This document shows positions 1 to 64,000 of a stretch of DNA of 64,000 nucleotides, one piece after another (positions within the stretch are counted from its first letter, which is position 1; each line of letters opens with the position of its first letter). Source of the DNA: Sinohyriopsis cumingii (taxonomy: Eukaryota > Mollusca > Bivalvia > Unionida > Unionidae); assembly GCA_028554795.2 (NCBI GenBank), contig CM068824.1, positions 157,650,789 through 157,714,788 of the forward strand. The letters are read 5' to 3'. The notes under the pieces are model-generated. The model was not told where the DNA came from. It ran no database searches and saw only the letters and a list, made by a program, of their open reading frames with translations. The translations under genes were made by a program, and so were the position numbers.

Positions 1-612
1 CCACATACGAGCTGCTTTGACACATTCCGCGTTAACTTTTTTGATACAATGTTTTGGATTTAGGCTAGCTATACAGAAGACGCCAGAAAGGGTACTTACA
101 AATAACATGCAAGTGACAAGACATAAACTGTGTTTTTTAGTTAGTAATAAGAATGGCAAAAAATATACTTATAGTTTTACATCCTGAATTTCCTCAGAAT
201 GTACTTTCTTAGTTCTGCAAATCCGAATTACATGAGCCATGTCATAGGTTCTCAATCTTGATTATACATTTTGAAATTGTACTGTAATTTCGAATATAGG
301 TGCAATTACATCATCCTTACTGCACTCAGATGAAATAAACATTAAATTCCATAGCGTCGTTTTGATAATTGCAATTGAAAGACTTCATATTTTTCCCACA
401 TTATGATTTCAAACATTCAATGACAGAAACAGAAACACATTTGCAGAGTTATGTGCGCAGTAATAATGTTGTTGTGTAATGATGAATCTGCGCTTGTGTA
501 TTAAGTTTGGAATACTGTATACATTCAGTCACTTTGTGTATTGTAGTGTATTTTATTAATATTGTTAAGCTTTATGTAGAATAATAAAATGAGCATATAA
601 TAAAAAGGATAC
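1..612. other. AT-rich flank, no gene seen
   Basis: I see no open reading frame of note, RNA gene or repeat here. AATAAA-like strings occur near 585-605, just beyond the 3' side of the minus-strand LINE fragment, but nothing ties them to a transcript. Confidence 0.5.
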
Positions 613-614
613 TT

Positions 615-722
615 CATTTGTATGGGAAAATATGAACTCGTTTTATCGGATGGATATACTGCACTACCAAGGGCGTGCGGTATTCCATCCGAAAAACTCG
701 TTCATATTTTCCCATACAAATG
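615..722. repeat. Foldback (inverted) repeat, 40-bp arms
   Basis: The arms 615-654 and 684-722 are near-perfect reverse complements (start CATTTGTATGGGAAAATATG) around a 29-nt loop. It lies where LINE homology ends, so it is probably a small foldback/MITE-like insertion that truncated the LINE 3' end. No target duplication was resolved. Confidence 0.75.
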
Positions 723-1910
723 CAGTAACCTGTAAATACTGTACACGTATGGTAATAATTCCTTTAAGAGTTTGAAATGTGGGACCATGCTGAAAAGTCA
801 GCTTTCTCTTTTTGACGGTGGTGAGGAGGTCCTCATATTGGCCTACTTCACGCCTGATGGTGTTAGGCACTTCTTCATTTGTGATGTGGTCTATGTAAGA
901 GATGCCAAGGATGGTTCTGTAGCATCTCATTTCAAGTGACTGGATTCTTCGTTGTAATTCTGCTGTCAGGGTCCATGCCTCACATGAGTACAAAAAGACT
1001 GAGATGACTAGAGCTCGCAATAGTCTGATTTTAGTTTTCAGACAGATATTCTTGTCTCTCCAGATGGGTTTTAGCTTTGACAAAGCTGTCATTGTTTGTG
1101 CTGCTCTTGACAAAATTTCTGCTCTTGATCCCTCTTCAGTGATTATGGAACCAAGATATCTGAACTGGCTCACTGTTTCCAGTTCATGTCCTCTGACTTT
1201 AATCTTGGCTGAGATTTGTTTGCCACTATTTGTCATCAGTTTTGTCTTCTCAGCGCTTATCTCCATGTCAAATCTGGAAGATGTTTCATCCAGGTTCTTC
1301 ACTAAGGTGGCTAGCTCGTCTTCACTGCCTTCCAGCCTATCAATGTCGTCTGCAAAGCGGAGGCTGGTGATGTTACGCTCTCCAATGCTGACTGTCCCAC
1401 AGTGGTTTTCCAGGACTTCGCTCATGATGCGCTCTAAGTATATGTTGAAAAGTGTGGGTGACAGGAGACAGCCTTGACGCACTCCCACTGTTGTCTGGAA
1501 CCAGTCCCCAACAGCACCTTGGGCAATTACTGCACTGGTAGCCTTGGCGTACAGCTGCTTGATGGTATTGGTTAGCTTTTGACCCATGTTATACTTCTTC
1601 ATTGTGGCCCACAATGCCTCATGCCACACTCTGTCAAAGGCCTTTTTGAAATCTATGAATACATGATAGATGTCTTGTTGGTGTTGCGAATACTTTTCGC
1701 ACAGAACCCTGAGATTGAATATTTGTTCTGTTGTGCTTCTTCCACTCCGGAACCCGGCCTGCTCTTCAGCGATTATTTCTTCTGCTTGTGGTTTCAGTCT
1801 GTTCAAGATGACCTTCAGCATTACCTTACTAGCATGGCTGATCAAACTGATAGTTCTGTAATTTTGGCACAGCTGGAGATTGCCATTTTTGGGGAGTGTT
1901 ATAATCAGTG
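664..1910 (-). pseudogene. Non-LTR retrotransposon (LINE) reverse transcriptase, C-terminal part
   Basis: The minus strand encodes about 400 residues of a LINE reverse transcriptase: a GFRSGRSTTEQIFNLR segment, DFKKAFDRVWHEALW, GVRQGCLLSPTLFNIYLE, the catalytic SLRFADDID (FADD box) and a thumb-like tail ending EVPNTIRREVG. This order is standard for RTE/CR1-type LINEs; the clade is not resolved. The reading frame runs open into the left end of the virus-like element at 1911. The missing N-terminal part lies beyond that element (16886-17420), so this is one LINE copy split by a 15-kb insertion. The last roughly 35 codons are unrelated sequence derived from the foldback repeat at 615-722. It is a dead copy. 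Confidence 0.93.
1904..1910. repeat. Left target-site duplication of element 1 (ATCAGTG)
   Basis: ATCAGTG directly abuts the TIR and recurs at 16886-16892. Polintons usually make 6-bp duplications, so one of the seven bases may be chance or a terminal base of the element. Both flanks continue the same LINE reading frame, which independently fixes the insertion point. Confidence 0.85.
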
Positions 1911-2142
1911 AGCAGCAGGGAAGTTCTACAGACCAGACGTTTCAGACCAAATAAAGCCTCCTACGAGAACATTTCCCGTAGAAGCCTCAGATTTCAAAAA
2001 TAAGCCTTCCTACGAAAATTAATTTGCGTAAATTCAACCCCGATTGCAATTTTTTGTGTGCAAAATCAATGATTCTAGACAAGGATTTTGGGGGGGGGGG
2101 AATTTATTCTGGTGTCGATGAAGTTTGCAAAGTTTGGCTGCG
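1911..2142. repeat. Left terminal inverted repeat of element 1
   Basis: This is the reverse complement of 16652-16885. I see no substitution over about 230 bp; the only difference is the length of the run of 11-12 G plus one adjacent A. The outermost bases are AGCAGC, a doubled trinucleotide. Confidence 0.95.
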
Positions 2143-2187
2143 GATCCTAATTTTACCTCGCATTAAAACAATATAGTTGAAAATAAT

Positions 2188-3575
2188 ATGAGTCGGAAAG
2201 CTAGTAGAGTTGGAGAGCCTCATTCTGCCAGATTAGCGCGAGAAGAATTAGCGGCAGTAAGGAAGCTTATCCCGACAAAACGATTATTTAAGAGAAATGT
2301 TCGTGATTACGAAGACACGCAATATGGAATTACCGAGGTATCGTCAAAGTTGTTGAGTCCAGTCACTGGAGCGATCGAACAAGTCGCATACGGCGATAAA
2401 AAGGAAGATAAGGAACTTAGGAAGAAGGGGCTTATTCCCATGACGAGAGACATTGAGGAACACACTCGAACATTACCGGAGCGAATAGTACAAACACAAA
2501 CACGAGCACAAGCACGAGCACGAGCACAAGCACAAGCACAAGCACTAGCACAAGCACAAGCACAACAAGAACAAGCACAAGCACGAGCGCAACGAGAACT
2601 AGAACAAGCACAACGAGAACGAATAAAAGAGGAGGAAGAAGAACAAACACAACGAGAACGAATAAAAGAGGAGGAAGAAGAACAAGCACAGGAAGAAGAA
2701 CAAGCGCAAGAAGAAGAAGAACCAGAAGAAGAAGAAATGTCAAAGAGAAAAAAAAAGGAAAAGGAAACAGATAATCTCGCGAATATAAGGGATAAATTTA
2801 AGGAATCAAAGTTTCTCGAACTGAAATTGGAATTAGACAATTATGATCCTAATGATCTTGAGGATCTTGGTTATTTTGCAAAGCGTACCTTTGATAATCG
2901 ACATCAATATTTAACAGACGCGGGATCAAATTTTTATAAAACACGAGATCTTTGGACTAGGGCGATATATCGAATAAAATATAATGAGAAACAGGCCCGG
3001 GGGACAAATTTTTCTCATGTTGAGCAGTATTCAAAAAATGATATTACGGGAACATCGATGGGTGAAACTTCAAGAATTAACGGAACTCTTCCCGTCAAGG
3101 ATTTTTCCCGGGAGGGGCTTAAAAATTATATGAAGGCAACTTGACTGAAATTGCTAAGTACGGTTACAGAGAAAAGGGCAAGTATTTACTTCCGAGATCT
3201 TCAGAAAACTATTCCTCCTCCGAATGGATTCCCGCTGTGTATTTTGCTGCGAAGGGGATTAAGGTTGATCCTTATCTTCCAAGTTACCATAGATTCAAAA
3301 AGGCTGTGAGAGAATTAAGCGAAAAAGAAGAATTCGAGGAAGCGTTATCGCCATCGTCATTTTCAAAATCAAAGACAGGAAGCGGATATACTGTTTGCCC
3401 TGACAGTGTTGTCAACGATGTATCTCGCCTTGAGGTATTAATCGGAGGAAAACGAGCCGGAAATAACTCTCGCGAAGTAATCAACGAAGCCTCAGATATT
3501 TGTCAGCGATTATTCCGCGGCGGTGTCATCGACTCTCACATTTACAAGGAACTTGTCGATGAACTCATCGATTAA
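2188..3575 (+). pseudogene. Coiled-coil rich virion/early protein, split by a frameshift
   Basis: The first frame (2188-3144, 318 residues) starts at an ATG after AAAATAAT. It has a basic N-terminus, then a long low-complexity Gln/Ala/Arg/Glu region (about residues 100-190, imperfect repeats rich in QAQA and EEEEE) that should form a charged coiled coil, then a folded-looking segment ending KDFSREGLKNYMKAT. The second frame (3141-3575, 144 residues) has no ATG, overlaps the first by 4 nt and continues at once with TEIAKYGYREKGKYL. The simplest reading is one gene of about 460 residues with a 1-nt loss (or 2-nt gain) near 3140. A programmed frameshift is the alternative, but I see no slippery heptamer. 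Function unknown; its place upstream of the capsid genes suggests a structural or scaffold role (inference). Confidence 0.6.
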
Positions 3576-3595
3576 AACAACACAATTGAAATAAC

Positions 3596-4111
3596 ATGAT
3601 TGTTCACAAACATCAGCGCAGACCCAAACAGGTCCGCGTAGTAAACTCTCGATTGCCCGTATACAGATATATCCACGGCAATGGATTCGGCGATATCATT
3701 GGAAGTCTCTTTACGCGAATAATACCTAAAATTGGACCCGTGATCAAACAGCTCGGGTTAAAAGCAATAGGAAAAATTGGCGAGACTGCCATTTCTGGTA
3801 TCAGTAATTTGGCCAGTAAAGGCTTCAATGTTGTCAAAAGTAAAATATTAAATTTAATGCGTAAAAAACAACCCGTCAAATTGCCTATCACCAGAGAAAT
3901 GCCACCCGAAATCAGCAAAGTCATAAACGACGCGGCAAATAAAAAAATAAACGATCTAGCGCAGGAAGTTGCTAAGACAAATTTAGCGCAGGAAGTCGCT
4001 AAGACAAATTTAGCGCAGGAAGTCGCTAACACAAATCTAGCAAAGGAAATTGCTAAGACAAATCTAGCAAATACAAGCTTCATTTCAGGCAGTGGTCTTC
4101 GTTTTAGATGA
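3596..4111 (+). CDS. Small basic virion-type protein with amphipathic segment and C-terminal 10-11-residue repeats
   Basis: 171 residues. A basic N-terminus (HKHQRRPKQ) leads to HGNGFGDIIGSLFTRIIPKIG, a glycine/hydrophobic amphipathic stretch (about residues 29-75). This is the type seen in adenovirus pVI/pX-like minor capsid proteins of Polintons. The C-terminal third contains four imperfect repeats of the form NLAQEVAKT, visible in the DNA as about 33-nt tandem units (3955-4070). It lies 20 nt after the coiled-coil gene and 15 nt before the capsid gene, so probably in the same late transcription unit. The ATG follows GAAATAAC. Membrane-active role is inferred; repeat number could vary between copies. 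Confidence 0.6.
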   Translation: MIVHKHQRRPKQVRVVNSRLPVYRYIHGNGFGDIIGSLFTRIIPKIGPVIKQLGLKAIGKIGETAISGISNLASKGFNVVKSKILNLMRKKQPVKLPITREMPPEISKVINDAANKKINDLAQEVAKTNLAQEVAKTNLAQEVANTNLAKEIAKTNLANTSFISGSGLRFR

Positions 4112-4126
4112 TATTCTTAATAATAA

Positions 4127-5530
4127 ATGTTTGCACAAGTGTCAAATGAAGTGTTCGACATGGACGAGCCTGTAGGCAGAGACACATCCGTGCGGGATTT
4201 CCAGTATTTCTCGTACGATGCGGTTGACCCAAATACAAATAATCGCTTGGAAATTCAAGTTCACGATACAACGAGATATTTTCTTCCATCTGAGGCATAT
4301 ATCGAGGTTGTTGGGAGAATTATTAGGACAAACGATACCAACTTTGGAGCAAATTTTAAAGTCGGATTCGTCAATAACGGCATTATGGCTTTATTCAAGA
4401 GCGCCACTTACATGATCGATGGAAGAGAGATCGAATCAATTACCGACAACGTTGATATAGCAACGACGATAATAGGCCTAGCGAGATACTCGGATGATTT
4501 TACCAGATCGGCCGGTCCTAGTATGATGTTCTCCAAGGATAATTCTAATAACGCTGATCATGTCCAGTATATTATCAGACAACCGAATAATCGTGCTGAT
4601 CCTCCTGCTGTTGTTCAAGGCGTTGGTCCTGTTAACTTCGAAGACATGATAATTAACACCAATCCCAATTATAACCTTGGATTTGCCACGAGAAGAGCTA
4701 TGCTGACTGAGAATGAACTAAGATTTTCCTGTGCAATTCCGCTATCTCACATTTTTGGATTTTGTAGGCATTTCAGAAAAGTTATTTACGGAGCAAAACA
4801 CACGATAACTTTCGTTCGAGACGCTGCTGGCAGTGACAAAGCCATCTGGCGAGAAGTAAGCGCGGATGTCGCTAATGTCGGTAAAGTAATCCTAAACAAA
4901 TTTACCTTGTGGATGCCAGCGATAACCCCATCGATACTTGAGGAAGAAAAATTATTATCATTCATGAATCAAGGCGGAAAATCCGTCATGTCCTGGTTGA
5001 CAACGATGACCGACTCCTGCGATGTTAATATCAACGGAATATTTACCTGGCGAATTGCGTCACGACAAGGTGTTTCGGCACCTAGACACATCTTTGTTGC
5101 TCTTCAAGCCGCAAACAGATACGATCAACTTCACAGTCATATGATATTCGATCGATTCGCGGCAACAAACGTTTCACTGAGAATAAACGGCCAGCAAGAG
5201 CCATCCGAGGAAATAGCCATCGATTTTGAAAATTTTTCGACGGCCCGCGCATATCATCGATTACTAAGTTTCATGGGCCGCGATCAAAATATCGATACCG
5301 GATTGCAAATATCACAGTTGGATTTTAATACTCGCTATCCTATCTATTACTTCTCCCTGGAGCATCTCGATTTGGTAAAACAATCCGTTGTCGATATCCA
5401 TTTCAAAGCCAGAATTAACACAGCCGGAGCAGCAAGAGCCATCGCGGTAATCCTCAGTGATAGAACAATGATCTTGGAAGGAATCAGCGGCAGAATGCGA
5501 GTCATCGATGCTCCTGTCGAGAATATGTGA
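4127..5530 (+). CDS. Candidate major capsid protein (double jelly-roll type)
   Basis: 467 residues with no low complexity. Near the N-terminus are a beta-rich stretch with EIQVHDTTRYFLPSEAYIEVVG and VNNGIMALFKSATYMIDGREIE, followed by ARYSDDF. This pattern (early strand, proline-serine edge, NN-x-IM-x-LF, Y-x-I/L-x-G-x-x-IE) resembles the hexon-like capsid proteins of invertebrate Polintons and polinton-like viruses. Size and position between two small capsid-type genes agree. It is intact from ATG (after TTAATAATAA) to stop. I assign it by pattern and context; structure prediction showing two jelly rolls would settle it. Confidence 0.7.
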   Translation: MFAQVSNEVFDMDEPVGRDTSVRDFQYFSYDAVDPNTNNRLEIQVHDTTRYFLPSEAYIEVVGRIIRTNDTNFGANFKVGFVNNGIMALFKSATYMIDGREIESITDNVDIATTIIGLARYSDDFTRSAGPSMMFSKDNSNNADHVQYIIRQPNNRADPPAVVQGVGPVNFEDMIINTNPNYNLGFATRRAMLTENELRFSCAIPLSHIFGFCRHFRKVIYGAKHTITFVRDAAGSDKAIWREVSADVANVGKVILNKFTLWMPAITPSILEEEKLLSFMNQGGKSVMSWLTTMTDSCDVNINGIFTWRIASRQGVSAPRHIFVALQAANRYDQLHSHMIFDRFAATNVSLRINGQQEPSEEIAIDFENFSTARAYHRLLSFMGRDQNIDTGLQISQLDFNTRYPIYYFSLEHLDLVKQSVVDIHFKARINTAGAARAIAVILSDRTMILEGISGRMRVIDAPVENM

Positions 5531-5563
5531 TAAATTCCAAATTTAGACTAAGCGATTATTAAT

Positions 5564-6082
5564 ATGCCATACGAACACGTCAGTGTAACTCTGACCCCGG
5601 GTCAGATGAAAAAGCTCCAATCAGCGATATCAAAGCGATGCGGTATGAAATTAACACTGAAAAACGATCAGATTCACGGTGGACCTAACAAACTGTCGCT
5701 AACTAGAGGTCAACGTGAACGATTTACCAAGGCCAAATCAGCAAATTCCGGTGTTCATGTGAGCCTTTCTATAGGCGCCATCAGAGACATGGTCAAAACA
5801 GGCGGAATTCTTCCTCTATTGGGGCTAGCGAAATTGGCTCTTCCGATGATTGGAAAGGCATTAGGATTAGGCGCGCTAACAGGCATAGGTTCCCAAGTAG
5901 GTTCCACAGTAACAAGACAAGTTATCGGAAGTGGATACCGTAAAAAAAAGGGAGGGTTACTTCCCGTCCTCTCTCCCTTAATCGCGAAAATGTTGCAAAA
6001 ACAACAAAAAGGATCCGGCCTTTATCTAAGACGCCCCCCATACGGATCCGGCCTAAGACGAGTCTACCAGCCTCAAATTTAG
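5564..6082 (+). CDS. Minor virion protein with glycine-rich amphipathic segment
   Basis: 172 residues. The N-terminal half (VSVTLTPGQMKKLQ, KLTLKNDQIHGG, VSLSIGAIRDM) repeats a beta-strand/LT-x-x-Q pattern three times. It leads into GGILPLLGLAKLALPMIGKALGLG, a hydrophobic glycine-rich helix, and a basic, glycine-rich tail with YRKKKGG and two GSGL(Y/R) motifs. Proteins of this form flank the capsid gene in cnidarian and other invertebrate Mavericks and have been likened to adenovirus pX/pVI; I rely on pattern here. It starts 33 nt after the capsid stop at an ATG preceded by ATTATTAAT. Probable role: DNA condensation or membrane disruption in the virion (inference). Confidence 0.6.
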   Translation: MPYEHVSVTLTPGQMKKLQSAISKRCGMKLTLKNDQIHGGPNKLSLTRGQRERFTKAKSANSGVHVSLSIGAIRDMVKTGGILPLLGLAKLALPMIGKALGLGALTGIGSQVGSTVTRQVIGSGYRKKKGGLLPVLSPLIAKMLQKQQKGSGLYLRRPPYGSGLRRVYQPQI

Positions 6083-6135
6083 ATTTACTTAGCGAAGCAA
6101 AGAATAAAAAAATAAAATTTTTCAGAGGCGTATTT

Positions 6136-6474
6136 ATGCGAGATCAACTACCAGAAAAACCAAACCCTACCGAGACGGGAATAATAAATCTCGATAAAAA
6201 TACCGGCCCTGGCACGCACTGGGTTGCCTACGCGATTAATCCTCGCGAAGTTATTTACTTTGACTCATATGGATTAGCACCGCCAAATGAATTTATCAGC
6301 TATGTGTCAAAACTAAATCTTCCGATTTGGTATTCGACTCTTCCAACACAAACATTAGCTGATCCACCAATATGCGGTCCAGAGTCAATTAATGTTCTTG
6401 ACGCAATTTCAAAATCATCCGGTCCGTATCACAAAATTGTATTTGAATACGCCGTAGATAAATATCATGGTTGA
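6136..6474 (+). CDS. Adenain-like cysteine protease (maturation protease)
   Basis: 112 residues, the compact viral Ulp1/adenain form. The catalytic layout is visible in order: GTHWVAY (His28), IYFDSYGL (Asp43), Gln72 in PTQT, and Cys80 in PPICGPE. GIINLD precedes the His as in Polinton proteases. It would cleave virion precursor proteins. At 112 residues it is shorter than adenovirus adenain (about 200), but the short form is common in this group. The stop overlaps the start of the fibre-like gene by 8 nt, suggesting tight packing or a shared transcript. All catalytic positions are intact. Confidence 0.88.
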   Translation: MRDQLPEKPNPTETGIINLDKNTGPGTHWVAYAINPREVIYFDSYGLAPPNEFISYVSKLNLPIWYSTLPTQTLADPPICGPESINVLDAISKSSGPYHKIVFEYAVDKYHG

Positions 6475-8096
6475 TATTTACGGTAGATTTATCTACAGGA
6501 AGGAAAAAGCAGAAGTGACTGACGTCGATCTATCAAAGTTCGCAACCAAGAGCGATATTAACAATCTTCTATCGCTGTCAGAGGTGGACCCTGGCGAAGT
6601 TGCTGTTTTTCAAAATACCGAAGGAAGATTACACACCAGCAACGTGAAAATAACTGATATAATCAAGCGAGACGAATATAATGATCATATCAGTCAATTT
6701 ACTCGTCAATCGGAGATGGTATTAAAATCTATTGCTGATATCGCCGATATTATAGCGAAGTTACCCCTGAAGGCCAATATCGCGGTGGTGGAAAAATCCG
6801 ACAAAGAGTTATCAGCAACGTTGCTTCTGAAGGCTGATAAAGCATTACACGACGATCTTCAGGACAGAGTGACAAAAAGATTTACCAAGCTAACTAACGA
6901 TCTTAAAAAACTAGACGATACATCAAAAAATCTCAGTAAAAAACTCGACGAGGATATAAAAAAATTCATCGAAACCTCCTCAACTACACACAGCGATCTT
7001 ACCGAGAAAACAAAGAAAATAAACGAAGATATCGCCCAAATCAACAGAGAGATTGAATCGGCACGTGCATTAATATTTCAAAAAACCGATAGAACATCAC
7101 ATAACGATCTCAGCGAGAAAGTAAAATCCATCAACGAGGAAATTACCAAAATAAATACCGCGATGGGTCAGAAAATCGATAGAACATCACATAACGATCT
7201 TACCGAGAAAACAAAGAAAAATCAACGAAGATATCGCCCAAATCAACAAACATATTGAATCGGCACGTGCACTAATATTTCAAAAAACCGATAGAACATC
7301 ACATAACGATCTCAGCGAGAAAACAAGAAAAATCGACGAGGATATTACTAAAATTAACGATGATATTAACGCGGTACGCCAAATCGTAAACGAAAAAATC
7401 GATAAAACATCACACGACGAGAAAACAAAATCCATCAACGATGATATTAACGCGGTACGCCAAATCGTAAACGAAAAAGTCGATAAAACATCACACGATG
7501 ATCTCCACGAGAAAACAAAAAAAATCAGCGAAGATGTTACTAAAATATCCGAGGAAATTAACGTGGTACGAGAATTAGCGAATAAAAAAGTCGATACATC
7601 AGTGTACGACGGAGAAATTCAAAATATCAACGCGAAACTTCTCGACGCAACTACAAAAATTAGTGATATTAACTTAGAAATATCATCGTTGGATATTTCT
7701 GCGTTGATGCGTATTTCGATACCAAATCAGGTAGAATCAAAAGATATTTCCTGCAATGTATCATTTGTGCTGAGGACAGAATATTTTACCTGGACACCCG
7801 ATAATGATTCTTTTAACTTTACCGCGCCATTTCAGGCTGTATATCAAGTATATATTATTTCGAAGTCATCAATAAAATTTAACGTGACGGCCGTTAATCA
7901 TGAAATTTATGAATACTATCCTGGATTTTTCGTTATTTCCATAGATGAAAATAACATCGTAAATTTCACACTAGAACCAGAAGGCAGAACTACCATAGGA
8001 CCAGTGTATTATTTTGTAATTTTCGAATATTTATCGGGTTGGGCCGTAATTGGTCGACCCGAGCCGGTCGCAGTTGCCGAGAAAGAGAAACTGTAG
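6467..8096 (+). pseudogene. Fibre-like trimeric coiled-coil protein, broken by a +1 frameshift
   Basis: The first frame (6467-7258) has an N-terminal anchor-like stretch with DLSKFATKSDINN, then coiled-coil shaft repeats of about 40-45 residues containing K(T/I)DRTSHNDL(S/T)EK and INEDIxxIN. In the repeat near 7218 an extra A in an A-run throws the frame. Shaft repeats continue in the next frame to about 7690 and end in a compact beta-rich head (last about 130 residues). An anchor, helical shaft and globular head fit an adenovirus-type fibre or phage tail fibre, so a host-attachment role is inferred. With the frameshift the product would lack half the shaft and the head. The A-run makes an assembly error possible. 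Confidence 0.72.
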
Positions 8097-8179
8097 TTGT
8101 CGAGATAAAACCCCCAACTATTTGAAAAACGGAAAAACTCTGATTTTACAAAGAAATTGACTAGATAAATAACTAATAA

Positions 8180-8704
8180 ATGACCGCATCGGATTACCGT
8201 TATAATCAGGCGCGATCATGGCAGGATTCGCTAAAAAAACTCCTCGACGAATATCAAACAAAAATAAAAAAATACCAGCGTAGATTAGTTACCATTGACG
8301 TTGCTGTGTACGCGGTATCTGCGGTAGTCGCTGGTGCTGGAATAATTTTATCCGCGGTAACAACAATCGCGCCGATCGTAGCAACGATAATAATCTCGTC
8401 AACAACGACAATCGCTGGTGTTCTCAATATCGTAGCGAAAAAAATCTCCTCGTGCACGAGTGAAAAGTTATCGTTGTACAAAAACAAACTAACTAAAATC
8501 AATGACGCGTATTCGAAATTATCATCGCTACTTTCGGAGAGTCTCAACGACGGCGTTATCTCCGATCTAGAATTTTCAGCAATGATCGGTATTTACTCCG
8601 AGATTGAACAAATGAATATTAATAATGTCCGAACTAGCCCAGATCGTGACAAACACGACACCGCCGACAACGACGTTAATATCGTTAAGCTCCACCAAAC
8701 CTGA
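8180..8704 (+). CDS. Small protein with two transmembrane helices
   Basis: 174 residues. A charged helical N-terminus (QDSLKKLLDEYQTKIKKYQRR) is followed by two hydrophobic segments, about 41-60 and 63-85, with a tight turn, then a helical, charged C-terminal half. This is the general plan of SLATT-like or virion membrane proteins, but I recognise no family. The last 80 nt overlap the next gene in another frame. The ATG follows ATAACTAATAA, the same AT-rich string seen before other genes of the element. Confidence 0.55.
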   Translation: MTASDYRYNQARSWQDSLKKLLDEYQTKIKKYQRRLVTIDVAVYAVSAVVAGAGIILSAVTTIAPIVATIIISSTTTIAGVLNIVAKKISSCTSEKLSLYKNKLTKINDAYSKLSSLLSESLNDGVISDLEFSAMIGIYSEIEQMNINNVRTSPDRDKHDTADNDVNIVKLHQT

Positions 8705-10172
8705 ATTTAGCATCAATTTTCCAACACCAATCAGCGTCAAAGAAATTGCGTTAACACAATTGCGTGTCTACAATAGCTGGCCTAATGTTAGATCGAAATC
8801 ATTTGGCAGATTATTATCAAACAATTCACTTGTTTTTGCCAACAAAAACAAACCCGATGGAACACCTGATTGGATCGTCGTTGGCATACCAACAGGCAGT
8901 TACGAAATTGATCAGCTGGATAAGGAATTTACCACCAGAATATCAAATATAACCGGCGATGCTACTCCGGGAATAAAAATATCTGCGCATGAACCAACAC
9001 TGTCATCGATGATAGAGGTGAAATCGCCGTACATGGTAGATATTTACCAATCATCGATTAGGACCATATTAGGTTGGCCTGAAATCGCACCTCTAGCAAA
9101 ACCAAAAAAATCAGATTTTATTATTCCAGGTTGGTACGAGGAAGCTCCTCCAGAACTACCGGAGCCAAAAAAATCAGATTTTACCACTGACGAAGTATGG
9201 AGAGAAGATAACAAACACAAGCCTCTGATCCACAGCGCCATCAACCTCATAAATAACCACAAATTTAACTGGGTAATGTTCGCTTTTACTTTTATTAACG
9301 AAAGAATTCTCTCGTGGTTGCCTCTTCCTAAAATTCCCCCCGGCGTGGAAATCTTCGACGCTACCCAAATTAAGATAATAGCCCCCATAGACGGTATCTT
9401 GGTAAGAAGAACCCTCGACGAATTTATTCAAGAACATACAATACAATTAAATTTATTGCGGGAATCCTTTCATGAATGCATCTTAAATAAATCAGGCTCA
9501 TGTAGCGAAATTATCAAACGCGTGAAGATTTTAAATCAACTCGCGAATGATGTTGAATATTATCATGGTATGTTTATTCAGGCGATAGTCGACGATATAT
9601 CAATTGCCGATTATGTTCTTCCTATTAGCAAATTCGAGTTGATCAGAAATTCAGGAGAAAAACAAAAATTCATGAGAGTATTTGGATTAACCGAGGAAAC
9701 GCTACCAAATTTCAAATTTCCTGATTATGACGTTGATAAAATGAGAAAATCCGTCACTGATACCATCGATGATTTATTTCCGAAGTTACATGCCGCGTGG
9801 ACTAAAAAAGTACAATTGGAATTGATTCTCAAACACAATAACGATCCCGCCGGGCAAGGGCGGCATATCTCGCCAGGTATCGTTAATATAACGGAAGTTA
9901 TCGCGATTTATCTTCACGCGGATGTTGTCGAAGGCAGCTACAATGTTGATTCGTCAGAGTCAAATCAAGCACAGCAGGGATTCATCTTGTATTCGTTTTC
10001 ACCTAGCGCTTCTCCTGGTTATTTGATAATAAAGGAGCCGGTGAATCCGTTTTATCTGCGATGTCATAATCGATTGTTGTCAAGGATAAATTTCAAACTG
10101 ACGGATCAGAAAGGAAATTTGCTTGATATCCGCGGGGAAACTGTTAGTATCAATTTGCTGGTGAAATCGTAA
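8625..10172 (+). CDS. Candidate minor capsid (penton-like) protein with insertion
   Basis: 515 residues. The N-terminal 130 residues show the Polinton penton signature: an SINFPTPISVKEIALTQLRVY strand pair, then IPTGSYEIDQLDKEF and a later RTILGW. This matches the single jelly-roll minor capsid protein of the group. The C-terminus (about 410-515) returns to beta-rich sequence (FYLRCHNRLLSRINFKLTD), as in other pentons. The central 270 residues, with two PKKSDF repeats and a helical region, look like an insertion. It starts inside the end of the preceding gene, supported by TTAATA directly before the ATG. Intact. Confidence 0.65.
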   Translation: MSELAQIVTNTTPPTTTLISLSSTKPEFSINFPTPISVKEIALTQLRVYNSWPNVRSKSFGRLLSNNSLVFANKNKPDGTPDWIVVGIPTGSYEIDQLDKEFTTRISNITGDATPGIKISAHEPTLSSMIEVKSPYMVDIYQSSIRTILGWPEIAPLAKPKKSDFIIPGWYEEAPPELPEPKKSDFTTDEVWREDNKHKPLIHSAINLINNHKFNWVMFAFTFINERILSWLPLPKIPPGVEIFDATQIKIIAPIDGILVRRTLDEFIQEHTIQLNLLRESFHECILNKSGSCSEIIKRVKILNQLANDVEYYHGMFIQAIVDDISIADYVLPISKFELIRNSGEKQKFMRVFGLTEETLPNFKFPDYDVDKMRKSVTDTIDDLFPKLHAAWTKKVQLELILKHNNDPAGQGRHISPGIVNITEVIAIYLHADVVEGSYNVDSSESNQAQQGFILYSFSPSASPGYLIIKEPVNPFYLRCHNRLLSRINFKLTDQKGNLLDIRGETVSINLLVKS

Positions 10173-10194
10173 ATCCGTCCGCCAGGGAAAACAG

Positions 10195-10262
10195 GCTAAA
10201 AAAAATAAATAAAATCCAAGGAAATTTTCAAAATTAATATATTTTTTTAATTTTTGTTTTTT
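10195..10262. terminator. Poly(A)-signal region between convergent genes
   Basis: Overlapping AATAAA signals occur at 10204-10213 just after the penton stop, followed by AT- and T-rich sequence. The minus-strand gene ends at 10290, so the two transcripts converge here. Confidence 0.5.
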
Positions 10263-10289
10263 TTTGTTTGCGAAAATATTCAGGAAAAT

Positions 10290-10664
10290 TCAAGAGTCTG
10301 CGATTTCCTTGGCCTTGCTCTCATCGACAAGTTTTTTCAGCTGTCTGATGCGTGAACTTGTAATTTTTCTTGATTCATATTCGTCGGATAAAATCAATCT
10401 AGCTTTTTCTACCAGCGTAGATAATTTAACAAAATCCTCGACGCGATCATCGCTGACAGTCGCAAGCGATTGATACATCGCAATTTGGATTTTCTTTATT
10501 AATTTGTATTCTGACGGCAGCGTGTATTTGTATTCAAGTTTCCCCTGAACAATCGTCTCGAATTCGGATCGAATTTTATTCGTGTCCAACTCCGAGGGAA
10601 GATTTATTTTTTTCCTTAGATCATCGATGGCTTCGATAATATTGTTTATGGTTTGCTCATCCAT
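10290..10664 (-). CDS. Small helical protein, function unknown
   Basis: 124 residues, almost entirely helical and charged, with leucine-rich spacing suggesting a coiled-coil or bundle (NIIEAIDDLRKKINLP, VEDFVKLSTLVEKARL). It begins MDEQTINNII after TTAATATAAC and sits 25 nt downstream of the HNH gene on the same strand. I do not recognise the family. First of a three-gene minus-strand cluster convergent with the capsid genes. Confidence 0.5.
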   Translation of the reverse strand: MDEQTINNIIEAIDDLRKKINLPSELDTNKIRSEFETIVQGKLEYKYTLPSEYKLIKKIQIAMYQSLATVSDDRVEDFVKLSTLVEKARLILSDEYESRKITSSRIRQLKKLVDESKAKEIADS

Positions 10665-10689
10665 GTTATATTAATTCTGTAATATTCAA

Positions 10690-11247
10690 TTATTCTTCGT
10701 CGAATATTATTGGGATATAGGAGAATTTGATCCATTCACCGAGATTATATGAAAATGTTGCTTTATATTTTTTTTCTGCTGCAAATTTCACCGATTGTGA
10801 GTTAATTTCATAATATTTCGCAGCGGCAGTCATCGATTCGAATATCATCTCCTCGCCCGTTGCTTGATTTATCGATTTGACGGCCTTGGCGTATTTAGGG
10901 TGCCTGCCAGAATTACCGGATCTACAGTTTACGCTTTGTGTAACCGCGCGAAGATTGGATAGTTTGTTGTTAAGTTTATTTCCATCGATATGGTCGATAA
11001 CAAGACCGATTTTTATTAGTCCGTAATAACACTCGTATACAAACCTATGATTGGAATACGCAATTCTTCTCTTTGCTGGACCAAAAGTAAATATGAGATA
11101 ACCTGAATTACAAACGAAACCAACATTTTTCTTTGTTTTGATATTTCTGACGGTACCATCCGATGATGCTTCGTAACCCTCGATAGTTGGATGAGATCTA
11201 TACTCGTGCGTGATTTTCATTGCAGGAATCGTCGATTTCATTTCCAT
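10690..11247 (-). CDS. HNH endonuclease with NUMOD-type DNA-binding modules
   Basis: 185 residues. Residues 17-40 (EYRSHPTIEGYEASSDGTVRN) form a NUMOD4-like module. Then comes an HNH core with His67 (NHRFVYECY) and DHIDGNKLNNKLSNL (85-99), where the HID and the downstream Asn provide the metal site. The C-terminal segment (AVKSINQATGEEMIFESMTAAAKYY) is a NUMOD1-like helix-turn-helix. This is the phage-type free-standing homing endonuclease architecture. It lies between genes rather than in an intron. Likely role: cutting DNA of competing elements or spreading itself (inference). A second Met at position 3 is an alternative start. All expected catalytic residues are present. Confidence 0.88.
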   Translation of the reverse strand: MEMKSTIPAMKITHEYRSHPTIEGYEASSDGTVRNIKTKKNVGFVCNSGYLIFTFGPAKRRIAYSNHRFVYECYYGLIKIGLVIDHIDGNKLNNKLSNLRAVTQSVNCRSGNSGRHPKYAKAVKSINQATGEEMIFESMTAAAKYYEINSQSVKFAAEKKYKATFSYNLGEWIKFSYIPIIFDEE

Positions 11248-11257
11248 TATATAATAA

Positions 11258-11545
11258 TTATCTGTCTAAATCATAATTTGCCTTGAATCGATTAATATAA
11301 TCCTCTTCGCAGGTTATCACCGAGGAAGATTTCTTTTTGTAATATCTGAGCAATTCCCGATAATTTTTCCCTCCGCAGGATAAACACAATCGAGTCTTTC
11401 CTCGAGTGCCAACTTGACAAACTAAGCACCGCTGTGGTCCTTTACTGCCTCGTCGAATCGCATATATGTGAGCGCCACAATAATCGCCTCTGCAGGATTT
11501 GTCGCATGATTTTGTTGATCCGATTGGTATCCATTTGCACTGCAT
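11258..11545 (-). CDS. Cysteine-rich zinc-binding protein
   Basis: 95 residues from the ATG at 11545; an upstream in-frame ATG at 11668 would run inside the opposing polymerase gene, so I prefer the shorter form. It has eight cysteines in pairs: CKW..CDKSCRGDYCGAH, then CLVCQ..CLSCGG, giving two zinc sites. The first resembles small viral CxxxC/CxH modules. It ends with a helical basic tail. It lies 10 nt downstream of nothing else on its strand and 33 nt from the divergent polymerase-helicase ATG, so both promoters must fit in 11546-11578. Function unknown; nucleic-acid binding or regulation is possible. Confidence 0.6.
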   Translation of the reverse strand: MQCKWIPIGSTKSCDKSCRGDYCGAHIYAIRRGSKGPQRCLVCQVGTRGKTRLCLSCGGKNYRELLRYYKKKSSSVITCEEDYINRFKANYDLDR

Positions 11546-11578
11546 ATTATAATTTAAATATTTGTCTAAAATATAATA

Positions 11579-14551
11579 ATGGATGCATTTGATCTTGATG
11601 AGGCAGAATATATCATTCCTGAGGTTGATTGTGCCAAGAGAGAATTCCTCGATGATGGAGCGATTCATGTTTGGTCAACGTGGAAAACTAACGCTGTTGA
11701 TGCTACGATGAATCTGGAACGAGCCAAGAAGATAATCGAGCATATAAAAAACTCGCATTCCGAGGAGCGATTTATCTTTGGAATAAAATTCATCGCACAA
11801 ATGCCTGACGACACTTGGATTATTCGCGATAAACGAGATCACGTGCGTGGCGGTAAGAAAAACGTCGTTCTTGATAAAAATTCGAAGCCAGGATTATTAT
11901 TGGGAATCGATGGTCCTTATTATGCTAGGGCGTATCCCTCTAGTGCTGTTGTTTATGGAATTTATCGGCTGAATAACAACCCGGATATGAAAAATCTACC
12001 TGCGATGAAAGAATCACCGATGATAAACTGCGTTGCCGAGCGCGTTATCGAGCATATGAAAAACGCTCGTCGCGGATCTGGATTGACTCAGTTGAGGTTG
12101 GATAAAATTAACGCGTGGGCGAAGACAGTTGTTGATGGCGCATCGATTGACGATGTTGCTGTGTTGAGCAAGAAACTTAAATTTCCTATCACGGTGAAAA
12201 CGCTATCGGGAGAAATATTATATTCGTCGCCGTATAGATCACGAGGAGTACCAATCGAGATTGTTGATCATAATTCACATGCATGGTCGCAGTCGGTAAT
12301 GATATTCCCGCGAGATCGGGTTGTTAAATTTTATCCTGTGGAAGGCGCAAAAGACAATTCCGATGCCATGTTCCGATATATCAAAATATTAGCCGCATCT
12401 GATCCGATATCAGTTTGGTTATTCTCGAGTGAAGAAAAATATGATCAGTTTATATTGCCGCGCGGAGATATTTACCGAGATGAAAAATTACATGAATCTA
12501 TGAAAAATATCGCGGTGAAATATTCGTCAAATCCTGATCAGTTATTAACGAATTGTTTTACGGTTCCATCTGTTGCTGCTCACGCTGCCAGAGAGAGAAA
12601 TTCGTGGAAACCTACAAGGAACGAATACCTCACTGATATTCAACTTAGCTGTATCGAATACGGCCATGGCGGATTGTGGAATACCAAATATTATTTCGAA
12701 GATATGATCTCTGTTGATATGAGCGCGTGCTATCCTGGAAGTTTTCTTGGATATGGCGATTGTGCGGATTATTTTGCTAAATTTGGCCATCCCACCAACG
12801 AAATGACAAGGGTAGCAATTAACGGGCCGTTGCCAGATTTTGTTATGACCGGATTCGCTTGTGTTACTTCATTCGAGTTTGCTGAAAATTTACATAAAAT
12901 TTGTTATATTTGGTTTGGTCGGCATTTATCGCAGCGTCGTTGGGTCCCTATAGTGTTGTTGAGGTATATGCTGGATTCATCAATGTTAGTATCGTTGACG
13001 GTTAGCGAGGCGATTATATCATACAGGAAACAAACCGAAGTGTGGTTGCCGACGGATTGTGAAAACGCGAAGGATATCGGAAGAAAAATAATTGGCAAAT
13101 TTACTCAAGGAGGATCCGTTGATCATAAACACCGACACGCTAGATTGTTTATCAATGATGCCGAAATGGACTTTATTATTGCCGATACGGTATCGCGAGG
13201 AATATTCTGCAACAGAGAGAATATTATCATTGACGGAGAAAAGTTGGGTACCGTAATTAGTTACCTTGACGGAGAATCAGCGCAGTATACGCATTTGAGG
13301 TCTTCGATGCTCGCTTATGTGAGTATAAATTTACTGTCGATGATAAATAAATTTTCTGATATCGCGGTAAGGGTCGCAACGGACTCGTTTTATATCGATA
13401 AGAAATATCAGTATAGGCTGGATAATTTAATCTCCGATGGTTCTTGGGGAACTTGGAGGATAAAAAACGAGGATATCCTAGATTACTGTGAGGACGCCGA
13501 TGTCGAAGATTGCGATAAATTTCATCGAGATAAATGCGAGGAAATATCGATGGCTGCATCTGCATTTGACCCGATTTCACGTAACAAATTCGTTTACATG
13601 AATGGTCCTGGTGGTAGTGGTAAAACAACACGAGCGATAAATTTATTTGCGAAATCTGATATGATAGTGTTGACTCCAACTCACAGATTAGCGCGAGAAA
13701 TAAGGCAACGCGGCGTTGATTCTTGCACGTATCACAGTTATTTCAAATACAGTGGTGGATTATGGGATTCGGCTCGTATGGGAAATAAATATATCAACAG
13801 AATTATAATATTTGATGAAATTTGCACAGTAAATTTAGTTGTATTACAATCATTCCTGGCATGGCTGGAGGAGAAAAATACAGCCGTGATAATGTGCGGA
13901 GATCATGGCCAGCCTGATCCTATTGATGGAGAATCTCCTCATGAGTGGCTCAGGAACTTCGTTGACTATTATGAGGAAATCGACGCTGATTAAAGATCCG
14001 ATGATATTTTACTGACTGAATTTAAGAAAATAATTCGATTACAACCGAATAAAATTCAATGCGATGTGATGAGAAGAATAATCGACGAGACTCCGATGGA
14101 TATTTTTCTAAATTTGTGGCGTCCCGATCATTTGATTGTTGCTAGTAGGAAAATTGTTCGTGATGTTATTCAGGATATGTTATTCAAGCTGCATTGTGAG
14201 AAATTTCCAACATTGCAGGTACCGTTATGTTACAGACCCGCTGATACCAGGAAACAAAATATCAGTGTTACTTTACCCTGCGGAGAGGAAAAGATCTTGG
14301 TACTGAACGATATTATTCTTGTTGATATTAATCTTGTTAATGACGCGATAAATGCAGAAAAATCACCGTGGAAACTAGGATATGCAACAACGATACATTC
14401 ATCGCAGGGATTAACCGTGGATGGACAAGTTTGGATCGTCGATGATAGAATTTCCTGGTCAAATTTAGTGTATTTAGCCGTGTCAAGAGTAAGAAAATTA
14501 TCTCAGTTAGGTAGAATTCGGTTTCACATTAATGACGCTGGCGGTAGTTGA
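11579..14551 (+). pseudogene. Family-B DNA polymerase-like/SF1 helicase fusion, with one in-frame stop
   Basis: The first ORF (11579-13993, 804 codons) carries a diverged PolB region: motif A SVDMSACYP (about residue 379), a motif-B-like KIIGKFTQGG (about 502) and motif C RVATDSF (about 599). In motif C the first Asp of the usual DTD is Ala while the second Asp remains. I see no exonuclease DxE motif. From about 665 follows a helicase: Walker A GPGGSGKTT and DEICT. A TAA at 13991-13993 interrupts, and the same frame continues at once to a UvrD-type C-terminus with TIHSSQG and YLAVSRVRKL, ending at 14551. The intact gene would be about 990 residues. A restart at 14066 could give a separate C-terminal piece. 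The fusion would couple unwinding and synthesis (inference). Confidence 0.75.
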
Positions 14552-15473
14552 GTATCCTTCGGTATTATTTGTAATTCTTCCTTGGTAAATCCGCGTTGTG
14601 GCGCTAGCAAATCTAGGAAATAAATTGCCGGTCTTCCCGATGATCTTGTTACGGCGGATATTTTATGTGTTGTAACGCTCCAGGTTGGATCGGTTGCTCT
14701 TTTTCTTCCTCCTTCAGCCTCGCCTTCTTTATATAAATACCTGACCGTGACGCTACCTAGCACAGGCGGAATTGTGGAATCTCGCTTTAGTGGTATATTC
14801 GATTTTGTAATTGCAATTGCAGGTTTCATTGCTATTGTTCTCGTTGTCTCGTTATTTAGTGCGTTAATCACATGAGGCAACCTCGATACCCAATCATGAG
14901 ATCGATTATCTTGGATGAATTCTCGCGCGTATTGGTATCCGAATAATCGTTCTGCGAGCGTTTTGTTGAATCTCTCAACGATAGCCTGATTGTGATGAAC
15001 ACCTACAATACCGCGACGGATTTTAACATTATTCTTTTTCATCAGTGAAGTAACCGCGCCAAGAAATTCTCGACCTGGATCAACCTGGAGAAGCTTCGGC
15101 CATGTTAATGGAGATCGCGAGTAAATTTTCTCAAATGCCTTTGAAATTTCCGTTGCTGTTTTATTCGATAACGGCTCGGCTTCCTTGTATCTGCTTGCGA
15201 TATCAACAACCGTTAACACGTATTTATATGTGACTCCGTCGACGGTATCGTAAGGAAGAAACATTAAATCAGCCTGATGGACTTCATTAGGGACACTGAC
15301 GGTGAAACTCGCGTACGGTATTTTCTTAGGTGGGGGAAGATAAATTTGCCAGACTGCCTGTTTCGATAGCCACGATTCAGCAACGGACTGTTTTACTTTT
15401 GCTGCCTTGGCGAGTTTGGCTATTGCTGATTTCCTCGCCAAAAACCTCGCGGAGAATAATATATTTGCTCCAT
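14524..15473 (-). pseudogene. Retroviral-type (DDE) integrase, N-terminal frameshift
   Basis: The main frame has the rve fold: HQADLMFL (first Asp), DPGREFLGAV (second Asp, 63 residues on), and IVERFNKTL (Glu 35 residues further), a correct D,D-35-E. A C-terminal beta region (TVRYLYKEGE to FLDLLAPQRGF) follows. The long frame has no ATG. The expected N-terminus, containing YYSPRG, starts at the ATG at 15473 in another frame, so one nucleotide appears lost near 15430-15440. That ATG lies 3 nt after the phospholipase stop (TAATAATG), suggesting a shared transcript. The 3' end overlaps the convergent helicase by 28 nt. It would insert the element with a short target duplication; as read, the product is truncated. 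Confidence 0.85.
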
Positions 15474-15475
15474 TA

Positions 15476-15811
15476 TTATTTACCAGCGCCGAGTACTAAT
15501 TTACCTTTCATCGCGCCTTTTATCAACCAAGTTGCCAATTTTTCTTTGAAACTTTTGTCAGGAATCGCGTCTATTGCATGAATTAGCCTAATATCAGCGA
15601 GATGTCTTTGTTGTAAATCCCCGCTGCGATACGCAAGATCATGATAGTAACACGCGTTATCGATGGCGTTTACTGGATCTTCGCCGGGATTTGGTTGATT
15701 ATTATCGTTGAGTCTGATATCGAGCCTTGTGCCAGGTCCGCAGTAATTGTATCCTGGTAGATGCTTCTCTCCGGGATATTTCGCCCAGGGCAACCCGGGT
15801 AGATTTTTCAT
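15476..15811 (-). CDS. Parvovirus-VP1-type phospholipase A2
   Basis: 111 residues. It shows the calcium loop YNYCGPGT (22-29) and the active-site helix DNACYYHDLAY (51-61) with the His57-Asp58 pair, then a third conserved Asp in ADIRLI. This is the minimal viral PLA2 domain known from parvovirus VP1 and from several adintovirus/Polinton genomes, where it is thought to breach endosomal membranes during entry. Here it is a free-standing gene, not fused to a capsid protein. Its stop is 3 nt before the integrase ATG on the same strand. The start is the ATG at 15811. All catalytic residues are present. Confidence 0.9.
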   Translation of the reverse strand: MKNLPGLPWAKYPGEKHLPGYNYCGPGTRLDIRLNDNNQPNPGEDPVNAIDNACYYHDLAYRSGDLQQRHLADIRLIHAIDAIPDKSFKEKLATWLIKGAMKGKLVLGAGK

Positions 15812-15839
15812 GGAGGCGGTAATGTCTCCTCCGGTTCTT

Positions 15840-15983
15840 CTATTTTTTTTTTACAAATCTGAATTTGCGTGTATTACAAACTTCACATTCTCCTGCAATT
15901 GCGTTTCTGTTGTTGCGTGTGACGATTTTGGTTGGATTTATCGTAGCTGTGTGAGTGCGACACTTAACACAATATAGATTCAT
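15840..15983 (-). CDS. Small zinc-ribbon protein (DUF5679-like)
   Basis: 47 residues from the internal ATG at 15983. It contains two CxxC pairs, LYCVKCRTHT and GECEVCNTRK, separated by about 25 residues with a TINP string, and ends in a basic tail FRFVKKK. This is the DUF5679-type ribbon frequent in viral and giant-virus genomes. A longer frame to 16049 exists, but it would run through the start of the divergent ATPase gene. Only 13 nt separate the two ATGs. Probable nucleic-acid binding; function unknown. Confidence 0.75.
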   Translation of the reverse strand: MNLYCVKCRTHTATINPTKIVTRNNRNAIAGECEVCNTRKFRFVKKK

Positions 15984-15996
15984 GTATTCTAGTAAC

Positions 15997-16647
15997 ATGA
16001 ATGTAATTGATTTTTCAGCCACGAAGCGACGCGAGCAGGTGAAACACAACGCGGTGTTACCAAATTCGATTAGGATGATAATTATTGGGCCATCTGGTTC
16101 TGGAAAGACGCAATTGTTGCTAAATTTGATAATGCGATGGCTAAAATGGGATAAGTTGTATTTGGTTGCACCGTCCGTTGATGATCAGCGTTGTTATCAA
16201 GTGCTAAAGGAATTTAGCGACAATACCGACGAAGGCACAATCGAATTCATCACAGACATCAATGAAACCCCATCCGTGGAAAATTTAGATGGCGATGTTA
16301 ATAATCTTGTTGTTTTCGATGATGTTATGCTGGATAAGCAAACTAATCCGGCTAGGATATTCTCGCGTGGCCGACACAAGAACACCGATGTGATTTACGT
16401 GACGCAGCGATATACGCAAATTCCAAAGGTAATTAGGGACAATTGTAATATCTTATCGGTGTTCAATGGCGTCGATACTCACACGTTGAGAAATATTCAT
16501 CAGACTTGGTGCAACGGCGATATGGACATAAACAAATTCAAAATTTTCTTCAGCCGCGCCCAGGCAACACCGCATGGTTTTATCACGATTAATCTTCATG
16601 ATCCGCGTAGTAGATATCGAATCGGTCTTGATCAGTTTTATTCATGA
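15997..16647 (+). CDS. A32/FtsK-HerA-type DNA-packaging ATPase
   Basis: 216 residues from the ATG at 15997 (an upstream in-frame Met at 15955 is less likely because of the divergent gene). Walker A is GPSGSGKT (31-38), followed by KLYLVAPS; Walker B is LVVFDD (104-109). FSRGRHKNTDVIYVTQRY carries the sensor/Gln region typical of this viral family. It would pump DNA into capsids. Intact. It is the last gene before the right TIR, 4 nt away, so the TIR must supply its 3' end signal. Confidence 0.92.
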   Translation: MNVIDFSATKRREQVKHNAVLPNSIRMIIIGPSGSGKTQLLLNLIMRWLKWDKLYLVAPSVDDQRCYQVLKEFSDNTDEGTIEFITDINETPSVENLDGDVNNLVVFDDVMLDKQTNPARIFSRGRHKNTDVIYVTQRYTQIPKVIRDNCNILSVFNGVDTHTLRNIHQTWCNGDMDINKFKIFFSRAQATPHGFITINLHDPRSRYRIGLDQFYS

Positions 16648-16651
16648 AACT

Positions 16652-16885
16652 CGCAGCCAAACTTTGCAAACTTCATCGACACCAGAATAAATTTCCCCCC
16701 CCCCCCAAAATCCTTGTCTAGAATCATTGATTTTGCACACAAAAAATTGCAATCGGGGTTGAATTTACGCAAATTAATTTTCGTAGGAAGGCTTATTTTT
16801 GAAATCTGAGGCTTCTACGGGAAATGTTCTCGTAGGAGGCTTTATTTGGTCTGAAACGTCTGGTCTGTAGAACTTCCCTGCTGCT
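16652..16885. repeat. Right terminal inverted repeat of element 1
   Basis: Reverse complement of 1911-2142 apart from a run of 12 C here against 11 G on the left and one extra A/T beside it. It ends CCCTGCTGCT. Confidence 0.95.
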
Positions 16886-16892
16886 ATCAGTG
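16886..16892. repeat. Right target-site duplication of element 1 (ATCAGTG)
   Basis: Matches 1904-1910. The following sequence continues the split LINE reading frame. Confidence 0.85.
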
Positions 16893-17420
16893 ACTGGGTC
16901 CATTGTGTTGGCCATTCAACTGTCTGCCAGATCTTATTGCAGATTTTTGTTAGTAGCTCTTTCACTGATTCTCCCCCATTCTTGATAAGTTCAGCTGGGA
17001 TGTTGTCTACTTCAGCTGCCTTCCCATTCTTCAGTGCTCTTATTGCTGACTCCACCTCTTCTTTGAGAATGGGGAAGTCATCATCATTTGAGGAGTTTGG
17101 AATTTCAAGCACTCCTGGGTCTCCTGTGGACTGATGGTTGTAGAGTTCTTTGCAATACTCAGTCCATCTTTCTGCAATGTCACTCGCTTCTGTGAGGCAT
17201 TTTCCATTTTTGTCTTGAATGGTACTGACTCTTGGTTGTTTCTGTCTGGTGAGGTCTTTCACAATTTGGAATGCCTTTTTGCTGTTATTCTTTATCAGAC
17301 TGTTCTCCATTTCTGTGCACTTTTGTCCAATCCAATTTTATTTTGCTTTGCTCAAGTTTTTTTCTGATATTCTTGTTTATTTCTCGGTACTTCAATGGCC
17401 CTGTTGTGTGTCTGGTGACG
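16886..17420 (-). pseudogene. LINE reverse transcriptase, N-terminal part
   Basis: The minus strand reads through AFQIVKDLTRQKQPRVSTIQ, a segment WTEYCKELYNHQ, EVESAIRALKNGKAAEVDNIPAELIKN and EWPTQWTQSLI. This is the linker and first RT block that precede the reverse transcriptase palm in LINE ORF2 proteins. It runs into the right end of element 1 exactly where the left fragment (664-1910) resumes, so the two are one interrupted LINE. Similarity fades near 17400. Not functional. Confidence 0.88.
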
Positions 17421-18663
<1,243 letters not shown>

Positions 18664-18894
18664 AACTTGTCATGATCATTCAGTGTATTAGTCTATCTAT
18701 CTGGCGCTCTGTTCGGCTAACTTTCCTAACTTTAAATGTATTATTGGACATTAGAGGGTCCATATTTTAGTTGTGTTGTAACGGGGACAGAATCCAAAAT
18801 CTATACGATATGCCTTGTAACAATGATTAATCCCTTCCGTTAGTTGACTCAAAGTATATCATCGTTGTATGTTTGCAGTTGTTTTTGTTGAATT

Positions 18895-19867
18895 CCCAGA
18901 TGACACACCTACGCTGGACCAGTTTTGGCACATAATCGCATTCTGAACGTTGGGTATACGATGTTGAACTGACGTTGGACGTTGGGTATACGATGTTGAA
19001 CTGACGTTGGACTATTCTTCAGATGCCGACGTTGGAAAGAAACTGGCTGGGACAACATTGTTCTGTGGTTGTAATGGCAACTTTGGGATAATGCGTTGGC
19101 CCACATTGATGCAAGTTTTCCAAGATTAATATTTCCTAAAATAAATCACGTGACTCTTGGATCTTGATCTGTGGAATCCGTAAGTGACAAAGAGTACGTG
19201 ATATAATGATTCAATACATACTCGCTTTTGTTTGTGTCTTTAATTTTGCCCACCCATCCCCCGGTTATTATGATAATTTCATATTGTATAGTGCAAGTAG
19301 GTTTATTTTCATAAATTTAATATTTTTATATTTAAATTTATTTGAGAAACATTCAGCACAGAAATTGCATAAACTTTCGTGGAAACTAGACGGCATGGTT
19401 TTATTCAAGCATGGCCATGGTGGAGATAGTCAAGTTTGACTGTCTGAATACGTCTTTTTTTTTGAAATGCATCTATGATTGTGTTTGTTTTACTTGATTG
19501 TAGCATCTTTAAGGGATTAAATCAGCCGTGATATAACCTTTATTTAGAATATTACACAAACTGAGTCATATAAAACGTGATTTTACTAACAGACCCTCAG
19601 GTAAGACAACGTTGACACAATGGATACCAATCTGTCTCCAACGTTGACACAACCTGACTAAATGATAATGGAACTTCATCAAATTGTGACATTTGGCCGA
19701 CATTAGTTGAACAATCATCACCCTTGAACCAGCATGGGCATGACAGATTGGTTCAACAGAGAGCCAGTTAGCAAACTGACGTCGTGCCTACGTCATTTAA
19801 CCGTGTTGGGCCAACGTTGAACACGATGTGGGTACAACGTTGGCCCAACGTAGGTATGCTGTCTGGG
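18895..19867. mobile_element. Possible non-autonomous DNA transposon/foldback element with CCAACGTTGG-type repeats
   Basis: The left end reads CCCAGATGACACACCTACG and the right end, reverse complemented, CCCAGACAGCATACCTACG; both continue into TTGG/CCAA-rich sequence, giving imperfect inverted ends of about 30 bp. Inside are repeated ACGTTGG/CCAACGT strings and a direct duplication of about 35 bp (around 18950-19012). I found no transposase frame and no clear target duplication. Confidence 0.45.
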
Positions 19868-21253
19868 TTATTGTCCTATGTACGTATTATTTTGAAACGT
19901 ATCTGATGGAATCAGTTGCTTCAAATTTCATGCATCACGTTATTTGTTAGGTTTATACCTGCATTACTTTTGATCAGCACCTCACCTTTGATAAGTACGA
20001 GAAAGTTTGAAGAATTACGTATACATTATTAGTAAAGTGGGTTTTATCACTCGTGGATGAAAAACTTCCTTAACGACATAATCAAATAATATTTGCATAA
20101 GTTGGAAATGTGGTTATCATCAAGCATAAACTTATTCTGGAGAATTGTGATATGCGGAAAAAGTTAAAGGATTTTTGTGCTCTCCATTTCTCTTCAATAA
20201 TGGACAATCTAATGTCCATACGCACCTGCGTCACATATTTAAAGATATAGTTGCTCTCCGCACTGATTTACCGATTGCAAAGGGTAGGTTTGACCGAAAT
20301 CTAGGTTAATTATCGTTTACTAGAAATAACTACCCTGATGTGTATTATCAATGTGTGTGAATGGAGCTAATACGTGATAGTCAACAATGATAAGTTATCT
20401 GTCATATGCTATAATAAACAATCATGTTTGCCATTTAATTTGCAATTCCAAGATACAGCATCGAGAACATATTAATAAAGGCACTGAGTGCAAATCTACT
20501 TCAGATGTGACCCGGTTTGGTTGCACGAAGTGTGCACATCATTTTCAGTAAGATCTGTTTTCCTTTAAACAAAATAACAAAATATCATTCCTTTCTGTAG
20601 GTTCACTACATTTCTATAGTATAATGTGTAAATAACACGTATGTTTTGTAAGTTTGAGGCATGAAATCAGTTTTAAAAGGATGAGAAAGGGTACATTGGG
20701 TAACCCGAAAAAAAATGCCACACGAAACTCTCACTATCTGTATGCAGTTTGTGAACTCTTTCGTCGTAGTTAACAAGTGACATACCAATTCCATGTCGTT
20801 TTTTGTTTCTTTCCTCTTGAAATGAAAAACAAATTGGATACAAAACGCGTGCGTTCTTTTAAATCATATTATGGAATTTTTTCTATGTAATATGTGGCAA
20901 AGTGTACAACTTTAACAAAGTATTGATGTAACGGTAGAAGCTCTTACACACTAAACTGTACTCCGCAAATTATTTTCGGAGGGACGGAGGCAAATATGTT
21001 GTGGTCAGTTGTTAAGTTTTACGGATGCATGTCAAAGCATGTTTAGAGGTGAAGTCGTAGTGTGTGTCAGCGGCATGTGCGACTCGCCTCTTTGTTATTA
21101 TGTGCGCGCGCCCAAGCTCCCCACTAACCAATGAAAATGAAATAAAGCCAGAGGTATATTGCACGATTCGAGGGCAATCGCATCCGTATCAAGCCACATT
21201 CTGATACATTATAACATTGCAAGCGTCTTGTTCTTCTGCTATAATACACTTAA

Positions 21254-21256
<3 letters not shown>
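19868..21256. other. Non-coding stretch
   Basis: No gene or element recognised. The longest frame is a 62-codon minus-strand ORF (20606-20794) without features. Confidence 0.5.
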
Positions 21257-21343
<87 letters not shown>

Positions 21344-21357
21344 CATACATACATACA

Positions 21358-21388
<31 letters not shown>
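21257..21388. repeat. (TA)n and (CATA)n compound microsatellite
   Basis: About 82 bp of TA followed by about 50 bp of CATA. The ORFs across it on both strands (poly-Tyr/Ile) are artefacts. Confidence 0.98.
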
Positions 21389-21391
<3 letters not shown>

Positions 21392-21681
21392 GAGACAGAC
21401 AGACTGACGTTAACTGAAACCCAGCTCTGAACCTGTAAGTGAACCAACATACAATAACTCGCATGCAGACTTATACCAGCACAAACATCTGTATTCATAC
21501 ATTGAACTTTTTCGGTTTGGACAGGGTTCAAACTTGGGACACTTGGCGTAGGATGATTTTATTAGTATGATTTTTTACGTTATATATATAAATTCTTTAA
21601 CCTGTATGATAATGCTGTTTATTCGCATTTATAAAAATTATGTTACTATTATCAAGTATTTTCGTGGAGAATCCAAGGATA

Positions 21682-21747
21682 GCACTTTCCGTTCTGTTTA
21701 ACACTTTCCGTTCTGTTTAACACTTTCCGTTCTGTTTAACACTTTCC
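21682..21747. repeat. Short 21-bp tandem repeat, about three copies
   Basis: The unit contains CACTTTCCGTTCTGTTTAA. Copies are nearly identical. Confidence 0.9.
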
Positions 21748-21851
21748 GGTTTAGACTAAGCCCACCAGTTGGAATGTTGTCTTGCCGAACTCTGGTAGCT
21801 ATTGGGGTAGTGGTCGTAAACTAGGAGTAGTCACAGTCGTGATTTTACTTT

Positions 21852-21902
21852 ACATACATACATACATACACGCACGCACGCACGCACGCACGCGCACGCA
21901 CT

Positions 21903-21944
<42 letters not shown>

Positions 21945-21966
21945 TACATACATACCTGCATACATA
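21852..21966. repeat. Compound (CATA)n(CGCA)n(CA)n microsatellite
   Basis: Tetranucleotide CATA, then CACG, then a CA run, then CATA again. Confidence 0.95.
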
Positions 21967-22461
21967 CGATAGAGATTGTCCTTCTATTTGTTGAAAAGTA
22001 TCATCCGATAGGGATGATCAAACAGGTAGTTGATAAGAGATTAGTAGGTCAAGTTCCACGTTTTATCACTGAATGGAATTACCAGGTCAGTTATCAGCTG
22101 TTCGTATTTACTTGTGGCCATCGCAAATGAGATAGTGCTGTGTGATCTCTTAAACATGGACTTGTCATCAGCACTATTGTATTTGTTCACGCAATCCTTC
22201 TCTATGCCACAATCTGTGATAAATATAATATGTCCTCTTGACTGTTAAATAGAACACACACTTCAATTATTTAAGCAAACTTTATCATCCCTGTCTTATG
22301 TAATTTTAAACCTAGTTACACGGTGCAACTAATTCAAATATTTATATCGAATCTAAGTGAACATTTTTTCTAAAACGGATAAAAGATAATAAGATATGTC
22401 AATATGTATGATCTTATACTGTAGATAACAATAGCCTGACCATTTTATTCAACTCTATCCC

Positions 22462-22464
<3 letters not shown>

Positions 22465-22524
<60 letters not shown>
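22465..22524. repeat. (CT)n microsatellite
   Basis: About 30 CT units. Confidence 0.98.
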
Positions 22525-22526
<2 letters not shown>

Positions 22527-22911
22527 CACATACTGTCGAACCGACGAGTAACGTATTCTATTATCCAAAGTTTTGCTTTCATTTTAAGGGTCACCATTAA
22601 CCCCATGCGAAGCTGTCCAACCTCCGGCAGCTCAGCCGGCACCGACTGACAAACAGCTGTTTTATTATCACGACTTCGTTTGTGGATTTCCTATGGAGAA
22701 TTATTATCATTTCGTTCAGGGTACATATTGTATAATAACATAAGAGATCAAATTAACATTTACGAAACAAAACCTATTAATACAAAAGGAAATGTACGGA
22801 TTTGTAATAACGAAAAAAAAAATCACAAATAGAGTCACAAAGTGCAATAACTTGTACGGAAGTGTATCGTTATTGCCCTTTAACCACACTTTATCCGGTC
22901 TGACCTCACCA

Positions 22912-22913
<2 letters not shown>

Positions 22914-22948
<35 letters not shown>
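22914..22948. repeat. (CT)n microsatellite
   Basis: About 17 CT units. Confidence 0.97.
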
Positions 22949-22953
<5 letters not shown>

Positions 22954-23559
22954 TTAACAAAATAGTTCAATTTAACTTTATATACACCTTTCCTACATAC
23001 TGGACACGCCATTTTAAAATTGAGAGGAATTTGTAAATTCTACAACATTTATTCAATCCTCTTGCTTTATATATTCATATTTGTTCTCAATAAAATATGT
23101 TTCAACTATTACTAACATCTCTTTGTATGTCTATAAAGTCGAACGTTGTACAAAATTCCTATAATTCGCCAGATAAATTGTCTATAACTTTTATGAAGAT
23201 ATTGCATTATGCAGTTCATTCGTCGAGAGACGATGACCTAATGATTTGTATTCAGTGTTATAACATTTTTGGTTTTTATAGACATTAACATCACAATAGG
23301 AAAGCATGACTTTGTATTTACGTATATAGTCATTTTTCTGTTCTTATATAGTACAAGCTGAATCAAAGGTTCATATTTGCGTGGTAAAGTACAAACATTT
23401 CGTTGAGCATCGTTATTGAAAAGAGGAAATGTACCTTGAAAAGAACAATCAGAAATGCAATTTCTTGGAACTGAATGTTGGTACTCTTTGTTTTTCATCA
23501 GGCTTCTAACGAATAATACCCAAACCTACAAAACTATTTTTTTTATTCGGATGTCTTTG
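22949..23559. other. Non-coding stretch
   Basis: No gene recognised; only short frames. Confidence 0.5.
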
Positions 23560-24436
23560 GCATTATCAGACAAAAAGAAGGACATTATCAGGCCAATAAT
23601 AGTTGGCATTATGAGGCTATTGGTCATCGGCATTGCTAAGCAAAAATCAAGGCATTATCAAACCAATATTCTTTGGTATATTATGCCCATAGTCTTTGCC
23701 ATTATCAGGTCAGTAGTAAGGTATTATATATCCAATAGTAACGCATTAGTAGGCCAATAGTCTTTGGCGTTATCAGGCCAAAATAATCTGGCATTAGCAG
23801 GTCAATAGAAAGGCATTAGGAGGCCAATAGTAATGCATTAGTAGGCCAATAGCCTTTGGCATTATCAGGCCAAAATAATCTGGCATTAGCAGGTCAATAG
23901 AAAGGCATTAGGAGGCCAATAGTAACGCATTAGTAGGCCAATAGCCTTTGACATTATCAGGCCAATATTCTCTGGCATTAGTAGGCCAATATTATATGAC
24001 ATTAGTAGGCCAATATTCTTTAGCATTAGCAGGTCAATAGAAAGGCCTTATCAGGTCAATAGTAAGGCATTAGTAGACCAATAGTAAGGCATTTGTAGGC
24101 CAATAGTAAGGCATTAGTAGGTCAATAGTAAGGCATTTGTAGCCCAATAGTAAGGCATTAGTAGGCCAATAGTAAGGCATTAGTAGGCCAATAGTAAGGC
24201 ATTAGTAGACCAATAGTAAGGCATTTGTAGGTCAATAGTAAGGCATTAGTAGGCCAATAGTAAGGCATTAGTAGGTCAATAGTAAGGCATTAGTAGGCCA
24301 ATAGTAAGGCATTAGTAGGCCAATAGTAAAGCATTAGTAGGCCAATAGTAAGACATTAGTAGGCCAATAGTAAGGCATTAGTAGGCCAATAGTAAGGCAT
24401 TAGTAGACCAATAGTAAGACATTTGTAGGCCTATAG
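23560..24436. repeat. 22-bp minisatellite, about 40 units
   Basis: The core unit contains GGCATTAGTAGGCCAATAG. Units are diverged at the left (GGCATTATCAGGCCAATA variants, some longer spacing) and nearly identical from about 24050 to 24420, as expected for expansion from the right side. Confidence 0.95.
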
Positions 24437-25158
<722 letters not shown>

Positions 25159-26321
25159 TGGACCCATGATTGGAGACTTCTCGTTAACCCCTCGTTGACC
25201 CCAATTATATATACAGTTATTATTGTAATTATTCCCTGTTAAGTGTGCTTCTAGTACTTTTACTATAACCTCTCATTCTGGAGTACGACTATTCCAATTA
25301 ACGTTCTGTCATCGTACCACGACCAACTCAAGCATGCCCTAATTAGTTCGCAGGATTTTTGACTACAGTATACTCATCTTCGTTAGCCAATGATCGACGA
25401 TCCACTTCGTTCCACATCACTGTGGAGGAAGTAGACCGGCGACCTTTGGCTTGAGTAGATGGCGGAACTTTGATACACGATGAATCGCGCAAAAGCTTGA
25501 ATAATCTATTAGTTACTATAACGACACATTTAAACATTTTTCTTCTTCACATAAAAGTTAAAAAATTAAACGTATTTTAAAATTGTGTAAACTTACATAT
25601 TTAAGCCAGTTACAGGTATTTTGGCAAATGTTGAAAGATTTAGCTTCAGTACATGCATAGCCTTTGATGCTTGCAAAGATAGAAAGAGTTTTCTGTCACA
25701 TATTCCAGAAAATATACACCCTCGATACTTGAAATATGATTTAATCTTTATCAATTTAGGACCATACTACCACTTTTCATAGCCACTAATGCAAAATGCA
25801 ATCATTCTTGATTGTGTTCCATACTGACTTTTAATTTTAACTTGATGCAATAAATATGCAGTCTATTGAGAATATTTTGCAACCGGTGGGCAGTTATCAA
25901 CCAAGACAATTTAATCGTCTGCATACAACAGTACAAATAGTTATATGGTTTCTGCAGGAACTGTTATGTTTCCTTTAGCTAAGAAACGTTTCAGATCGTT
26001 AAAAAATAAAGAAATAAAATACAACCCTGGAGTATGCCCATAGGACAGTTAAAAACATCGGTAATAAAACTGTTGGACTTTTAAATCATTATAAATTGCC
26101 TTAAGAATTCTTAACATTTTTTCTACCAATATTTCCACTAACCAAGTTTTCGTGCAATAAATTCCTCTCTTCCGTATCAAATATATTTTGATAGTCCATA
26201 AATACTGCGTAGAATCTGCCACCATGTTTTCTTAGATATTAACAGATTAGTGTACATAATATAAACGCAACATATGCTTTAGAATAACCCACTATAAATC
26301 CGGCTCCATTTTCTTCTTCTT

Positions 26322-26357
<36 letters not shown>

Positions 26358-28110
26358 TCATAACATTGTGCAGGCGTTATAAAATCAGTAAATTGTAAGA
26401 TATCAATTGTATTCGAAGTCATCATGACAAAAATTTAAACAAATGGCAGGACATATCTTGCTGTAAGTTATAGTTTCAAGCCTAATAAAGACAATATAAA
26501 CATTTTATTATTGTTTCACCTCTTCATAGAGTTAAAATGGTTAAAATGGTTCTATTTTGTTTTTAATAAAATCGATAATAAAAATTGTATTCAAAATAAT
26601 TAAATTTAAAATTGTGAAACATTTGATATCAACATCCAATTTATAGATATGAATACGATTAGTGCCAATCCAGAATTTTGAAGTATAAGGTGTGGTGTTT
26701 TGTAAGCTTGACAACAGTTACAAGAAAATGCGCATTTTTTTTTAATTTAAAAAAATCAGCATTAATGAAGCATGATGCAGGATTCCAATATTCCAAGTTT
26801 AATTATTTTAAAAATCCAAATCAAAAATATACAATAGGTATACTCACGTTTTCTTACTTGCATGTAATATTATGACTCAAGTACGATATATGCAGTTCGA
26901 ACATAAGCATATAATTAGCATTAAGTCGTATTCAACATTTTTAAAAGCACAATAAATACTATCATTATTTAAATACAGTTTTGTGTATTTATATAAAAAC
27001 ATGATTATAAATAATTTATCACTTCCAAAGCAGACATTTTTCCATGATGGTGTCTGGTTGGTGACATTTTTTGTAAAATTCCGTCCTACATCCGTTCATA
27101 ATAACGACAATCTGCGTTGCATGTGCCCTAAGTACGACGGGGAACTATTTATACTGATACATTTTCAGTGATTTTAGGCGTAATCTGTTAAATTTCTCTC
27201 CAATGTAATAAGCAAGCAATCAAGCCTGGTCTTGTGTTGGTAAGCAAATGTGATGGACAGTGAAATCGATGACTGTTTGTGATTGGTCAATGTGCCCACT
27301 ATGATTGACATGTCGGAACAACAAAAAGCTCGAGAAATTTCCATGCCCTTCTGGGCGCACGCGACGTAAATCCAATCAATCAATCAAACGATGTAGTGAC
27401 AGTGGCACATGCACACAATTATTATACGCATGCCACTTTAATTTAAAGAATCAATCAATCAAGCCTGGTAGTGCACTGGCAATCTCTTGACATGGAAACA
27501 AGTTGGGAAGCTTTACAAACGCACAAACCACTAGACTAAAAATCCATGGGCTGCTTAGTAAGTTATCTCATACACTACACCTAAATAACCGTTATTAGAA
27601 TTACGTCACTGTATGCAATACCATATCATTGACTAACAAATGGTAAGATGAAAATTTTACTAGTTAACTGGCCTATACTATAGTACTGGTTTACGAATTT
27701 AGGCCAGCTACCACTCTCCTTTCGAACCTGTTATTTCTGCAAGGGAAACATGTGAGCCGTAGGATGAACCACGAAGTTGCAAACGTTCTTCAGTCGGAAC
27801 GTTCTCCACCTTTTCCATTCACATGATAGAAAAAGCAGCAACCCTCGGAGTGAAATATTGTCGTTTTGATCTGTCCTTAAGCCTGTGACTGTTTTTACGT
27901 CATAATAAATAGATTCATTAATGTCAAATGTCTGGATGACATGTAAACCCAATCAGCAACGTAAGCAATACTTTCTGGATATTGAAAGTTAATGAGTTCT
28001 TCATTTTTTTTCTGAAGACAAAGTTGCCCGAATAATAATACATTCCAGCATGCTGTTGCTGACAAAATGTGGTGTAGTGACATTTGTAACACTCATTTAA
28101 TAAGACTGTT

Positions 28111-28111
<1 letters not shown>
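25159..28111. other. AT-rich non-coding stretch
   Basis: Contains an (AAT)n run at 26323-26356 and short CAATCAATCAA strings near 27370-27460, one next to a short duplicated segment AATCAAGCCTGG (27220 and 27458). No gene recognised. Confidence 0.5.

Positions 28112-28151
<40 letters not shown>
28112..28151. repeat. (CA)n microsatellite
   Basis: About 20 CA units. Confidence 0.97.
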
Positions 28152-28152
<1 letters not shown>

Positions 28153-30130
28153 CTAGCCGGATGTTCTTCCAATCTGGGAAGTGACACTACACTATACTTA
28201 TTCACCACGCATTCGAAAGAGACGAGAATGTACCGAATGCGTCACGCTCGTCACATCGTTCGGACCAACTTAGCTCTTTCTGCGAGACAAAAGTATGTCT
28301 CAGTTTGATCCGTAGGTTTGACCTCGAAGTTGAGAATGTCCTCATAGATAAGGCTTTCAGAATATATCTCTATGCCAGAAGGCTATTATCACCCCAAGGT
28401 AATCTATACATTAGCACGCCATCTTTGCGCATTAATGTACCAACAAGATTCTACTTTGTTTCTATTATTAGTAAATTAGTAAAAGAGGTGTAAACAACCA
28501 GGCTATGTTTAGATGAGTTTTTTCCAATCACTACCCTTCAAGGATGTGGAAAACTCGTGAAGCCATGGCTGGGTTGCCCCACTACACCCCCGCATACTTT
28601 TCAGGACACAGATTGGGCTACCTCTGGCTTGCCCCTTCTCGCCCCATTTAGTTGGTCTTAGTCCAGGAGAACTATAGTCGGTGAACATGCTCATTCAGTC
28701 GGCCCAGCCCAAGTTAAGCAACCGTGGAGCGTTCACGCCACCACTTTTTTGTTTTTTTTCATCCTTGAGGGGTCCCAATCAGTTCCTTTCGAATAATGGA
28801 AGTTGTAGGATCGTCCACTGCGCCGGGCCAAATGCTTATTGTCCGGCTGGCGGAGAACACAACACGAAGCCGGCACAACATATGTGTTTCTGTGCTGGGT
28901 AGTGCAGTTAAGAGACAATGTTTTATTAGATATCCGGGGAGACCTGGATGTTCGACGTGACGCAAAAACACAACAAAGAACATTACTGCACAACAGCGGA
29001 AGCTGGAAAAAATGGAAGAGTTGGTGGATGCCCATCAGCAACAGATGTCGATTCAGAACAAGTGCCAGAAGGCACAGGAGCAGACGATACGGGCACCGAG
29101 GGTCCGCTGAAGGGAGTTGAGTCGCGGTGGTAAAATTTTGATCTTGTTGTGGAAATGTTGCTGACACTTTGCATGACTTCGCAGGCGTTAGGGATAATAA
29201 CAGCAAAGTTGGACAAACATGTTAAGTGAATGGTTGGCGGAGACATTGGAGAAATATTAGAACTCCAGACGTCACCCGCAATTTAAAAGTGACACCAGTT
29301 TAACATCAGCAGTGACATGTACACGGGCTTGGTTACTATCGATTCGTTATCTGTGTTGACGGCTGAAGCGCAGCTTTTCGTAAGTGTGAGAATTTGGAAA
29401 TCGAGTGCAGGACATTCTGGTCCAGGGACAAGGACTGAAAAGGAAAATAATAACGGTTGCATTCGTGATGTACGACCTACTACAGAGATTAAAGCTATAC
29501 TGAATTTGGACGGGGGGGGGGGGGGGCAAGGTGGCTGTTGCCCTGCTTAAGACGCCGAAACGGCAACAACCAAAAATTACTGACAGCCACCTCTGACTTC
29601 TTTTTGCTCTAGCGAGATTGTAATTTAAGGTGGGAACGCACGGTGGCTATTGTTCTGACCATTCTGTCGTTTCTTTGGTTTCTTTATTTTCAACAGACTT
29701 CGCACAGCTTATTAAGAATTTCTAGCGGGACGTTTCATTATGTCCTCTCTAACTTCGGCTTTCCGCGGACTATCGATTTGAGGTTTGATCTACGCCAGCG
29801 ACAATCAGAGTGTAGACTTTGTGTGTGCTTTATGTTTTTTGAGGGCAATGTTTTTCATGTTCACCGAATATGAGCTTAAATTTCTTCGCCAAGATGGTGT
29901 TATTAGCCATGGTGTTTTAATGTTTTGACTATAGTGTCCGTGATTGTATAAAGTTTGTCTTTTCTCCAAGATGCAGATTTCATCATGCTATTAGCGTTCA
30001 TAGTGAGGAGCGACTAAAACAATTTCCTCCAATGAAAACTAGATCAAAGTTCAAAGAGTAATTTCCAAGACAATCGTGATGGGGCCGGCAACGATGATTG
30101 ACACAATTCAGGTGCCAAGAGACATGGGTG
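28152..30130. other. Unassigned stretch with higher GC patches
   Basis: Several overlapping frames up to 157 codons exist (for example minus 28733-29206), but none shows a motif or stands out from its shadows. A G-run lies at 29512-29526. I cannot assign a gene. Confidence 0.4.
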
Positions 30131-30421
30131 TCAGTGTAGTGTCAATCCATTTGCCCTACTAGGTGGTACCTTCTCTAGAGCCCAAATAGCTTTTCGGCCT
30201 TTGATCGTGATGGATTTCAGCCTCGGATATGTGTTCAATTCCTCTATCAGGAGCGTGTAGTGAAGTTTAATTAATCCGATGGTGGTGGCGGGGTTAGCTC
30301 CCCTCGGAATACGCACCTCTAATCCGTCGCCATGAGGTATTGGAAAGTCGGCTAAGATGTTAAACAAATAAATTGTTAGTTTCCTTTGTATCTTTATATC
30401 CGAAAAAAAGACATTCGACAT
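30131..30421 (-). pseudogene. Protein fragment of a decayed virus-like or other element
   Basis: 96 residues of ordinary globular composition, with a coherent stretch ADFPIPHGDGLEVRIPRG followed by a helix-rich region. I do not recognise it. It belongs to a roughly 2-kb block (30.1-32.1 kb) of frames in both strands that read like protein but are broken, next to an ATPase-like fragment at 31706. Its role is open. Confidence 0.35.
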
Positions 30422-31292
30422 GAGGATAAACAGCCTGTCTTCTGCTTGTTTTTATGACCAAACGGTGCAAAGTGACAAAACTCGTATTATTCGCATATAA
30501 CTTTGCTTTTATTCCTGGTAACATGAGTGATAGATGACGTTACATACCATGAACGAAAGGGTTTTACTTTGGCCGTACCATCAAATACCACGTCTGCATT
30601 ATAGTAGCAATCACGTCAGACCCCCCTCCCCCCGGAAAATACTTGGGCTCTGGTTTTGTTAGCGATTGCGGGTTGGCTGAGGGTGCTCTGGGTAACCCAA
30701 ATATTCAATGTCCATTTGCTTTGGGTCATCTTTTCATCCAAATTCGAACCAGTACGTGTCAACCACAAGTTGACGCAAATACTCTTCCACCAATTGTTTG
30801 TATTCCTTGTCGATGTCAACTCTTTTGCAAGTTGCGCTAATACTCTGTCATTAATATCATGATTGGCGAGCGGCACGAATGATTCGTATTAATTGTCTGT
30901 CTGGTTACTCCCCACTAACCAAATGGCTTGTTAAAGCCATTGTTTTACGTTATGTGAGTTCAAATTGTTGCTCATGAGGAATCCAATTATGGGTAGTGCT
31001 GCTTGAAATCTCGTCAGATGTGCGTCGTCTCAATGGCGTATTATAGGTAAATGGCGCTCGGGGAGACGATGATGGCCAAAAGGGGTTTTGGCGCGATAAG
31101 ACCTCTGGCGCCCGTTGTCTCAGCGCCCCAAAATCTCTGGCCCCATAGACCCCCACTCCCGTTAGTATGATACTGCGTCGACGTTGTGCCTCTCACATCT
31201 AATGGTGTTTCCGGCGCCAAACATGGGCGCAAAGTCCGTTGTAAAGCTTTAGTTTAAGGTATTAGTCCTAACGGCAGCACATCTATTCTGTG

Positions 31293-31620
31293 TCATGAAG
31301 GTCCCATTACACCGATTGAAATCACTGCCTTAGTTCCCTCGCCACATCCGTCATGCAGGTTATTAAAGTCAAAACCAGCGTCAAGGACGATGATCGTTGT
31401 AACTGCTGAGTGTAAAATCGCTAACATTTTAAAAGTCTTGCATTGATTCCAGGGGATAGTAAAATGACGCATTGTTGCTGTAGCCCGGCCAACTAACGTG
31501 ATACTATCGGCCGTTCAGGACACGGCCTTTAATGCGATGCTGCCTGTGAAAACAGCGACAACCTCACCGTCGGGGCTTTCATCCACTGTAGCAAACGGGG
31601 GCGACTGCTTCAAGTCGATT
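31293..31620 (-). pseudogene. Decayed reading frame, about 108 codons with one internal stop
   Basis: The minus strand reads as plausible protein from about 31620 to a TGA at 31293 (segments PPFATVDESPDGEVVAVF and TIIVLDAGFDFNN). One TGA interrupts it in frame near 31535. Composition is protein-like rather than random, but I do not recognise the family. It faces the ATPase-like fragment. Confidence 0.35.
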
Positions 31621-31705
31621 TAGCCTCAGGGTTAGCCCTTTGTCTACAGTACCGCAAGGACGGGTAGCCTACGCGAGTTTTTTTTTTTTTTTAACTTACA
31701 GGCAC

Positions 31706-32039
31706 ACTGCGAAATAATCATCGGCCGTCTCGACTGTGGTAAAAGCATGCTTGCCTACGACCTTCACGAATCGGCATTTCAGAGCCACTTGGATTTTATC
31801 ATCATCTACCCTAGTATACGATAAACCGTGTAGCAATTTTGGTCAACCTTTACAGCTGTGATCTGGACGAACTGCATTGCTCGCTCGCTAAACCTTCGAG
31901 GAAGTCACCATTCTATTTCTGTTCAAAGACTGTGCCTTTATTTTTGGCATCCGGCATAGGGAAACAACCCGTAGTAAACTCGTCTATGCCATACGAATAC
32001 CGACATCAGCGTGTCAAGACTCATTTATTGATACGCTAA
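31706..32039 (+). pseudogene. Decayed packaging-ATPase-like (P-loop) fragment
   Basis: A frame starting near 31709 reads CEIIIGRLDCGKSMLAYDL then HLDFIIIYPSI, close in pattern to the Walker A strand-loop-helix and the following strand of viral A32-type ATPases (degenerate loop GRLDCGKS). After stops at about 31827 and in another frame, LDELHCSLAKPS and ASGIGKQ...YRHQ resemble later parts of the same fold. It would be a third, old virus-like locus. The assignment is tentative. Confidence 0.4.
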
Positions 32040-33983
32040 ATGAAAAAGATATAATCGAGGCCTCGCGTCGAGCAGAAAACTAGGTGTTTCTTAAAAGGGA
32101 AAGTCTCTGTAATTTCCTTCTGCAACCAGACCGACCAGTATCCTGTCAGTTTGTTTCTGCTCGATAACGTCAGGTGGCGCTTGATGTGGTGGCATAATAT
32201 ATTGTGCGTCGGCAGCCACACCATAAGACTCGTGGCATTGGTCTAAGTGCTACTTGGAGTCAGTTAAAAACCATGTCAGACCCTATGAGTAACATTGATA
32301 TAGAGAAACTGCTGCACGGAATGGCATCCAAGCCGGAAAGCACAACCATGGCTTACCTAAGTGCATCTGGAACAGCAGAAACACCATCATATCAACATTA
32401 CCGTATGTGTAAGCTAGTGGCTTGTAGAGCAGCGAAAGAGTACACGAGTCTCTTACCTTTTCGGACCTAAAGGCAAAGAACGATGAATATACAATACTAC
32501 AAAATCTCATGCCAAATAGGTGACTCTCTACAGCTTTTAGAATTAAAAAAATAATGATTAATTGGGGGGGGGGGGGTTATTTATTTTTTTAACTGGTTGT
32601 ACTGTTTATTCAAATGCCTTGATTATCTTAAGTATTGTTAAAAGAACATTTAATTTCCTTTCTTTTGGTGTTTAACTGATGGGTGTGTTATGGGTTATAC
32701 AGCTTGGCCTTACTGAGGATGTGAAACTATCATTAAATTGCTAGCTCCTCATGGTCATTTTCACTTCCAGGATTTAAAGAGGTAAATTATAAGAAAAGAG
32801 CCAATAACCTTTTTACGTTTTATATATTTAGTAATTCAGTCATTGCGCTCTCATAAGCTGGTATTGTCTATTCTGGTAAAATTATTTTTCCCTGTTTCAA
32901 TAACTGCAAAGATAGCGTACTTTACATTCATTCAGGCTGATCGTTGGAGTATCCAGGAGCAGTCATTCGGGTTAGCTGTGTGCTTAGATTATGTACAGCA
33001 CATTATCCGAAGAAATGTAAATAACAGTAAATGAAAGTAACATAGAGGTATGCTAACATTCTCCCCATTGTACATGTTGCAAATCCAATCGCCCCCATGT
33101 GAGGCTATGCTAGTTTCGTCACTGCTTAGATTTTAAACGGCAGTGACAACCATTTTCTACCCAAAGACAGCTGCAAGTTACTTGCCGGAGAAAGTTTTAA
33201 AAGATGATCAGATTTTCCGGGCCTTTTTGATAAGCATCAAACTGCCGCATTTTGTCTTATGCCGGGTGTAATGGGTGCCATGTCGCAGCTCCTATCAAGC
33301 ACGACGTATGCGTGAGGTGGGACGGGATTTAGTAGTTTCTAATATTATGGCTACTCCTGTAACTGTTGCAAGCCTGTGCTTTTCATGAATGGTGGCGCAA
33401 CCATGTCAACTATTCCTGGCCTTTCTATACAAGGCTGGCAGATCCCCAACGTTACACTAGGGGTGGGGTGGAGGCGAAGGCAATACACTGTTATAAGAGC
33501 CGAAACTGTCGTTTGGTAGGACTAATTTTATTTTTTCTAGGGGTCAACACGAGTCTGAACCCTGCGCCTTGGAGCCGGAACTGGTCTTTTGGGTGACTGA
33601 CGATCCCCCTGTAGTCGCCATTAATATGTTAAGCGCGTCATCATATTCAATTTGGATTATCTGCCCTCTTCGGAGAAGCTTGTTCTATCAAGTGATAGTA
33701 GAAGCAGTGCTGTGCTAATGTCACGCTTTGTACAGGTAACACCTATTCTCTAAGAAGGGTTCTTCTTGTCTGAAGCTCAAAGATAACGTTATGAAAAATG
33801 CCTCCTTGCTGTTTTATATTCTCCTCAGGTTATTTGCCGGATTAAAACCATCAAAGCTTTTACAGGTCATGTAATTGGCCTATGTTCCAGTAACACACTG
33901 TCAGCATGGGGAAACTCAACATCCTCAACTTCGCTACGTGTATACCGCTATACTCACCAATAGTTTTTTTCCGGATACATTTC
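32040..33983. other. Unassigned stretch
   Basis: Short frames only (for example plus 32204-32470, 88 codons, no motif). A G-run lies at 32563-32576. No gene or element recognised. Confidence 0.4.
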
Positions 33984-34111
33984 TGTTGTTTTGCTAAATA
34001 ACACAAAACATGGTTTGGTCTAACTACTTTAATGTTTATATTACAAATGAATGAGAGCCTGGGTCTGACTTACGGTGACCTCTAACTGTCAGACCATTTG
34101 TAGATACCACA
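33984..34111 (-). repeat. LTR copy (3' LTR of the minus-oriented Gypsy element)
   Basis: TG...CA termini. It shares ACACAAAACATGGTTTGGTC and AACTGTCAGACCATTTGTAG with 40479-40631 and the inverted copy at 38036. A 25-bp segment present in the right LTR is missing. Confidence 0.75.
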
Positions 34112-34862
34112 ACTTCCCCTAAAAGTGAGTTTAGGGCTTTTCTTTTAAATTCACACGTTCATTTCTCCTTTTCCTTTTCATAAATTTGCAAACATATTCA
34201 AACTTGACAAAGTTCTATTTCGCACATGAATATATATTTCAAACAGTTTCTGGTGAGTTGTAAAAGTTCTACCAATTGTAGTGAAAATTAAATTGTAGCC
34301 CTAATGACATTCACAATCATTCTTCTAGTCATGAAAACAAGTACATGGTGATATATTGGCATTGCCACTAAAATCTGCAATCCTAATAGTTTATTCTTCA
34401 ATCCAGTTCTTATAAAGTGATGCGATATAACAGATGTATTATTATGCCCTTGACCACTTACAGTTTCTAATATTCACAAGACACTACATAGTTTAGAAAA
34501 ATTATCTAGTTCACATAACAAAATCCCTGTATCTTGCAGGCTTTTGCATTAGACGCCCACTCTTTGTTCGAATCGCTCCTTTCTGGTTTGGCTCACTGAT
34601 AACACTGGTCAACAGTGAAATCATTACTGACTTGAAAAGGCCCTAATCTGTAGTATTTTGGTGTGCCGAACACGAATATAACCGTGAAAAATTTGTATTG
34701 GCTCTCGTTTTGAAGATATTCATATACCTCATTTTCTATGTTTCACTGTGTAAATTTCTCCAGTAGGACTGCAGCAACATCCGGAATAATGATGTAACAT
34801 TGCATAATACCATCATGCTCACATCATCCACAGTTGATTGCATCATTTTCTGATGCAATGCA

Positions 34863-34978
34863 ATACTAATGCCATGCGGCTGCTGAAGTAAGTTGACGTC
34901 AGCAGTGTACTATACATGTGTAGGCCTATTATACTAATGCCAGGCGGCTGCTGAAGCTGACGTAAGCAGTGTACTATA
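34863..34978 (+). repeat. Direct duplication of about 50 bp ahead of the 562-aa ORF
   Basis: Copies at 34863-34914 and 34931-34978 share ATACTAATGCCA and GTGTACTATA with ACGT(C/A)AGCAGTG between. The second copy runs into the TATA box, so the duplication looks like a promoter duplication. Confidence 0.85.
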
Positions 34979-34981
34979 TAA
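34975..34981 (+). promoter_or_regulatory. TATA box of the 562-aa ORF
   Basis: TATATAA lies 116 nt before the ATG at 35097, with the AGCAGTG repeat just upstream. A transcript would start near 35005. Inferred from sequence only. Confidence 0.6.
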
Positions 34982-35096
34982 AGCCCAATCAGATAGGTTC
35001 AGCATTTAAAATATTTTAGACGTTGTGCGAGACAGTTCAAGCTACTGTTACATAAAACTTATTATTTTATCCATTTACGTACAATAAAGAACAGTA

Positions 35097-36785
35097 ATGC
35101 CTCGAAAGTGTGTTAATACCGCGGACAATTTTTGCTATATTTGTGGGGAAGTGACATTTGCCAACCAGAAGAAAAGTATCAATTCTCAAGTGAAGAAGGC
35201 ATATCATCTTTACTTCGGATGCAAGGTTGGTGACCAAGACAAGCCTTGGGCTCCGCATATATGCTGTGCTACATGTACAACACAGCTTTCACAGTGGTTG
35301 AATTGCAAAAGGTCATCAATGCCGTTTGCAGTCCCAATGGTGTGGAGAGAGCCAAGCAACCACCTAAATGACTGTTACTTCTGCTTGGTTCCTCCTCTTT
35401 CCGGCGGAATAACGAAGCGAAAGAAGTCGAGAATAGTCTACCCAAACATTCCGTCTGCATTGAGACCAGTTCCACATGGTGAGGGACTTCCTATTCCAGA
35501 ACCTCCAGCAGAATATTCTCTTGATTCATCTGACGAAGACAAAGGTGAGTCGACCTGTTCTTCTCCTGGTCCATCAGCATGCAGTGATCCAGATTTTCAC
35601 TGTGGTGCATCATCAACCCCACACAGAATAACACAGGAAGAACTAAATGACCTGATTCGTGATTTGGACTTATCAAAGAACAAGGCAGAATTGCTAGGAT
35701 CAAGACTCCAACAATGGAATCTTCTAGAAGAAGATGTCACAATTACTGCATATCGAAAGAGCCACCAGCAATTGGAGCCTTTCTTCAGAAAGGAAAGTAA
35801 TCTGATATTCTGTTCCGATATTGAGGGCCTCATGAATGCTTTAAAAATCACTCATGACCCACAAGAATGGAGACTATTTGTGGACTCTTCGAAACTGAGT
35901 CTCAAGGCTGTGCTTTTGCACAATGGAAACATTCTTCCATCTATTCCAGTAGCGTATGCTGTCCACATGAAAGAGACATACGATAACTTAAGGCAGCTAC
36001 TGAATTCCATTGAGTATAACAAGTACAGCTGGCACCTCTGTGGTGATTTGAAGGTAGTTGCCCTTTTAATGGGACTGCAGCAAGGATATACAAAATACAT
36101 GTGTTTCTTATGCGAGTGGGATAGCCGAGCAAGGGAAATGCACTACATGAGGAAGGAATGGACTCACAGGCAGAATGTAGCCATTGGAGAGAAGAATATC
36201 CAACACCCAGCTCTGGTTGAGGCTCAGAAAATCTTGCTACCACCCCTTCACATCAAACTAGGTTTGATGAAGAACTTCGTGAAAGCCATTGACCGGACTT
36301 TGCCAGCATTCCGATACCTGCATGAAAAAATCCCTCGACTCAGCGAAGCAAAGATTAAAGAGGGAGTTTTTGTGGGTCCTCAGATTCGAGAGCTTTTCAA
36401 AGGTGACCGGTTCAACAACTTGCTGGAAGGTGACGCGAAACAAGCATGGAATGCTTTTCACCTAGTTTCTACAAACTTCCTCGGAAATGTTAGGGCAGAA
36501 AACTATAAGGAACTAGTAGAAGACATGTTGATGAAGTATAAGAAACTTGGCTGCAATATGTCTCTAAAGATTCACTTCCTTCATTCCCATTTGGATTTCT
36601 TTCCTAGCAACTGTGGTATTGTTAGTGATGAACACGGCGAACGTTTTCATCAAGATATCGCAACAATGGAACAAAGATACCAGGGAAAATGGTCCACTAC
36701 AATGCTGGCTGACTACTGCTGGACACTCCTCAGAGATGCTCCCGAACAGCTGTACAAGAGACAGGCGAAGAAATCTAAGATGTAG
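35097..36785 (+). CDS. Intact 562-aa intronless protein of transposon-like type, function unknown
   Basis: The N-terminal 90 residues hold a ZAD/zinc-like Cys pattern (NFCYICGEV, FGCKV, HICCATCTTQL, CYFC). An acidic, serine-rich linker follows (about 140-175). The C-terminal 370 residues form one large domain with DPQEWRLFVDSSKLSLKAVLLH, YKYMCFLCEWDSRA-like CxxC and HxH-type strings (LKIHFLHSHLDFFP, DEHGERFHQD). Intronless copies of this form recur in many invertebrate genomes as repetitive genes, which suggests a mobile or captured origin; I do not know a function. Conserved acidic and His residues hint at a nuclease-like core (inference). It has its own TATA box and is free of stops inside decayed Gypsy sequence, so it is either young or under selection. 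Confidence 0.8.
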   Translation: MPRKCVNTADNFCYICGEVTFANQKKSINSQVKKAYHLYFGCKVGDQDKPWAPHICCATCTTQLSQWLNCKRSSMPFAVPMVWREPSNHLNDCYFCLVPPLSGGITKRKKSRIVYPNIPSALRPVPHGEGLPIPEPPAEYSLDSSDEDKGESTCSSPGPSACSDPDFHCGASSTPHRITQEELNDLIRDLDLSKNKAELLGSRLQQWNLLEEDVTITAYRKSHQQLEPFFRKESNLIFCSDIEGLMNALKITHDPQEWRLFVDSSKLSLKAVLLHNGNILPSIPVAYAVHMKETYDNLRQLLNSIEYNKYSWHLCGDLKVVALLMGLQQGYTKYMCFLCEWDSRAREMHYMRKEWTHRQNVAIGEKNIQHPALVEAQKILLPPLHIKLGLMKNFVKAIDRTLPAFRYLHEKIPRLSEAKIKEGVFVGPQIRELFKGDRFNNLLEGDAKQAWNAFHLVSTNFLGNVRAENYKELVEDMLMKYKKLGCNMSLKIHFLHSHLDFFPSNCGIVSDEHGERFHQDIATMEQRYQGKWSTTMLADYCWTLLRDAPEQLYKRQAKKSKM

Positions 36786-37439
36786 TCAATGACTTGATTT
36801 TTTATAGGTAGGCTATTACAGTTGACCTTTTACTATTGGAATGCATTTCGTTATGTAAACATTAATTTCTTGCAGATTACAAAAAAACTAGAGCCAATTT
36901 TGCAATTTGACTGTCATATTCGTGTTCAGCACATAAAAATTGATAAGAATTGACTAATTTTATTTCAGTAACATGACTTTTGTAAAAATTTGTTGTCCAG
37001 TGTAATTAATGGCATCTTGTCATTCAGTTCAGTGACCTCGTTGTTAGTATTTTCGTATGTATCGTATATCTCTGGTAATGTCTCTTTTGTTTGTAACAGA
37101 TGTCTTCGGTTTCTCTCGTATATAGCACCCTCCTGGGTTTTCAGATCATGCGATCTTGAGTGCTACTTTTTCTGACGTCTTGCGGATGTAGCTGTATGTT
37201 GGAAGTAGGTAAAGTCAATCGAAGTCATCGACTCATCAATATTTGTGCCTCAGATTCAGTATCATCAATTGACGTATTTCGATACTCCAATATCGATAAA
37301 TATAGATCTTTTCCATCTCTCTTTGCCTTACTGAGAATTCCTTTGACAGTTTAAATGGTTCTTTCTGCTAAACCATTAGACTGTGGATACTTGGGACTTG
37401 ACGTAATGTGTTTGAATCTAGGGTTTTTGCATATTTTTT
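36786..37439. other. Non-coding stretch after the 562-aa ORF
   Basis: No clear poly(A) signal directly after the ORF. From about 37180 the minus strand carries degenerate Gypsy integrase-like sequence. Confidence 0.4.
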
Positions 37440-37745
37440 TTAGGAGAACTGTGGTCCATTATCACTCCTTACTTCTCTGGGTATTCCATGTCTTGTAAAA
37501 ACTGACTTTGTGTGTGCGATTACTGTGCTTGCTCGTGTACTTTCTAACTTGGCAACTTCAAAATATCTGGAGCAATGGTTAACTATCAAGACATAGTTGT
37601 AATTATTCCGCATAAATAAATATGTTCCAACCATTTTCCATGGGGCAGCAGGTTGTGTAGACAACAATTGTTCTTTTGCATTCGATTTTCTGTATTCTTG
37701 GTAAGTAGAACAATTCCATAATGTGTCTGTTATCTGTGCATTCAT
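37440..37745 (-). pseudogene. Gypsy integrase fragment
   Basis: The minus strand reads QPAAPWKMVGTYLF, NYVLIVNHCSRYFEVAKL and HTKSVFTRHGIPREVRSDNG, which are the first two blocks of a Ty3/Gypsy rve integrase (the first Asp position is degenerate, the SDNG Asp is present). The Glu block is lost at the left. Part of the decayed element 33984-40631. Confidence 0.9.
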
Positions 37746-38035
37746 ATCAGGTCAATACATAATGTATCTTGTTCTTTGCTTTGTCTTCTCAGTGTCCATA
37801 TGACTTTTATGCAACTCTTGTAGCATTTCTTTCTGAAGAGCATCTGGTATTACAATCTTCTCTCCTTTTAAAACTAACTCGTCCATTTCTGAAAGTTCAT
37901 CTCATCATTTCCAGAAATTTCTGTTTTCAAAAGGTACGATATGTTTATCATTTGTCCATCCCTTTTGAATCATTTCTCGTAATTTGGTCATTTTATTTTC
38001 ACGTTTAGTGTCATTCTTTATTGCTTCTAACTGTG

Positions 38036-38262
38036 TGTGGTAATATACGATATTAACATTCTGTTGCTACGAATGGTCTGACAGTTACAGGTCACCTGAG
38101 ATCAGCTCCAGGCTCTCACTCAGTTGTAACCCTATATGCCTTATGACAACATTAGCGTGAGAAACTAGCGTGCGTGTGTTTTCACTGTTGTAGTCAATTG
38201 TACTATAGCCATTAAAGTAGTTAGACCAAACCATGTTTTGTGCTATTTAGCAAAACATAACA
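38036..38262 (+). repeat. Inverted LTR copy with primer-binding site
   Basis: TGTGGTAATATACG...AAAACATAACA in plus orientation, homologous to the other two LTRs but reversed and with about 70 extra bp in the middle. TGGTGTCAGA follows directly at 38263, so this is the 5' end of a second, oppositely oriented copy. Confidence 0.8.
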
Positions 38263-38338
38263 TGGTGTCAGAAGGTGCATTAACAGTGTTCCAAGTCCTG
38301 ATTTTGATGCATTACAACTAACACAAACGATAGGCTTC

Positions 38339-39437
38339 TTAACATCGAAGTATTTCAACACAAGTTCTTTGCTTTGAATCTGTTTGATCTCTTAAAATGC
38401 ATGTTTCTGTGCAGCTTTCCCAAACGAATTCAGTGTCACTTTTCAAAAGTGCTCTGACTGGCTCTGTCACTGTAGGCATATTTGGGATAAATTTCGCTAG
38501 GTAGTTGACTGTACCCAGTAATCTTTCAATTCCTTTCTTGTCCGTCCGAGCGGTCATTTCTGTGATTGCTATTACTTGTTCTGGGTCAGGCTTAATACCT
38601 GATGATGTCAACATGTGTCCCACGTAGCACACTTATGTTAGTCCAAATTGTCATTTTTCCAGATTCAATGTCAGATTTATTTTCTGTCATCTCTTTAAAA
38701 CATTTTTCAGTTTTCCATTATGATCTTCCTTTGAAGTTCCCCCCCCAAAATTATGTTATCTAGATCAGTCTCCACCTCAGGCAGGTCCTCAAAACACTGT
38801 GCCATGCGTTTCTGGAACATTTCTTGAGCAGATTTAATACCAAAAGGCATTCTCAGTTAGCAATATCTACCAAACGGGGTGTTACATGTTGTCAATAAGT
38901 GGCTTTCCTCATCCAGGGGTATTTGCCAGAAGCCACGATTGGCGTATAGTTTAGAGGAAACCTTAGCGCCACACATCCGTGTGGTTATATCTTCCACTGT
39001 AGGAAGTTGATAATGCTCTCGCTTTATAGCTTGATTCAAATTTTTCAGATCTTGACAAATTCGTAGTTTTCCCGACTTGGGTTTTTCAAACAACTACTAT
39101 TGAACTGACCCATTCTGTTGGTTCATATACTTTCCGTATTACACTTTTCCGTTATATCTCTTCCAAAGTTGATTTCATTGTGTCTCGTAAAGCTGCAGTA
39201 ATATTCCGTTGTGGATTGATAAAAGGTTTCACATTTTTGTCAATTACAATACGATATATTTGTTTCAAGTATCCTAGACCTTTGAACACACTGGGAAATT
39301 CTTTCACGATATGACCTGTCCTTATCCCTGTGAACATTGCAAACTACTTGTATTAAGTGCAAACCTTGAGACGCTTTGAACCCAAGAATAGGCGGTTGGT
39401 TTGATTTTGTGATATAAAAATCAAGTTCTTGATTCAT
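38339..39437 (-). pseudogene. Gypsy reverse transcriptase/RNase H remnants
   Basis: Broken minus-strand frames: KSGKLRICQDLKNLNQAIKREHYQLP and ANRGFWQIPLDEESHLLTTCNTPFGRY (RT palm, 38857-39093), YVGHMLTSSGIKPDPEQV and LLGTVNYLAKFIPN (RT connection, 38339-38632), and RIVIDKNVKPFINPQR (39152-39337). The order from right to left is that of K02A2.6-like Gypsy pol. The YxDD block lies in damaged sequence between 38640 and 38850. Many stops and frameshifts. Confidence 0.88.
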
Positions 39438-39449
39438 GCAATTTAATTT

Positions 39450-40470
39450 TCATTTGCCTATAACAGTTAGTTTGTCGCAAGAATAGCTTGTGAGACGGGT
39501 CTTGGTCGGTTTTACTTCAACGTTGTCAATGTTCATTGTTTCACAAATGTAATTTGGAATGGTGTTTACTTGCGAGCCAGTATCAGTTTTAAATTTAACA
39601 TTAGTACCATGAAGAGTCAGAGTGACGTTGCATTCTTTGTCACTGATTTCAGTGTTTGCCTTTGTCACTGTTCCTACAAAAGATGTATCTTCCTCTTCAG
39701 CTGAGTATTCTTGCATACCATGCACCCGTTTTGTTTTGCAGCATTTTAGAAAATGATGCTGTTTTCGACACCTGTAGCAAGTTTTTCCATAGACTGGACA
39801 CCTGCCTTTTGCATGTAATTTGCCACATTTACTACAGTTGAATAATCTGGACGCTGATTTCATATATGACATTTCTGCTTTCTTTGGTTGTCTCATTTTC
39901 TTTTCTGTTTTCTTAACTTTCATACTATGAACTTCTGATGCAGCTGCTTCATTCTGCATACTTTGAATCTGCTTTTTGGATTCTTCGTCTGCTCTGCATA
40001 TAGACAGTGCTTTTTGTAATGTCACTTCATCTTCTCGTAAAAGTCTTTCCTTACTTTATCAGAATTAGTCCCACAGACAATCCTATCTTTGATCATTTTA
40101 TCCTGTAGTTTTTCAAATTTGCAGTTCTTTGCAACCAATTTAAGTTCAGTTACATATTGGTCAATGGTTTCATTCTTTTGCTGGATTCTTGTATTGAATC
40201 TGTGGCTCTCTGTTGCAATGTTCTGCTTCGGACTGCAATAATCCTCAAACTTTTTGGTCAGTGGATCAATTTGTTCAGTTTCATTGACGTCATATGTAAA
40301 TGTGTTGTAAATGTCTCTGCCATCCTGACCAATAACATATAGGAAAGCACTGACATTTTCTTTGTCTTCTTTATATGCAAGCTAGATGGTGGAAATTAAA
40401 GTCCATTTCAGGTGACTGACTGAGTTTTCTTAATGTTATTAATCCAAAATTATACCAAACTTTTCACATC
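39450..40470 (-). pseudogene. Gypsy gag zinc knuckles and aspartic protease remnant
   Basis: The minus strand reads a knuckle-like CSKCGKLHAKGRCPVYGKTCYRCRKQHHFLKCC and then VKFKTDTGSQVNTIP, the DTG(S) protease active site, in the 39450-40025 frame. The region to 40470 carries diverged gag frames up to the primer-binding site beside the right LTR. Confidence 0.85.
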
Positions 40471-40478
40471 TGACACCA

Positions 40479-40631
40479 TGTTATGTTTTGCTAAATTACA
40501 CAAAACATGGTTTGGTCTAACTTCTTTAATGGCTAGATTACAACTGAGTGAGTTCCTGGAGCTGACCTTAGGTGACCTGTAACTGTCAGACCATTTGTAG
40601 CAAAACAATGTTAATACCGTATATTACCACA
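40479..40631 (-). repeat. LTR copy (5' LTR of the minus-oriented Gypsy element)
   Basis: TGTTATGTTTTGC...TTACCACA on the plus strand, TG...CA bounded, flanked on its inner side by TGACACCA (primer-binding site on the minus strand). Confidence 0.8.
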
Positions 40632-41339
40632 ACTTCTTCCTCCCAAATTTAAACCAAGCGCAAATGTTTTTGCCACTGAACTGAGCTGTTTACATTTTTT
40701 AAATATATTTATTTAAATAAAAATGTTAGTTCTGACTAAGATGGTTGGATTAGCGCGTCACCTGCCCCTACCTCGTGGAGTTCTCTCGACTTGCTAAGGA
40801 GTTCCTCCTAAATGGGGATAGTTCAGTCTGAGTCCTAAAACGGTTCCGTAGTGGTAGTGGTGAGGGAGACTCTGACGAGGCCACATGAGTATTGCCACAT
40901 CCTCGGAAATTATGGTGGGTCAAATCGTCTTATTTAAATGTATTTGTGCTTTGTCGTTGCAAGTGAAGGTAACACTTTCACAGACGGCAAAAAAGTCAGA
41001 TATTTCCATGTGAACTGAGTGCAGTGCAGTTATTATAACATGCGATTTTCTCCATGCAGCATTTTACCACCAGATCAATCTGACTAAAGTCAGGTCTTCA
41101 CTGTCCTTCCTTAGGACAGTGGAGATCTGATTTAATCTGACTGACCACCAGATTTAAATTGCTTTGGCTGTGGCAACATACTTCCAAATGGGAGGTAACC
41201 ATCTGAAAGGAGTATCCATTAAATGTAATGTCTTTTATTGAAAGTATTAGGATTAAAAAAAAAAAAAAAAAAAAAACACAAACGCTGTAAATTTGTGGGG
41301 GTGGGGTGGTTAAAATCCCAATTCTGACATTTTTCACCA
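40632..41339. other. Non-coding stretch
   Basis: Includes an A-run at 41255-41276 and an imperfect foldback around 41085-41150 (TCTGACTAAAGTCAG). No gene recognised. Confidence 0.4.
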
Positions 41340-42720
41340 ACATAATGGCATCAAATTATGATCCACAGGAAACTACGTCTTTGAAATATAAAATACTAAA
41401 ACTATCTGAAAAACAAATGAAAAGCACCCTTCACGGCAGTTTCTTGAACAAATGTGTTGAGGACGGGATCGTTCCATCAGGTCTACGACTGAAACTGAAA
41501 ATATACATAGGAAGCGGAAATGAAGAATTCCAAAATTCTATCGATACTCTGTTACATAAAGTCTAGCTAAACATATGCGAGGGATTAGCAGAAGAACAAC
41601 AAAAAGATCACTAAATATAGGAAAACAGATGGAAAATGTTAGGGATGAATTAAACAAGAAACTAGATGGGCAAAGCCTTTTCAGTTTCGATCATTAAATA
41701 TATTAGAAAACAGAACCAGTGGGGAAAAAAATTTACTTCTAAAGAAGAATGAAAAACTGAACAATTTACGTAAGAGTAAAGAAGAAAAAAGCCAACAAGT
41801 TGAAAAAACTGGAGAACAGCATATAATCCATAAACAACCGAAAAAGCTGCAGCAGAAAAGCAGCAAAACATCACAACAACAGAGTAAGGAACGACAACAA
41901 AGGAAGTAGTCAGAATCCAAAGAAACTACAGCAAGGAACAGCAGAAGCCGTAAAAAAAAAAGCGGGGGGGGGGGGGGGGCAGAAACAGTGACCATGAGAA
42001 AGACATTGACAAACACGGAAAAGATTTTACAAGGACTAACAGAGACGACATCACAAAACAAAAGAATAGAAGGCTCCACATATTCAAAAGTAGAAGAGAG
42101 TAGAAAAAAGAATAAAAGCGAAGAAAACAAATTAAGAGAGGTAAAGAAACAGTTTTAAATCTCTCATGTAAAGATTATCTGATAATGACGATATACCGTT
42201 AGGCAAAGGGCTAAAATTTTGTCCCAAACCAAAATATCACAATAATAAAATTAATTAGCTGAAGAAATTTTTCATTTTTGTAGACGCCTAAAATTAAAAG
42301 AATATTTTTTTATGATAAAACATGCAACAATTCAGAGGGTAAGTTGGATTCTTTTCATTGTGAAACAAATGGATTATTTTAACACAATTAAATCTTCTTT
42401 TATACCACCTAGTGGACGTGATTCCTATTTAGATTTTGATATTGACGCGATCACAAAAAAAAGATATTAATTGGCAATCATCAAAAGCAATATTATAGTA
42501 ATATTTCTAGGGACGAAATTAAGTCCTAATATTATTTAATGAATGACGACTGTATATTGCTTAAAAAGGCTGAAAAATCAAACATTATTATTATTATGAA
42601 TCAAGAAGATTGTGTTAAAGAAGTTGAACGTCAATTAAATGATAAAAATACTACAAACATATTAACAAAGACCCGTCAGTAGAAACTAAATCGAAAAGTT
42701 CAATATGCATTTATGACCAA
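41340..42720 (+). pseudogene. Penelope-like element remnant (5' half)
   Basis: Broken plus-strand frames in order: an N-terminal helical block (41306-41566) with LLHGSFLNKC-like and DGIVPSGLRLKLKI strings; a long Lys/Gln/Glu-rich coiled region with stops (41640-42150); then DYFNTIKSSFIPPSGRDSYLDFDIDAI near 42372-42455; and DCILLKKAEKSNIIIIMNQEDCVKEVERQL near 42550-42640. The last two match the N-terminal RT region of Penelope-like elements (the KA(D/E)K...V(I)MN block). The catalytic RT and GIY-YIG parts are missing. The remnant stops about 250 bp before element 2. Confidence 0.65.
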
Positions 42721-42969
42721 TGGGATTCTTAGTACATTTTAGCGTGGGGAAAAAGTAAAATACAGAGCAGGACCAATATCAGGTTTCTAACTAGTAATAT
42801 GTGTTTGACTATGGGAATTTCAGAGACAGGTCTGAGGGAAGCACGATAAATCTGGGTAACTAGGTCAGCATCATAAAAACTAATGTAAGTTGGTTGTGAG
42901 AACATATCAATAACAAGTAAGTTTTGTGATTTCAGGAAGGCTTTGACAAATCTGGGTAAACGGGTCAGC

Positions 42970-42975
42970 ATCATG
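42970..42975. repeat. Left target-site duplication of element 2 (ATCATG)
   Basis: Perfect 6-bp copy of 60453-60458, directly abutting the TIR, the duplication length expected for Polintons. Confidence 0.92.
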
Positions 42976-42987
42976 AGTAGTAAGGTG

Positions 42988-43210
42988 GGGTACATTAGCG
43001 ACAATGGGAATTAGCATTACAGAGACCCCTGGGTCAGATTAGCGACAAGGGAAATTTAACATGGCGAAAAATCGTGGGTCAGATTAGCGACAAGGGAAAT
43101 TAACATGGAGAAAAATCGTGGGTCACTCTAGCGACAAGGGGAATTTAACATGGAACTATAGTGTGGGTCTGTCTAGCGACAAGGGGAAATTAACGTGGGG
43201 AATAGAGTTT
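42988..43210. repeat. Five tandem units of about 45 bp inside the TIR
   Basis: Each unit contains TAGCGACAAGGG(G/A)AA(A)TT followed by AACATGG and usually GTGGGTC. The outermost unit is the most diverged. The mirror copy lies at 60225-60440. They could be binding sites for a replication or terminal protein (inference). Confidence 0.85.
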
Positions 43211-43324
43211 GGGCTTTTGGGATTTTTTTTTTTTAAATTTTTTTAAATTTAAATTTAAATTTAAATTTAAATTTAAAAAAAGGGTAGGCAATGGAAAGGC
43301 TATCTCTTTTCGAGAAATATGGCT

Positions 43325-43340
43325 GGCCCTGAAAAGGGCC
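43325..43340 (-). terminator. Histone-mRNA-like 3' stem-loop (left TIR)
   Basis: On the minus strand GGCCCTTTTCAGGGCC: a 6-bp stem and TTTC loop, 25 nt beyond the stop of the minus-strand ORF at 43365. It is followed by AGCCA in place of ACCCA and then CTCGAAAAGAG, a purine-rich tract where a U7-type downstream element would lie. Confidence 0.75.
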
Positions 43341-43364
43341 TTTGGGTTTATGTTAATGTATTCA

Positions 43365-43598
43365 TTAACATAAATGGTACCGCATTGGTCTTCTTCTTGT
43401 CCTTAGGCTACGTCTCACTGTTGGTCCGTAAATCAGCACTCTTTTCAGGCATCCTTGTCTTTCAACGTAGATCCTACGTATCCACAGGCTGGTGTTTGTC
43501 CTGTGGACAACGGTCCACTTGGATCGGACATACATGAGCATGTCCGTCCGGAACATCATGGAAGACACAAGCGTAGAAGATTGCACATCGGTCCACAT
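43365..43598 (-). CDS. Small left-arm accessory protein (77 aa), unknown
   Basis: 77 residues, basic (about 15 Arg/Lys), no recognised motif. I accept it because of its signals: a minus-strand TATA box (43641-43651), a leader of about 20-45 nt, the ATG at 43598, and a histone-like hairpin 25 nt after the stop. This is the same gene plan as the right-arm accessory genes. The sequence itself is weak evidence: composition is unusual and the opposite strand also has a short open frame. It would share a divergent promoter region with the gene at 43818. Confidence 0.45.
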   Translation of the reverse strand: MWTDVQSSTLVSSMMFRTDMLMYVRSKWTVVHRTNTSLWIRRIYVERQGCLKRVLIYGPTVRRSLRTRRRPMRYHLC

Positions 43599-43640
43599 CT
43601 TGAAGCGACGAGAACAAGTGAATCAATGCAGTGAACTGCG

Positions 43641-43651
43641 CTTATTTATAG
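43641..43651 (-). promoter_or_regulatory. TATA box for the 43598-43365 gene
   Basis: Minus strand CTATAAATAAG, about 45 nt before the ATG. Confidence 0.6.
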
Positions 43652-43763
43652 GTACAGGAAGGATTGAAACGGATTGAATTCATTCACCAATCCGAACACG
43701 CGTTACAAAATTCAGTCAGCTCGCATCCAATCCGAAGAGAGCAGTCTGTGACGTCACGTGGTC

Positions 43764-43770
43764 TATATAG
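43764..43770 (+). promoter_or_regulatory. TATA box for the 43818 gene
   Basis: TATATAG, 48 nt before the ATG. A CRE/E-box-like TGACGTCACGTGG lies just upstream (43749-43761), a sequence that could bind cellular bZIP or bHLH factors. Confidence 0.65.
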
Positions 43771-43817
43771 ATTCGTTAGCGCTTGTGTGCACTCAATCTA
43801 TGCGACAGTGATTCAAC

Positions 43818-44378
43818 ATGACGGAAACTCAGAAAACGATCCATTGGGGTGCACCAGCAGGGGAGACTGCCCAAGGGAACCCGGACTTACTTTCAGAAGA
43901 GGTACATTGGGATTTTGTGGATTTTCTTACCTCGCAAGAATTTGTTCCAGAACCTTCGTTACCTTCTTCATTACCGCAAGTGGAGAATTTTAGACAGAGA
44001 CAGAAAGAAGAATTGGAGAAATTTATGCAACGACAAAAGGAAGCGGAACAAGCTTTTCTCCTACAGCAACAGCAACAGCAACAAGAAGAGGTAAGAAAAA
44101 AACAACAGCAACAACAGCAAGAAGAAGTAGCAGCAAAGAAACAAGAGGGTGAAAATCAAACGGCTACGGTACTGTTGGACATTTTAGCGGAGTTAAGAAG
44201 TCTGAAACAAATGTATCAGACTTCATTATCACGACCGAAGAGAATACGACCTTCCCGAGCTAAACACGCCAACCCTGTGACTAAGCCTATCGTACCACCC
44301 TTAGTGATTTCAACCCAATCATCAGAAGTAGGCCTTGGCCGTGGCAAAGGCTTAAGGCAGTTAAAGTTGATTGGTTAA
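43818..44378 (+). CDS. Left-arm accessory protein with Gln-rich coiled coil
   Basis: 186 residues. Residues 1-60 are acidic and aromatic (HWDFVDFLTSQEF). Residues 60-115 form a Gln/Glu/Lys coiled coil with poly-Gln runs. A helix LLDILAELRSLKQMY follows, then a basic, proline-rich tail (RPKRIRPSRAKHA) that could be a nuclear localisation signal. I do not recognise the family. It has a TATA box upstream and the best histone-like hairpin of the element 25 nt after its stop, so it is likely expressed as a short non-polyadenylated or S-phase mRNA (inference). Confidence 0.7.
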   Translation: MTETQKTIHWGAPAGETAQGNPDLLSEEVHWDFVDFLTSQEFVPEPSLPSSLPQVENFRQRQKEELEKFMQRQKEAEQAFLLQQQQQQQEEVRKKQQQQQQEEVAAKKQEGENQTATVLLDILAELRSLKQMYQTSLSRPKRIRPSRAKHANPVTKPIVPPLVISTQSSEVGLGRGKGLRQLKLIG

Positions 44379-44403
44379 ACTCACCCCTACACCAAAATAA
44401 AAA

Positions 44404-44424
44404 GGCCCTTTTCAGGGCCACCCA
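44404..44424 (+). terminator. Histone-mRNA-like 3' stem-loop with ACCCA
   Basis: AAA then GGCCCTTTTCAGGGCC then ACCCA: this matches the metazoan histone 3' end consensus (6-bp stem GGYYYT/ARRRCC, 4-nt loop, cleavage after ACCCA). It lies 25 nt after the stop. CTCGAAAAGAAAT follows at 44431-44443 as a candidate U7-paired element. A backup AATAAA lies near 44471. Confidence 0.85.
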
Positions 44425-44669
44425 CATTTCTCGAAAAGAAATACAATTTCAATTTGCCAATAACTCAAAAATAAACCCCACCCATTTTACCTTATAGTAC
44501 GTGTCTGTGTATGAGTGCGTGAGTGTAGCTTCTTATTTTAAAATCAAAACTCAAAGACACTTACCTTATATCATTCATGTATTCTTTTATCCATTTTTTT
44601 ACAATCCAATTCACAATTCACCACAGAACACTTTAATTAAAAGTTCATTGACTTCTTCTTTCTCCTTGT

Positions 44670-45167
44670 TTAGTCTCTCTGTTTTTTGAATTTCTTCACC
44701 GTTTTTTCCTCATTTTCTTCCCTTCTTCTTTTCTTCTCATGTTTCTTTGCTTCTTTTAAATAGAATTGTCTTCTTTCTTCCTCTTCTTCCTCTGAAGAAT
44801 CCCTCTCTTCTTTCGAAGAATCCCTCTCTTCTTCCGAAGAATCCCTCTCTTCTTCTGAAGAATCCTTCTTTTCTTCTGACTCCTCTTGTTTCTTTTTTGG
44901 GCAATCTGGAGACCAATGTCCTTTTTCTTGACAATAATAACAGGTATCTTGATCTTGACTTTTGTCTTTTTTAGCCCCTGTTTTTTTTCTTTTTTGACGG
45001 TCTGGACACTCTGAAGACCAATGCCCTTTCTTCTGACAGATATAGCAAGTATCTTGACTTTTATCTCGAAAGGAAGGAGAGTAGTCCGTCGGCTGGTCTG
45101 AAGAGAATTTTCTAATGACCCCTCGCAAAGCTCTGACGAAACGTTCCATCTGGGTAGTCTCTTCCAT
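44670..45167 (-). CDS. CCHC zinc-knuckle protein
   Basis: 165 residues from the ATG at 45167. A longer frame to 45215 is disfavoured because the TATA box (45222-45232) would leave no leader. Two CX2CX4HX4C knuckles are visible: CYICQKKGHWSSEC and CYYCQEKGHWSPDC, separated by a basic Lys-rich linker. A Glu/Ser repeat (SSEEERD, several copies) and a Lys/Glu helical tail follow. Knuckles of this kind are nucleocapsid or RNA-binding modules of retroelements and cellular CNBP-like proteins; they are not part of the usual Polinton set. It may bind viral ssDNA or RNA. Divergent from the polymerase gene, with 135 nt between the ATGs. Confidence 0.85.
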   Translation of the reverse strand: MEETTQMERFVRALRGVIRKFSSDQPTDYSPSFRDKSQDTCYICQKKGHWSSECPDRQKRKKTGAKKDKSQDQDTCYYCQEKGHWSPDCPKKKQEESEEKKDSSEEERDSSEEERDSSKEERDSSEEEEEERRQFYLKEAKKHEKKRRREENEEKTVKKFKKQRD

Positions 45168-45221
45168 TGCTGTGCTCGGCTTGAGAGTGAAATGAATAGT
45201 GAAAGGACAAGACACACACCC

Positions 45222-45232
45222 TTTTTATATAC
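45222..45232 (-). promoter_or_regulatory. TATA box for the zinc-knuckle gene
   Basis: Minus strand TATATAAAAAG, about 55 nt before the ATG at 45167; it decides the start codon. Confidence 0.75.
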
Positions 45233-45247
45233 GCTGGTTTGCCAAGA

Positions 45248-45256
45248 CTATAAATT
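45248..45256 (+). promoter_or_regulatory. TATA box for the DNA polymerase gene
   Basis: CTATAAATT, about 50 nt before the ATG at 45303; back to back with the TATA box of the zinc-knuckle gene 16 nt away. Confidence 0.7.
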
Positions 45257-45302
45257 AGTCTGTGGTGTTTAAACTTGAGTCATTTGACGTTTTGCACTCA
45301 AG

Positions 45303-48300
45303 ATGAAACGATCCCATTCATTCGAGAAGAAAGAAGAAGAAGTAGAAAGTAAGAGGCAGAAACGTGATCTATCGCCTCGTACCAGGGCTGAAATCTTGGC
45401 ACAAATTCATGCCAGTGATTTTGAAGAGGACATGAGTGAACCAGAATCCGAACCCTCTAAACCAAGTTCACCACCCTTAGTCAACCCTGAAAACTACTAT
45501 TCCATTCGAGAGACGGAAAAGCGCTCCTCTAGAAAATTTAGAACCACGGCTTACACCTACACGGTGAAGTTTAAAGATTTCAAGGCCGACGTACCCTTGG
45601 AGAAAGCAGAAGGGTTTATCACCGAGATGTGGGATTCTTTGCTCACCGCACTCAAGCGACAATGTCAAGCCAAAGAAGACGATCGCTTGACACTATCCAT
45701 AGATCACGACGGTTTGAAATCCCCTGTTTGGATCGAGTTTAGCAGACCCGCAGAACTGACCCCTTCCAAAGTCATGGACAAGATACAACAGGTGCAACAA
45801 TCTAATGACCAGTTTGACATCACCGATGGTAAAGCCACACTGAAAATGGCCCACGTCTCTCCTCCTCAAGGAACTGGATGCAAAAAGATGTTATTGGTGG
45901 ACGACCTTCGCAACACCAAAAAGAGTCTCGTCCGAATTAACAACCCTCAAGACCAGATGTGTTTAGCCCGTGCCATCGTGGTGGGACGAACCTATGCCAA
46001 CAAGAACGACACGGTAGAATGGAAAAGAACCTGGAAAACTATTCAACGATGCGATCGAGCCAAACAACGAAATGAAGCAGAACTCCTGTTGCAACAAGCC
46101 GGACTGTCCAAAGACACACCCTGTGGCATTCCTGAGATGCAAAAATTGCAAGATGCCCTAGCTCCACGCTACACCTTGAAAGTGCACCCTCAAGAAATGC
46201 GTGGAACTCTGTTGTTTCGAGGCCAAGATTGTAAGGACGGAAAATACATTCATGTCTATCATCACGATGACCATTTCGATACCATTACCAGTATCACTGG
46301 ATTCCTGGGATACAGTTATTATTGTGAGAAATGTGACTATGGTTATAACAATCGAGAGCAACACAAGCATTGTGGAATGAAATGCCCAGGATGTTTGGCC
46401 TCTCCACCCTGTCTGAGCGAAGGACCAGTGCCTTGTTCGACTTGTTTGCGCACGTTTGTCAGTCCTACCTGTTACCAACAACATTTGAAAACACAAGGTT
46501 CACAGAAGAAATGTGCTTGTCAACTCCTGAGATTGTGCCCTACCTGTGGACAAGGCATACTTACCAATAATGCCAAGGCACACGTATGTCGAGGAAAGAA
46601 AAAATGTCACATTTGTCACCACATCGTGGACTTGGAACACCAATGCTACATGCAAAAATACCAACCCCCACCAGAGAAAGAGGACGGTCACAAGAAGAAA
46701 GGCAATTTCATCTTTTTCGATTTCGAATGCATGCAAGAGACTGGCATTCACATTCCTAATTTCTGCGTGGCTCATCGAGCGTGCGAGAAGTGCATTCAAG
46801 AACCTATCTTCAGTCATTGCCCTCACTGCAGCAAGATTCCTGGAGGACGTGAAAAAATCTTTCGGGGACCAAACACGTTAGCCGATTTTGCCCAATGGGT
46901 CTTAGACCCCATCGACAAAACGTGGAGCCAAGAGGACATCGAACGTTACGGAGATTGTCATCGTCATGCCACGGTGATGGCTCACAATTTCTCCGGATAC
47001 GATGGACAGTTTCTTCTCAGATACTATACGGAACAAGGCACCGAACATCCTAAAGTGACTTTGAACGGAGCCAAAATCATTTTCATGCAAGTGGGACAAG
47101 TACAGTTTAAAGATTCGATGAGTTACTTGGCCATGCCTTTGAGTCGAATGCCTAAAACGTTTGGAATGACAGAAATGGCTAAAGGGTACTTTCCACACTT
47201 TTTCAATACGGAAGCCAATCAACATGCCGTTCTACCCCATTTGCCTGAGGCTCACTATTACGACCCCGACAACATGCGTACCGAACAACGAGAAGCTTTC
47301 TACGCTTGGTACCAGGCTCATGCCTCTGACCCCTTCGACTTTCAGGAAGAAATGCTAAAGTATTGTCGTTCCGACGTGGACATTTTACGGCGTTGCTGTG
47401 GAAAATTTCGAGAACTGTTCATGGAACACGGAGGGGTCGATCCTTTGAAAGAAGCTTGCACCATTGCCAAAGCGTGTTCCTTAGTGTACCGCCAACGATT
47501 CATGCCTGAAAACACCGTGGCTGTCATCAGTCCTCAAACGACCCACTGTGTCAAGCGTCAATACTCGGTCAAAGCCCTACGTTGGTTACATTACTTGTGC
47601 GACAAGGAAGACAAATGGATTCAGCATGCCCGCAACGGAGGAGGCGAAAAGACCATCGGAACGTATTCGGTCGATGGCTGGGACTTAGAAAACCCCAAGA
47701 TCGTGTACGAGTTTAACGGTTGCTTATTTCACGGATGTCCCGTCTGCTACCCTGACCGTGACACTAAAAATCAGTTTTTGCAACGAACCATGGAAGACTT
47801 GTACCAGGACACTTGTCAGCGACGCCTAAAGTTAGAACAGGAAGGATACCAAGTGGTGGAAATGTGGGAACACGAGTACGATCACCGTTTGAAAACCGAT
47901 CCCGAGTTTAAACGCCTCGTGGAAAGTTACCAGTTCATGGACCCGCTGAACCCGAGGGATAGTTTGTACGGAGGAAGGACCAATGCCACCTGTTTGCTGT
48001 ACCAAGCCGACGAAGAGAAAGGAAAAGAAATCAAATACTTGGACGTGTGTTCGCTGTATCCCTACGTGTGCAAATATTGTCGCTTTCCTGTAGGGCACCC
48101 GCAATTGTTGACGGAACACATCGACCTGAAAAACATTCGAGAATACGAAGGCTTGATCAAGTGTAAAGTTTTGCCTCCCACGAACCTATACCATCCCGTC
48201 TTACCTCACCATTGTCAAGGCAAACTGATGTTTCCCTTGTGCCGTACTTGTGCCGAAACGTGCAACCAGGACCAACCTTGCCATCACAGCCAGGAAGAAC

Positions 48301-49370
48301 GTGCCTTGACGGGAACCTGGGTCAGCGTGGAATTGTTCAAAGCTCTGGATATGGGATACCAACTGTTAGAAGTGTACGAAATTTGCCACTTTCCCAAGAC
48401 ACAACAGTACCACAAGGGTGACCCCAGTCAGAAAGGCATTTTCGCCGACTACGTGGATGCCTTTTTGAAACTGAAACAAGAAGCCAGCGGCTATCCTTCC
48501 TGGTGTCACACTCCCGAAGACCAAATACATTTCAAAGAGAAATACTATGCACAAGAAGGCATCTCTTTAGACCACATCGAAAAAAACGAAGGCAGGCGAT
48601 CGTTTGCCAAAGTGATGTTAAATTGCTTGTGGGGTAAAATGGCACAACGACCGTGTTTACCCAAGACGGAATATTTGACAGAACGTTTCCGCTACTTCCA
48701 GATGATTCACGACAAAACCAAATACATGAAACACGTGGACGTCGTTCGAGAGGATTTGATCTTGGTCAATTACGAAGAAGATCTGGACTTTGTACAAGAC
48801 GACCCTTTTGGAAATGTCATCATTGCGGCTTACGTGACAGCTCATGCTCGCTTAAAATTGTATGAAGCTTTAGAACTGTTAGAAGAACGCGTCCTGTACT
48901 TTGACACGGACAGTTGCATTTACATCCATCACCCGATTCAACATCACCCTGACATCGAAGGAGACCGTTTAGGAACCTGGACAGACGAGCATCCCGACGA
49001 CAAGATTCTAAGTTTCGTCAGTGGCGGCCCCAAAAATTACGGCTACGAATACCGGGACAAACAAGGAGAAGTGCACACGACGTGCAAAGTGAAAGGACTG
49101 ACTCTGAATCATCGTACCAGTCGAGTGGTCAACTTTGGGGTATTGAAAGAAGCCTTGCAATCGGGAGAGGATGGAAACTTTAAAGTGACCACCTATCAAC
49201 CGAACAAGATTGTACGTTTACCCACTCACCACATCGTCAGTCGACCCTTGGAAAAAGTCTATCAAATTGTATACCAGAAGCGAGTGCGACTTCCCAATCA
49301 CTTCACCTTACCGTACGGTCACGTCGGTATTGGTCTGTATATAAAAAGGAACCCTAGGCAAGATCGATAG
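45303..49370 (+). CDS. Protein-primed family-B DNA polymerase (DNA_pol_B_2)
   Basis: 1355 residues, intact. The N-terminal 330 residues are lineage-specific with a basic start (KRSHSFEKK...KRQKR). A Cys/His-rich block (about 345-445, many CxxC) follows. The exonuclease has FIFFDFEC (about 470), HNFSGYDGQF (about 561) and YCRSDVDIL (about 686). The polymerase has DVCSLYP (motif A, about 913), KVMLNCLWGK (motif B, about 1102) and YFDTDSC (motif C, about 1198), then KVKGLTLN. A YGGRTNA segment before motif A is typical of the protein-primed branch used by Polintons and adenoviruses. It should copy the element from its TIR ends. The promoter of the next gene lies within its last codons. Confidence 0.96.
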   Translation: MKRSHSFEKKEEEVESKRQKRDLSPRTRAEILAQIHASDFEEDMSEPESEPSKPSSPPLVNPENYYSIRETEKRSSRKFRTTAYTYTVKFKDFKADVPLEKAEGFITEMWDSLLTALKRQCQAKEDDRLTLSIDHDGLKSPVWIEFSRPAELTPSKVMDKIQQVQQSNDQFDITDGKATLKMAHVSPPQGTGCKKMLLVDDLRNTKKSLVRINNPQDQMCLARAIVVGRTYANKNDTVEWKRTWKTIQRCDRAKQRNEAELLLQQAGLSKDTPCGIPEMQKLQDALAPRYTLKVHPQEMRGTLLFRGQDCKDGKYIHVYHHDDHFDTITSITGFLGYSYYCEKCDYGYNNREQHKHCGMKCPGCLASPPCLSEGPVPCSTCLRTFVSPTCYQQHLKTQGSQKKCACQLLRLCPTCGQGILTNNAKAHVCRGKKKCHICHHIVDLEHQCYMQKYQPPPEKEDGHKKKGNFIFFDFECMQETGIHIPNFCVAHRACEKCIQEPIFSHCPHCSKIPGGREKIFRGPNTLADFAQWVLDPIDKTWSQEDIERYGDCHRHATVMAHNFSGYDGQFLLRYYTEQGTEHPKVTLNGAKIIFMQVGQVQFKDSMSYLAMPLSRMPKTFGMTEMAKGYFPHFFNTEANQHAVLPHLPEAHYYDPDNMRTEQREAFYAWYQAHASDPFDFQEEMLKYCRSDVDILRRCCGKFRELFMEHGGVDPLKEACTIAKACSLVYRQRFMPENTVAVISPQTTHCVKRQYSVKALRWLHYLCDKEDKWIQHARNGGGEKTIGTYSVDGWDLENPKIVYEFNGCLFHGCPVCYPDRDTKNQFLQRTMEDLYQDTCQRRLKLEQEGYQVVEMWEHEYDHRLKTDPEFKRLVESYQFMDPLNPRDSLYGGRTNATCLLYQADEEKGKEIKYLDVCSLYPYVCKYCRFPVGHPQLLTEHIDLKNIREYEGLIKCKVLPPTNLYHPVLPHHCQGKLMFPLCRTCAETCNQDQPCHHSQEERALTGTWVSVELFKALDMGYQLLEVYEICHFPKTQQYHKGDPSQKGIFADYVDAFLKLKQEASGYPSWCHTPEDQIHFKEKYYAQEGISLDHIEKNEGRRSFAKVMLNCLWGKMAQRPCLPKTEYLTERFRYFQMIHDKTKYMKHVDVVREDLILVNYEEDLDFVQDDPFGNVIIAAYVTAHARLKLYEALELLEERVLYFDTDSCIYIHHPIQHHPDIEGDRLGTWTDEHPDDKILSFVSGGPKNYGYEYRDKQGEVHTTCKVKGLTLNHRTSRVVNFGVLKEALQSGEDGNFKVTTYQPNKIVRLPTHHIVSRPLEKVYQIVYQKRVRLPNHFTLPYGHVGIGLYIKRNPRQDR
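49338..49347 (+). promoter_or_regulatory. TATA box inside the end of the polymerase ORF
   Basis: TATATAAAAA, 59 nt before the ATG at 49397. It encodes polymerase residues in one frame and serves as promoter for the next gene. Confidence 0.75.
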
Positions 49371-49396
49371 TTCATTGTTCATTGAAGTAACTTACC

Positions 49397-49782
49397 ATGT
49401 CGTTGACGAAGAAGAAACCAGATTGGTTAGGAGTCAAATGTTGGACATCACCGAGACCAGGGTTTTGAGGCTTGGACACAAGAGGTAGCCCAGTATGCAC
49501 GAGAGTTATTCAAGGAAAAAAGTTACTTTTCAACCCGTGTTAGTGACGGTGCCAGAAGAACCCGTCACCCAGGACAGGACTGTCGTGGACAGGCCTGAAA
49601 GACCCTTTCGGGAGGACACTTGTGTGACCTTACCCCCTACTATAGAACTGGTTAGAACTTTACCCAAAACATGTTGTACAGACACTTGTGTTTATTCCAC
49701 GTTCATGGTTATCATGTGCCTTTTATTCTTGTACTTAAGCCGTTGGCTTTTATGTATTTTTGTCTTTCGTATTCATGTTTGA
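49397..49782 (+). pseudogene. Small tail-anchored membrane protein, reading frame probably disrupted
   Basis: The first ATG after the TATA box (49397, context ACCATG) opens a 23-codon frame ending at 49468. Protein-like sequence continues in a second frame (FEAWTQEVAQYARELF) and then in a third frame from 49495, a 95-residue ORF with a Pro/Glu/Val region (PVLVTVPEEPVT) and one C-terminal hydrophobic helix of about 25 residues (STFMVIMCLLFLYLSRWLL). I read this as one small membrane protein of about 125-130 residues with two frameshifts; alternatively the 95-residue ORF is used alone. AATAAA at 49794 ends the transcript. Function unknown. Confidence 0.5.
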
Positions 49783-49793
49783 AAAAAAACATT

Positions 49794-49799
49794 CAATAA
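49794..49799 (+). terminator. Poly(A) signal
   Basis: AATAAA 12 nt after the stop at 49782 and 17 nt before the next TATA box. Confidence 0.7.
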
Positions 49800-49815
49800 A
49801 CGTGTTCTGAAAAAG

Positions 49816-49824
49816 TATATAAAC
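49816..49824 (+). promoter_or_regulatory. TATA box for the packaging ATPase gene
   Basis: TATATAAAC, 55 nt before the ATG at 49871; this excludes the upstream in-frame start at 49832. Confidence 0.75.
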
Positions 49825-49870
49825 TCTTGTCTTGTTTGTTTTTCGTGTCACAAGTGACATTTCTCACACC

Positions 49871-50614
49871 ATGGCTACCTCTGCTGTCTCTGTTCCCTCT
49901 TCCTCTACTGTCAAAGTCATCGACGAACACTTAGATCGTGCCAGTTGGGAGGCTTTGTATCTTCGCCATCCCTTTAACATGCTCATTGCTGGACCTAGCG
50001 GTTCAGGCAAAACCGAATTCGTTAAACGTTTGATCGAACATAAACATCATTTGATCGATCGACCCCCTCAACGAATCGTGTGGTGTTACAAAGAGTGGCA
50101 ATCGGCGTACAGCCTCTTGCGAGAAAGTCAAGGCGATTCCATCGTGTTTGTGGAAGGCATTCCTAAAGAAGACGATGGCATCGTCTCTGACTCCCGTCTA
50201 ACCCATTTGGTCATTTTTGACGACATGTTAGGAGAAGACGAAGAAGAAATTAAACTGTGGTTCACGCGCAAAGGGCATCACCGTAATGCCAGTGTCGTTT
50301 ACATCACCCAAAATTTGTTTCAACAAAGTAAAGCCCATCGCACCATCAGTCTCAATGCGCATTACGTGGTCTTGTTTAAAAGCCCTCGAGATAAATCGCA
50401 AGTGCAAGTCTTAGCCAAACAGTTAGGAACGCCTTGGCTGACTCAGGCGTACGACGATGCCACTCAAACTCCACACGCCTATTTACTCGTCGATTTGAAA
50501 CCTACGACCCCCGAGGATTTGCGATTTCGTACCCACTTGTTTCACCACTGGTGCCAAGACGGAGGGCCTGTCCTGTACACGTCTCCGTCCTCGACTTCAT
50601 TTCACTCCCCATAA
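49871..50614 (+). CDS. A32/FtsK-HerA-type DNA-packaging ATPase
   Basis: 247 residues from the TATA-supported ATG. Walker A is GPSGSGKTEF (41-50) and Walker B is HLVIFDDML (112-120). FTRKGHHRNASVVYITQNLF carries the conserved Arg/Gln sensor region, and SLNAHYVVLFKSPRDKSQV the following strand, in the order typical of Polinton ATPases. It would drive genome packaging. Intact. Followed 8 nt later by the TATA box of the next gene, so there is no room for a separate 3' region. Confidence 0.95.
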   Translation: MATSAVSVPSSSTVKVIDEHLDRASWEALYLRHPFNMLIAGPSGSGKTEFVKRLIEHKHHLIDRPPQRIVWCYKEWQSAYSLLRESQGDSIVFVEGIPKEDDGIVSDSRLTHLVIFDDMLGEDEEEIKLWFTRKGHHRNASVVYITQNLFQQSKAHRTISLNAHYVVLFKSPRDKSQVQVLAKQLGTPWLTQAYDDATQTPHAYLLVDLKPTTPEDLRFRTHLFHHWCQDGGPVLYTSPSSTSFHSP

Positions 50615-50621
50615 AAAAATC

Positions 50622-50630
50622 TATAAAAAC
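50622..50630 (+). promoter_or_regulatory. TATA box for the 50670 gene
   Basis: TATAAAAAC, 48 nt before the ATG. Confidence 0.75.
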
Positions 50631-50669
50631 CTCAGACCCTTTTTCGTCTGTCTCACTCTCAGTGCGAAC

Positions 50670-51584
50670 ATGACGTCCCTTCAGTCGCATCTTCCCGTCA
50701 AATTGATTCGTGCCTTGTATGGCATCAGTCGAGAAAAAGATCCACAAACACGAGCTCGTGTCTTAGAAGCTAGTCTCAAAGAAGTCTTACGATGGTTCAC
50801 GGTGACAGCACGTCAATTACTCCAAGGAATCATTCAGATTCCTCATCAAACCAAACGCTTTTTCGATCGAAACAAAGTCGCTTTGGTCCAACTGGCCGAT
50901 CCCCGCATCGACACTCAAACCAAAAAACAAATCATTTTGAAACCTGGAGGGAGCGGTACTCTAGGAGGGGTCATCATTCGCTCACTCTTAAGATGGGTTC
51001 CTAATGCCCCCAAAGTTATACCCAAGACAAAAGTCCAACGAAGCCCCAAGAAGAAAAAGACCAGGTCCCCAAGGAGAACTTCTCCAGTGGCAGGACCCTC
51101 CTCTGACCAGACACCACCCCGGAAAAAGGAAAGAAGCCCCCAGAAAAAGAAAAGTCCACAGAAAACTAGTCGCAAGAGAGGCACTTCGGCCAGGACGCAA
51201 CCTTACACTCGCAAACCACGACCTGCCACAGCGGTGACTGCGTCTCCGGCAGCTTCACGTTTGTCCATTTCTCCGTTAATGACACCCAGAACTGAAGAGT
51301 ACTTGGAGACGTTGATCACACCAAGAACTTCTCCGTTGATGACCCCCAAAAGAACTTCCCCAGTGGCAGGACCTTCCAATTTAGTGGCAGTGGCTGCTGC
51401 TCACAAAGTACCTTCTCCCAAAATCAAAGTTCAAGAAAGATCGGGCATGTTACAAAGTTTACTGGATTTGTCCAAGCAAGAACTGGCTCGATTTAGTCCG
51501 TTGCGTACCCCTGCACGACGTGTCATGCCTGTCCTTAAACTAATACGACGTAAAGACAATCAGTGGCGACGCGTTCCAGTATAA
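50670..51584 (+). CDS. Basic Polinton virion/core-like protein
   Basis: 304 residues. The N-terminal 105 residues are helical and folded-looking (LPVKLIRALYGI, SLKEVLRWFTVTARQLLQGI) and end in KPGGSGTLGGVIIRSLLRWVP, a glycine/hydrophobic segment. The rest is low-complexity, very basic and Ser/Pro-rich, with repeated (R/K)TSPVAGPS, SPKKKKTRSPRR and SPLMTP strings, resembling histone tails or adenovirus core proteins. A role in packing DNA in the virion is inferred. The SP/TP repeats could be phosphorylated by cyclin-dependent kinases. Its stop codon lies within the next TATA box. Confidence 0.65.
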   Translation: MTSLQSHLPVKLIRALYGISREKDPQTRARVLEASLKEVLRWFTVTARQLLQGIIQIPHQTKRFFDRNKVALVQLADPRIDTQTKKQIILKPGGSGTLGGVIIRSLLRWVPNAPKVIPKTKVQRSPKKKKTRSPRRTSPVAGPSSDQTPPRKKERSPQKKKSPQKTSRKRGTSARTQPYTRKPRPATAVTASPAASRLSISPLMTPRTEEYLETLITPRTSPLMTPKRTSPVAGPSNLVAVAAAHKVPSPKIKVQERSGMLQSLLDLSKQELARFSPLRTPARRVMPVLKLIRRKDNQWRRVPV

Positions 51585-51588
51585 AAAA
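51580..51588 (+). promoter_or_regulatory. TATA box overlapping the preceding stop codon
   Basis: TATAAAAAA; the TAA at 51582-51584 is the stop of the 50670 gene. 66 nt before the ATG at 51646. Confidence 0.75.
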
Positions 51589-51645
51589 GGCCTGTGACCA
51601 AGTCGGGTATCAGTGTTTTTTTTTTGTGCTCCTGAAGACTCAAAG

Positions 51646-52032
51646 ATGTCACCCTCCAGAAAACCCCAAGGAAAGAAAAGGAAAGGACTGCCACCACGTT
51701 TAGCCAAACATGGGGACATGTTATCTGTCCTGTCCAAAGCTTCTCCACCCCTACGAAAAAAACTCATTCAAACAGCCTCCAAAGAGGTCATCGATACCGT
51801 GTGCGAATGTTGTTTGAACGTTTTGAAAGGCACGATCCCTTTGTCCAAACACCAGAAACAATGTTTAGGCAAACATCGTCACGTTCTTCGCCAAATGGTT
51901 CAAAAGAAAATTCCCATTCATCAAAAAAAGAAGATGTTAGTGCAACGTGGAGGTATTTTACCTCTCTTGTTAGGCCCCATACTGAAAGGAGTCTTGGGAA
52001 CCATGTTGGGAGGATTGGTGGGAGCAAGATAA
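51646..52032 (+). CDS. Conserved small basic Polinton protein (GG-x-L-P-L-L-x-GP type)
   Basis: 128 residues from the ATG at 51646 (the open frame extends upstream only to a GTG). A basic start (SRKPQGKKRKG) is followed by helical repeats with ASKEVIDTVCECCLNVLKGTIPLSKHQK and HRHVLRQMVQKKIPIHQKKKML. It ends VQRGGILPLLLGPILKGVLGTMLGG, a glycine-rich hydrophobic tail. This sequence plan recurs in Polintons of many animals next to the ATPase and penton genes; function is unproven, with pX/core-like or membrane-active roles proposed by analogy. Intact. Confidence 0.8.
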   Translation: MSPSRKPQGKKRKGLPPRLAKHGDMLSVLSKASPPLRKKLIQTASKEVIDTVCECCLNVLKGTIPLSKHQKQCLGKHRHVLRQMVQKKIPIHQKKKMLVQRGGILPLLLGPILKGVLGTMLGGLVGAR

Positions 52033-52038
52033 AAAGGC
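52029..52038 (+). promoter_or_regulatory. TATA-like box overlapping the preceding stop codon
   Basis: GATAAAAAGG contains the TAA stop of the previous gene; about 50 nt before the ATG at 52081. First base deviates from TATA. Confidence 0.55.
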
Positions 52039-52080
52039 CTCGGAAGTTCCAAGATCTCAGAATCGACCCCTGAGAACCCC

Positions 52081-52716
52081 ATGGAAGGACGAAAACTAGC
52101 TTTAGTGCCTTACAAACGATGGATGGAATACCATCGGTGGCAAGAACAACACACCCCGCATTTACCTCCCAATCCCAATTTGAGCGAGATGTCCCAGTTA
52201 CAACACGAATTGCAGTCCTTGATGGATCGCCAAGATTTGTCCGAAACAGAAAAATCGCAAAAGTACGGTCAACTCTTGCAACGACTGCAACTCTTTCACC
52301 AGAAAGCTTTAGACGAAACAGCTCTACCCACTCTGAAAGATTTTAAGACCTTGATGACAAGTCCAGCACCATCACCAGTACCAGTACCAGTACCAGTGAC
52401 CAAGACAGAAAAAGGAAAAGAAGAAGACGAAGAAGGGTTTCAAACTCCACCAGAAAAAGTACGCAAGTTAACAACACCACCTACCTCCAGAATTGGATGG
52501 ATTAAAAAGATGATGGCCACCCCTTCTTCATCACAAGAGAAAAAGAAAGTGAAGACAGAAGTGAAGACAGAAGTGAAACAAGAACCGATATCCCCCGCTC
52601 AGACATCCTCCTCCTCTTCGACACCTATTGCCGGTCGCACACGCAAAGCATTGCAATCCAAGAAAATACCCCAAGAGAAAAAGAGTAGCATCCTCCAAGA
52701 GTGGGTGCCTTATTAA
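52081..52716 (+). CDS. Conserved Polinton protein with helical N-terminus and basic tail
   Basis: 211 residues. The N-terminus KLALVPYKRWMEYHRWQ and a helical region with QHELQSLMDRQDLSETEKSQKYGQLLQRLQ are characteristic of a conserved but uncharacterised Polinton protein. Residues 95-115 hold SP(V)P repeats. The C-terminal part is basic with SRIGWIKKMM, a KTEVKTEVKQE repeat and RTRKALQSKKI. Possible scaffold or core protein (inference). It ends 23 nt before the integrase ATG. Confidence 0.7.
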   Translation: MEGRKLALVPYKRWMEYHRWQEQHTPHLPPNPNLSEMSQLQHELQSLMDRQDLSETEKSQKYGQLLQRLQLFHQKALDETALPTLKDFKTLMTSPAPSPVPVPVPVTKTEKGKEEDEEGFQTPPEKVRKLTTPPTSRIGWIKKMMATPSSSQEKKKVKTEVKTEVKQEPISPAQTSSSSSTPIAGRTRKALQSKKIPQEKKSSILQEWVPY

Positions 52717-52738
52717 CACACCAACCAACACAAAAAAA

Positions 52739-53848
52739 ATGGAAAAAGTCTTAGCCAGCATTTACTACGATCCCTCCCATCCTGCAGGTTACGCAGGAGT
52801 TCAAAAATTGTATCGTGCTGCCAAAACGCGACTGAAAAGTCTCCGTTTACCTCAAGTGCAACGATGGTTACAAGAACAAGCTACCTACACTTTACACAAA
52901 CCCATTCGACGCAAGTTTGCCAGAAGTCGCACCCGAGTGGAAGGCATCGATCATCAATGGCAAGCCGATTTAGCCGATGTCTCTCATTTGGCCAGCTACA
53001 ATCGTGGCTACAAATATTTGTTTTGTGTCATTGACGTCTTTTCCAAATTTGCTTGGGTCGTACCCTTGACTTCCAAATCGAGCAGCGAGTTAGTGCGAGC
53101 CCTGCAACGAGTGCTGAAACAAAGCGGTCGTCACCCTCTTCGATGGCAAACGGACAAAGGCACCGAATTTCTGAACCAAGCTTTCCAAAAAGAATTAAAG
53201 AAACGTGACATTCATTTTTTTACCACCGAGAATCCCGAAACCAAAGCCAGCATCGTGGAACGTTTTCAACGCACTTTGAAAGAACGCATGTGGAAATATT
53301 TTACGCATCACCACACTCTGAAGTACATCGACATCTTACCGCACCTGGTGCAAGCGTACAACCAATCTTACCATCGAAGCCACGGACGTGCCCCGCAAGA
53401 CGTGACTCCCGACAACGAAGTGTTGGTGTTTGAGCGCCTGTTTGGTACGTCCCCGACGAGGGCTGTCCCCAAGAAAAGTGGAGAGTTGGCCGTAGGAGAT
53501 TGGGCGCGCATTGGCAAAACCAAACGCACTTTCGACAAAGGTTAGTTACCTAACTGGACGACCGAATTGTTTCGCGTCACTGGACGAGTGCATGGCCGTC
53601 ATCCTGCCGTCTATAAATTGGAAGACATGAACGGAGAAGTGCTCAAAGGAACGTTTTATTTGCCCGAGTTACAACGTGTCACCAAAAAAGAAGACGACGT
53701 GTACGACATCGAAAGCATTCTCGAACGCAGAACCCGTAAAGTGGGCAAACGACGTGTCAAAGAAGTCAAAGTACGTTGGAAAGGATATCCACCCAGTTTT
53801 GATTCTTGGATCGACGCTTCGCAAGTCATCGACTATAAAAAGAAGTGA
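52739..53848 (+). pseudogene. rve integrase with C-terminal chromodomain, interrupted by an in-frame TAG
   Basis: From the ATG at 52739: an N-terminal IYYDPSHPAGY region, then a DDE core with WQADLADV (Asp77), WQTDKGTEFL (Asp139) and SIVERFQRTL (Glu174), a correct D,D-35-E. The frame reaches TAG at 53543-53545 and continues in the same frame with a Tyr-position context (Gly before, Leu-Pro-Asn-Trp-Thr after). It then reads a small beta barrel and a chromodomain (YDIESILERR...VKVRWKGYPPSFDSWI) to 53848. The intact protein would be about 369 residues. Chromodomain integrases can target modified histones. The single stop makes this copy defective unless read through. Confidence 0.93.
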
Positions 53849-53853
53849 CCATC

Positions 53854-54270
53854 ATGCCTTTTCACACAGCAGACGCAGCTACGTCGACAACTCCTCCTTC
53901 CCCTAGTTCTTCTGTGCAAGATTTACAAAAACAACCCTTGTGGGTGTGGTGTGGAGAACGTGTGCCTAAAACGCAAATCGTCTTTTTCTGCCAAATCTTC
54001 GTGGTGTATTGTGTCATCGGGGCAGCCATCGCCAATTTGAGTTTGCAACAAGGAGACAAACAATTGTGGACCATTTTATTGAGCAGTTGCATCGGTTACC
54101 TGCTTCCTAATCCCTCCCTGAAATTCACCTCGAACGGGAACCATGGGAACCTTGTGTCCAGTGCCAGTGCCAGTCACCACTTCAATCACAACCAGAACCC
54201 CATTTTGGGCGGAGACACGCCTCTGACGTCCACTAACCCCTCGGACAGCCACAGAACTCTGGAATTATGA
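53854..54270 (+). CDS. Conserved Polinton membrane protein (two TM helices)
   Basis: 138 residues from the ATG at 53854; the frame opens upstream only at a GTG. A Ser/Thr/Pro-rich start leads to PLWVWCGERVPKTQIVFFCQIFVVYCVIGAAIANLSL (first TM) and LWTILLSSCIGYLLPNPSLK (second TM). A polar Ser/Asn/His tail follows. This two-helix signature occurs in Polintons from many animals; function unknown, perhaps a virion membrane or holin-like protein. TATAAAAAG inside the chromodomain end (53834) is too close to this ATG to be its promoter, so it is probably co-transcribed. Its TGA overlaps the penton ATG (ATGA). Confidence 0.78.
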   Translation: MPFHTADAATSTTPPSPSSSVQDLQKQPLWVWCGERVPKTQIVFFCQIFVVYCVIGAAIANLSLQQGDKQLWTILLSSCIGYLLPNPSLKFTSNGNHGNLVSSASASHHFNHNQNPILGGDTPLTSTNPSDSHRTLEL

Positions 54271-55190
54271 GTCACCAAAACCAATTTTACTTAACCTTAC
54301 CCAGTGACAGTTCCATGGAGGTGTTTCCCAAGAACACGTTGTGCTGTTACACGGCCAAATTACCTCAAGCCATCCCCTTAGATCACGAAGCCCATTGGGA
54401 AGTCGCTTTAGTAGAAATGATTCACCCGACCCAAGTCCTCAATGTCCTTCCCAATCAAAATTGTTTTGATGTGGAAGTTCATGACGAACAATTGCAACAG
54501 TGGATGGATAGCAATGTCAAATATGACAAGAAAACCCGTACACAAAAGTACACCACCTATCACTTGTTCATTTCCCCAGGCTATTATTTTAGTGGTCAAC
54601 ATTTGGTCAGCACCATAGCCTCCAGGTTTAATGCCGTGTTTCTGAAAGCTTTGGAGCATGTCAACAAAAGTGTCACCATGGAGTACCACAAAACAGCTCG
54701 TCGCTTCTTGATGAAATTTGAACGGAGTAAAATCCTGTCCATTTTATTTTGTCCTGAATTGTATGACATGTTGGGCGGAGACATGAACCTGAGAATGAGC
54801 ATGATGAAGAAAAGCGAATTACCCATCGTTTACGACAACGAGTCTTTTAGCAAGTTATTTCGTGCCCCGGTAGAACTGAACCAAGGACTGAATTTGATGT
54901 TTGTGTACTCCGATGTGGTGGAGTATAACGTGGTGGGACACACCTCCGTACCGTTACTGCCTGTCATTCCTTTCAAAGTGGATTCTGCCACGAACACTGA
55001 CGAGGAAGGTGGAAACACTTACCATGTCCACCGCGAATTTGTACATCCTCACTATTTGCCTGTCAGTAAGTCGTATTTGGACACGGTCAACATTACTATA
55101 AAAGGAGATTTGGGACAAAATATTCCATTCACCAAAGGAAAAGTCACGGTGAAACTCCATTTTCGAAAACGGTTTTCTCACGATTCGTAA
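54267..55190 (+). CDS. Minor capsid (penton-like, single jelly-roll) protein
   Basis: 307 residues. It opens with FYLTLPSDSSMEVFPKNTL and HWEVALVEMIHP, then ISPGYYFSGQHLVSTI, and the C-terminal half has VYSDVVEYNVVGHTSVPLLPVIPF. These are the conserved blocks of the Polinton minor capsid protein that forms the capsid vertices. The start overlaps the previous stop by 4 nt (ATGA), so both may be made from one mRNA. Intact. Confidence 0.88.
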   Translation: MSHQNQFYLTLPSDSSMEVFPKNTLCCYTAKLPQAIPLDHEAHWEVALVEMIHPTQVLNVLPNQNCFDVEVHDEQLQQWMDSNVKYDKKTRTQKYTTYHLFISPGYYFSGQHLVSTIASRFNAVFLKALEHVNKSVTMEYHKTARRFLMKFERSKILSILFCPELYDMLGGDMNLRMSMMKKSELPIVYDNESFSKLFRAPVELNQGLNLMFVYSDVVEYNVVGHTSVPLLPVIPFKVDSATNTDEEGGNTYHVHREFVHPHYLPVSKSYLDTVNITIKGDLGQNIPFTKGKVTVKLHFRKRFSHDS

Positions 55191-55193
55191 GTC

Positions 55194-55618
55194 ATGTATC
55201 CAGTGTACCGAGGGGTTGCTCGACAGCGAGGACACGGTTTAGGAGATATGTTAAAATCGGCCTTTCGTTCGGTGGCCCGGTGTTGAAACCGATGGTGACA
55301 CGCGGATTGCACGCCTTGAAAGATGCGGAACTGACGCAAGGCAAAGAATTTCTCCAAAATGTCATCATCGACAAACAAAACCCTAAAGAAGCCTTCATGA
55401 GGGCAGGCAAAAATGTCTTGCTGCAAACGGGCAAAGACATTTTGGGTCACCGAGAAACACCTATAAATGCCCTGCACGCTACCGAGTCAGGCATTCAGCA
55501 AGGACAAGGCAGAAAGAGACGACGAAGAAAACACCCTTTCACCAGACTTGACACTTCTAAAGCTAGAAAGGCAAAGAAAAGAAGAACCGTTCGAGACTTA
55601 GACGTTTTCGATTATTGA
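55194..55618 (+). pseudogene. Minor virion protein (pVI/pX-like), frameshifted
   Basis: The ATG at 55194, 3 nt after the penton stop, opens YPVYRGVARQRGHGLGDMLKSAF and hits TGA at 55284-55286. The protein continues in another frame from about 55280 (PMVTRGLHALKDAELTQ), which has no ATG at its start, to a basic C-terminus RKRRRRKHPF and TVRDLDVFDY at 55618. A single-nucleotide loss near 55270-55283 explains both. RGHGLG is the usual start of the Polinton/adintovirus capsid-associated protein and may include a maturation cleavage site; in this element no protease is visible. As read, the product would be a 30-residue peptide. Confidence 0.75.
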
Positions 55619-55634
55619 GAAAAGAGACAAAAAA

Positions 55635-56948
55635 ATGATGTACCGAGAATCTTGCGCTTGTTCCAAGACTGAACTGGATCCGTTTGCCATGCCCCCCACG
55701 ATGATGACGATGCAAGAATCCCAGTGGGTGGAATTTCACCCCGTCTCCTCACTGACCGATTCCGCTCCCATCGAGTTTGAAATCAAAGGACAGCCCGAAG
55801 ATTACATCGATCTGAATAGCAGTTACTTGTACCTGAAAGTCAAAATTCTAGATAAGACTGGAGGTGCTATAGACGATGAAGCAGTAGCTCCCGTCAACAA
55901 TTTCATGCATTCCTTGTTCAGTGGAGTGGACTTGTACTTGAATAACAAACTGGTCAGTAGCAGCATGGATACTTACCCTTATCGTGCCTACCTGGAAAAT
56001 CTCTTGACGTACGGAATAGATGCCAAGAACACTCATCTCAATGCCTGTGTGGTATGGGAAGCTGACGAACCTACCAAGTTTGAAATATTGGAAACTGATG
56101 AAAAGAAAGACAACAATGATGGATTTCTAGAACGAAGAAAGAGAATCACGGGAGCCGACACAAGTTTAGAACTGATGGATCGTTTGCATTTGGACATGTG
56201 GTTGCAAGAAAAGTATTTGCTGAACGGGGTGGATGTCCGCCTGAGACTGAATCGTAGCAGTGCCGCTTTCCATTTGATGGCTGATAGTGACGGTTACAAA
56301 ACCAAAATCCTAGAAGCCAGACTCTACGTACGCCGTGTGGAAGTGTTACCTAAAGTGGGAAACGACATCAGTCAGACGTTGAGCAGAACGACCGCCAAGT
56401 ATCCCATACGACGCGTGGAAGTGAAAACCTTCACCATTCCCAAGGGACAGCGATCCATGATCGAAGATCATCTGTTCCAAGGACAGTTACCCAAACGTTT
56501 GATCGTTGGTATCGTCGAGAATACAGCCTTCAACGGAGCTGCCGAAAAAAATCCTTTCTACTTTCAACACTTTGGTGTGTCCAAAATCGAAGTCAGTCGC
56601 GATGGCAAGACCTTGTGTACCCGACCTTTCGAACCTGACTTTACCAAGAAGAATTACTTGAGATCGTACTTGTCCCTGTACGAAGCCACCGGACAGTTAG
56701 GAACCAACACCAGTCACGGTATTACGTACGAGGATTATGCAGGAGGCTACGCTTTGTGGGCTTTCGATTTCACTCCAGACCAAGGCAGCGACGAGGGACA
56801 TTTCCACCCTATAAAATCCGGCCAGATTCGTGTGGAAATTCAGTTTAAAGACCGAGACCCTGATGAAACGGTGAACGTCATCCTGTATGCAGAATTCGAT
56901 AATACGATAGAAATCAACAGTTTGAGAGAAGTCATCCTAGATTACTAG
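55635..56948 (+). CDS. Major capsid protein (double jelly-roll, hexon-like)
   Basis: 437 residues, intact. Typical Polinton blocks: PIEFEIKGQPEDYIDLNSSYLYLKVKI, then NNFMHSLFSGVDLYLNNKLVSS and TYPYRAYLENLLTYG. The second half has RRVEVKTFTIPKG and SLYEATGQLGTN...HGITYEDY. It ends GQIRVEIQFKDRDPDETVNVILYAEFDNTIEI. This is the trimeric capsid building block of the virion-forming Polintons. It starts 17 nt after the minor virion gene. It is the last core gene before the accessory array. Confidence 0.95.
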   Translation: MMYRESCACSKTELDPFAMPPTMMTMQESQWVEFHPVSSLTDSAPIEFEIKGQPEDYIDLNSSYLYLKVKILDKTGGAIDDEAVAPVNNFMHSLFSGVDLYLNNKLVSSSMDTYPYRAYLENLLTYGIDAKNTHLNACVVWEADEPTKFEILETDEKKDNNDGFLERRKRITGADTSLELMDRLHLDMWLQEKYLLNGVDVRLRLNRSSAAFHLMADSDGYKTKILEARLYVRRVEVLPKVGNDISQTLSRTTAKYPIRRVEVKTFTIPKGQRSMIEDHLFQGQLPKRLIVGIVENTAFNGAAEKNPFYFQHFGVSKIEVSRDGKTLCTRPFEPDFTKKNYLRSYLSLYEATGQLGTNTSHGITYEDYAGGYALWAFDFTPDQGSDEGHFHPIKSGQIRVEIQFKDRDPDETVNVILYAEFDNTIEINSLREVILDY

Positions 56949-56997
56949 AAACCATGGAAGACTGTTATCCCTCTTTACCTAGTGAAGAAACTTTTAG

Positions 56998-57187
56998 TGT
57001 TGGATTATTGTTAAAAAATGTTAGAGTTGTTGTTGTTTAGTGTTAAGTGATTTTTGAATAAAAAATGTTGTGTTTTGAAAAAATTGTTTGATGTTATATT
57101 GTTGGATTATTGTTAAAAATGTTAGAGTTGTTGTTTAGTGTTAAGTGATTTTTGAATAAAAAATGTTGTGTTTTGAAAAAAAATGCC
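56998..57187 (+). repeat. 102-bp tandem duplication carrying poly(A) signals
   Basis: Units start at 56998 and 57100 (TGTTGGATTATTG) and each contains TTTTTGAATAAAAAATG. AATAAA lies at 57057 and 57155, so the capsid mRNA has two consecutive poly(A) signals. Confidence 0.85.
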
Positions 57188-57288
57188 TTTGTCTTTTGTT
57201 TAGCTATAAGAATGTTGGATTGATGCTCTTTCATTTCTTAATATCCCTCTCATGACACTCACTAAACGTTGCGACTCAAAAACCGTGT

Positions 57289-57331
57289 GGGGGATGTTTT
57301 CCTTCACGTCTGCGCTTTGACTTTAAGAACC
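57289..57331 (+). promoter_or_regulatory. Shared accessory promoter, copy 1
   Basis: GGATGTTTTC, TCACGTCTGCGCTTT and the TATA-position string CTTTAAGAACC; 51 nt before the ATG at 57382. The TATA is degenerate here. Confidence 0.65.
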
Positions 57332-57381
57332 GGGGTTGTTTCCAGTCTAACCATCCATTGTCGACTCATCCTCCTACGAAG

Positions 57382-57738
57382 ATGTGCTCCAAACTAGCTA
57401 AACTCAACGAAGCCTACGTGAATTTGCATAGGGTCAGACACAGTCTGATACCGAAGCCAGAAGAAATAGAGAATGTGAGAATGCTAAAAATCACTGAAGA
57501 CCTGATAGAAGAGCTCTTCAGAGAAGAAATGAACAGGGAAAAAGAAGAATGGACAGAGAAGTACAGACTTCAGAGACAGCAGCAACAACAACAACAAGAG
57601 CAGCAGCAGCAACCTGAAGCTGACAGAGGCTTTGTCGATTGTCGTATCGACACCAAAGAGTTCTTCTTCTCTTTCCGAAGAAGCAGACCTATCGCCAGAA
57701 AGTCTATCCTCAGAGGACATCGCATTCTTAGAAACTAA
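57382..57738 (+). CDS. Right-arm accessory protein 1 (helical, Gln-rich)
   Basis: 118 residues from the ATG at 57382, chosen because the promoter leaves about 50 nt of leader. The N-terminal 60 residues are helical (KLAKLNEAYVNLHRVRHSL, ITEDLIEELFREEM), then a Gln-rich run, then a basic tail RRSRPIARKSILRGHR. The start resembles accessory protein 2 (LxxLxxxxVxLxxxRxxL), so the two may be diverged duplicates. Not a known family. The stop lies 30 nt before a histone-like hairpin. Confidence 0.7.
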   Translation: MCSKLAKLNEAYVNLHRVRHSLIPKPEEIENVRMLKITEDLIEELFREEMNREKEEWTEKYRLQRQQQQQQQEQQQQPEADRGFVDCRIDTKEFFFSFRRSRPIARKSILRGHRILRN

Positions 57739-57768
57739 AAAGAATGCCATAGCAAACAAAAAAAAACC

Positions 57769-57789
57769 AGCCCTTTTCAGGGCTACCCA
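57769..57789 (+). terminator. Histone-mRNA-like 3' stem-loop with ACCCA
   Basis: AGCCCTTTTCAGGGCT then ACCCA; the outer pair is A-T instead of G-C (a compensated change). CTCTAGAAAAGAAAT follows, and AATAAA near 57848. Confidence 0.8.
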
Positions 57790-58140
57790 ATACTCTAGAA
57801 AAGAAATAACAATCGATTTGCCAATGTGTGTAGGTAGAGTAGTGTGAAAATAAACACTAACTCTTTTTTAAAAAATGTGAGGGTATGTGTTTGTGTGTTT
57901 GTGTTTGTAAGTGGTTAAGTAAGTTGGTATGGATAGTAGATTAAAATGATGTCTTTTTTGGTGTTTGAGGTGTATATTTGGAGTTAGATTGGATTGCTTT
58001 GCGTATGTGGATAGTCTATTGAAGTGATTTATAAAAAATTTTAAAATAGTGATGGGTAGCATAAAAAAGTGAGTGAGTGTTTCTTTTAGGTCGGCGCGTT
58101 GTTTTATGGTCATGATCTAGGTAAGATCAATTTTATGTTT
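57790..58140. other. Spacer between accessory genes 1 and 2
   Basis: Starts with a segment shared with 58663-58800 (TTTGCCAATGTGTGTAGGTA, then GTGAGGGTATGTGTTTGTG), so the cassettes were duplicated with their 3' flanks. No gene. Confidence 0.7.
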
Positions 58141-58144
58141 TTTA

Positions 58145-58185
58145 GGGGATGTTTTCGTTCACGTCCGCGCTTTCACTATAAATTG
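58145..58185 (+). promoter_or_regulatory. Shared accessory promoter, copy 2
   Basis: GGGGATGTTTTC, TTCACGTCCGCGCTTTCAC and TATAAATT; about 55 nt before the ATG at 58235. The upstream string GGTCATGATCTAGGTAA recurs at 59352. Confidence 0.8.
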
Positions 58186-58234
58186 AAACTCGTTCGGCAG
58201 TCCAGCTACCCTTGTTGATTGATCAACACCAAAA

Positions 58235-58612
58235 ATGAACACGAGACTGGAGAAACTGTTGGAACTTCATGTGCATCTGGAATATGCCAGGCGCATATTA
58301 AATGAACTGGCCGCGGAAGCCATTGTGGAGGAGGGAAGGATAAGAGAGGAGGAGGAAAGAAGAAACAAAGAAGAGGAGGAGAGAAGATATAAAGAAGAAG
58401 AGGAAAGAAGATACAAAGAGGAGGAGAGAAGATACAAAGAAGAGGAGGAGGAGGAAAAGGAGAGAAGAAGAAGAAATTTCAGAATCCCAGAGAGCGAAAA
58501 TTGGGATTCTGAAGCGACATATCCTGCCTCTGCTCTCTCCCCCAAAAAGGTAAAAAGTAACTGGGGGACAAGATGTGTATGTGGCGCCAGGCCTGGAAGG
58601 TGCCACCATTAA
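58235..58612 (+). CDS. Right-arm accessory protein 2 (Glu/Arg-rich coiled coil)
   Basis: 125 residues. A helical start (LEKLLELHVHLEYARRILNELA) similar to accessory protein 1 leads to a repetitive coiled coil of (R)RYKEEEE units (about residues 38-80). A serine/proline stretch follows and a short Cys tail CVCGARPGRC. I do not recognise the family. The repeat region is prone to slippage. TATA box and a hairpin 29 nt after the stop mark it as one cassette of the array. Confidence 0.68.
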   Translation: MNTRLEKLLELHVHLEYARRILNELAAEAIVEEGRIREEEERRNKEEEERRYKEEEERRYKEEERRYKEEEEEEKERRRRNFRIPESENWDSEATYPASALSPKKVKSNWGTRCVCGARPGRCHH

Positions 58613-58641
58613 CCAGGTGTCCATGAAGTTCCAAAAAAAAC

Positions 58642-58662
58642 AGCCCTTTTCAGGGCTACCCA
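58642..58662 (+). terminator. Histone-mRNA-like 3' stem-loop with ACCCA
   Basis: AGCCCTTTTCAGGGCT then ACCCA, then CTCTAGAAAAGAAAT: almost identical to 57769-57805. No AATAAA in the equivalent downstream place (ATTATAAAC instead). Confidence 0.8.
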
Positions 58663-58794
58663 ATACTCTAGAAAAGAAATAACGATCGATTTGCCAATGT
58701 GTGTAGGTAGAGTAGTGTGATTATAAACACGAACTCTTTTTTAAGAGAGTGTGAGGGTATGTGTTTGTGTGTTGGTGCTTGTAAGAGCTAAGGT

Positions 58795-59300
58795 ATGTTT
58801 GTGGGAATAGTAGATTATGGGTTTCTTTATTGTTTCTTAGCGTAGGTGAAGAGTATAGTTAGGGTTCTGTAAGCGCTCACGTATGATTGTGTGGATAGTA
58901 GATTATGGATTTTGTTTATTGTTTCTTAGCGTATGTGGAGAGTATAGTTGGGGTTTTGTAAGCGCTCACGTACGATTGTGTGGATAGTAGATTATGGATT
59001 TTGTTTATTGTTTCTTAGCGTATGTGGAGAGTATAGTTAGGGTTTTGTAAGCGCTCACGTACGATTGTGTGGATAGTAGATTATGGATTTTGTTTATTGT
59101 TTCTTAGCGTATGTGGAGAGTATAGTTGGGGTTTTGTAAGCGCTCACGTACGATTGTGTGGATAGTAGATTATGGATTTTGTTTTAATGATTTGCGTGTG
59201 TAAATAGTAGATTTGGGGTTTGTTTATTGTTGCTTAGCGTAGGTGGAGAGTATAGTTAGGGTTTTGTAAGCGCTCACGTACGATTGTGTGGATAGTATAT
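58795..59300. repeat. 89-bp tandem repeats between accessory genes 2 and 3
   Basis: GCGCTCACGTA(C/T)GATTG recurs at 58873, 58962, 59051, 59140 and 59270; the first four are exactly 89 bp apart. Each unit contains GTGGATAGTAGATTATGG and TTTCTTAGCGTA. No gene. Confidence 0.92.
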
Positions 59301-59323
59301 TATATGAAATGAGAAAAGTAGGG

Positions 59324-59430
59324 ATGTTTTCTTTCACGTCTGCACGATGTTAGGTCATGATCTAGGTAATATCAATTTTATGTTTTAGGGGGATGTTTTC
59401 CATCACGTCCGCGCTTTCACTATAAGAACC
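59324..59430 (+). promoter_or_regulatory. Shared accessory promoter, copy 3 (with a partial extra copy)
   Basis: A partial copy (GGATGTTTTC, TTCACGTCTGC) at 59322-59345 has no TATA. The complete copy at 59387-59430 has GGGGATGTTTTC, TCACGTCCGCGCTTTCAC and TATAAGAACC, 57 nt before the ATG at 59478. Confidence 0.8.
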
Positions 59431-59477
59431 CACAAAGTTTGATGTTGGAACCATTCTAAGGAATAACTGAGACAAAA

Positions 59478-60068
59478 ATGACTCAAGTATCAGTTCTATT
59501 TAATTTATTGAGAGACATCTATTTCTGGATAATGGATGTAGAATATGTTTTAGGAAGAATAGAAGAGGAATGGAGGCATGGAGATATGAAAGACTTTGTA
59601 ACGAGTCAAGTTCAAGGCCTAAAGACAGCAAGAGATATCATAGCAGGGATGATTGAAGAAGTCAGTAAGTCAAGAGGCTTCATTAACCCACCTTACTTCA
59701 GAGTGGGAAGTTTGAAGGAAGCACTGGATCATGTCATCCAAGTCCGGTGCTTCCTAGAAAAAATATTGTACTGGACAGAGTGGAGAAATGTAAAATGGGG
59801 ATTGGAAAAGGTGAAGAAAGGGGAAGATCTGATGAGAAAAGTAATGGAGGAAGAAGTAGAGAAGATTAAAGTGAAATGGAGGGAAGAAAGAAAAGATGTG
59901 GAAAGCAAAAAGAAACAGACAGAGTTTGAGAGGATGAATGAGAATTGGATCAAAGTCCAGGAAAAGTTTAGAGCCTTGGGCCATCCAGACTGGATGCCAG
60001 AGGAGAAAAAGAAGAAGAAAGGAATAATGGAAAAAGTGAGGACTTGGTGGAAGAAGTTAAGGAGTTAG
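59478..60068 (+). CDS. Right-arm accessory protein 3 (helical)
   Basis: 196 residues, predicted all-helical. The N-terminal 115 residues are folded-looking (LFNLLRDIYFWIMDVEYVLGRIEEEW, LKTARDIIAGMIEEV, YFRVGSLKEALDHVIQ). A charged Lys/Glu helix follows (about 115-160), ending with a basic tail KKKKKGIMEKVRTWWKKLRS that could bind DNA or membranes. No family recognised. It has the full shared promoter, and the TIR hairpin lies 28 nt after its stop, so its 3' end is made within the TIR. Confidence 0.7.
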   Translation: MTQVSVLFNLLRDIYFWIMDVEYVLGRIEEEWRHGDMKDFVTSQVQGLKTARDIIAGMIEEVSKSRGFINPPYFRVGSLKEALDHVIQVRCFLEKILYWTEWRNVKWGLEKVKKGEDLMRKVMEEEVEKIKVKWREERKDVESKKKQTEFERMNENWIKVQEKFRALGHPDWMPEEKKKKKGIMEKVRTWWKKLRS

Positions 60069-60086
60069 AAGAAGAAGAAGAAGAAG

Positions 60087-60452
60087 AAACCCAAAGGCCC
60101 TTTTCAGGGCCAGACATATTTCTCGAAAAGAGATAGCCTTTCCATTGCCTACCCTTTTTTTAAATTTAAATTTAAGTTTAAATTTAAAAAAATTTTTAAA
60201 AAAAATCCCAAAAGCCCAAACTCTATTCCCCATGTTAATTTCCCCTTGTCGCTAGACAGACCCACACTATAGTTCCATGTTAAATTCCCCTTGTCGCTAG
60301 AGTGACCCACGATTTTTCTCCATGTTAATTTCCCTTGTCGCTAATCTGACCCACGATTTTTCGCCATGTTAAATTTCCCTTGTCGCTAATCTGACCCAGG
60401 GGTCTCTGTAATGCTAATTCCCATTGTCGCTAATGTACCCCACCTTACTACT
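60087..60452. repeat. Right terminal inverted repeat of element 2
   Basis: Reverse complement of 42976-43349; contains the hairpin at its inner edge, an AT tract and the five 45-bp units, and ends CCTTACTACT. Confidence 0.95.
60096..60111 (+). terminator. Histone-mRNA-like 3' stem-loop (right TIR)
   Basis: AAA then GGCCCTTTTCAGGGCC, followed by AGACA rather than ACCCA, then CTCGAAAAGAGAT. It serves accessory gene 3, whose stop lies 28 nt upstream. Confidence 0.78.
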
Positions 60453-60458
60453 ATCATG
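60453..60458. repeat. Right target-site duplication of element 2 (ATCATG)
   Basis: Perfect match to 42970-42975. Confidence 0.92.
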
Positions 60459-62353
60459 ACATATCTGGATATATGGGTCATATTCCTGCTGTTTCAGCGC
60501 CATTTAGTTATGGTATGATCTGGGTGTCAAAATTGTTAAGAGAGCTGCCATTCTTCTAATAATGTTTAACCAGTCATACTCTGTATGTGGGGAAAGGGTG
60601 TGGGATTACGATATGTGTATATAGATAGATACAAGATATAGTGGACAGAAGAGGAAGTAGAGAAAGCAGAAGGGCAGAAAGCAGAAAAATGGCAGAGAAA
60701 GAAAAAGGGACAGTAGAGACAAGATGTAGTTGGAAATAAGAATCAGAGATATACAAGATGGGGAGTTAAGAGAAGGGATACCAAATAGACCTAATGGAGT
60801 GATATATGGATATTCTGAGTGGACAAATATAGTGAGAAACAATGTAGATAAACATAAGTGTAGAATTTGGATAGGTGGACAGAACTAATGTGTATATTGA
60901 ATATAAACAGTAGATTACAATATGACCTAGTGTTTTAGTTAGTATACCACTGGTCCCCGCATCGCAGTCAACAGAAAGACCCAATAAGTCAGACCGACCA
61001 CACCTAACGGATCAGACATAAATGAGACCGCTAAAAATAATAATTACGTATGTGAGGAATTTGATATTTTTCCTCTTAACATACGTACACCTCAATTCTA
61101 CATAGTATCCAAAACTTACAAAATGAATACACATCGCTTTCACATTTTTCCTCTATTTCAACGCATTTTAATACCTATAATCACTCTCTACTCGGTTTTT
61201 CTTTCAAGCCAATAGATATTGCGCATGGTGACATGAATAGATTCATAAAAGAAACTTAATGGATTCACAAGTTAGATACTTTGTATCCAAATGGTCTTAA
61301 TACCAATGCACTATTTTGTTTTATTATTCTATTGGCAGTAAAGATCTAACCGTTTGTACACACACACACAAACACTAAGACACTCATTCCCACCACCCAC
61401 CCGTCCATATATAGGCTATTCGTTTGTGTACGCTTCTAACACCAACAAATGTCAACATTATATTAAAACCAGTCAACGTGTCCTATGTGATTATTTTCTG
61501 ATGACTCGGAGCAATTTCGGAATTTTATTTCAAGCCACGAAACGAAAAAGGCAGAGGATACCCCGATTGCCATACAGCTAACACAATCCACATGGCGTTA
61601 AATACATAATTATGAAGTCATAGCTATTTAAATGTTTTGACAATTTGAAATTACACATGCAGGTTATATTTATTTTGGAATGAAAAGGATAAATGTATTG
61701 CATGCAGCTAGGAAGAAGGTAGGAGATATGTAGTCACGTTTTGATGTTTTTCGTGCAAGGTCAAACCCAGTAAGGATGCATGATTGATAATGCATGATAT
61801 ATAGAATGTAAATAACAACATTCAGGCGTCATTAAATATCTGGCGATTCTTCAACCGAGAAAAATGACGCAATCAGAGTCTCAGAGAAACGAGTGCAGTT
61901 TCAGTTGGGTCTATATGTGTACAGACTTGTATATTACATCTAGCTGTAGGGTAAGACGCACGGACCAACAAGTTGTTTATGGACTTTTTTTTTTTTATAG
62001 ACACGACTGGTTGCGGAAAACAGCCGTATAAAGACATAACCTGCTCTGGAGGATCCGTCCAGTTAAACATAAGAACTATCGGGCGCTTGCTAATGATTAA
62101 TGAATTTCTTTCGACTTGGCATCCAGACGGTAAGACGGTTATCCTTCTTTCAAGTAGCTCTAGGTTTACCGGAACAAGTCAAAACGAAGGGACAGAAATA
62201 AAATGACCAAAAATATTCTTAATAATCATGGAGCTTAGTTTGTTTGATACTGTAATTAAAAATTGTTGACAAAAGGGTGTTTTTTAAAATCTGAAATTGT
62301 TTATATTTTTAGTTGATCATTTATAGCTCTTTACATATTCTGAATGTTTCGTT
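60459..62353. other. AT-rich flank, no gene seen
   Basis: Only short frames without motifs. A short CA run lies at 61360-61372. Confidence 0.5.
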
Positions 62354-62427
62354 TGAGTAAACACACACAAAGTGTATGTGTGTTTATATTTGAGCAAACA
62401 CACACAAAGTGTATGTGTGTTTATATT
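62354..62427. repeat. Tandem pair of 37-bp palindromic units
   Basis: Each unit holds AAACACACAC...GTATGTGTGTTT, an inverted repeat around AAAGT. The two copies differ by one base. Confidence 0.9.
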
Positions 62428-62602
62428 TGCATGAACATCACCAGATTCCACCCAGTTCAAATGATCTTATAAGGAAGGTCAGATTTTCATGCCACCCGCT
62501 TGCAAACAATTCCAGAGACATATACAAGGTAATGATTTTGAATGTGTTCATTTGTTTAGGTGCCTTTGTCTGTTAATTAGTCATTCTTTTTGTTGACATG
62601 GT

Positions 62603-62612
62603 CAGTGTTTTA
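62603..62612. repeat. Target-site duplication of the SINE (CAGTGTTTTA)
   Basis: Perfect 10-bp copy of 62859-62868. Confidence 0.88.
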
Positions 62613-62858
62613 GCGGGGCCCCCAAGTGGCCTAAAGTGCTCTCCGTTACGGATCACTTCCATCTCACCTCTGTCTGCGTAGGTTCGAGTCTCGGATTCAG
62701 CCAATGTGGGTATCTGAGAAAGCTTGCCAGTAGCTTCTCGTGGATCAGTGGTTCTTTCCAGGGTTTTCCCAGGTTCTTCTGCCACATTAATACTGGCTGC
62801 CATGTATAGCCTATCGTGTGCTGAAAAATGGCATTAAACTCTACAACAACAACAACAA
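62613..62858 (+). mobile_element. tRNA-derived SINE
   Basis: 246 bp. The head has an A-box-like TGGCCTAAAGTG (62627-62638) and a B box GGTTCGAGTCT (62681-62691), as in a tRNA-type pol III promoter. A body follows with GGGTTTTCCCAGGTTCTTCT, and an (AAC)n tail at 62843-62858. It is bounded by a perfect 10-bp duplication, as expected for LINE-mediated integration. Confidence 0.87.
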
Positions 62859-62981
62859 CAGTGTTTTATCTACAGTAGTTTTTAAAATATAGGTACTTTG
62901 TTTAAATACACAATGAAAATATTAGTTATATCATGTGACTAAAGCCAATAAGGCAATTCCCTTGCCAAAAGCATCTGAACG

Positions 62982-63900
62982 TTATATATTTGTTAAAACT
63001 CTTGTTAAAGGTTTTATATCATCAGGCATAATCTGAGCACATATGACAATGCGTTTATTGTTGGCCATGTCAGTGCTTTCATCTGCCATTGCTGTCACAA
63101 ATGACAAATTTTGCATGTCACATATAAGACTATCCTCAACAATGTTTGAAAGGTGCACCAGTAACTCGGAACAGGCAAGCCGAGTCATACTGATTGGTAG
63201 AATTCTTCAAAATGCCAATGGCATCAGTTACTTCAGCTACTAAGTCAAGTATTAAATTAAGAAGATATTTGTATTTCAAAACAAGGGATGTCTTCTACAC
63301 TCAGCCAGTGTGTAGACTTAGGTTGCACTTTCACTACCATATCTTCTTTGGAAGAATGTTTTTGTAACCCTGCATTCAAATCTGCCTGGTGTTGTGGACC
63401 TTCAATCAGCAATTTGTGTTCTGGCAACCTAACATCCCATGCCAGTGTACTGTTCTGAAAGTTACTGTTTTGCACATTTTGGTCATGGTGTTTTTTTAGC
63501 CTCTGTACATATATGGCAACATATAAAGGCGTCTTAACTGTCACATTCTTCCTTTGACTTAATTTCTTTTTGGAAATGTTGCCAGCTGTATTTTCAACCA
63601 TTGCTGTACAAACTATGTTTTATCTTATGAATAACCGTTACCGCATCTTTGGATGATGAAGCTCCACCGGTTTGATAACAATACTCAGAGGTCTCAGAAA
63701 TGCGTATTTGGTAGCAATTTTTTTTTAAAAAGGGATGCAGAAAATCACTTATACAGGAGTTCTCCATATGCACACATTTGCCAGATGGCAAATTCAAGGA
63801 CTTGCCAGTCCTGCTTCAACGATCTGCTTAGTGGGACAATGTATTGATCAAATGATCAATTTAGCTGTGCTGATATTTACAATGAGAAAATTCAGTAGCT
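62982..63900 (-). pseudogene. hAT-like transposase remnant
   Basis: The minus strand reads NLSFVTAMADESTDMANNKRIVICAQIM in the 62982-63188 frame. This is the catalytic-Asp region (…DESTD…) of hAT/DUF4371-type transposase-derived proteins. Further fragments with ordinary protein composition follow on the same strand at 63257-63601 and 63594-63797. Frames are broken. The rest probably lies beyond the window. Confidence 0.6.
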
Positions 63901-64000
63901 GAAAGACCTCCAGGTGTACATGCTGTCATTGTAAGAGTATATCTGAAGAACATGACCCAATAGCTTGGCAGCAAGTTCAAAGACTTGACTAGCTGCAGTG

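Follow-up and report, generated by a model that had tools for sequence, protein, structure and literature searches.

The accessory genes of a Polinton family in a mollusc genome very probably operate as mimics of replication-dependent histone genes. In the copy described here, which lies within a 64-kb stretch of DNA (the whole of which we analyzed and call the window), five genes end in a histone-type 3' hairpin, and three of these five also carry histone promoter elements, the latter observation being new here. Hardly any genes other than replication-dependent histone genes are known to have histone-type 3' ends, and we know of no Polinton with histone-type promoters or 3' ends; a literature search combining histone stem-loop and Polinton found no paper. 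Histone hairpin ends together with, in part, histone promoters suggest that these genes are probably active while the host cell copies its DNA.

Results

Anatomy of the element

The element is a Polinton, as it combines long terminal inverted repeats and a 6-bp target-site duplication with genes for PolB, an rve integrase and an A32/FtsK-like ATPase. Its general features are as follows.

42970..42975: target-site duplication ATCATG, left
42976..60452, plus strand: Polinton element, 17.5 kb, terminal inverted repeats AGTAGT...ACTACT
44670..45167, minus strand: zinc-knuckle gene (PF00098), without histone hairpin
45303..49370, plus strand: PolB, putatively protein-primed type B DNA polymerase (PF03175, E=4e-42)
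49871..50614, plus strand: A32/FtsK-like packaging ATPase (PF04665, E=1.3e-7)
52739..53545, plus strand: rve integrase (PF00665)
53627-53848: chromodomain ORF adjoining the integrase (PF00385)
55635..56948, plus strand: putative major capsid protein gene, 1017 homologues, without histone hairpin
60453..60458: target-site duplication ATCATG, right

The arms of the terminal inverted repeat are 100% identical over 42976-43230/60198-60452 and 98% identical over 43248-43349/60087-60188. The gene at 55635..56948 may encode the double jelly-roll major capsid protein expected of a Polinton, a label that we took from gene position; its 437-aa product had no Pfam match, the same gene neighbourhood is found in locus L014, and AATAAA occurs downstream at 57057 and 57155.

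Five genes with histone-type 3' ends

The hairpin genes occupy both ends of the element, with G77m and A1 divergently placed at the left end and A2, A3 and A4 at the right end.

43300..43345, minus strand: G77m histone-type 3' end (hairpin 43325-43340, AGCCA, purine tract; RF00032 35.6 bits)
43365..43598, minus strand: G77m, ORF of 77 aa (median dN/dS 0.12, 18 intact copies)
43818..44378, plus strand: A1, ORF of 186 aa (median dN/dS 0.44, 9 intact copies)
44399..44443, plus strand: A1 histone-type 3' end (hairpin 44404-44419, ACCCA, GAAAAGA; RF00032 41.2 bits)
57382..57738, plus strand: A2, ORF of 118 aa (dN/dS 0.35, 4 copies)
57764..57809, plus strand: A2 histone-type 3' end (hairpin 57769-57784, ACCCA, GAAAAGA; RF00032 29.9 bits, below cut-off)
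58235..58612, plus strand: A3, ORF of 125 aa (dN/dS 0.20, 7 copies)
58637..58682, plus strand: A3 histone-type 3' end (hairpin 58642-58657, ACCCA, GAAAAGA; RF00032 31.0 bits, below cut-off)
59478..60068, plus strand: A4, ORF of 196 aa (dN/dS 0.25, 5 copies), predicted helical bundle
60091..60136, plus strand: A4 histone-type 3' end (hairpin 60096-60111, AGACA, purine tract; RF00032 35.0 bits)

The initial annotation had reported five 16-nt hairpins with a 6-bp stem and a TTTC loop, and these are indeed present at 43325 (minus strand), 44404, 57769, 58642 and 60096; no other perfect hairpin of this kind occurs in the 64-kb window. Each follows a stop codon on the same strand at a distance of 24, 25, 27, 29 or 30 nt, i.e., close behind the stop as first described, if somewhat nearer than the 25-35 nt then given. 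ACCCA follows the stem in three of the five, as had been noted, while the terminal-repeat pair carries AGCCA and AGACA; the purine tract, originally placed about 12-20 nt downstream, begins (as GAAAAG) 13 nt past every one of them. A covariance-model search, which had been proposed as a check, was decisive and matched Rfam family RF00032 (Histone3) to all five hairpins with E-values of 3e-9 to 5.3e-5, three scoring above the cut-off of 34 bits and two below it (31.0 and 29.9). The same model gave no match up to E=1 at window positions 1-42500. A permissive histone consensus pattern gave 3 matches in the 64-kb window compared to 1.28 expected by chance, and this test is thus weak on its own.

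The five hairpins represent three lineages rather than five independent copies, because those at 43325 (minus strand) and 60096 (plus strand) belong to the left and right arms of the same terminal inverted repeat, the G77m 3' end lying inside the left arm and the A4 3' end inside the right one, and those at 57769 and 58642 sit within a 112-nt duplication that is 96% identical; only one hairpin is single. The compensated A-T/G-C change in the outer pair, which had been offered as a sign of selection on RNA structure, is real but is confined to one lineage within this element. AATAAA is found at 44396, 8 nt before the A1 hairpin, and past the hairpins of A1 (44470) and A2 (57849), so that polyadenylation is possible for these genes.

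Median dN/dS values of 0.12-0.44 indicate that the accessory proteins are under purifying selection. Median dS was 0.075 among A1 copies and 0.134 among A2 copies, and 0.69-0.99 for A3, A4 and G77m copies. None of the proteins A1-A4 and G77m matched a histone family. The helical bundle predicted for A4 (model mean pLDDT 76) had no match in the PDB at E<=0.001.

Promoter elements of host histone type

A 24-nt box of the host H2B/H1 promoters precedes three of the five hairpin genes (A2, A3 and A4), and A3 has in addition a 21-nt element of the host H4 promoter.

57293..57316, plus strand: H2B/H1-type promoter box of A2, 2 mismatches
58080..58100, plus strand: H4-type promoter element of A3, 1 mismatch to host H4
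58148..58171, plus strand: H2B/H1-type promoter box of A3, 1 mismatch
59323..59346, plus strand: degenerate second promoter box upstream of A4, 4 mismatches
59392..59415, plus strand: promoter box of A4, identical to the host H2B box

Elsewhere in the window the H2B/H1 box occurs only as the 4-mismatch second copy before A4; it is absent from G77m, A1 and the polymerase, ATPase and putative capsid genes, and shuffled windows contained 0 boxes at up to 5 mismatches. The H4 element is identical in four fetched copies. Of the 55 AG-type hairpins among the matches listed for C1 up to 6.7 Mb, 50 have the box within 2 kb upstream on the same strand, and none of the 55 has an opposite-strand box within 2 kb. 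HINFP may be the factor that reads the CGTCCGC core of the box; a literature search on HINFP and this core found no direct support. These host promoter elements support a coupling of the three genes to the histone programme.

Conservation in the family and in the genome

For 65 of the 67 hairpins gathered from the Polinton family the purine tract starts at +13, and ACCCA follows the stem in 53 of the 67, these and the gene-end counts below coming from copies that are relatives and thus not independent. Among accessory-gene ends on which the retrieval of the locus had not depended, the hairpin is kept in 35 of 36 (the stem being perfect in 28, reduced to five pairs in 6 and weaker in 1), with the tract at +13 in 33 of the 35 and ACCCA in 23; ends of genes without the trait had no hairpin (CCHC zinc-knuckle gene, 0/2; capsid gene, 0/1). 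A3 copies down to 41% protein identity still carry the hairpin, and one G77m copy (L033) has lost it. Genome-wide, the two main hairpin forms followed by ACCCA occur 13,559 and 14,907 times, i.e., 28,466 exact 21-nt matches, compared to 0 for the reversed-pattern controls, and the compensated AG..CT form is as frequent as GG..CC.

Of six Polinton-like contigs of other sources (bacterial MAG records, several of them partial), five were scanned, L017 being left out, and none had a Histone3 match. As far as seen, the histone hairpin is thus a trait of this Polinton lineage, and the idea of a general Polinton feature is unsupported. PolB and MCP queries of public viral contigs yielded no confirmed relatives. 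Stem-loop plus ACCCA matches in five public viral contigs proved to be one shared sequence without the purine tract, which we judged to be chance, and a stricter hairpin pattern had no match in public viral contigs.

Comparison with host histone genes and processing factors

The host genes for H1, H2A, H2B, H3 and H4 share the element's hairpin type at their 3' ends, and the H2B hairpin is identical over its 16 nt. GAAAAG starts 13-14 nt past the host hairpins, which lie 27-38 nt behind the stop codon, and the sequence after the stem varies in host genes too (e.g., ACACA, ATACA). Candidate host donors of the 3' end are H2B, with its identical hairpin, but also H3 and H2A, as by z-score the downstream sequence aligned best with H3 for three of four groups and with H2A for the fourth. 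Together with the covariance model, the gene-end survey and the genome counts, this comparison supports the initial reading that the element captured or evolved the histone 3' code.

A search for host U7 with Rfam gave no match among the 65 of 801,960 candidates scored. A first U7 pattern had 60 matches compared to 141 in the reversed control, and the best U7 score among the 18 of the 60 that were read was 21.0 bits (cut-off 34); a second, looser pattern had 325 matches compared to 337 in the control. L075, which complements the purine tract best, was rejected as U7, since its sequence looks like a Polinton 3' end in antisense orientation that has decayed. One candidate from the looser pattern, at C5:110521528, may resemble sea-urchin U7. 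An SLBP family search, run without a responding positive control, gave no match.

Discussion

A2, A3 and A4 are compact units of a host-type histone promoter box, a short ORF and a histone 3' end, and G77m and A1 have a different promoter region but histone 3' ends as well. We propose that the host histone transcription programme would activate the units around S phase; SLBP would bind the hairpin, U7 snRNP would pair with GAAAAGA, the tract that starts 13 nt past it, and the RNA would be cut between hairpin and tract, typically after ACCCA, to give capped mRNAs without poly(A) that are translated during DNA replication and then decay. The accessory proteins would thereby be made while the host replication machinery is present, presumably to the benefit of the element.

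The element shares with metazoan replication-dependent histone genes the hairpin, ACCCA in most copies, the host-spaced purine tract and short single-ORF units, as well as, for three genes, the H2B/H1 and H4 promoter elements; unlike these histone genes, its genes encode lineage-specific small proteins and no histone. With Polintons/Mavericks (adintovirus-like) it has in common the terminal repeats, 6-bp target duplication, PolB, integrase, ATPase and putative capsid, whereas histone-type promoters and 3' ends are known to us from no other Polinton. Small DNA viruses reliant on the S phase of their host tie gene expression or replication to it, and a similar coupling is proposed here, except that the element itself carries the cis-acting code of histone genes. 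If so, this would be a clear regulatory capture by a selfish element, involving five genes for different proteins, three with histone promoters; it would offer a natural experiment on the cis signals that are sufficient for histone-type expression and reveal a possible way for Polintons to time gene expression in animals. It also seems likely that a virus-like lineage has made its accessory genes into histone-gene mimics (H2B/H1 and H4 promoters; U7/SLBP code), expresses them through the host programme and has carried this code to about ten thousand places. Its element-borne 3' ends would then far outnumber those of the histone arrays seen and may compete for SLBP, U7 and histone locus body factors, and these many thousands of extra histone signals may burden host histone supply.

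A different use of the same signals is possible, if clearly less probable than S-phase expression: the 3' ends could be used not in S phase but in oocytes or early embryos, which store stable histone-type mRNAs, so that the element would exploit the germ line and not the cell cycle. Histone mRNAs in oocytes reportedly need stabilizing independently of the cell cycle (PMC12803260). A germ-line niche would suit an inherited element; however, three of its genes have promoter elements from two types of host histone gene, which points to the whole histone programme. We consider it unlikely that an ancestor passively copied host histone regulatory DNA and that the signals persist unneeded through recent amplification. 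Such persistence would fit one family of related copies in one genome, at high copy number and with the low median dS of A1 and A2, but A3, A4 and G77m have kept hairpins and tract spacing at far higher dS, five genes for different proteins have a sense hairpin at a fixed distance from the stop, and the compensated outer-pair form matches the other in frequency.

Histone mimicry also accounts better for the arrangement than a role at the DNA level, in which hairpin and box would be binding or replication sites for transposition or terminal replication and the histone likeness would be secondary. The two hairpins at the inner ends of the terminal repeats agree with such a role, which nonetheless appears very improbable, as the other three are internal, each hairpin is in sense 24-30 nt past a stop codon, the purine tract has host histone spacing, and the boxes lie upstream of genes on the same strand. 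Chance or ordinary hairpins, compatible with the non-significant loose consensus pattern in the window, are refuted by the RF00032 E-values and by the genome-wide counts against reversed controls.

Histone-type 3' ends in the Polinton

The Polinton (42976..60452) is flanked, outside its terminal inverted repeats, by a 6-bp target duplication, ATCATG, and profile searches of its interior identified PolB, an A32-like ATPase, an rve integrase (adjoined by a chromodomain ORF) and a zinc-knuckle gene (CCHC). The 437-aa protein at 55635 had no match in the Pfam search and 1017 homologues, the best named ones being bivalve proteins (Mercenaria, Saccostrea, Crassostrea, Ostrea); by its position, we take it to be the putative major capsid protein. 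The initial annotation had placed hairpins of the histone type at the ends of five accessory genes (G77m and A1 to A4), and all five were present as the sole perfect 6-bp, TTTC-loop hairpins within the 64-kb window, located 24-30 nt past the stop codon rather than the 25-35 nt first given. The covariance model for this structure (Rfam Histone3, RF00032), which scores structure and flanks jointly, matched all five, three of them above its cut-off of 34 bits.

Terminal inverted repeats and Histone3 matches of the Polinton
42976 to 43349 and 60087 to 60452: terminal inverted repeats, start AGTAGT
43300-43345, minus strand: match after G77m, 35.6 bits, above cut-off
44399-44443, plus strand: match after A1, 41.2 bits, above cut-off
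57764-57809, plus strand: match after A2, 29.9 bits, below cut-off
58637-58682, plus strand: match after A3, 31.0 bits, below cut-off
60091-60136, plus strand: match after A4, 35.0 bits, above cut-off

A scan of the window with a loose histone consensus gave 3 matches as compared to 1.28 expected, which alone is non-significant. While the five hairpins exist, they represent three lineages rather than five independent cases: those after G77m and A4 are paired within the terminal inverted repeats, those after A2 and A3 come from a 112-nt duplication, and that after A1 stands alone. AATAAA occurs just 5' of the A1 hairpin (44396) as well as 3' of the A1 (44470) and A2 (57849) hairpins; these sites could be an alternative or backup signal.

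Comparison with host histone genes

Among 150 histone matches scored in the 2.9-Gb host genome, 105 share one common top score, all on H3; the H3 genes are arrayed in tandem, the repeat unit being approx. 8.3 kb. In five stretches read (~10 kb each), the 3' hairpin was GGCCCTTTTTAGGGCC for H3 and H4, GGCCCTTTTAAGGGCC for H2A, GGCCCTTTTCAGGGCC for H2B and GGTCCTTTTCAGGACC for H1, whose nearest relative among named proteins was from Mytilus; the host is accordingly a mollusc, probably a bivalve. These hairpins lie 27-38 nt past the stop codon, and GAAAAG begins 13 or 14 nt further on. The comparison with the host's own genes proposed initially thus revealed the same hairpin type and purine tract, the H2B hairpin being identical to that of the Polinton. 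A second conserved stretch, approximately CAATTTGCC, was seen about 30 nt (+30 to +32) past many Polinton hairpins, and like CAATTTTG(C/T) stretches occur 3' of the host H2A and H2B hairpins, with the host H4 end noted as a further site; this stretch may be an extension of U7 pairing or another processing signal.

Histone-type promoter elements

A 24-nt box, GATGTTTTC(C/A)ATCACGTCCGCGCT, is common to host H2B and H1, starting 107 and 105 nt upstream of the ATG, respectively; its core, CGTCCGC, may resemble a HINFP site. The same box starts 86-89 nt upstream of the ATG of A2, A3 and A4 (2, 1 and 0 mismatches, respectively), with a further copy (4 mismatches) upstream of A4. Elsewhere in the window no match with up to 6 mismatches was found, including upstream of A1, G77m, PolB, CCHC, the ATPase and the capsid gene; ten shuffled windows gave 0 matches at ≤5 mismatches and a mean of 0.1 at ≤6. 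Six Polinton-like loci from MAG records had no box. Box-to-hairpin lengths (A2, 476 nt; A3, 494 nt; A4, 704 nt) are similar to those of host H2B (519 nt) and H1 (740 nt). In four copies (L006, L011, L024 and L025) a second element upstream of A3, TTTCTTTTAGGTCCGCGCGTT, matches the host H4 promoter exactly, and the window element, L026 and L028 each show a single mismatch; at ≤6 mismatches this pattern also meets H2B-type boxes and approx. 1.6 chance places per shuffled window. Judged by sequence, all five accessory genes have histone-type 3' ends, and in A2, A3 and A4 the histone-type arrangement extends to the 5' end as well.

Between A3 and A4 lies an 89-nt tandem repeat in five copies (58733-59266). 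A 34-nt repeat (GGTCATGATCTAGGTA...), at 58108-58141 and 59353-59386 (97% identical), separates the promoter elements upstream of A3 and likewise those upstream of A4, and was seen again after such elements in other copies.

Conservation and abundance

Genome-wide, 75 Histone3 matches were scored (of 589,472 first-look candidates) and 28 loci were read, all 28 with Polinton-family genes nearby. Together with the window element, these loci yielded 67 histone-type hairpins: GGCCCTTTTCAGGGCC in 42 cases, AGCCCTTTTCAGGGCT in 14 and a single-change variant in 11, mispaired in some of these; ACCCA directly followed 53 of the 67, and 65 had the purine tract at +13. Because retrieval of these loci went by hairpin score and collection of the hairpins by pattern, a fairer count is that of gene ends located by protein at loci not retrieved on account of that gene's own hairpin. 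By this count hairpins were present at 8/9 G77m, 11/11 A1, 4/4 A2, 11/11 A3 and 1/1 A4 ends, as compared to 0/2 for CCHC and 0/1 for the capsid gene, although these are not independent events because all copies are relatives. The stem was perfect in 28 of these 35 hairpins, had five pairs in 6 and was weaker in one (an A2 copy); the tract was at +13 in 33 and ACCCA was present in 23. Five Polinton-like contigs from MAG records showed no Histone3 hairpin, and the hairpin is therefore, as far as seen, a trait of this Polinton lineage.

Genome-wide, the box pattern has 31,520 occurrences (histone arrays included), GGCCCTTTTCAGGGCCACCCA 13,559 and AGCCCTTTTCAGGGCTACCCA 14,907, as compared to 0 for each reversed-pattern control. 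Positions were assessed on the first 100 places listed per pattern. Within the first 6.7 Mb of host contig C1, a box lay ≤20 kb from 40 of the 43 listed GG-type hairpins (outer pair GG..CC; 10.0 expected for random places). Of the 55 listed AG-type hairpins (AG..CT), 50 had a same-strand box ≤2 kb upstream, at 350-550 nt in 45 of these among the matches listed, and none had an opposite-strand box ≤2 kb upstream. The 100 listed boxes group into 41 clusters; by extrapolation, copies or remnants of the right-end block would number in the order of 10,000 genome-wide. Many copies among the listed matches in this region span ~16 kb from a GG-type hairpin to the next box cluster; the corresponding distance in the window (A1 hairpin to A2 box) is 12.9 kb, so a typical copy may exceed that of the window in length.

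Accessory proteins

Pairwise dN/dS was calculated among copies with intact frames; the pairs are not independent.

Median dN/dS, median dS and number of pairs
G77m: 0.12; 0.99; 151 pairs
A1: 0.44; 0.075; 36 pairs
A2: 0.35; 0.13; 6 pairs
A3: 0.20; 0.69; 21 pairs
A4: 0.25; 0.97; 10 pairs

None of the accessory proteins matched a Pfam family above its cut-off. Two homologues of A4 were found in a large protein set; its predicted structure is a helical bundle, with no PDB match at E ≤ 0.001. In one copy (L013:899-1546) the A4 frame continues through the hairpin, representing decay.

Proposed processing by the host

In histone 3' processing, the stem-loop is bound by SLBP, the downstream element pairs with the 5' end of U7 snRNA, and cleavage between the two is by CPSF73 (PMC7026596). 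In sequence, the Polinton 3' ends carry the features that identified the histone ends of the host in this analysis, and would be processed like them; for A2 to A4, the promoter elements would add the host histone transcription programme. The histone 3'-processing reading of the initial annotation is supported and extended at the sequence level, from which we infer host processing. The Rfam search of the genome for host U7 was empty (65 of 801,960 candidates scored), and 18 of 60 U7 pattern candidates were read and all rejected; one U7-like match (C13:13576000-13576240), read in antisense, looked like a decayed Polinton 3' end. The literature searched, mostly titles and the beginnings of abstracts, contained no report of histone stem-loops in Polintons.

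Other features of the window

A second dense ORF block (2188-17626), apparently another virus-like element, encodes a double jelly-roll-like capsid protein (4127-5530; PF21738) as well as an AAA helicase-like protein (11579-13993), and had no Histone3 match. A reverse transcriptase ORF (PF00078) is located at 664-1821 on the minus strand.
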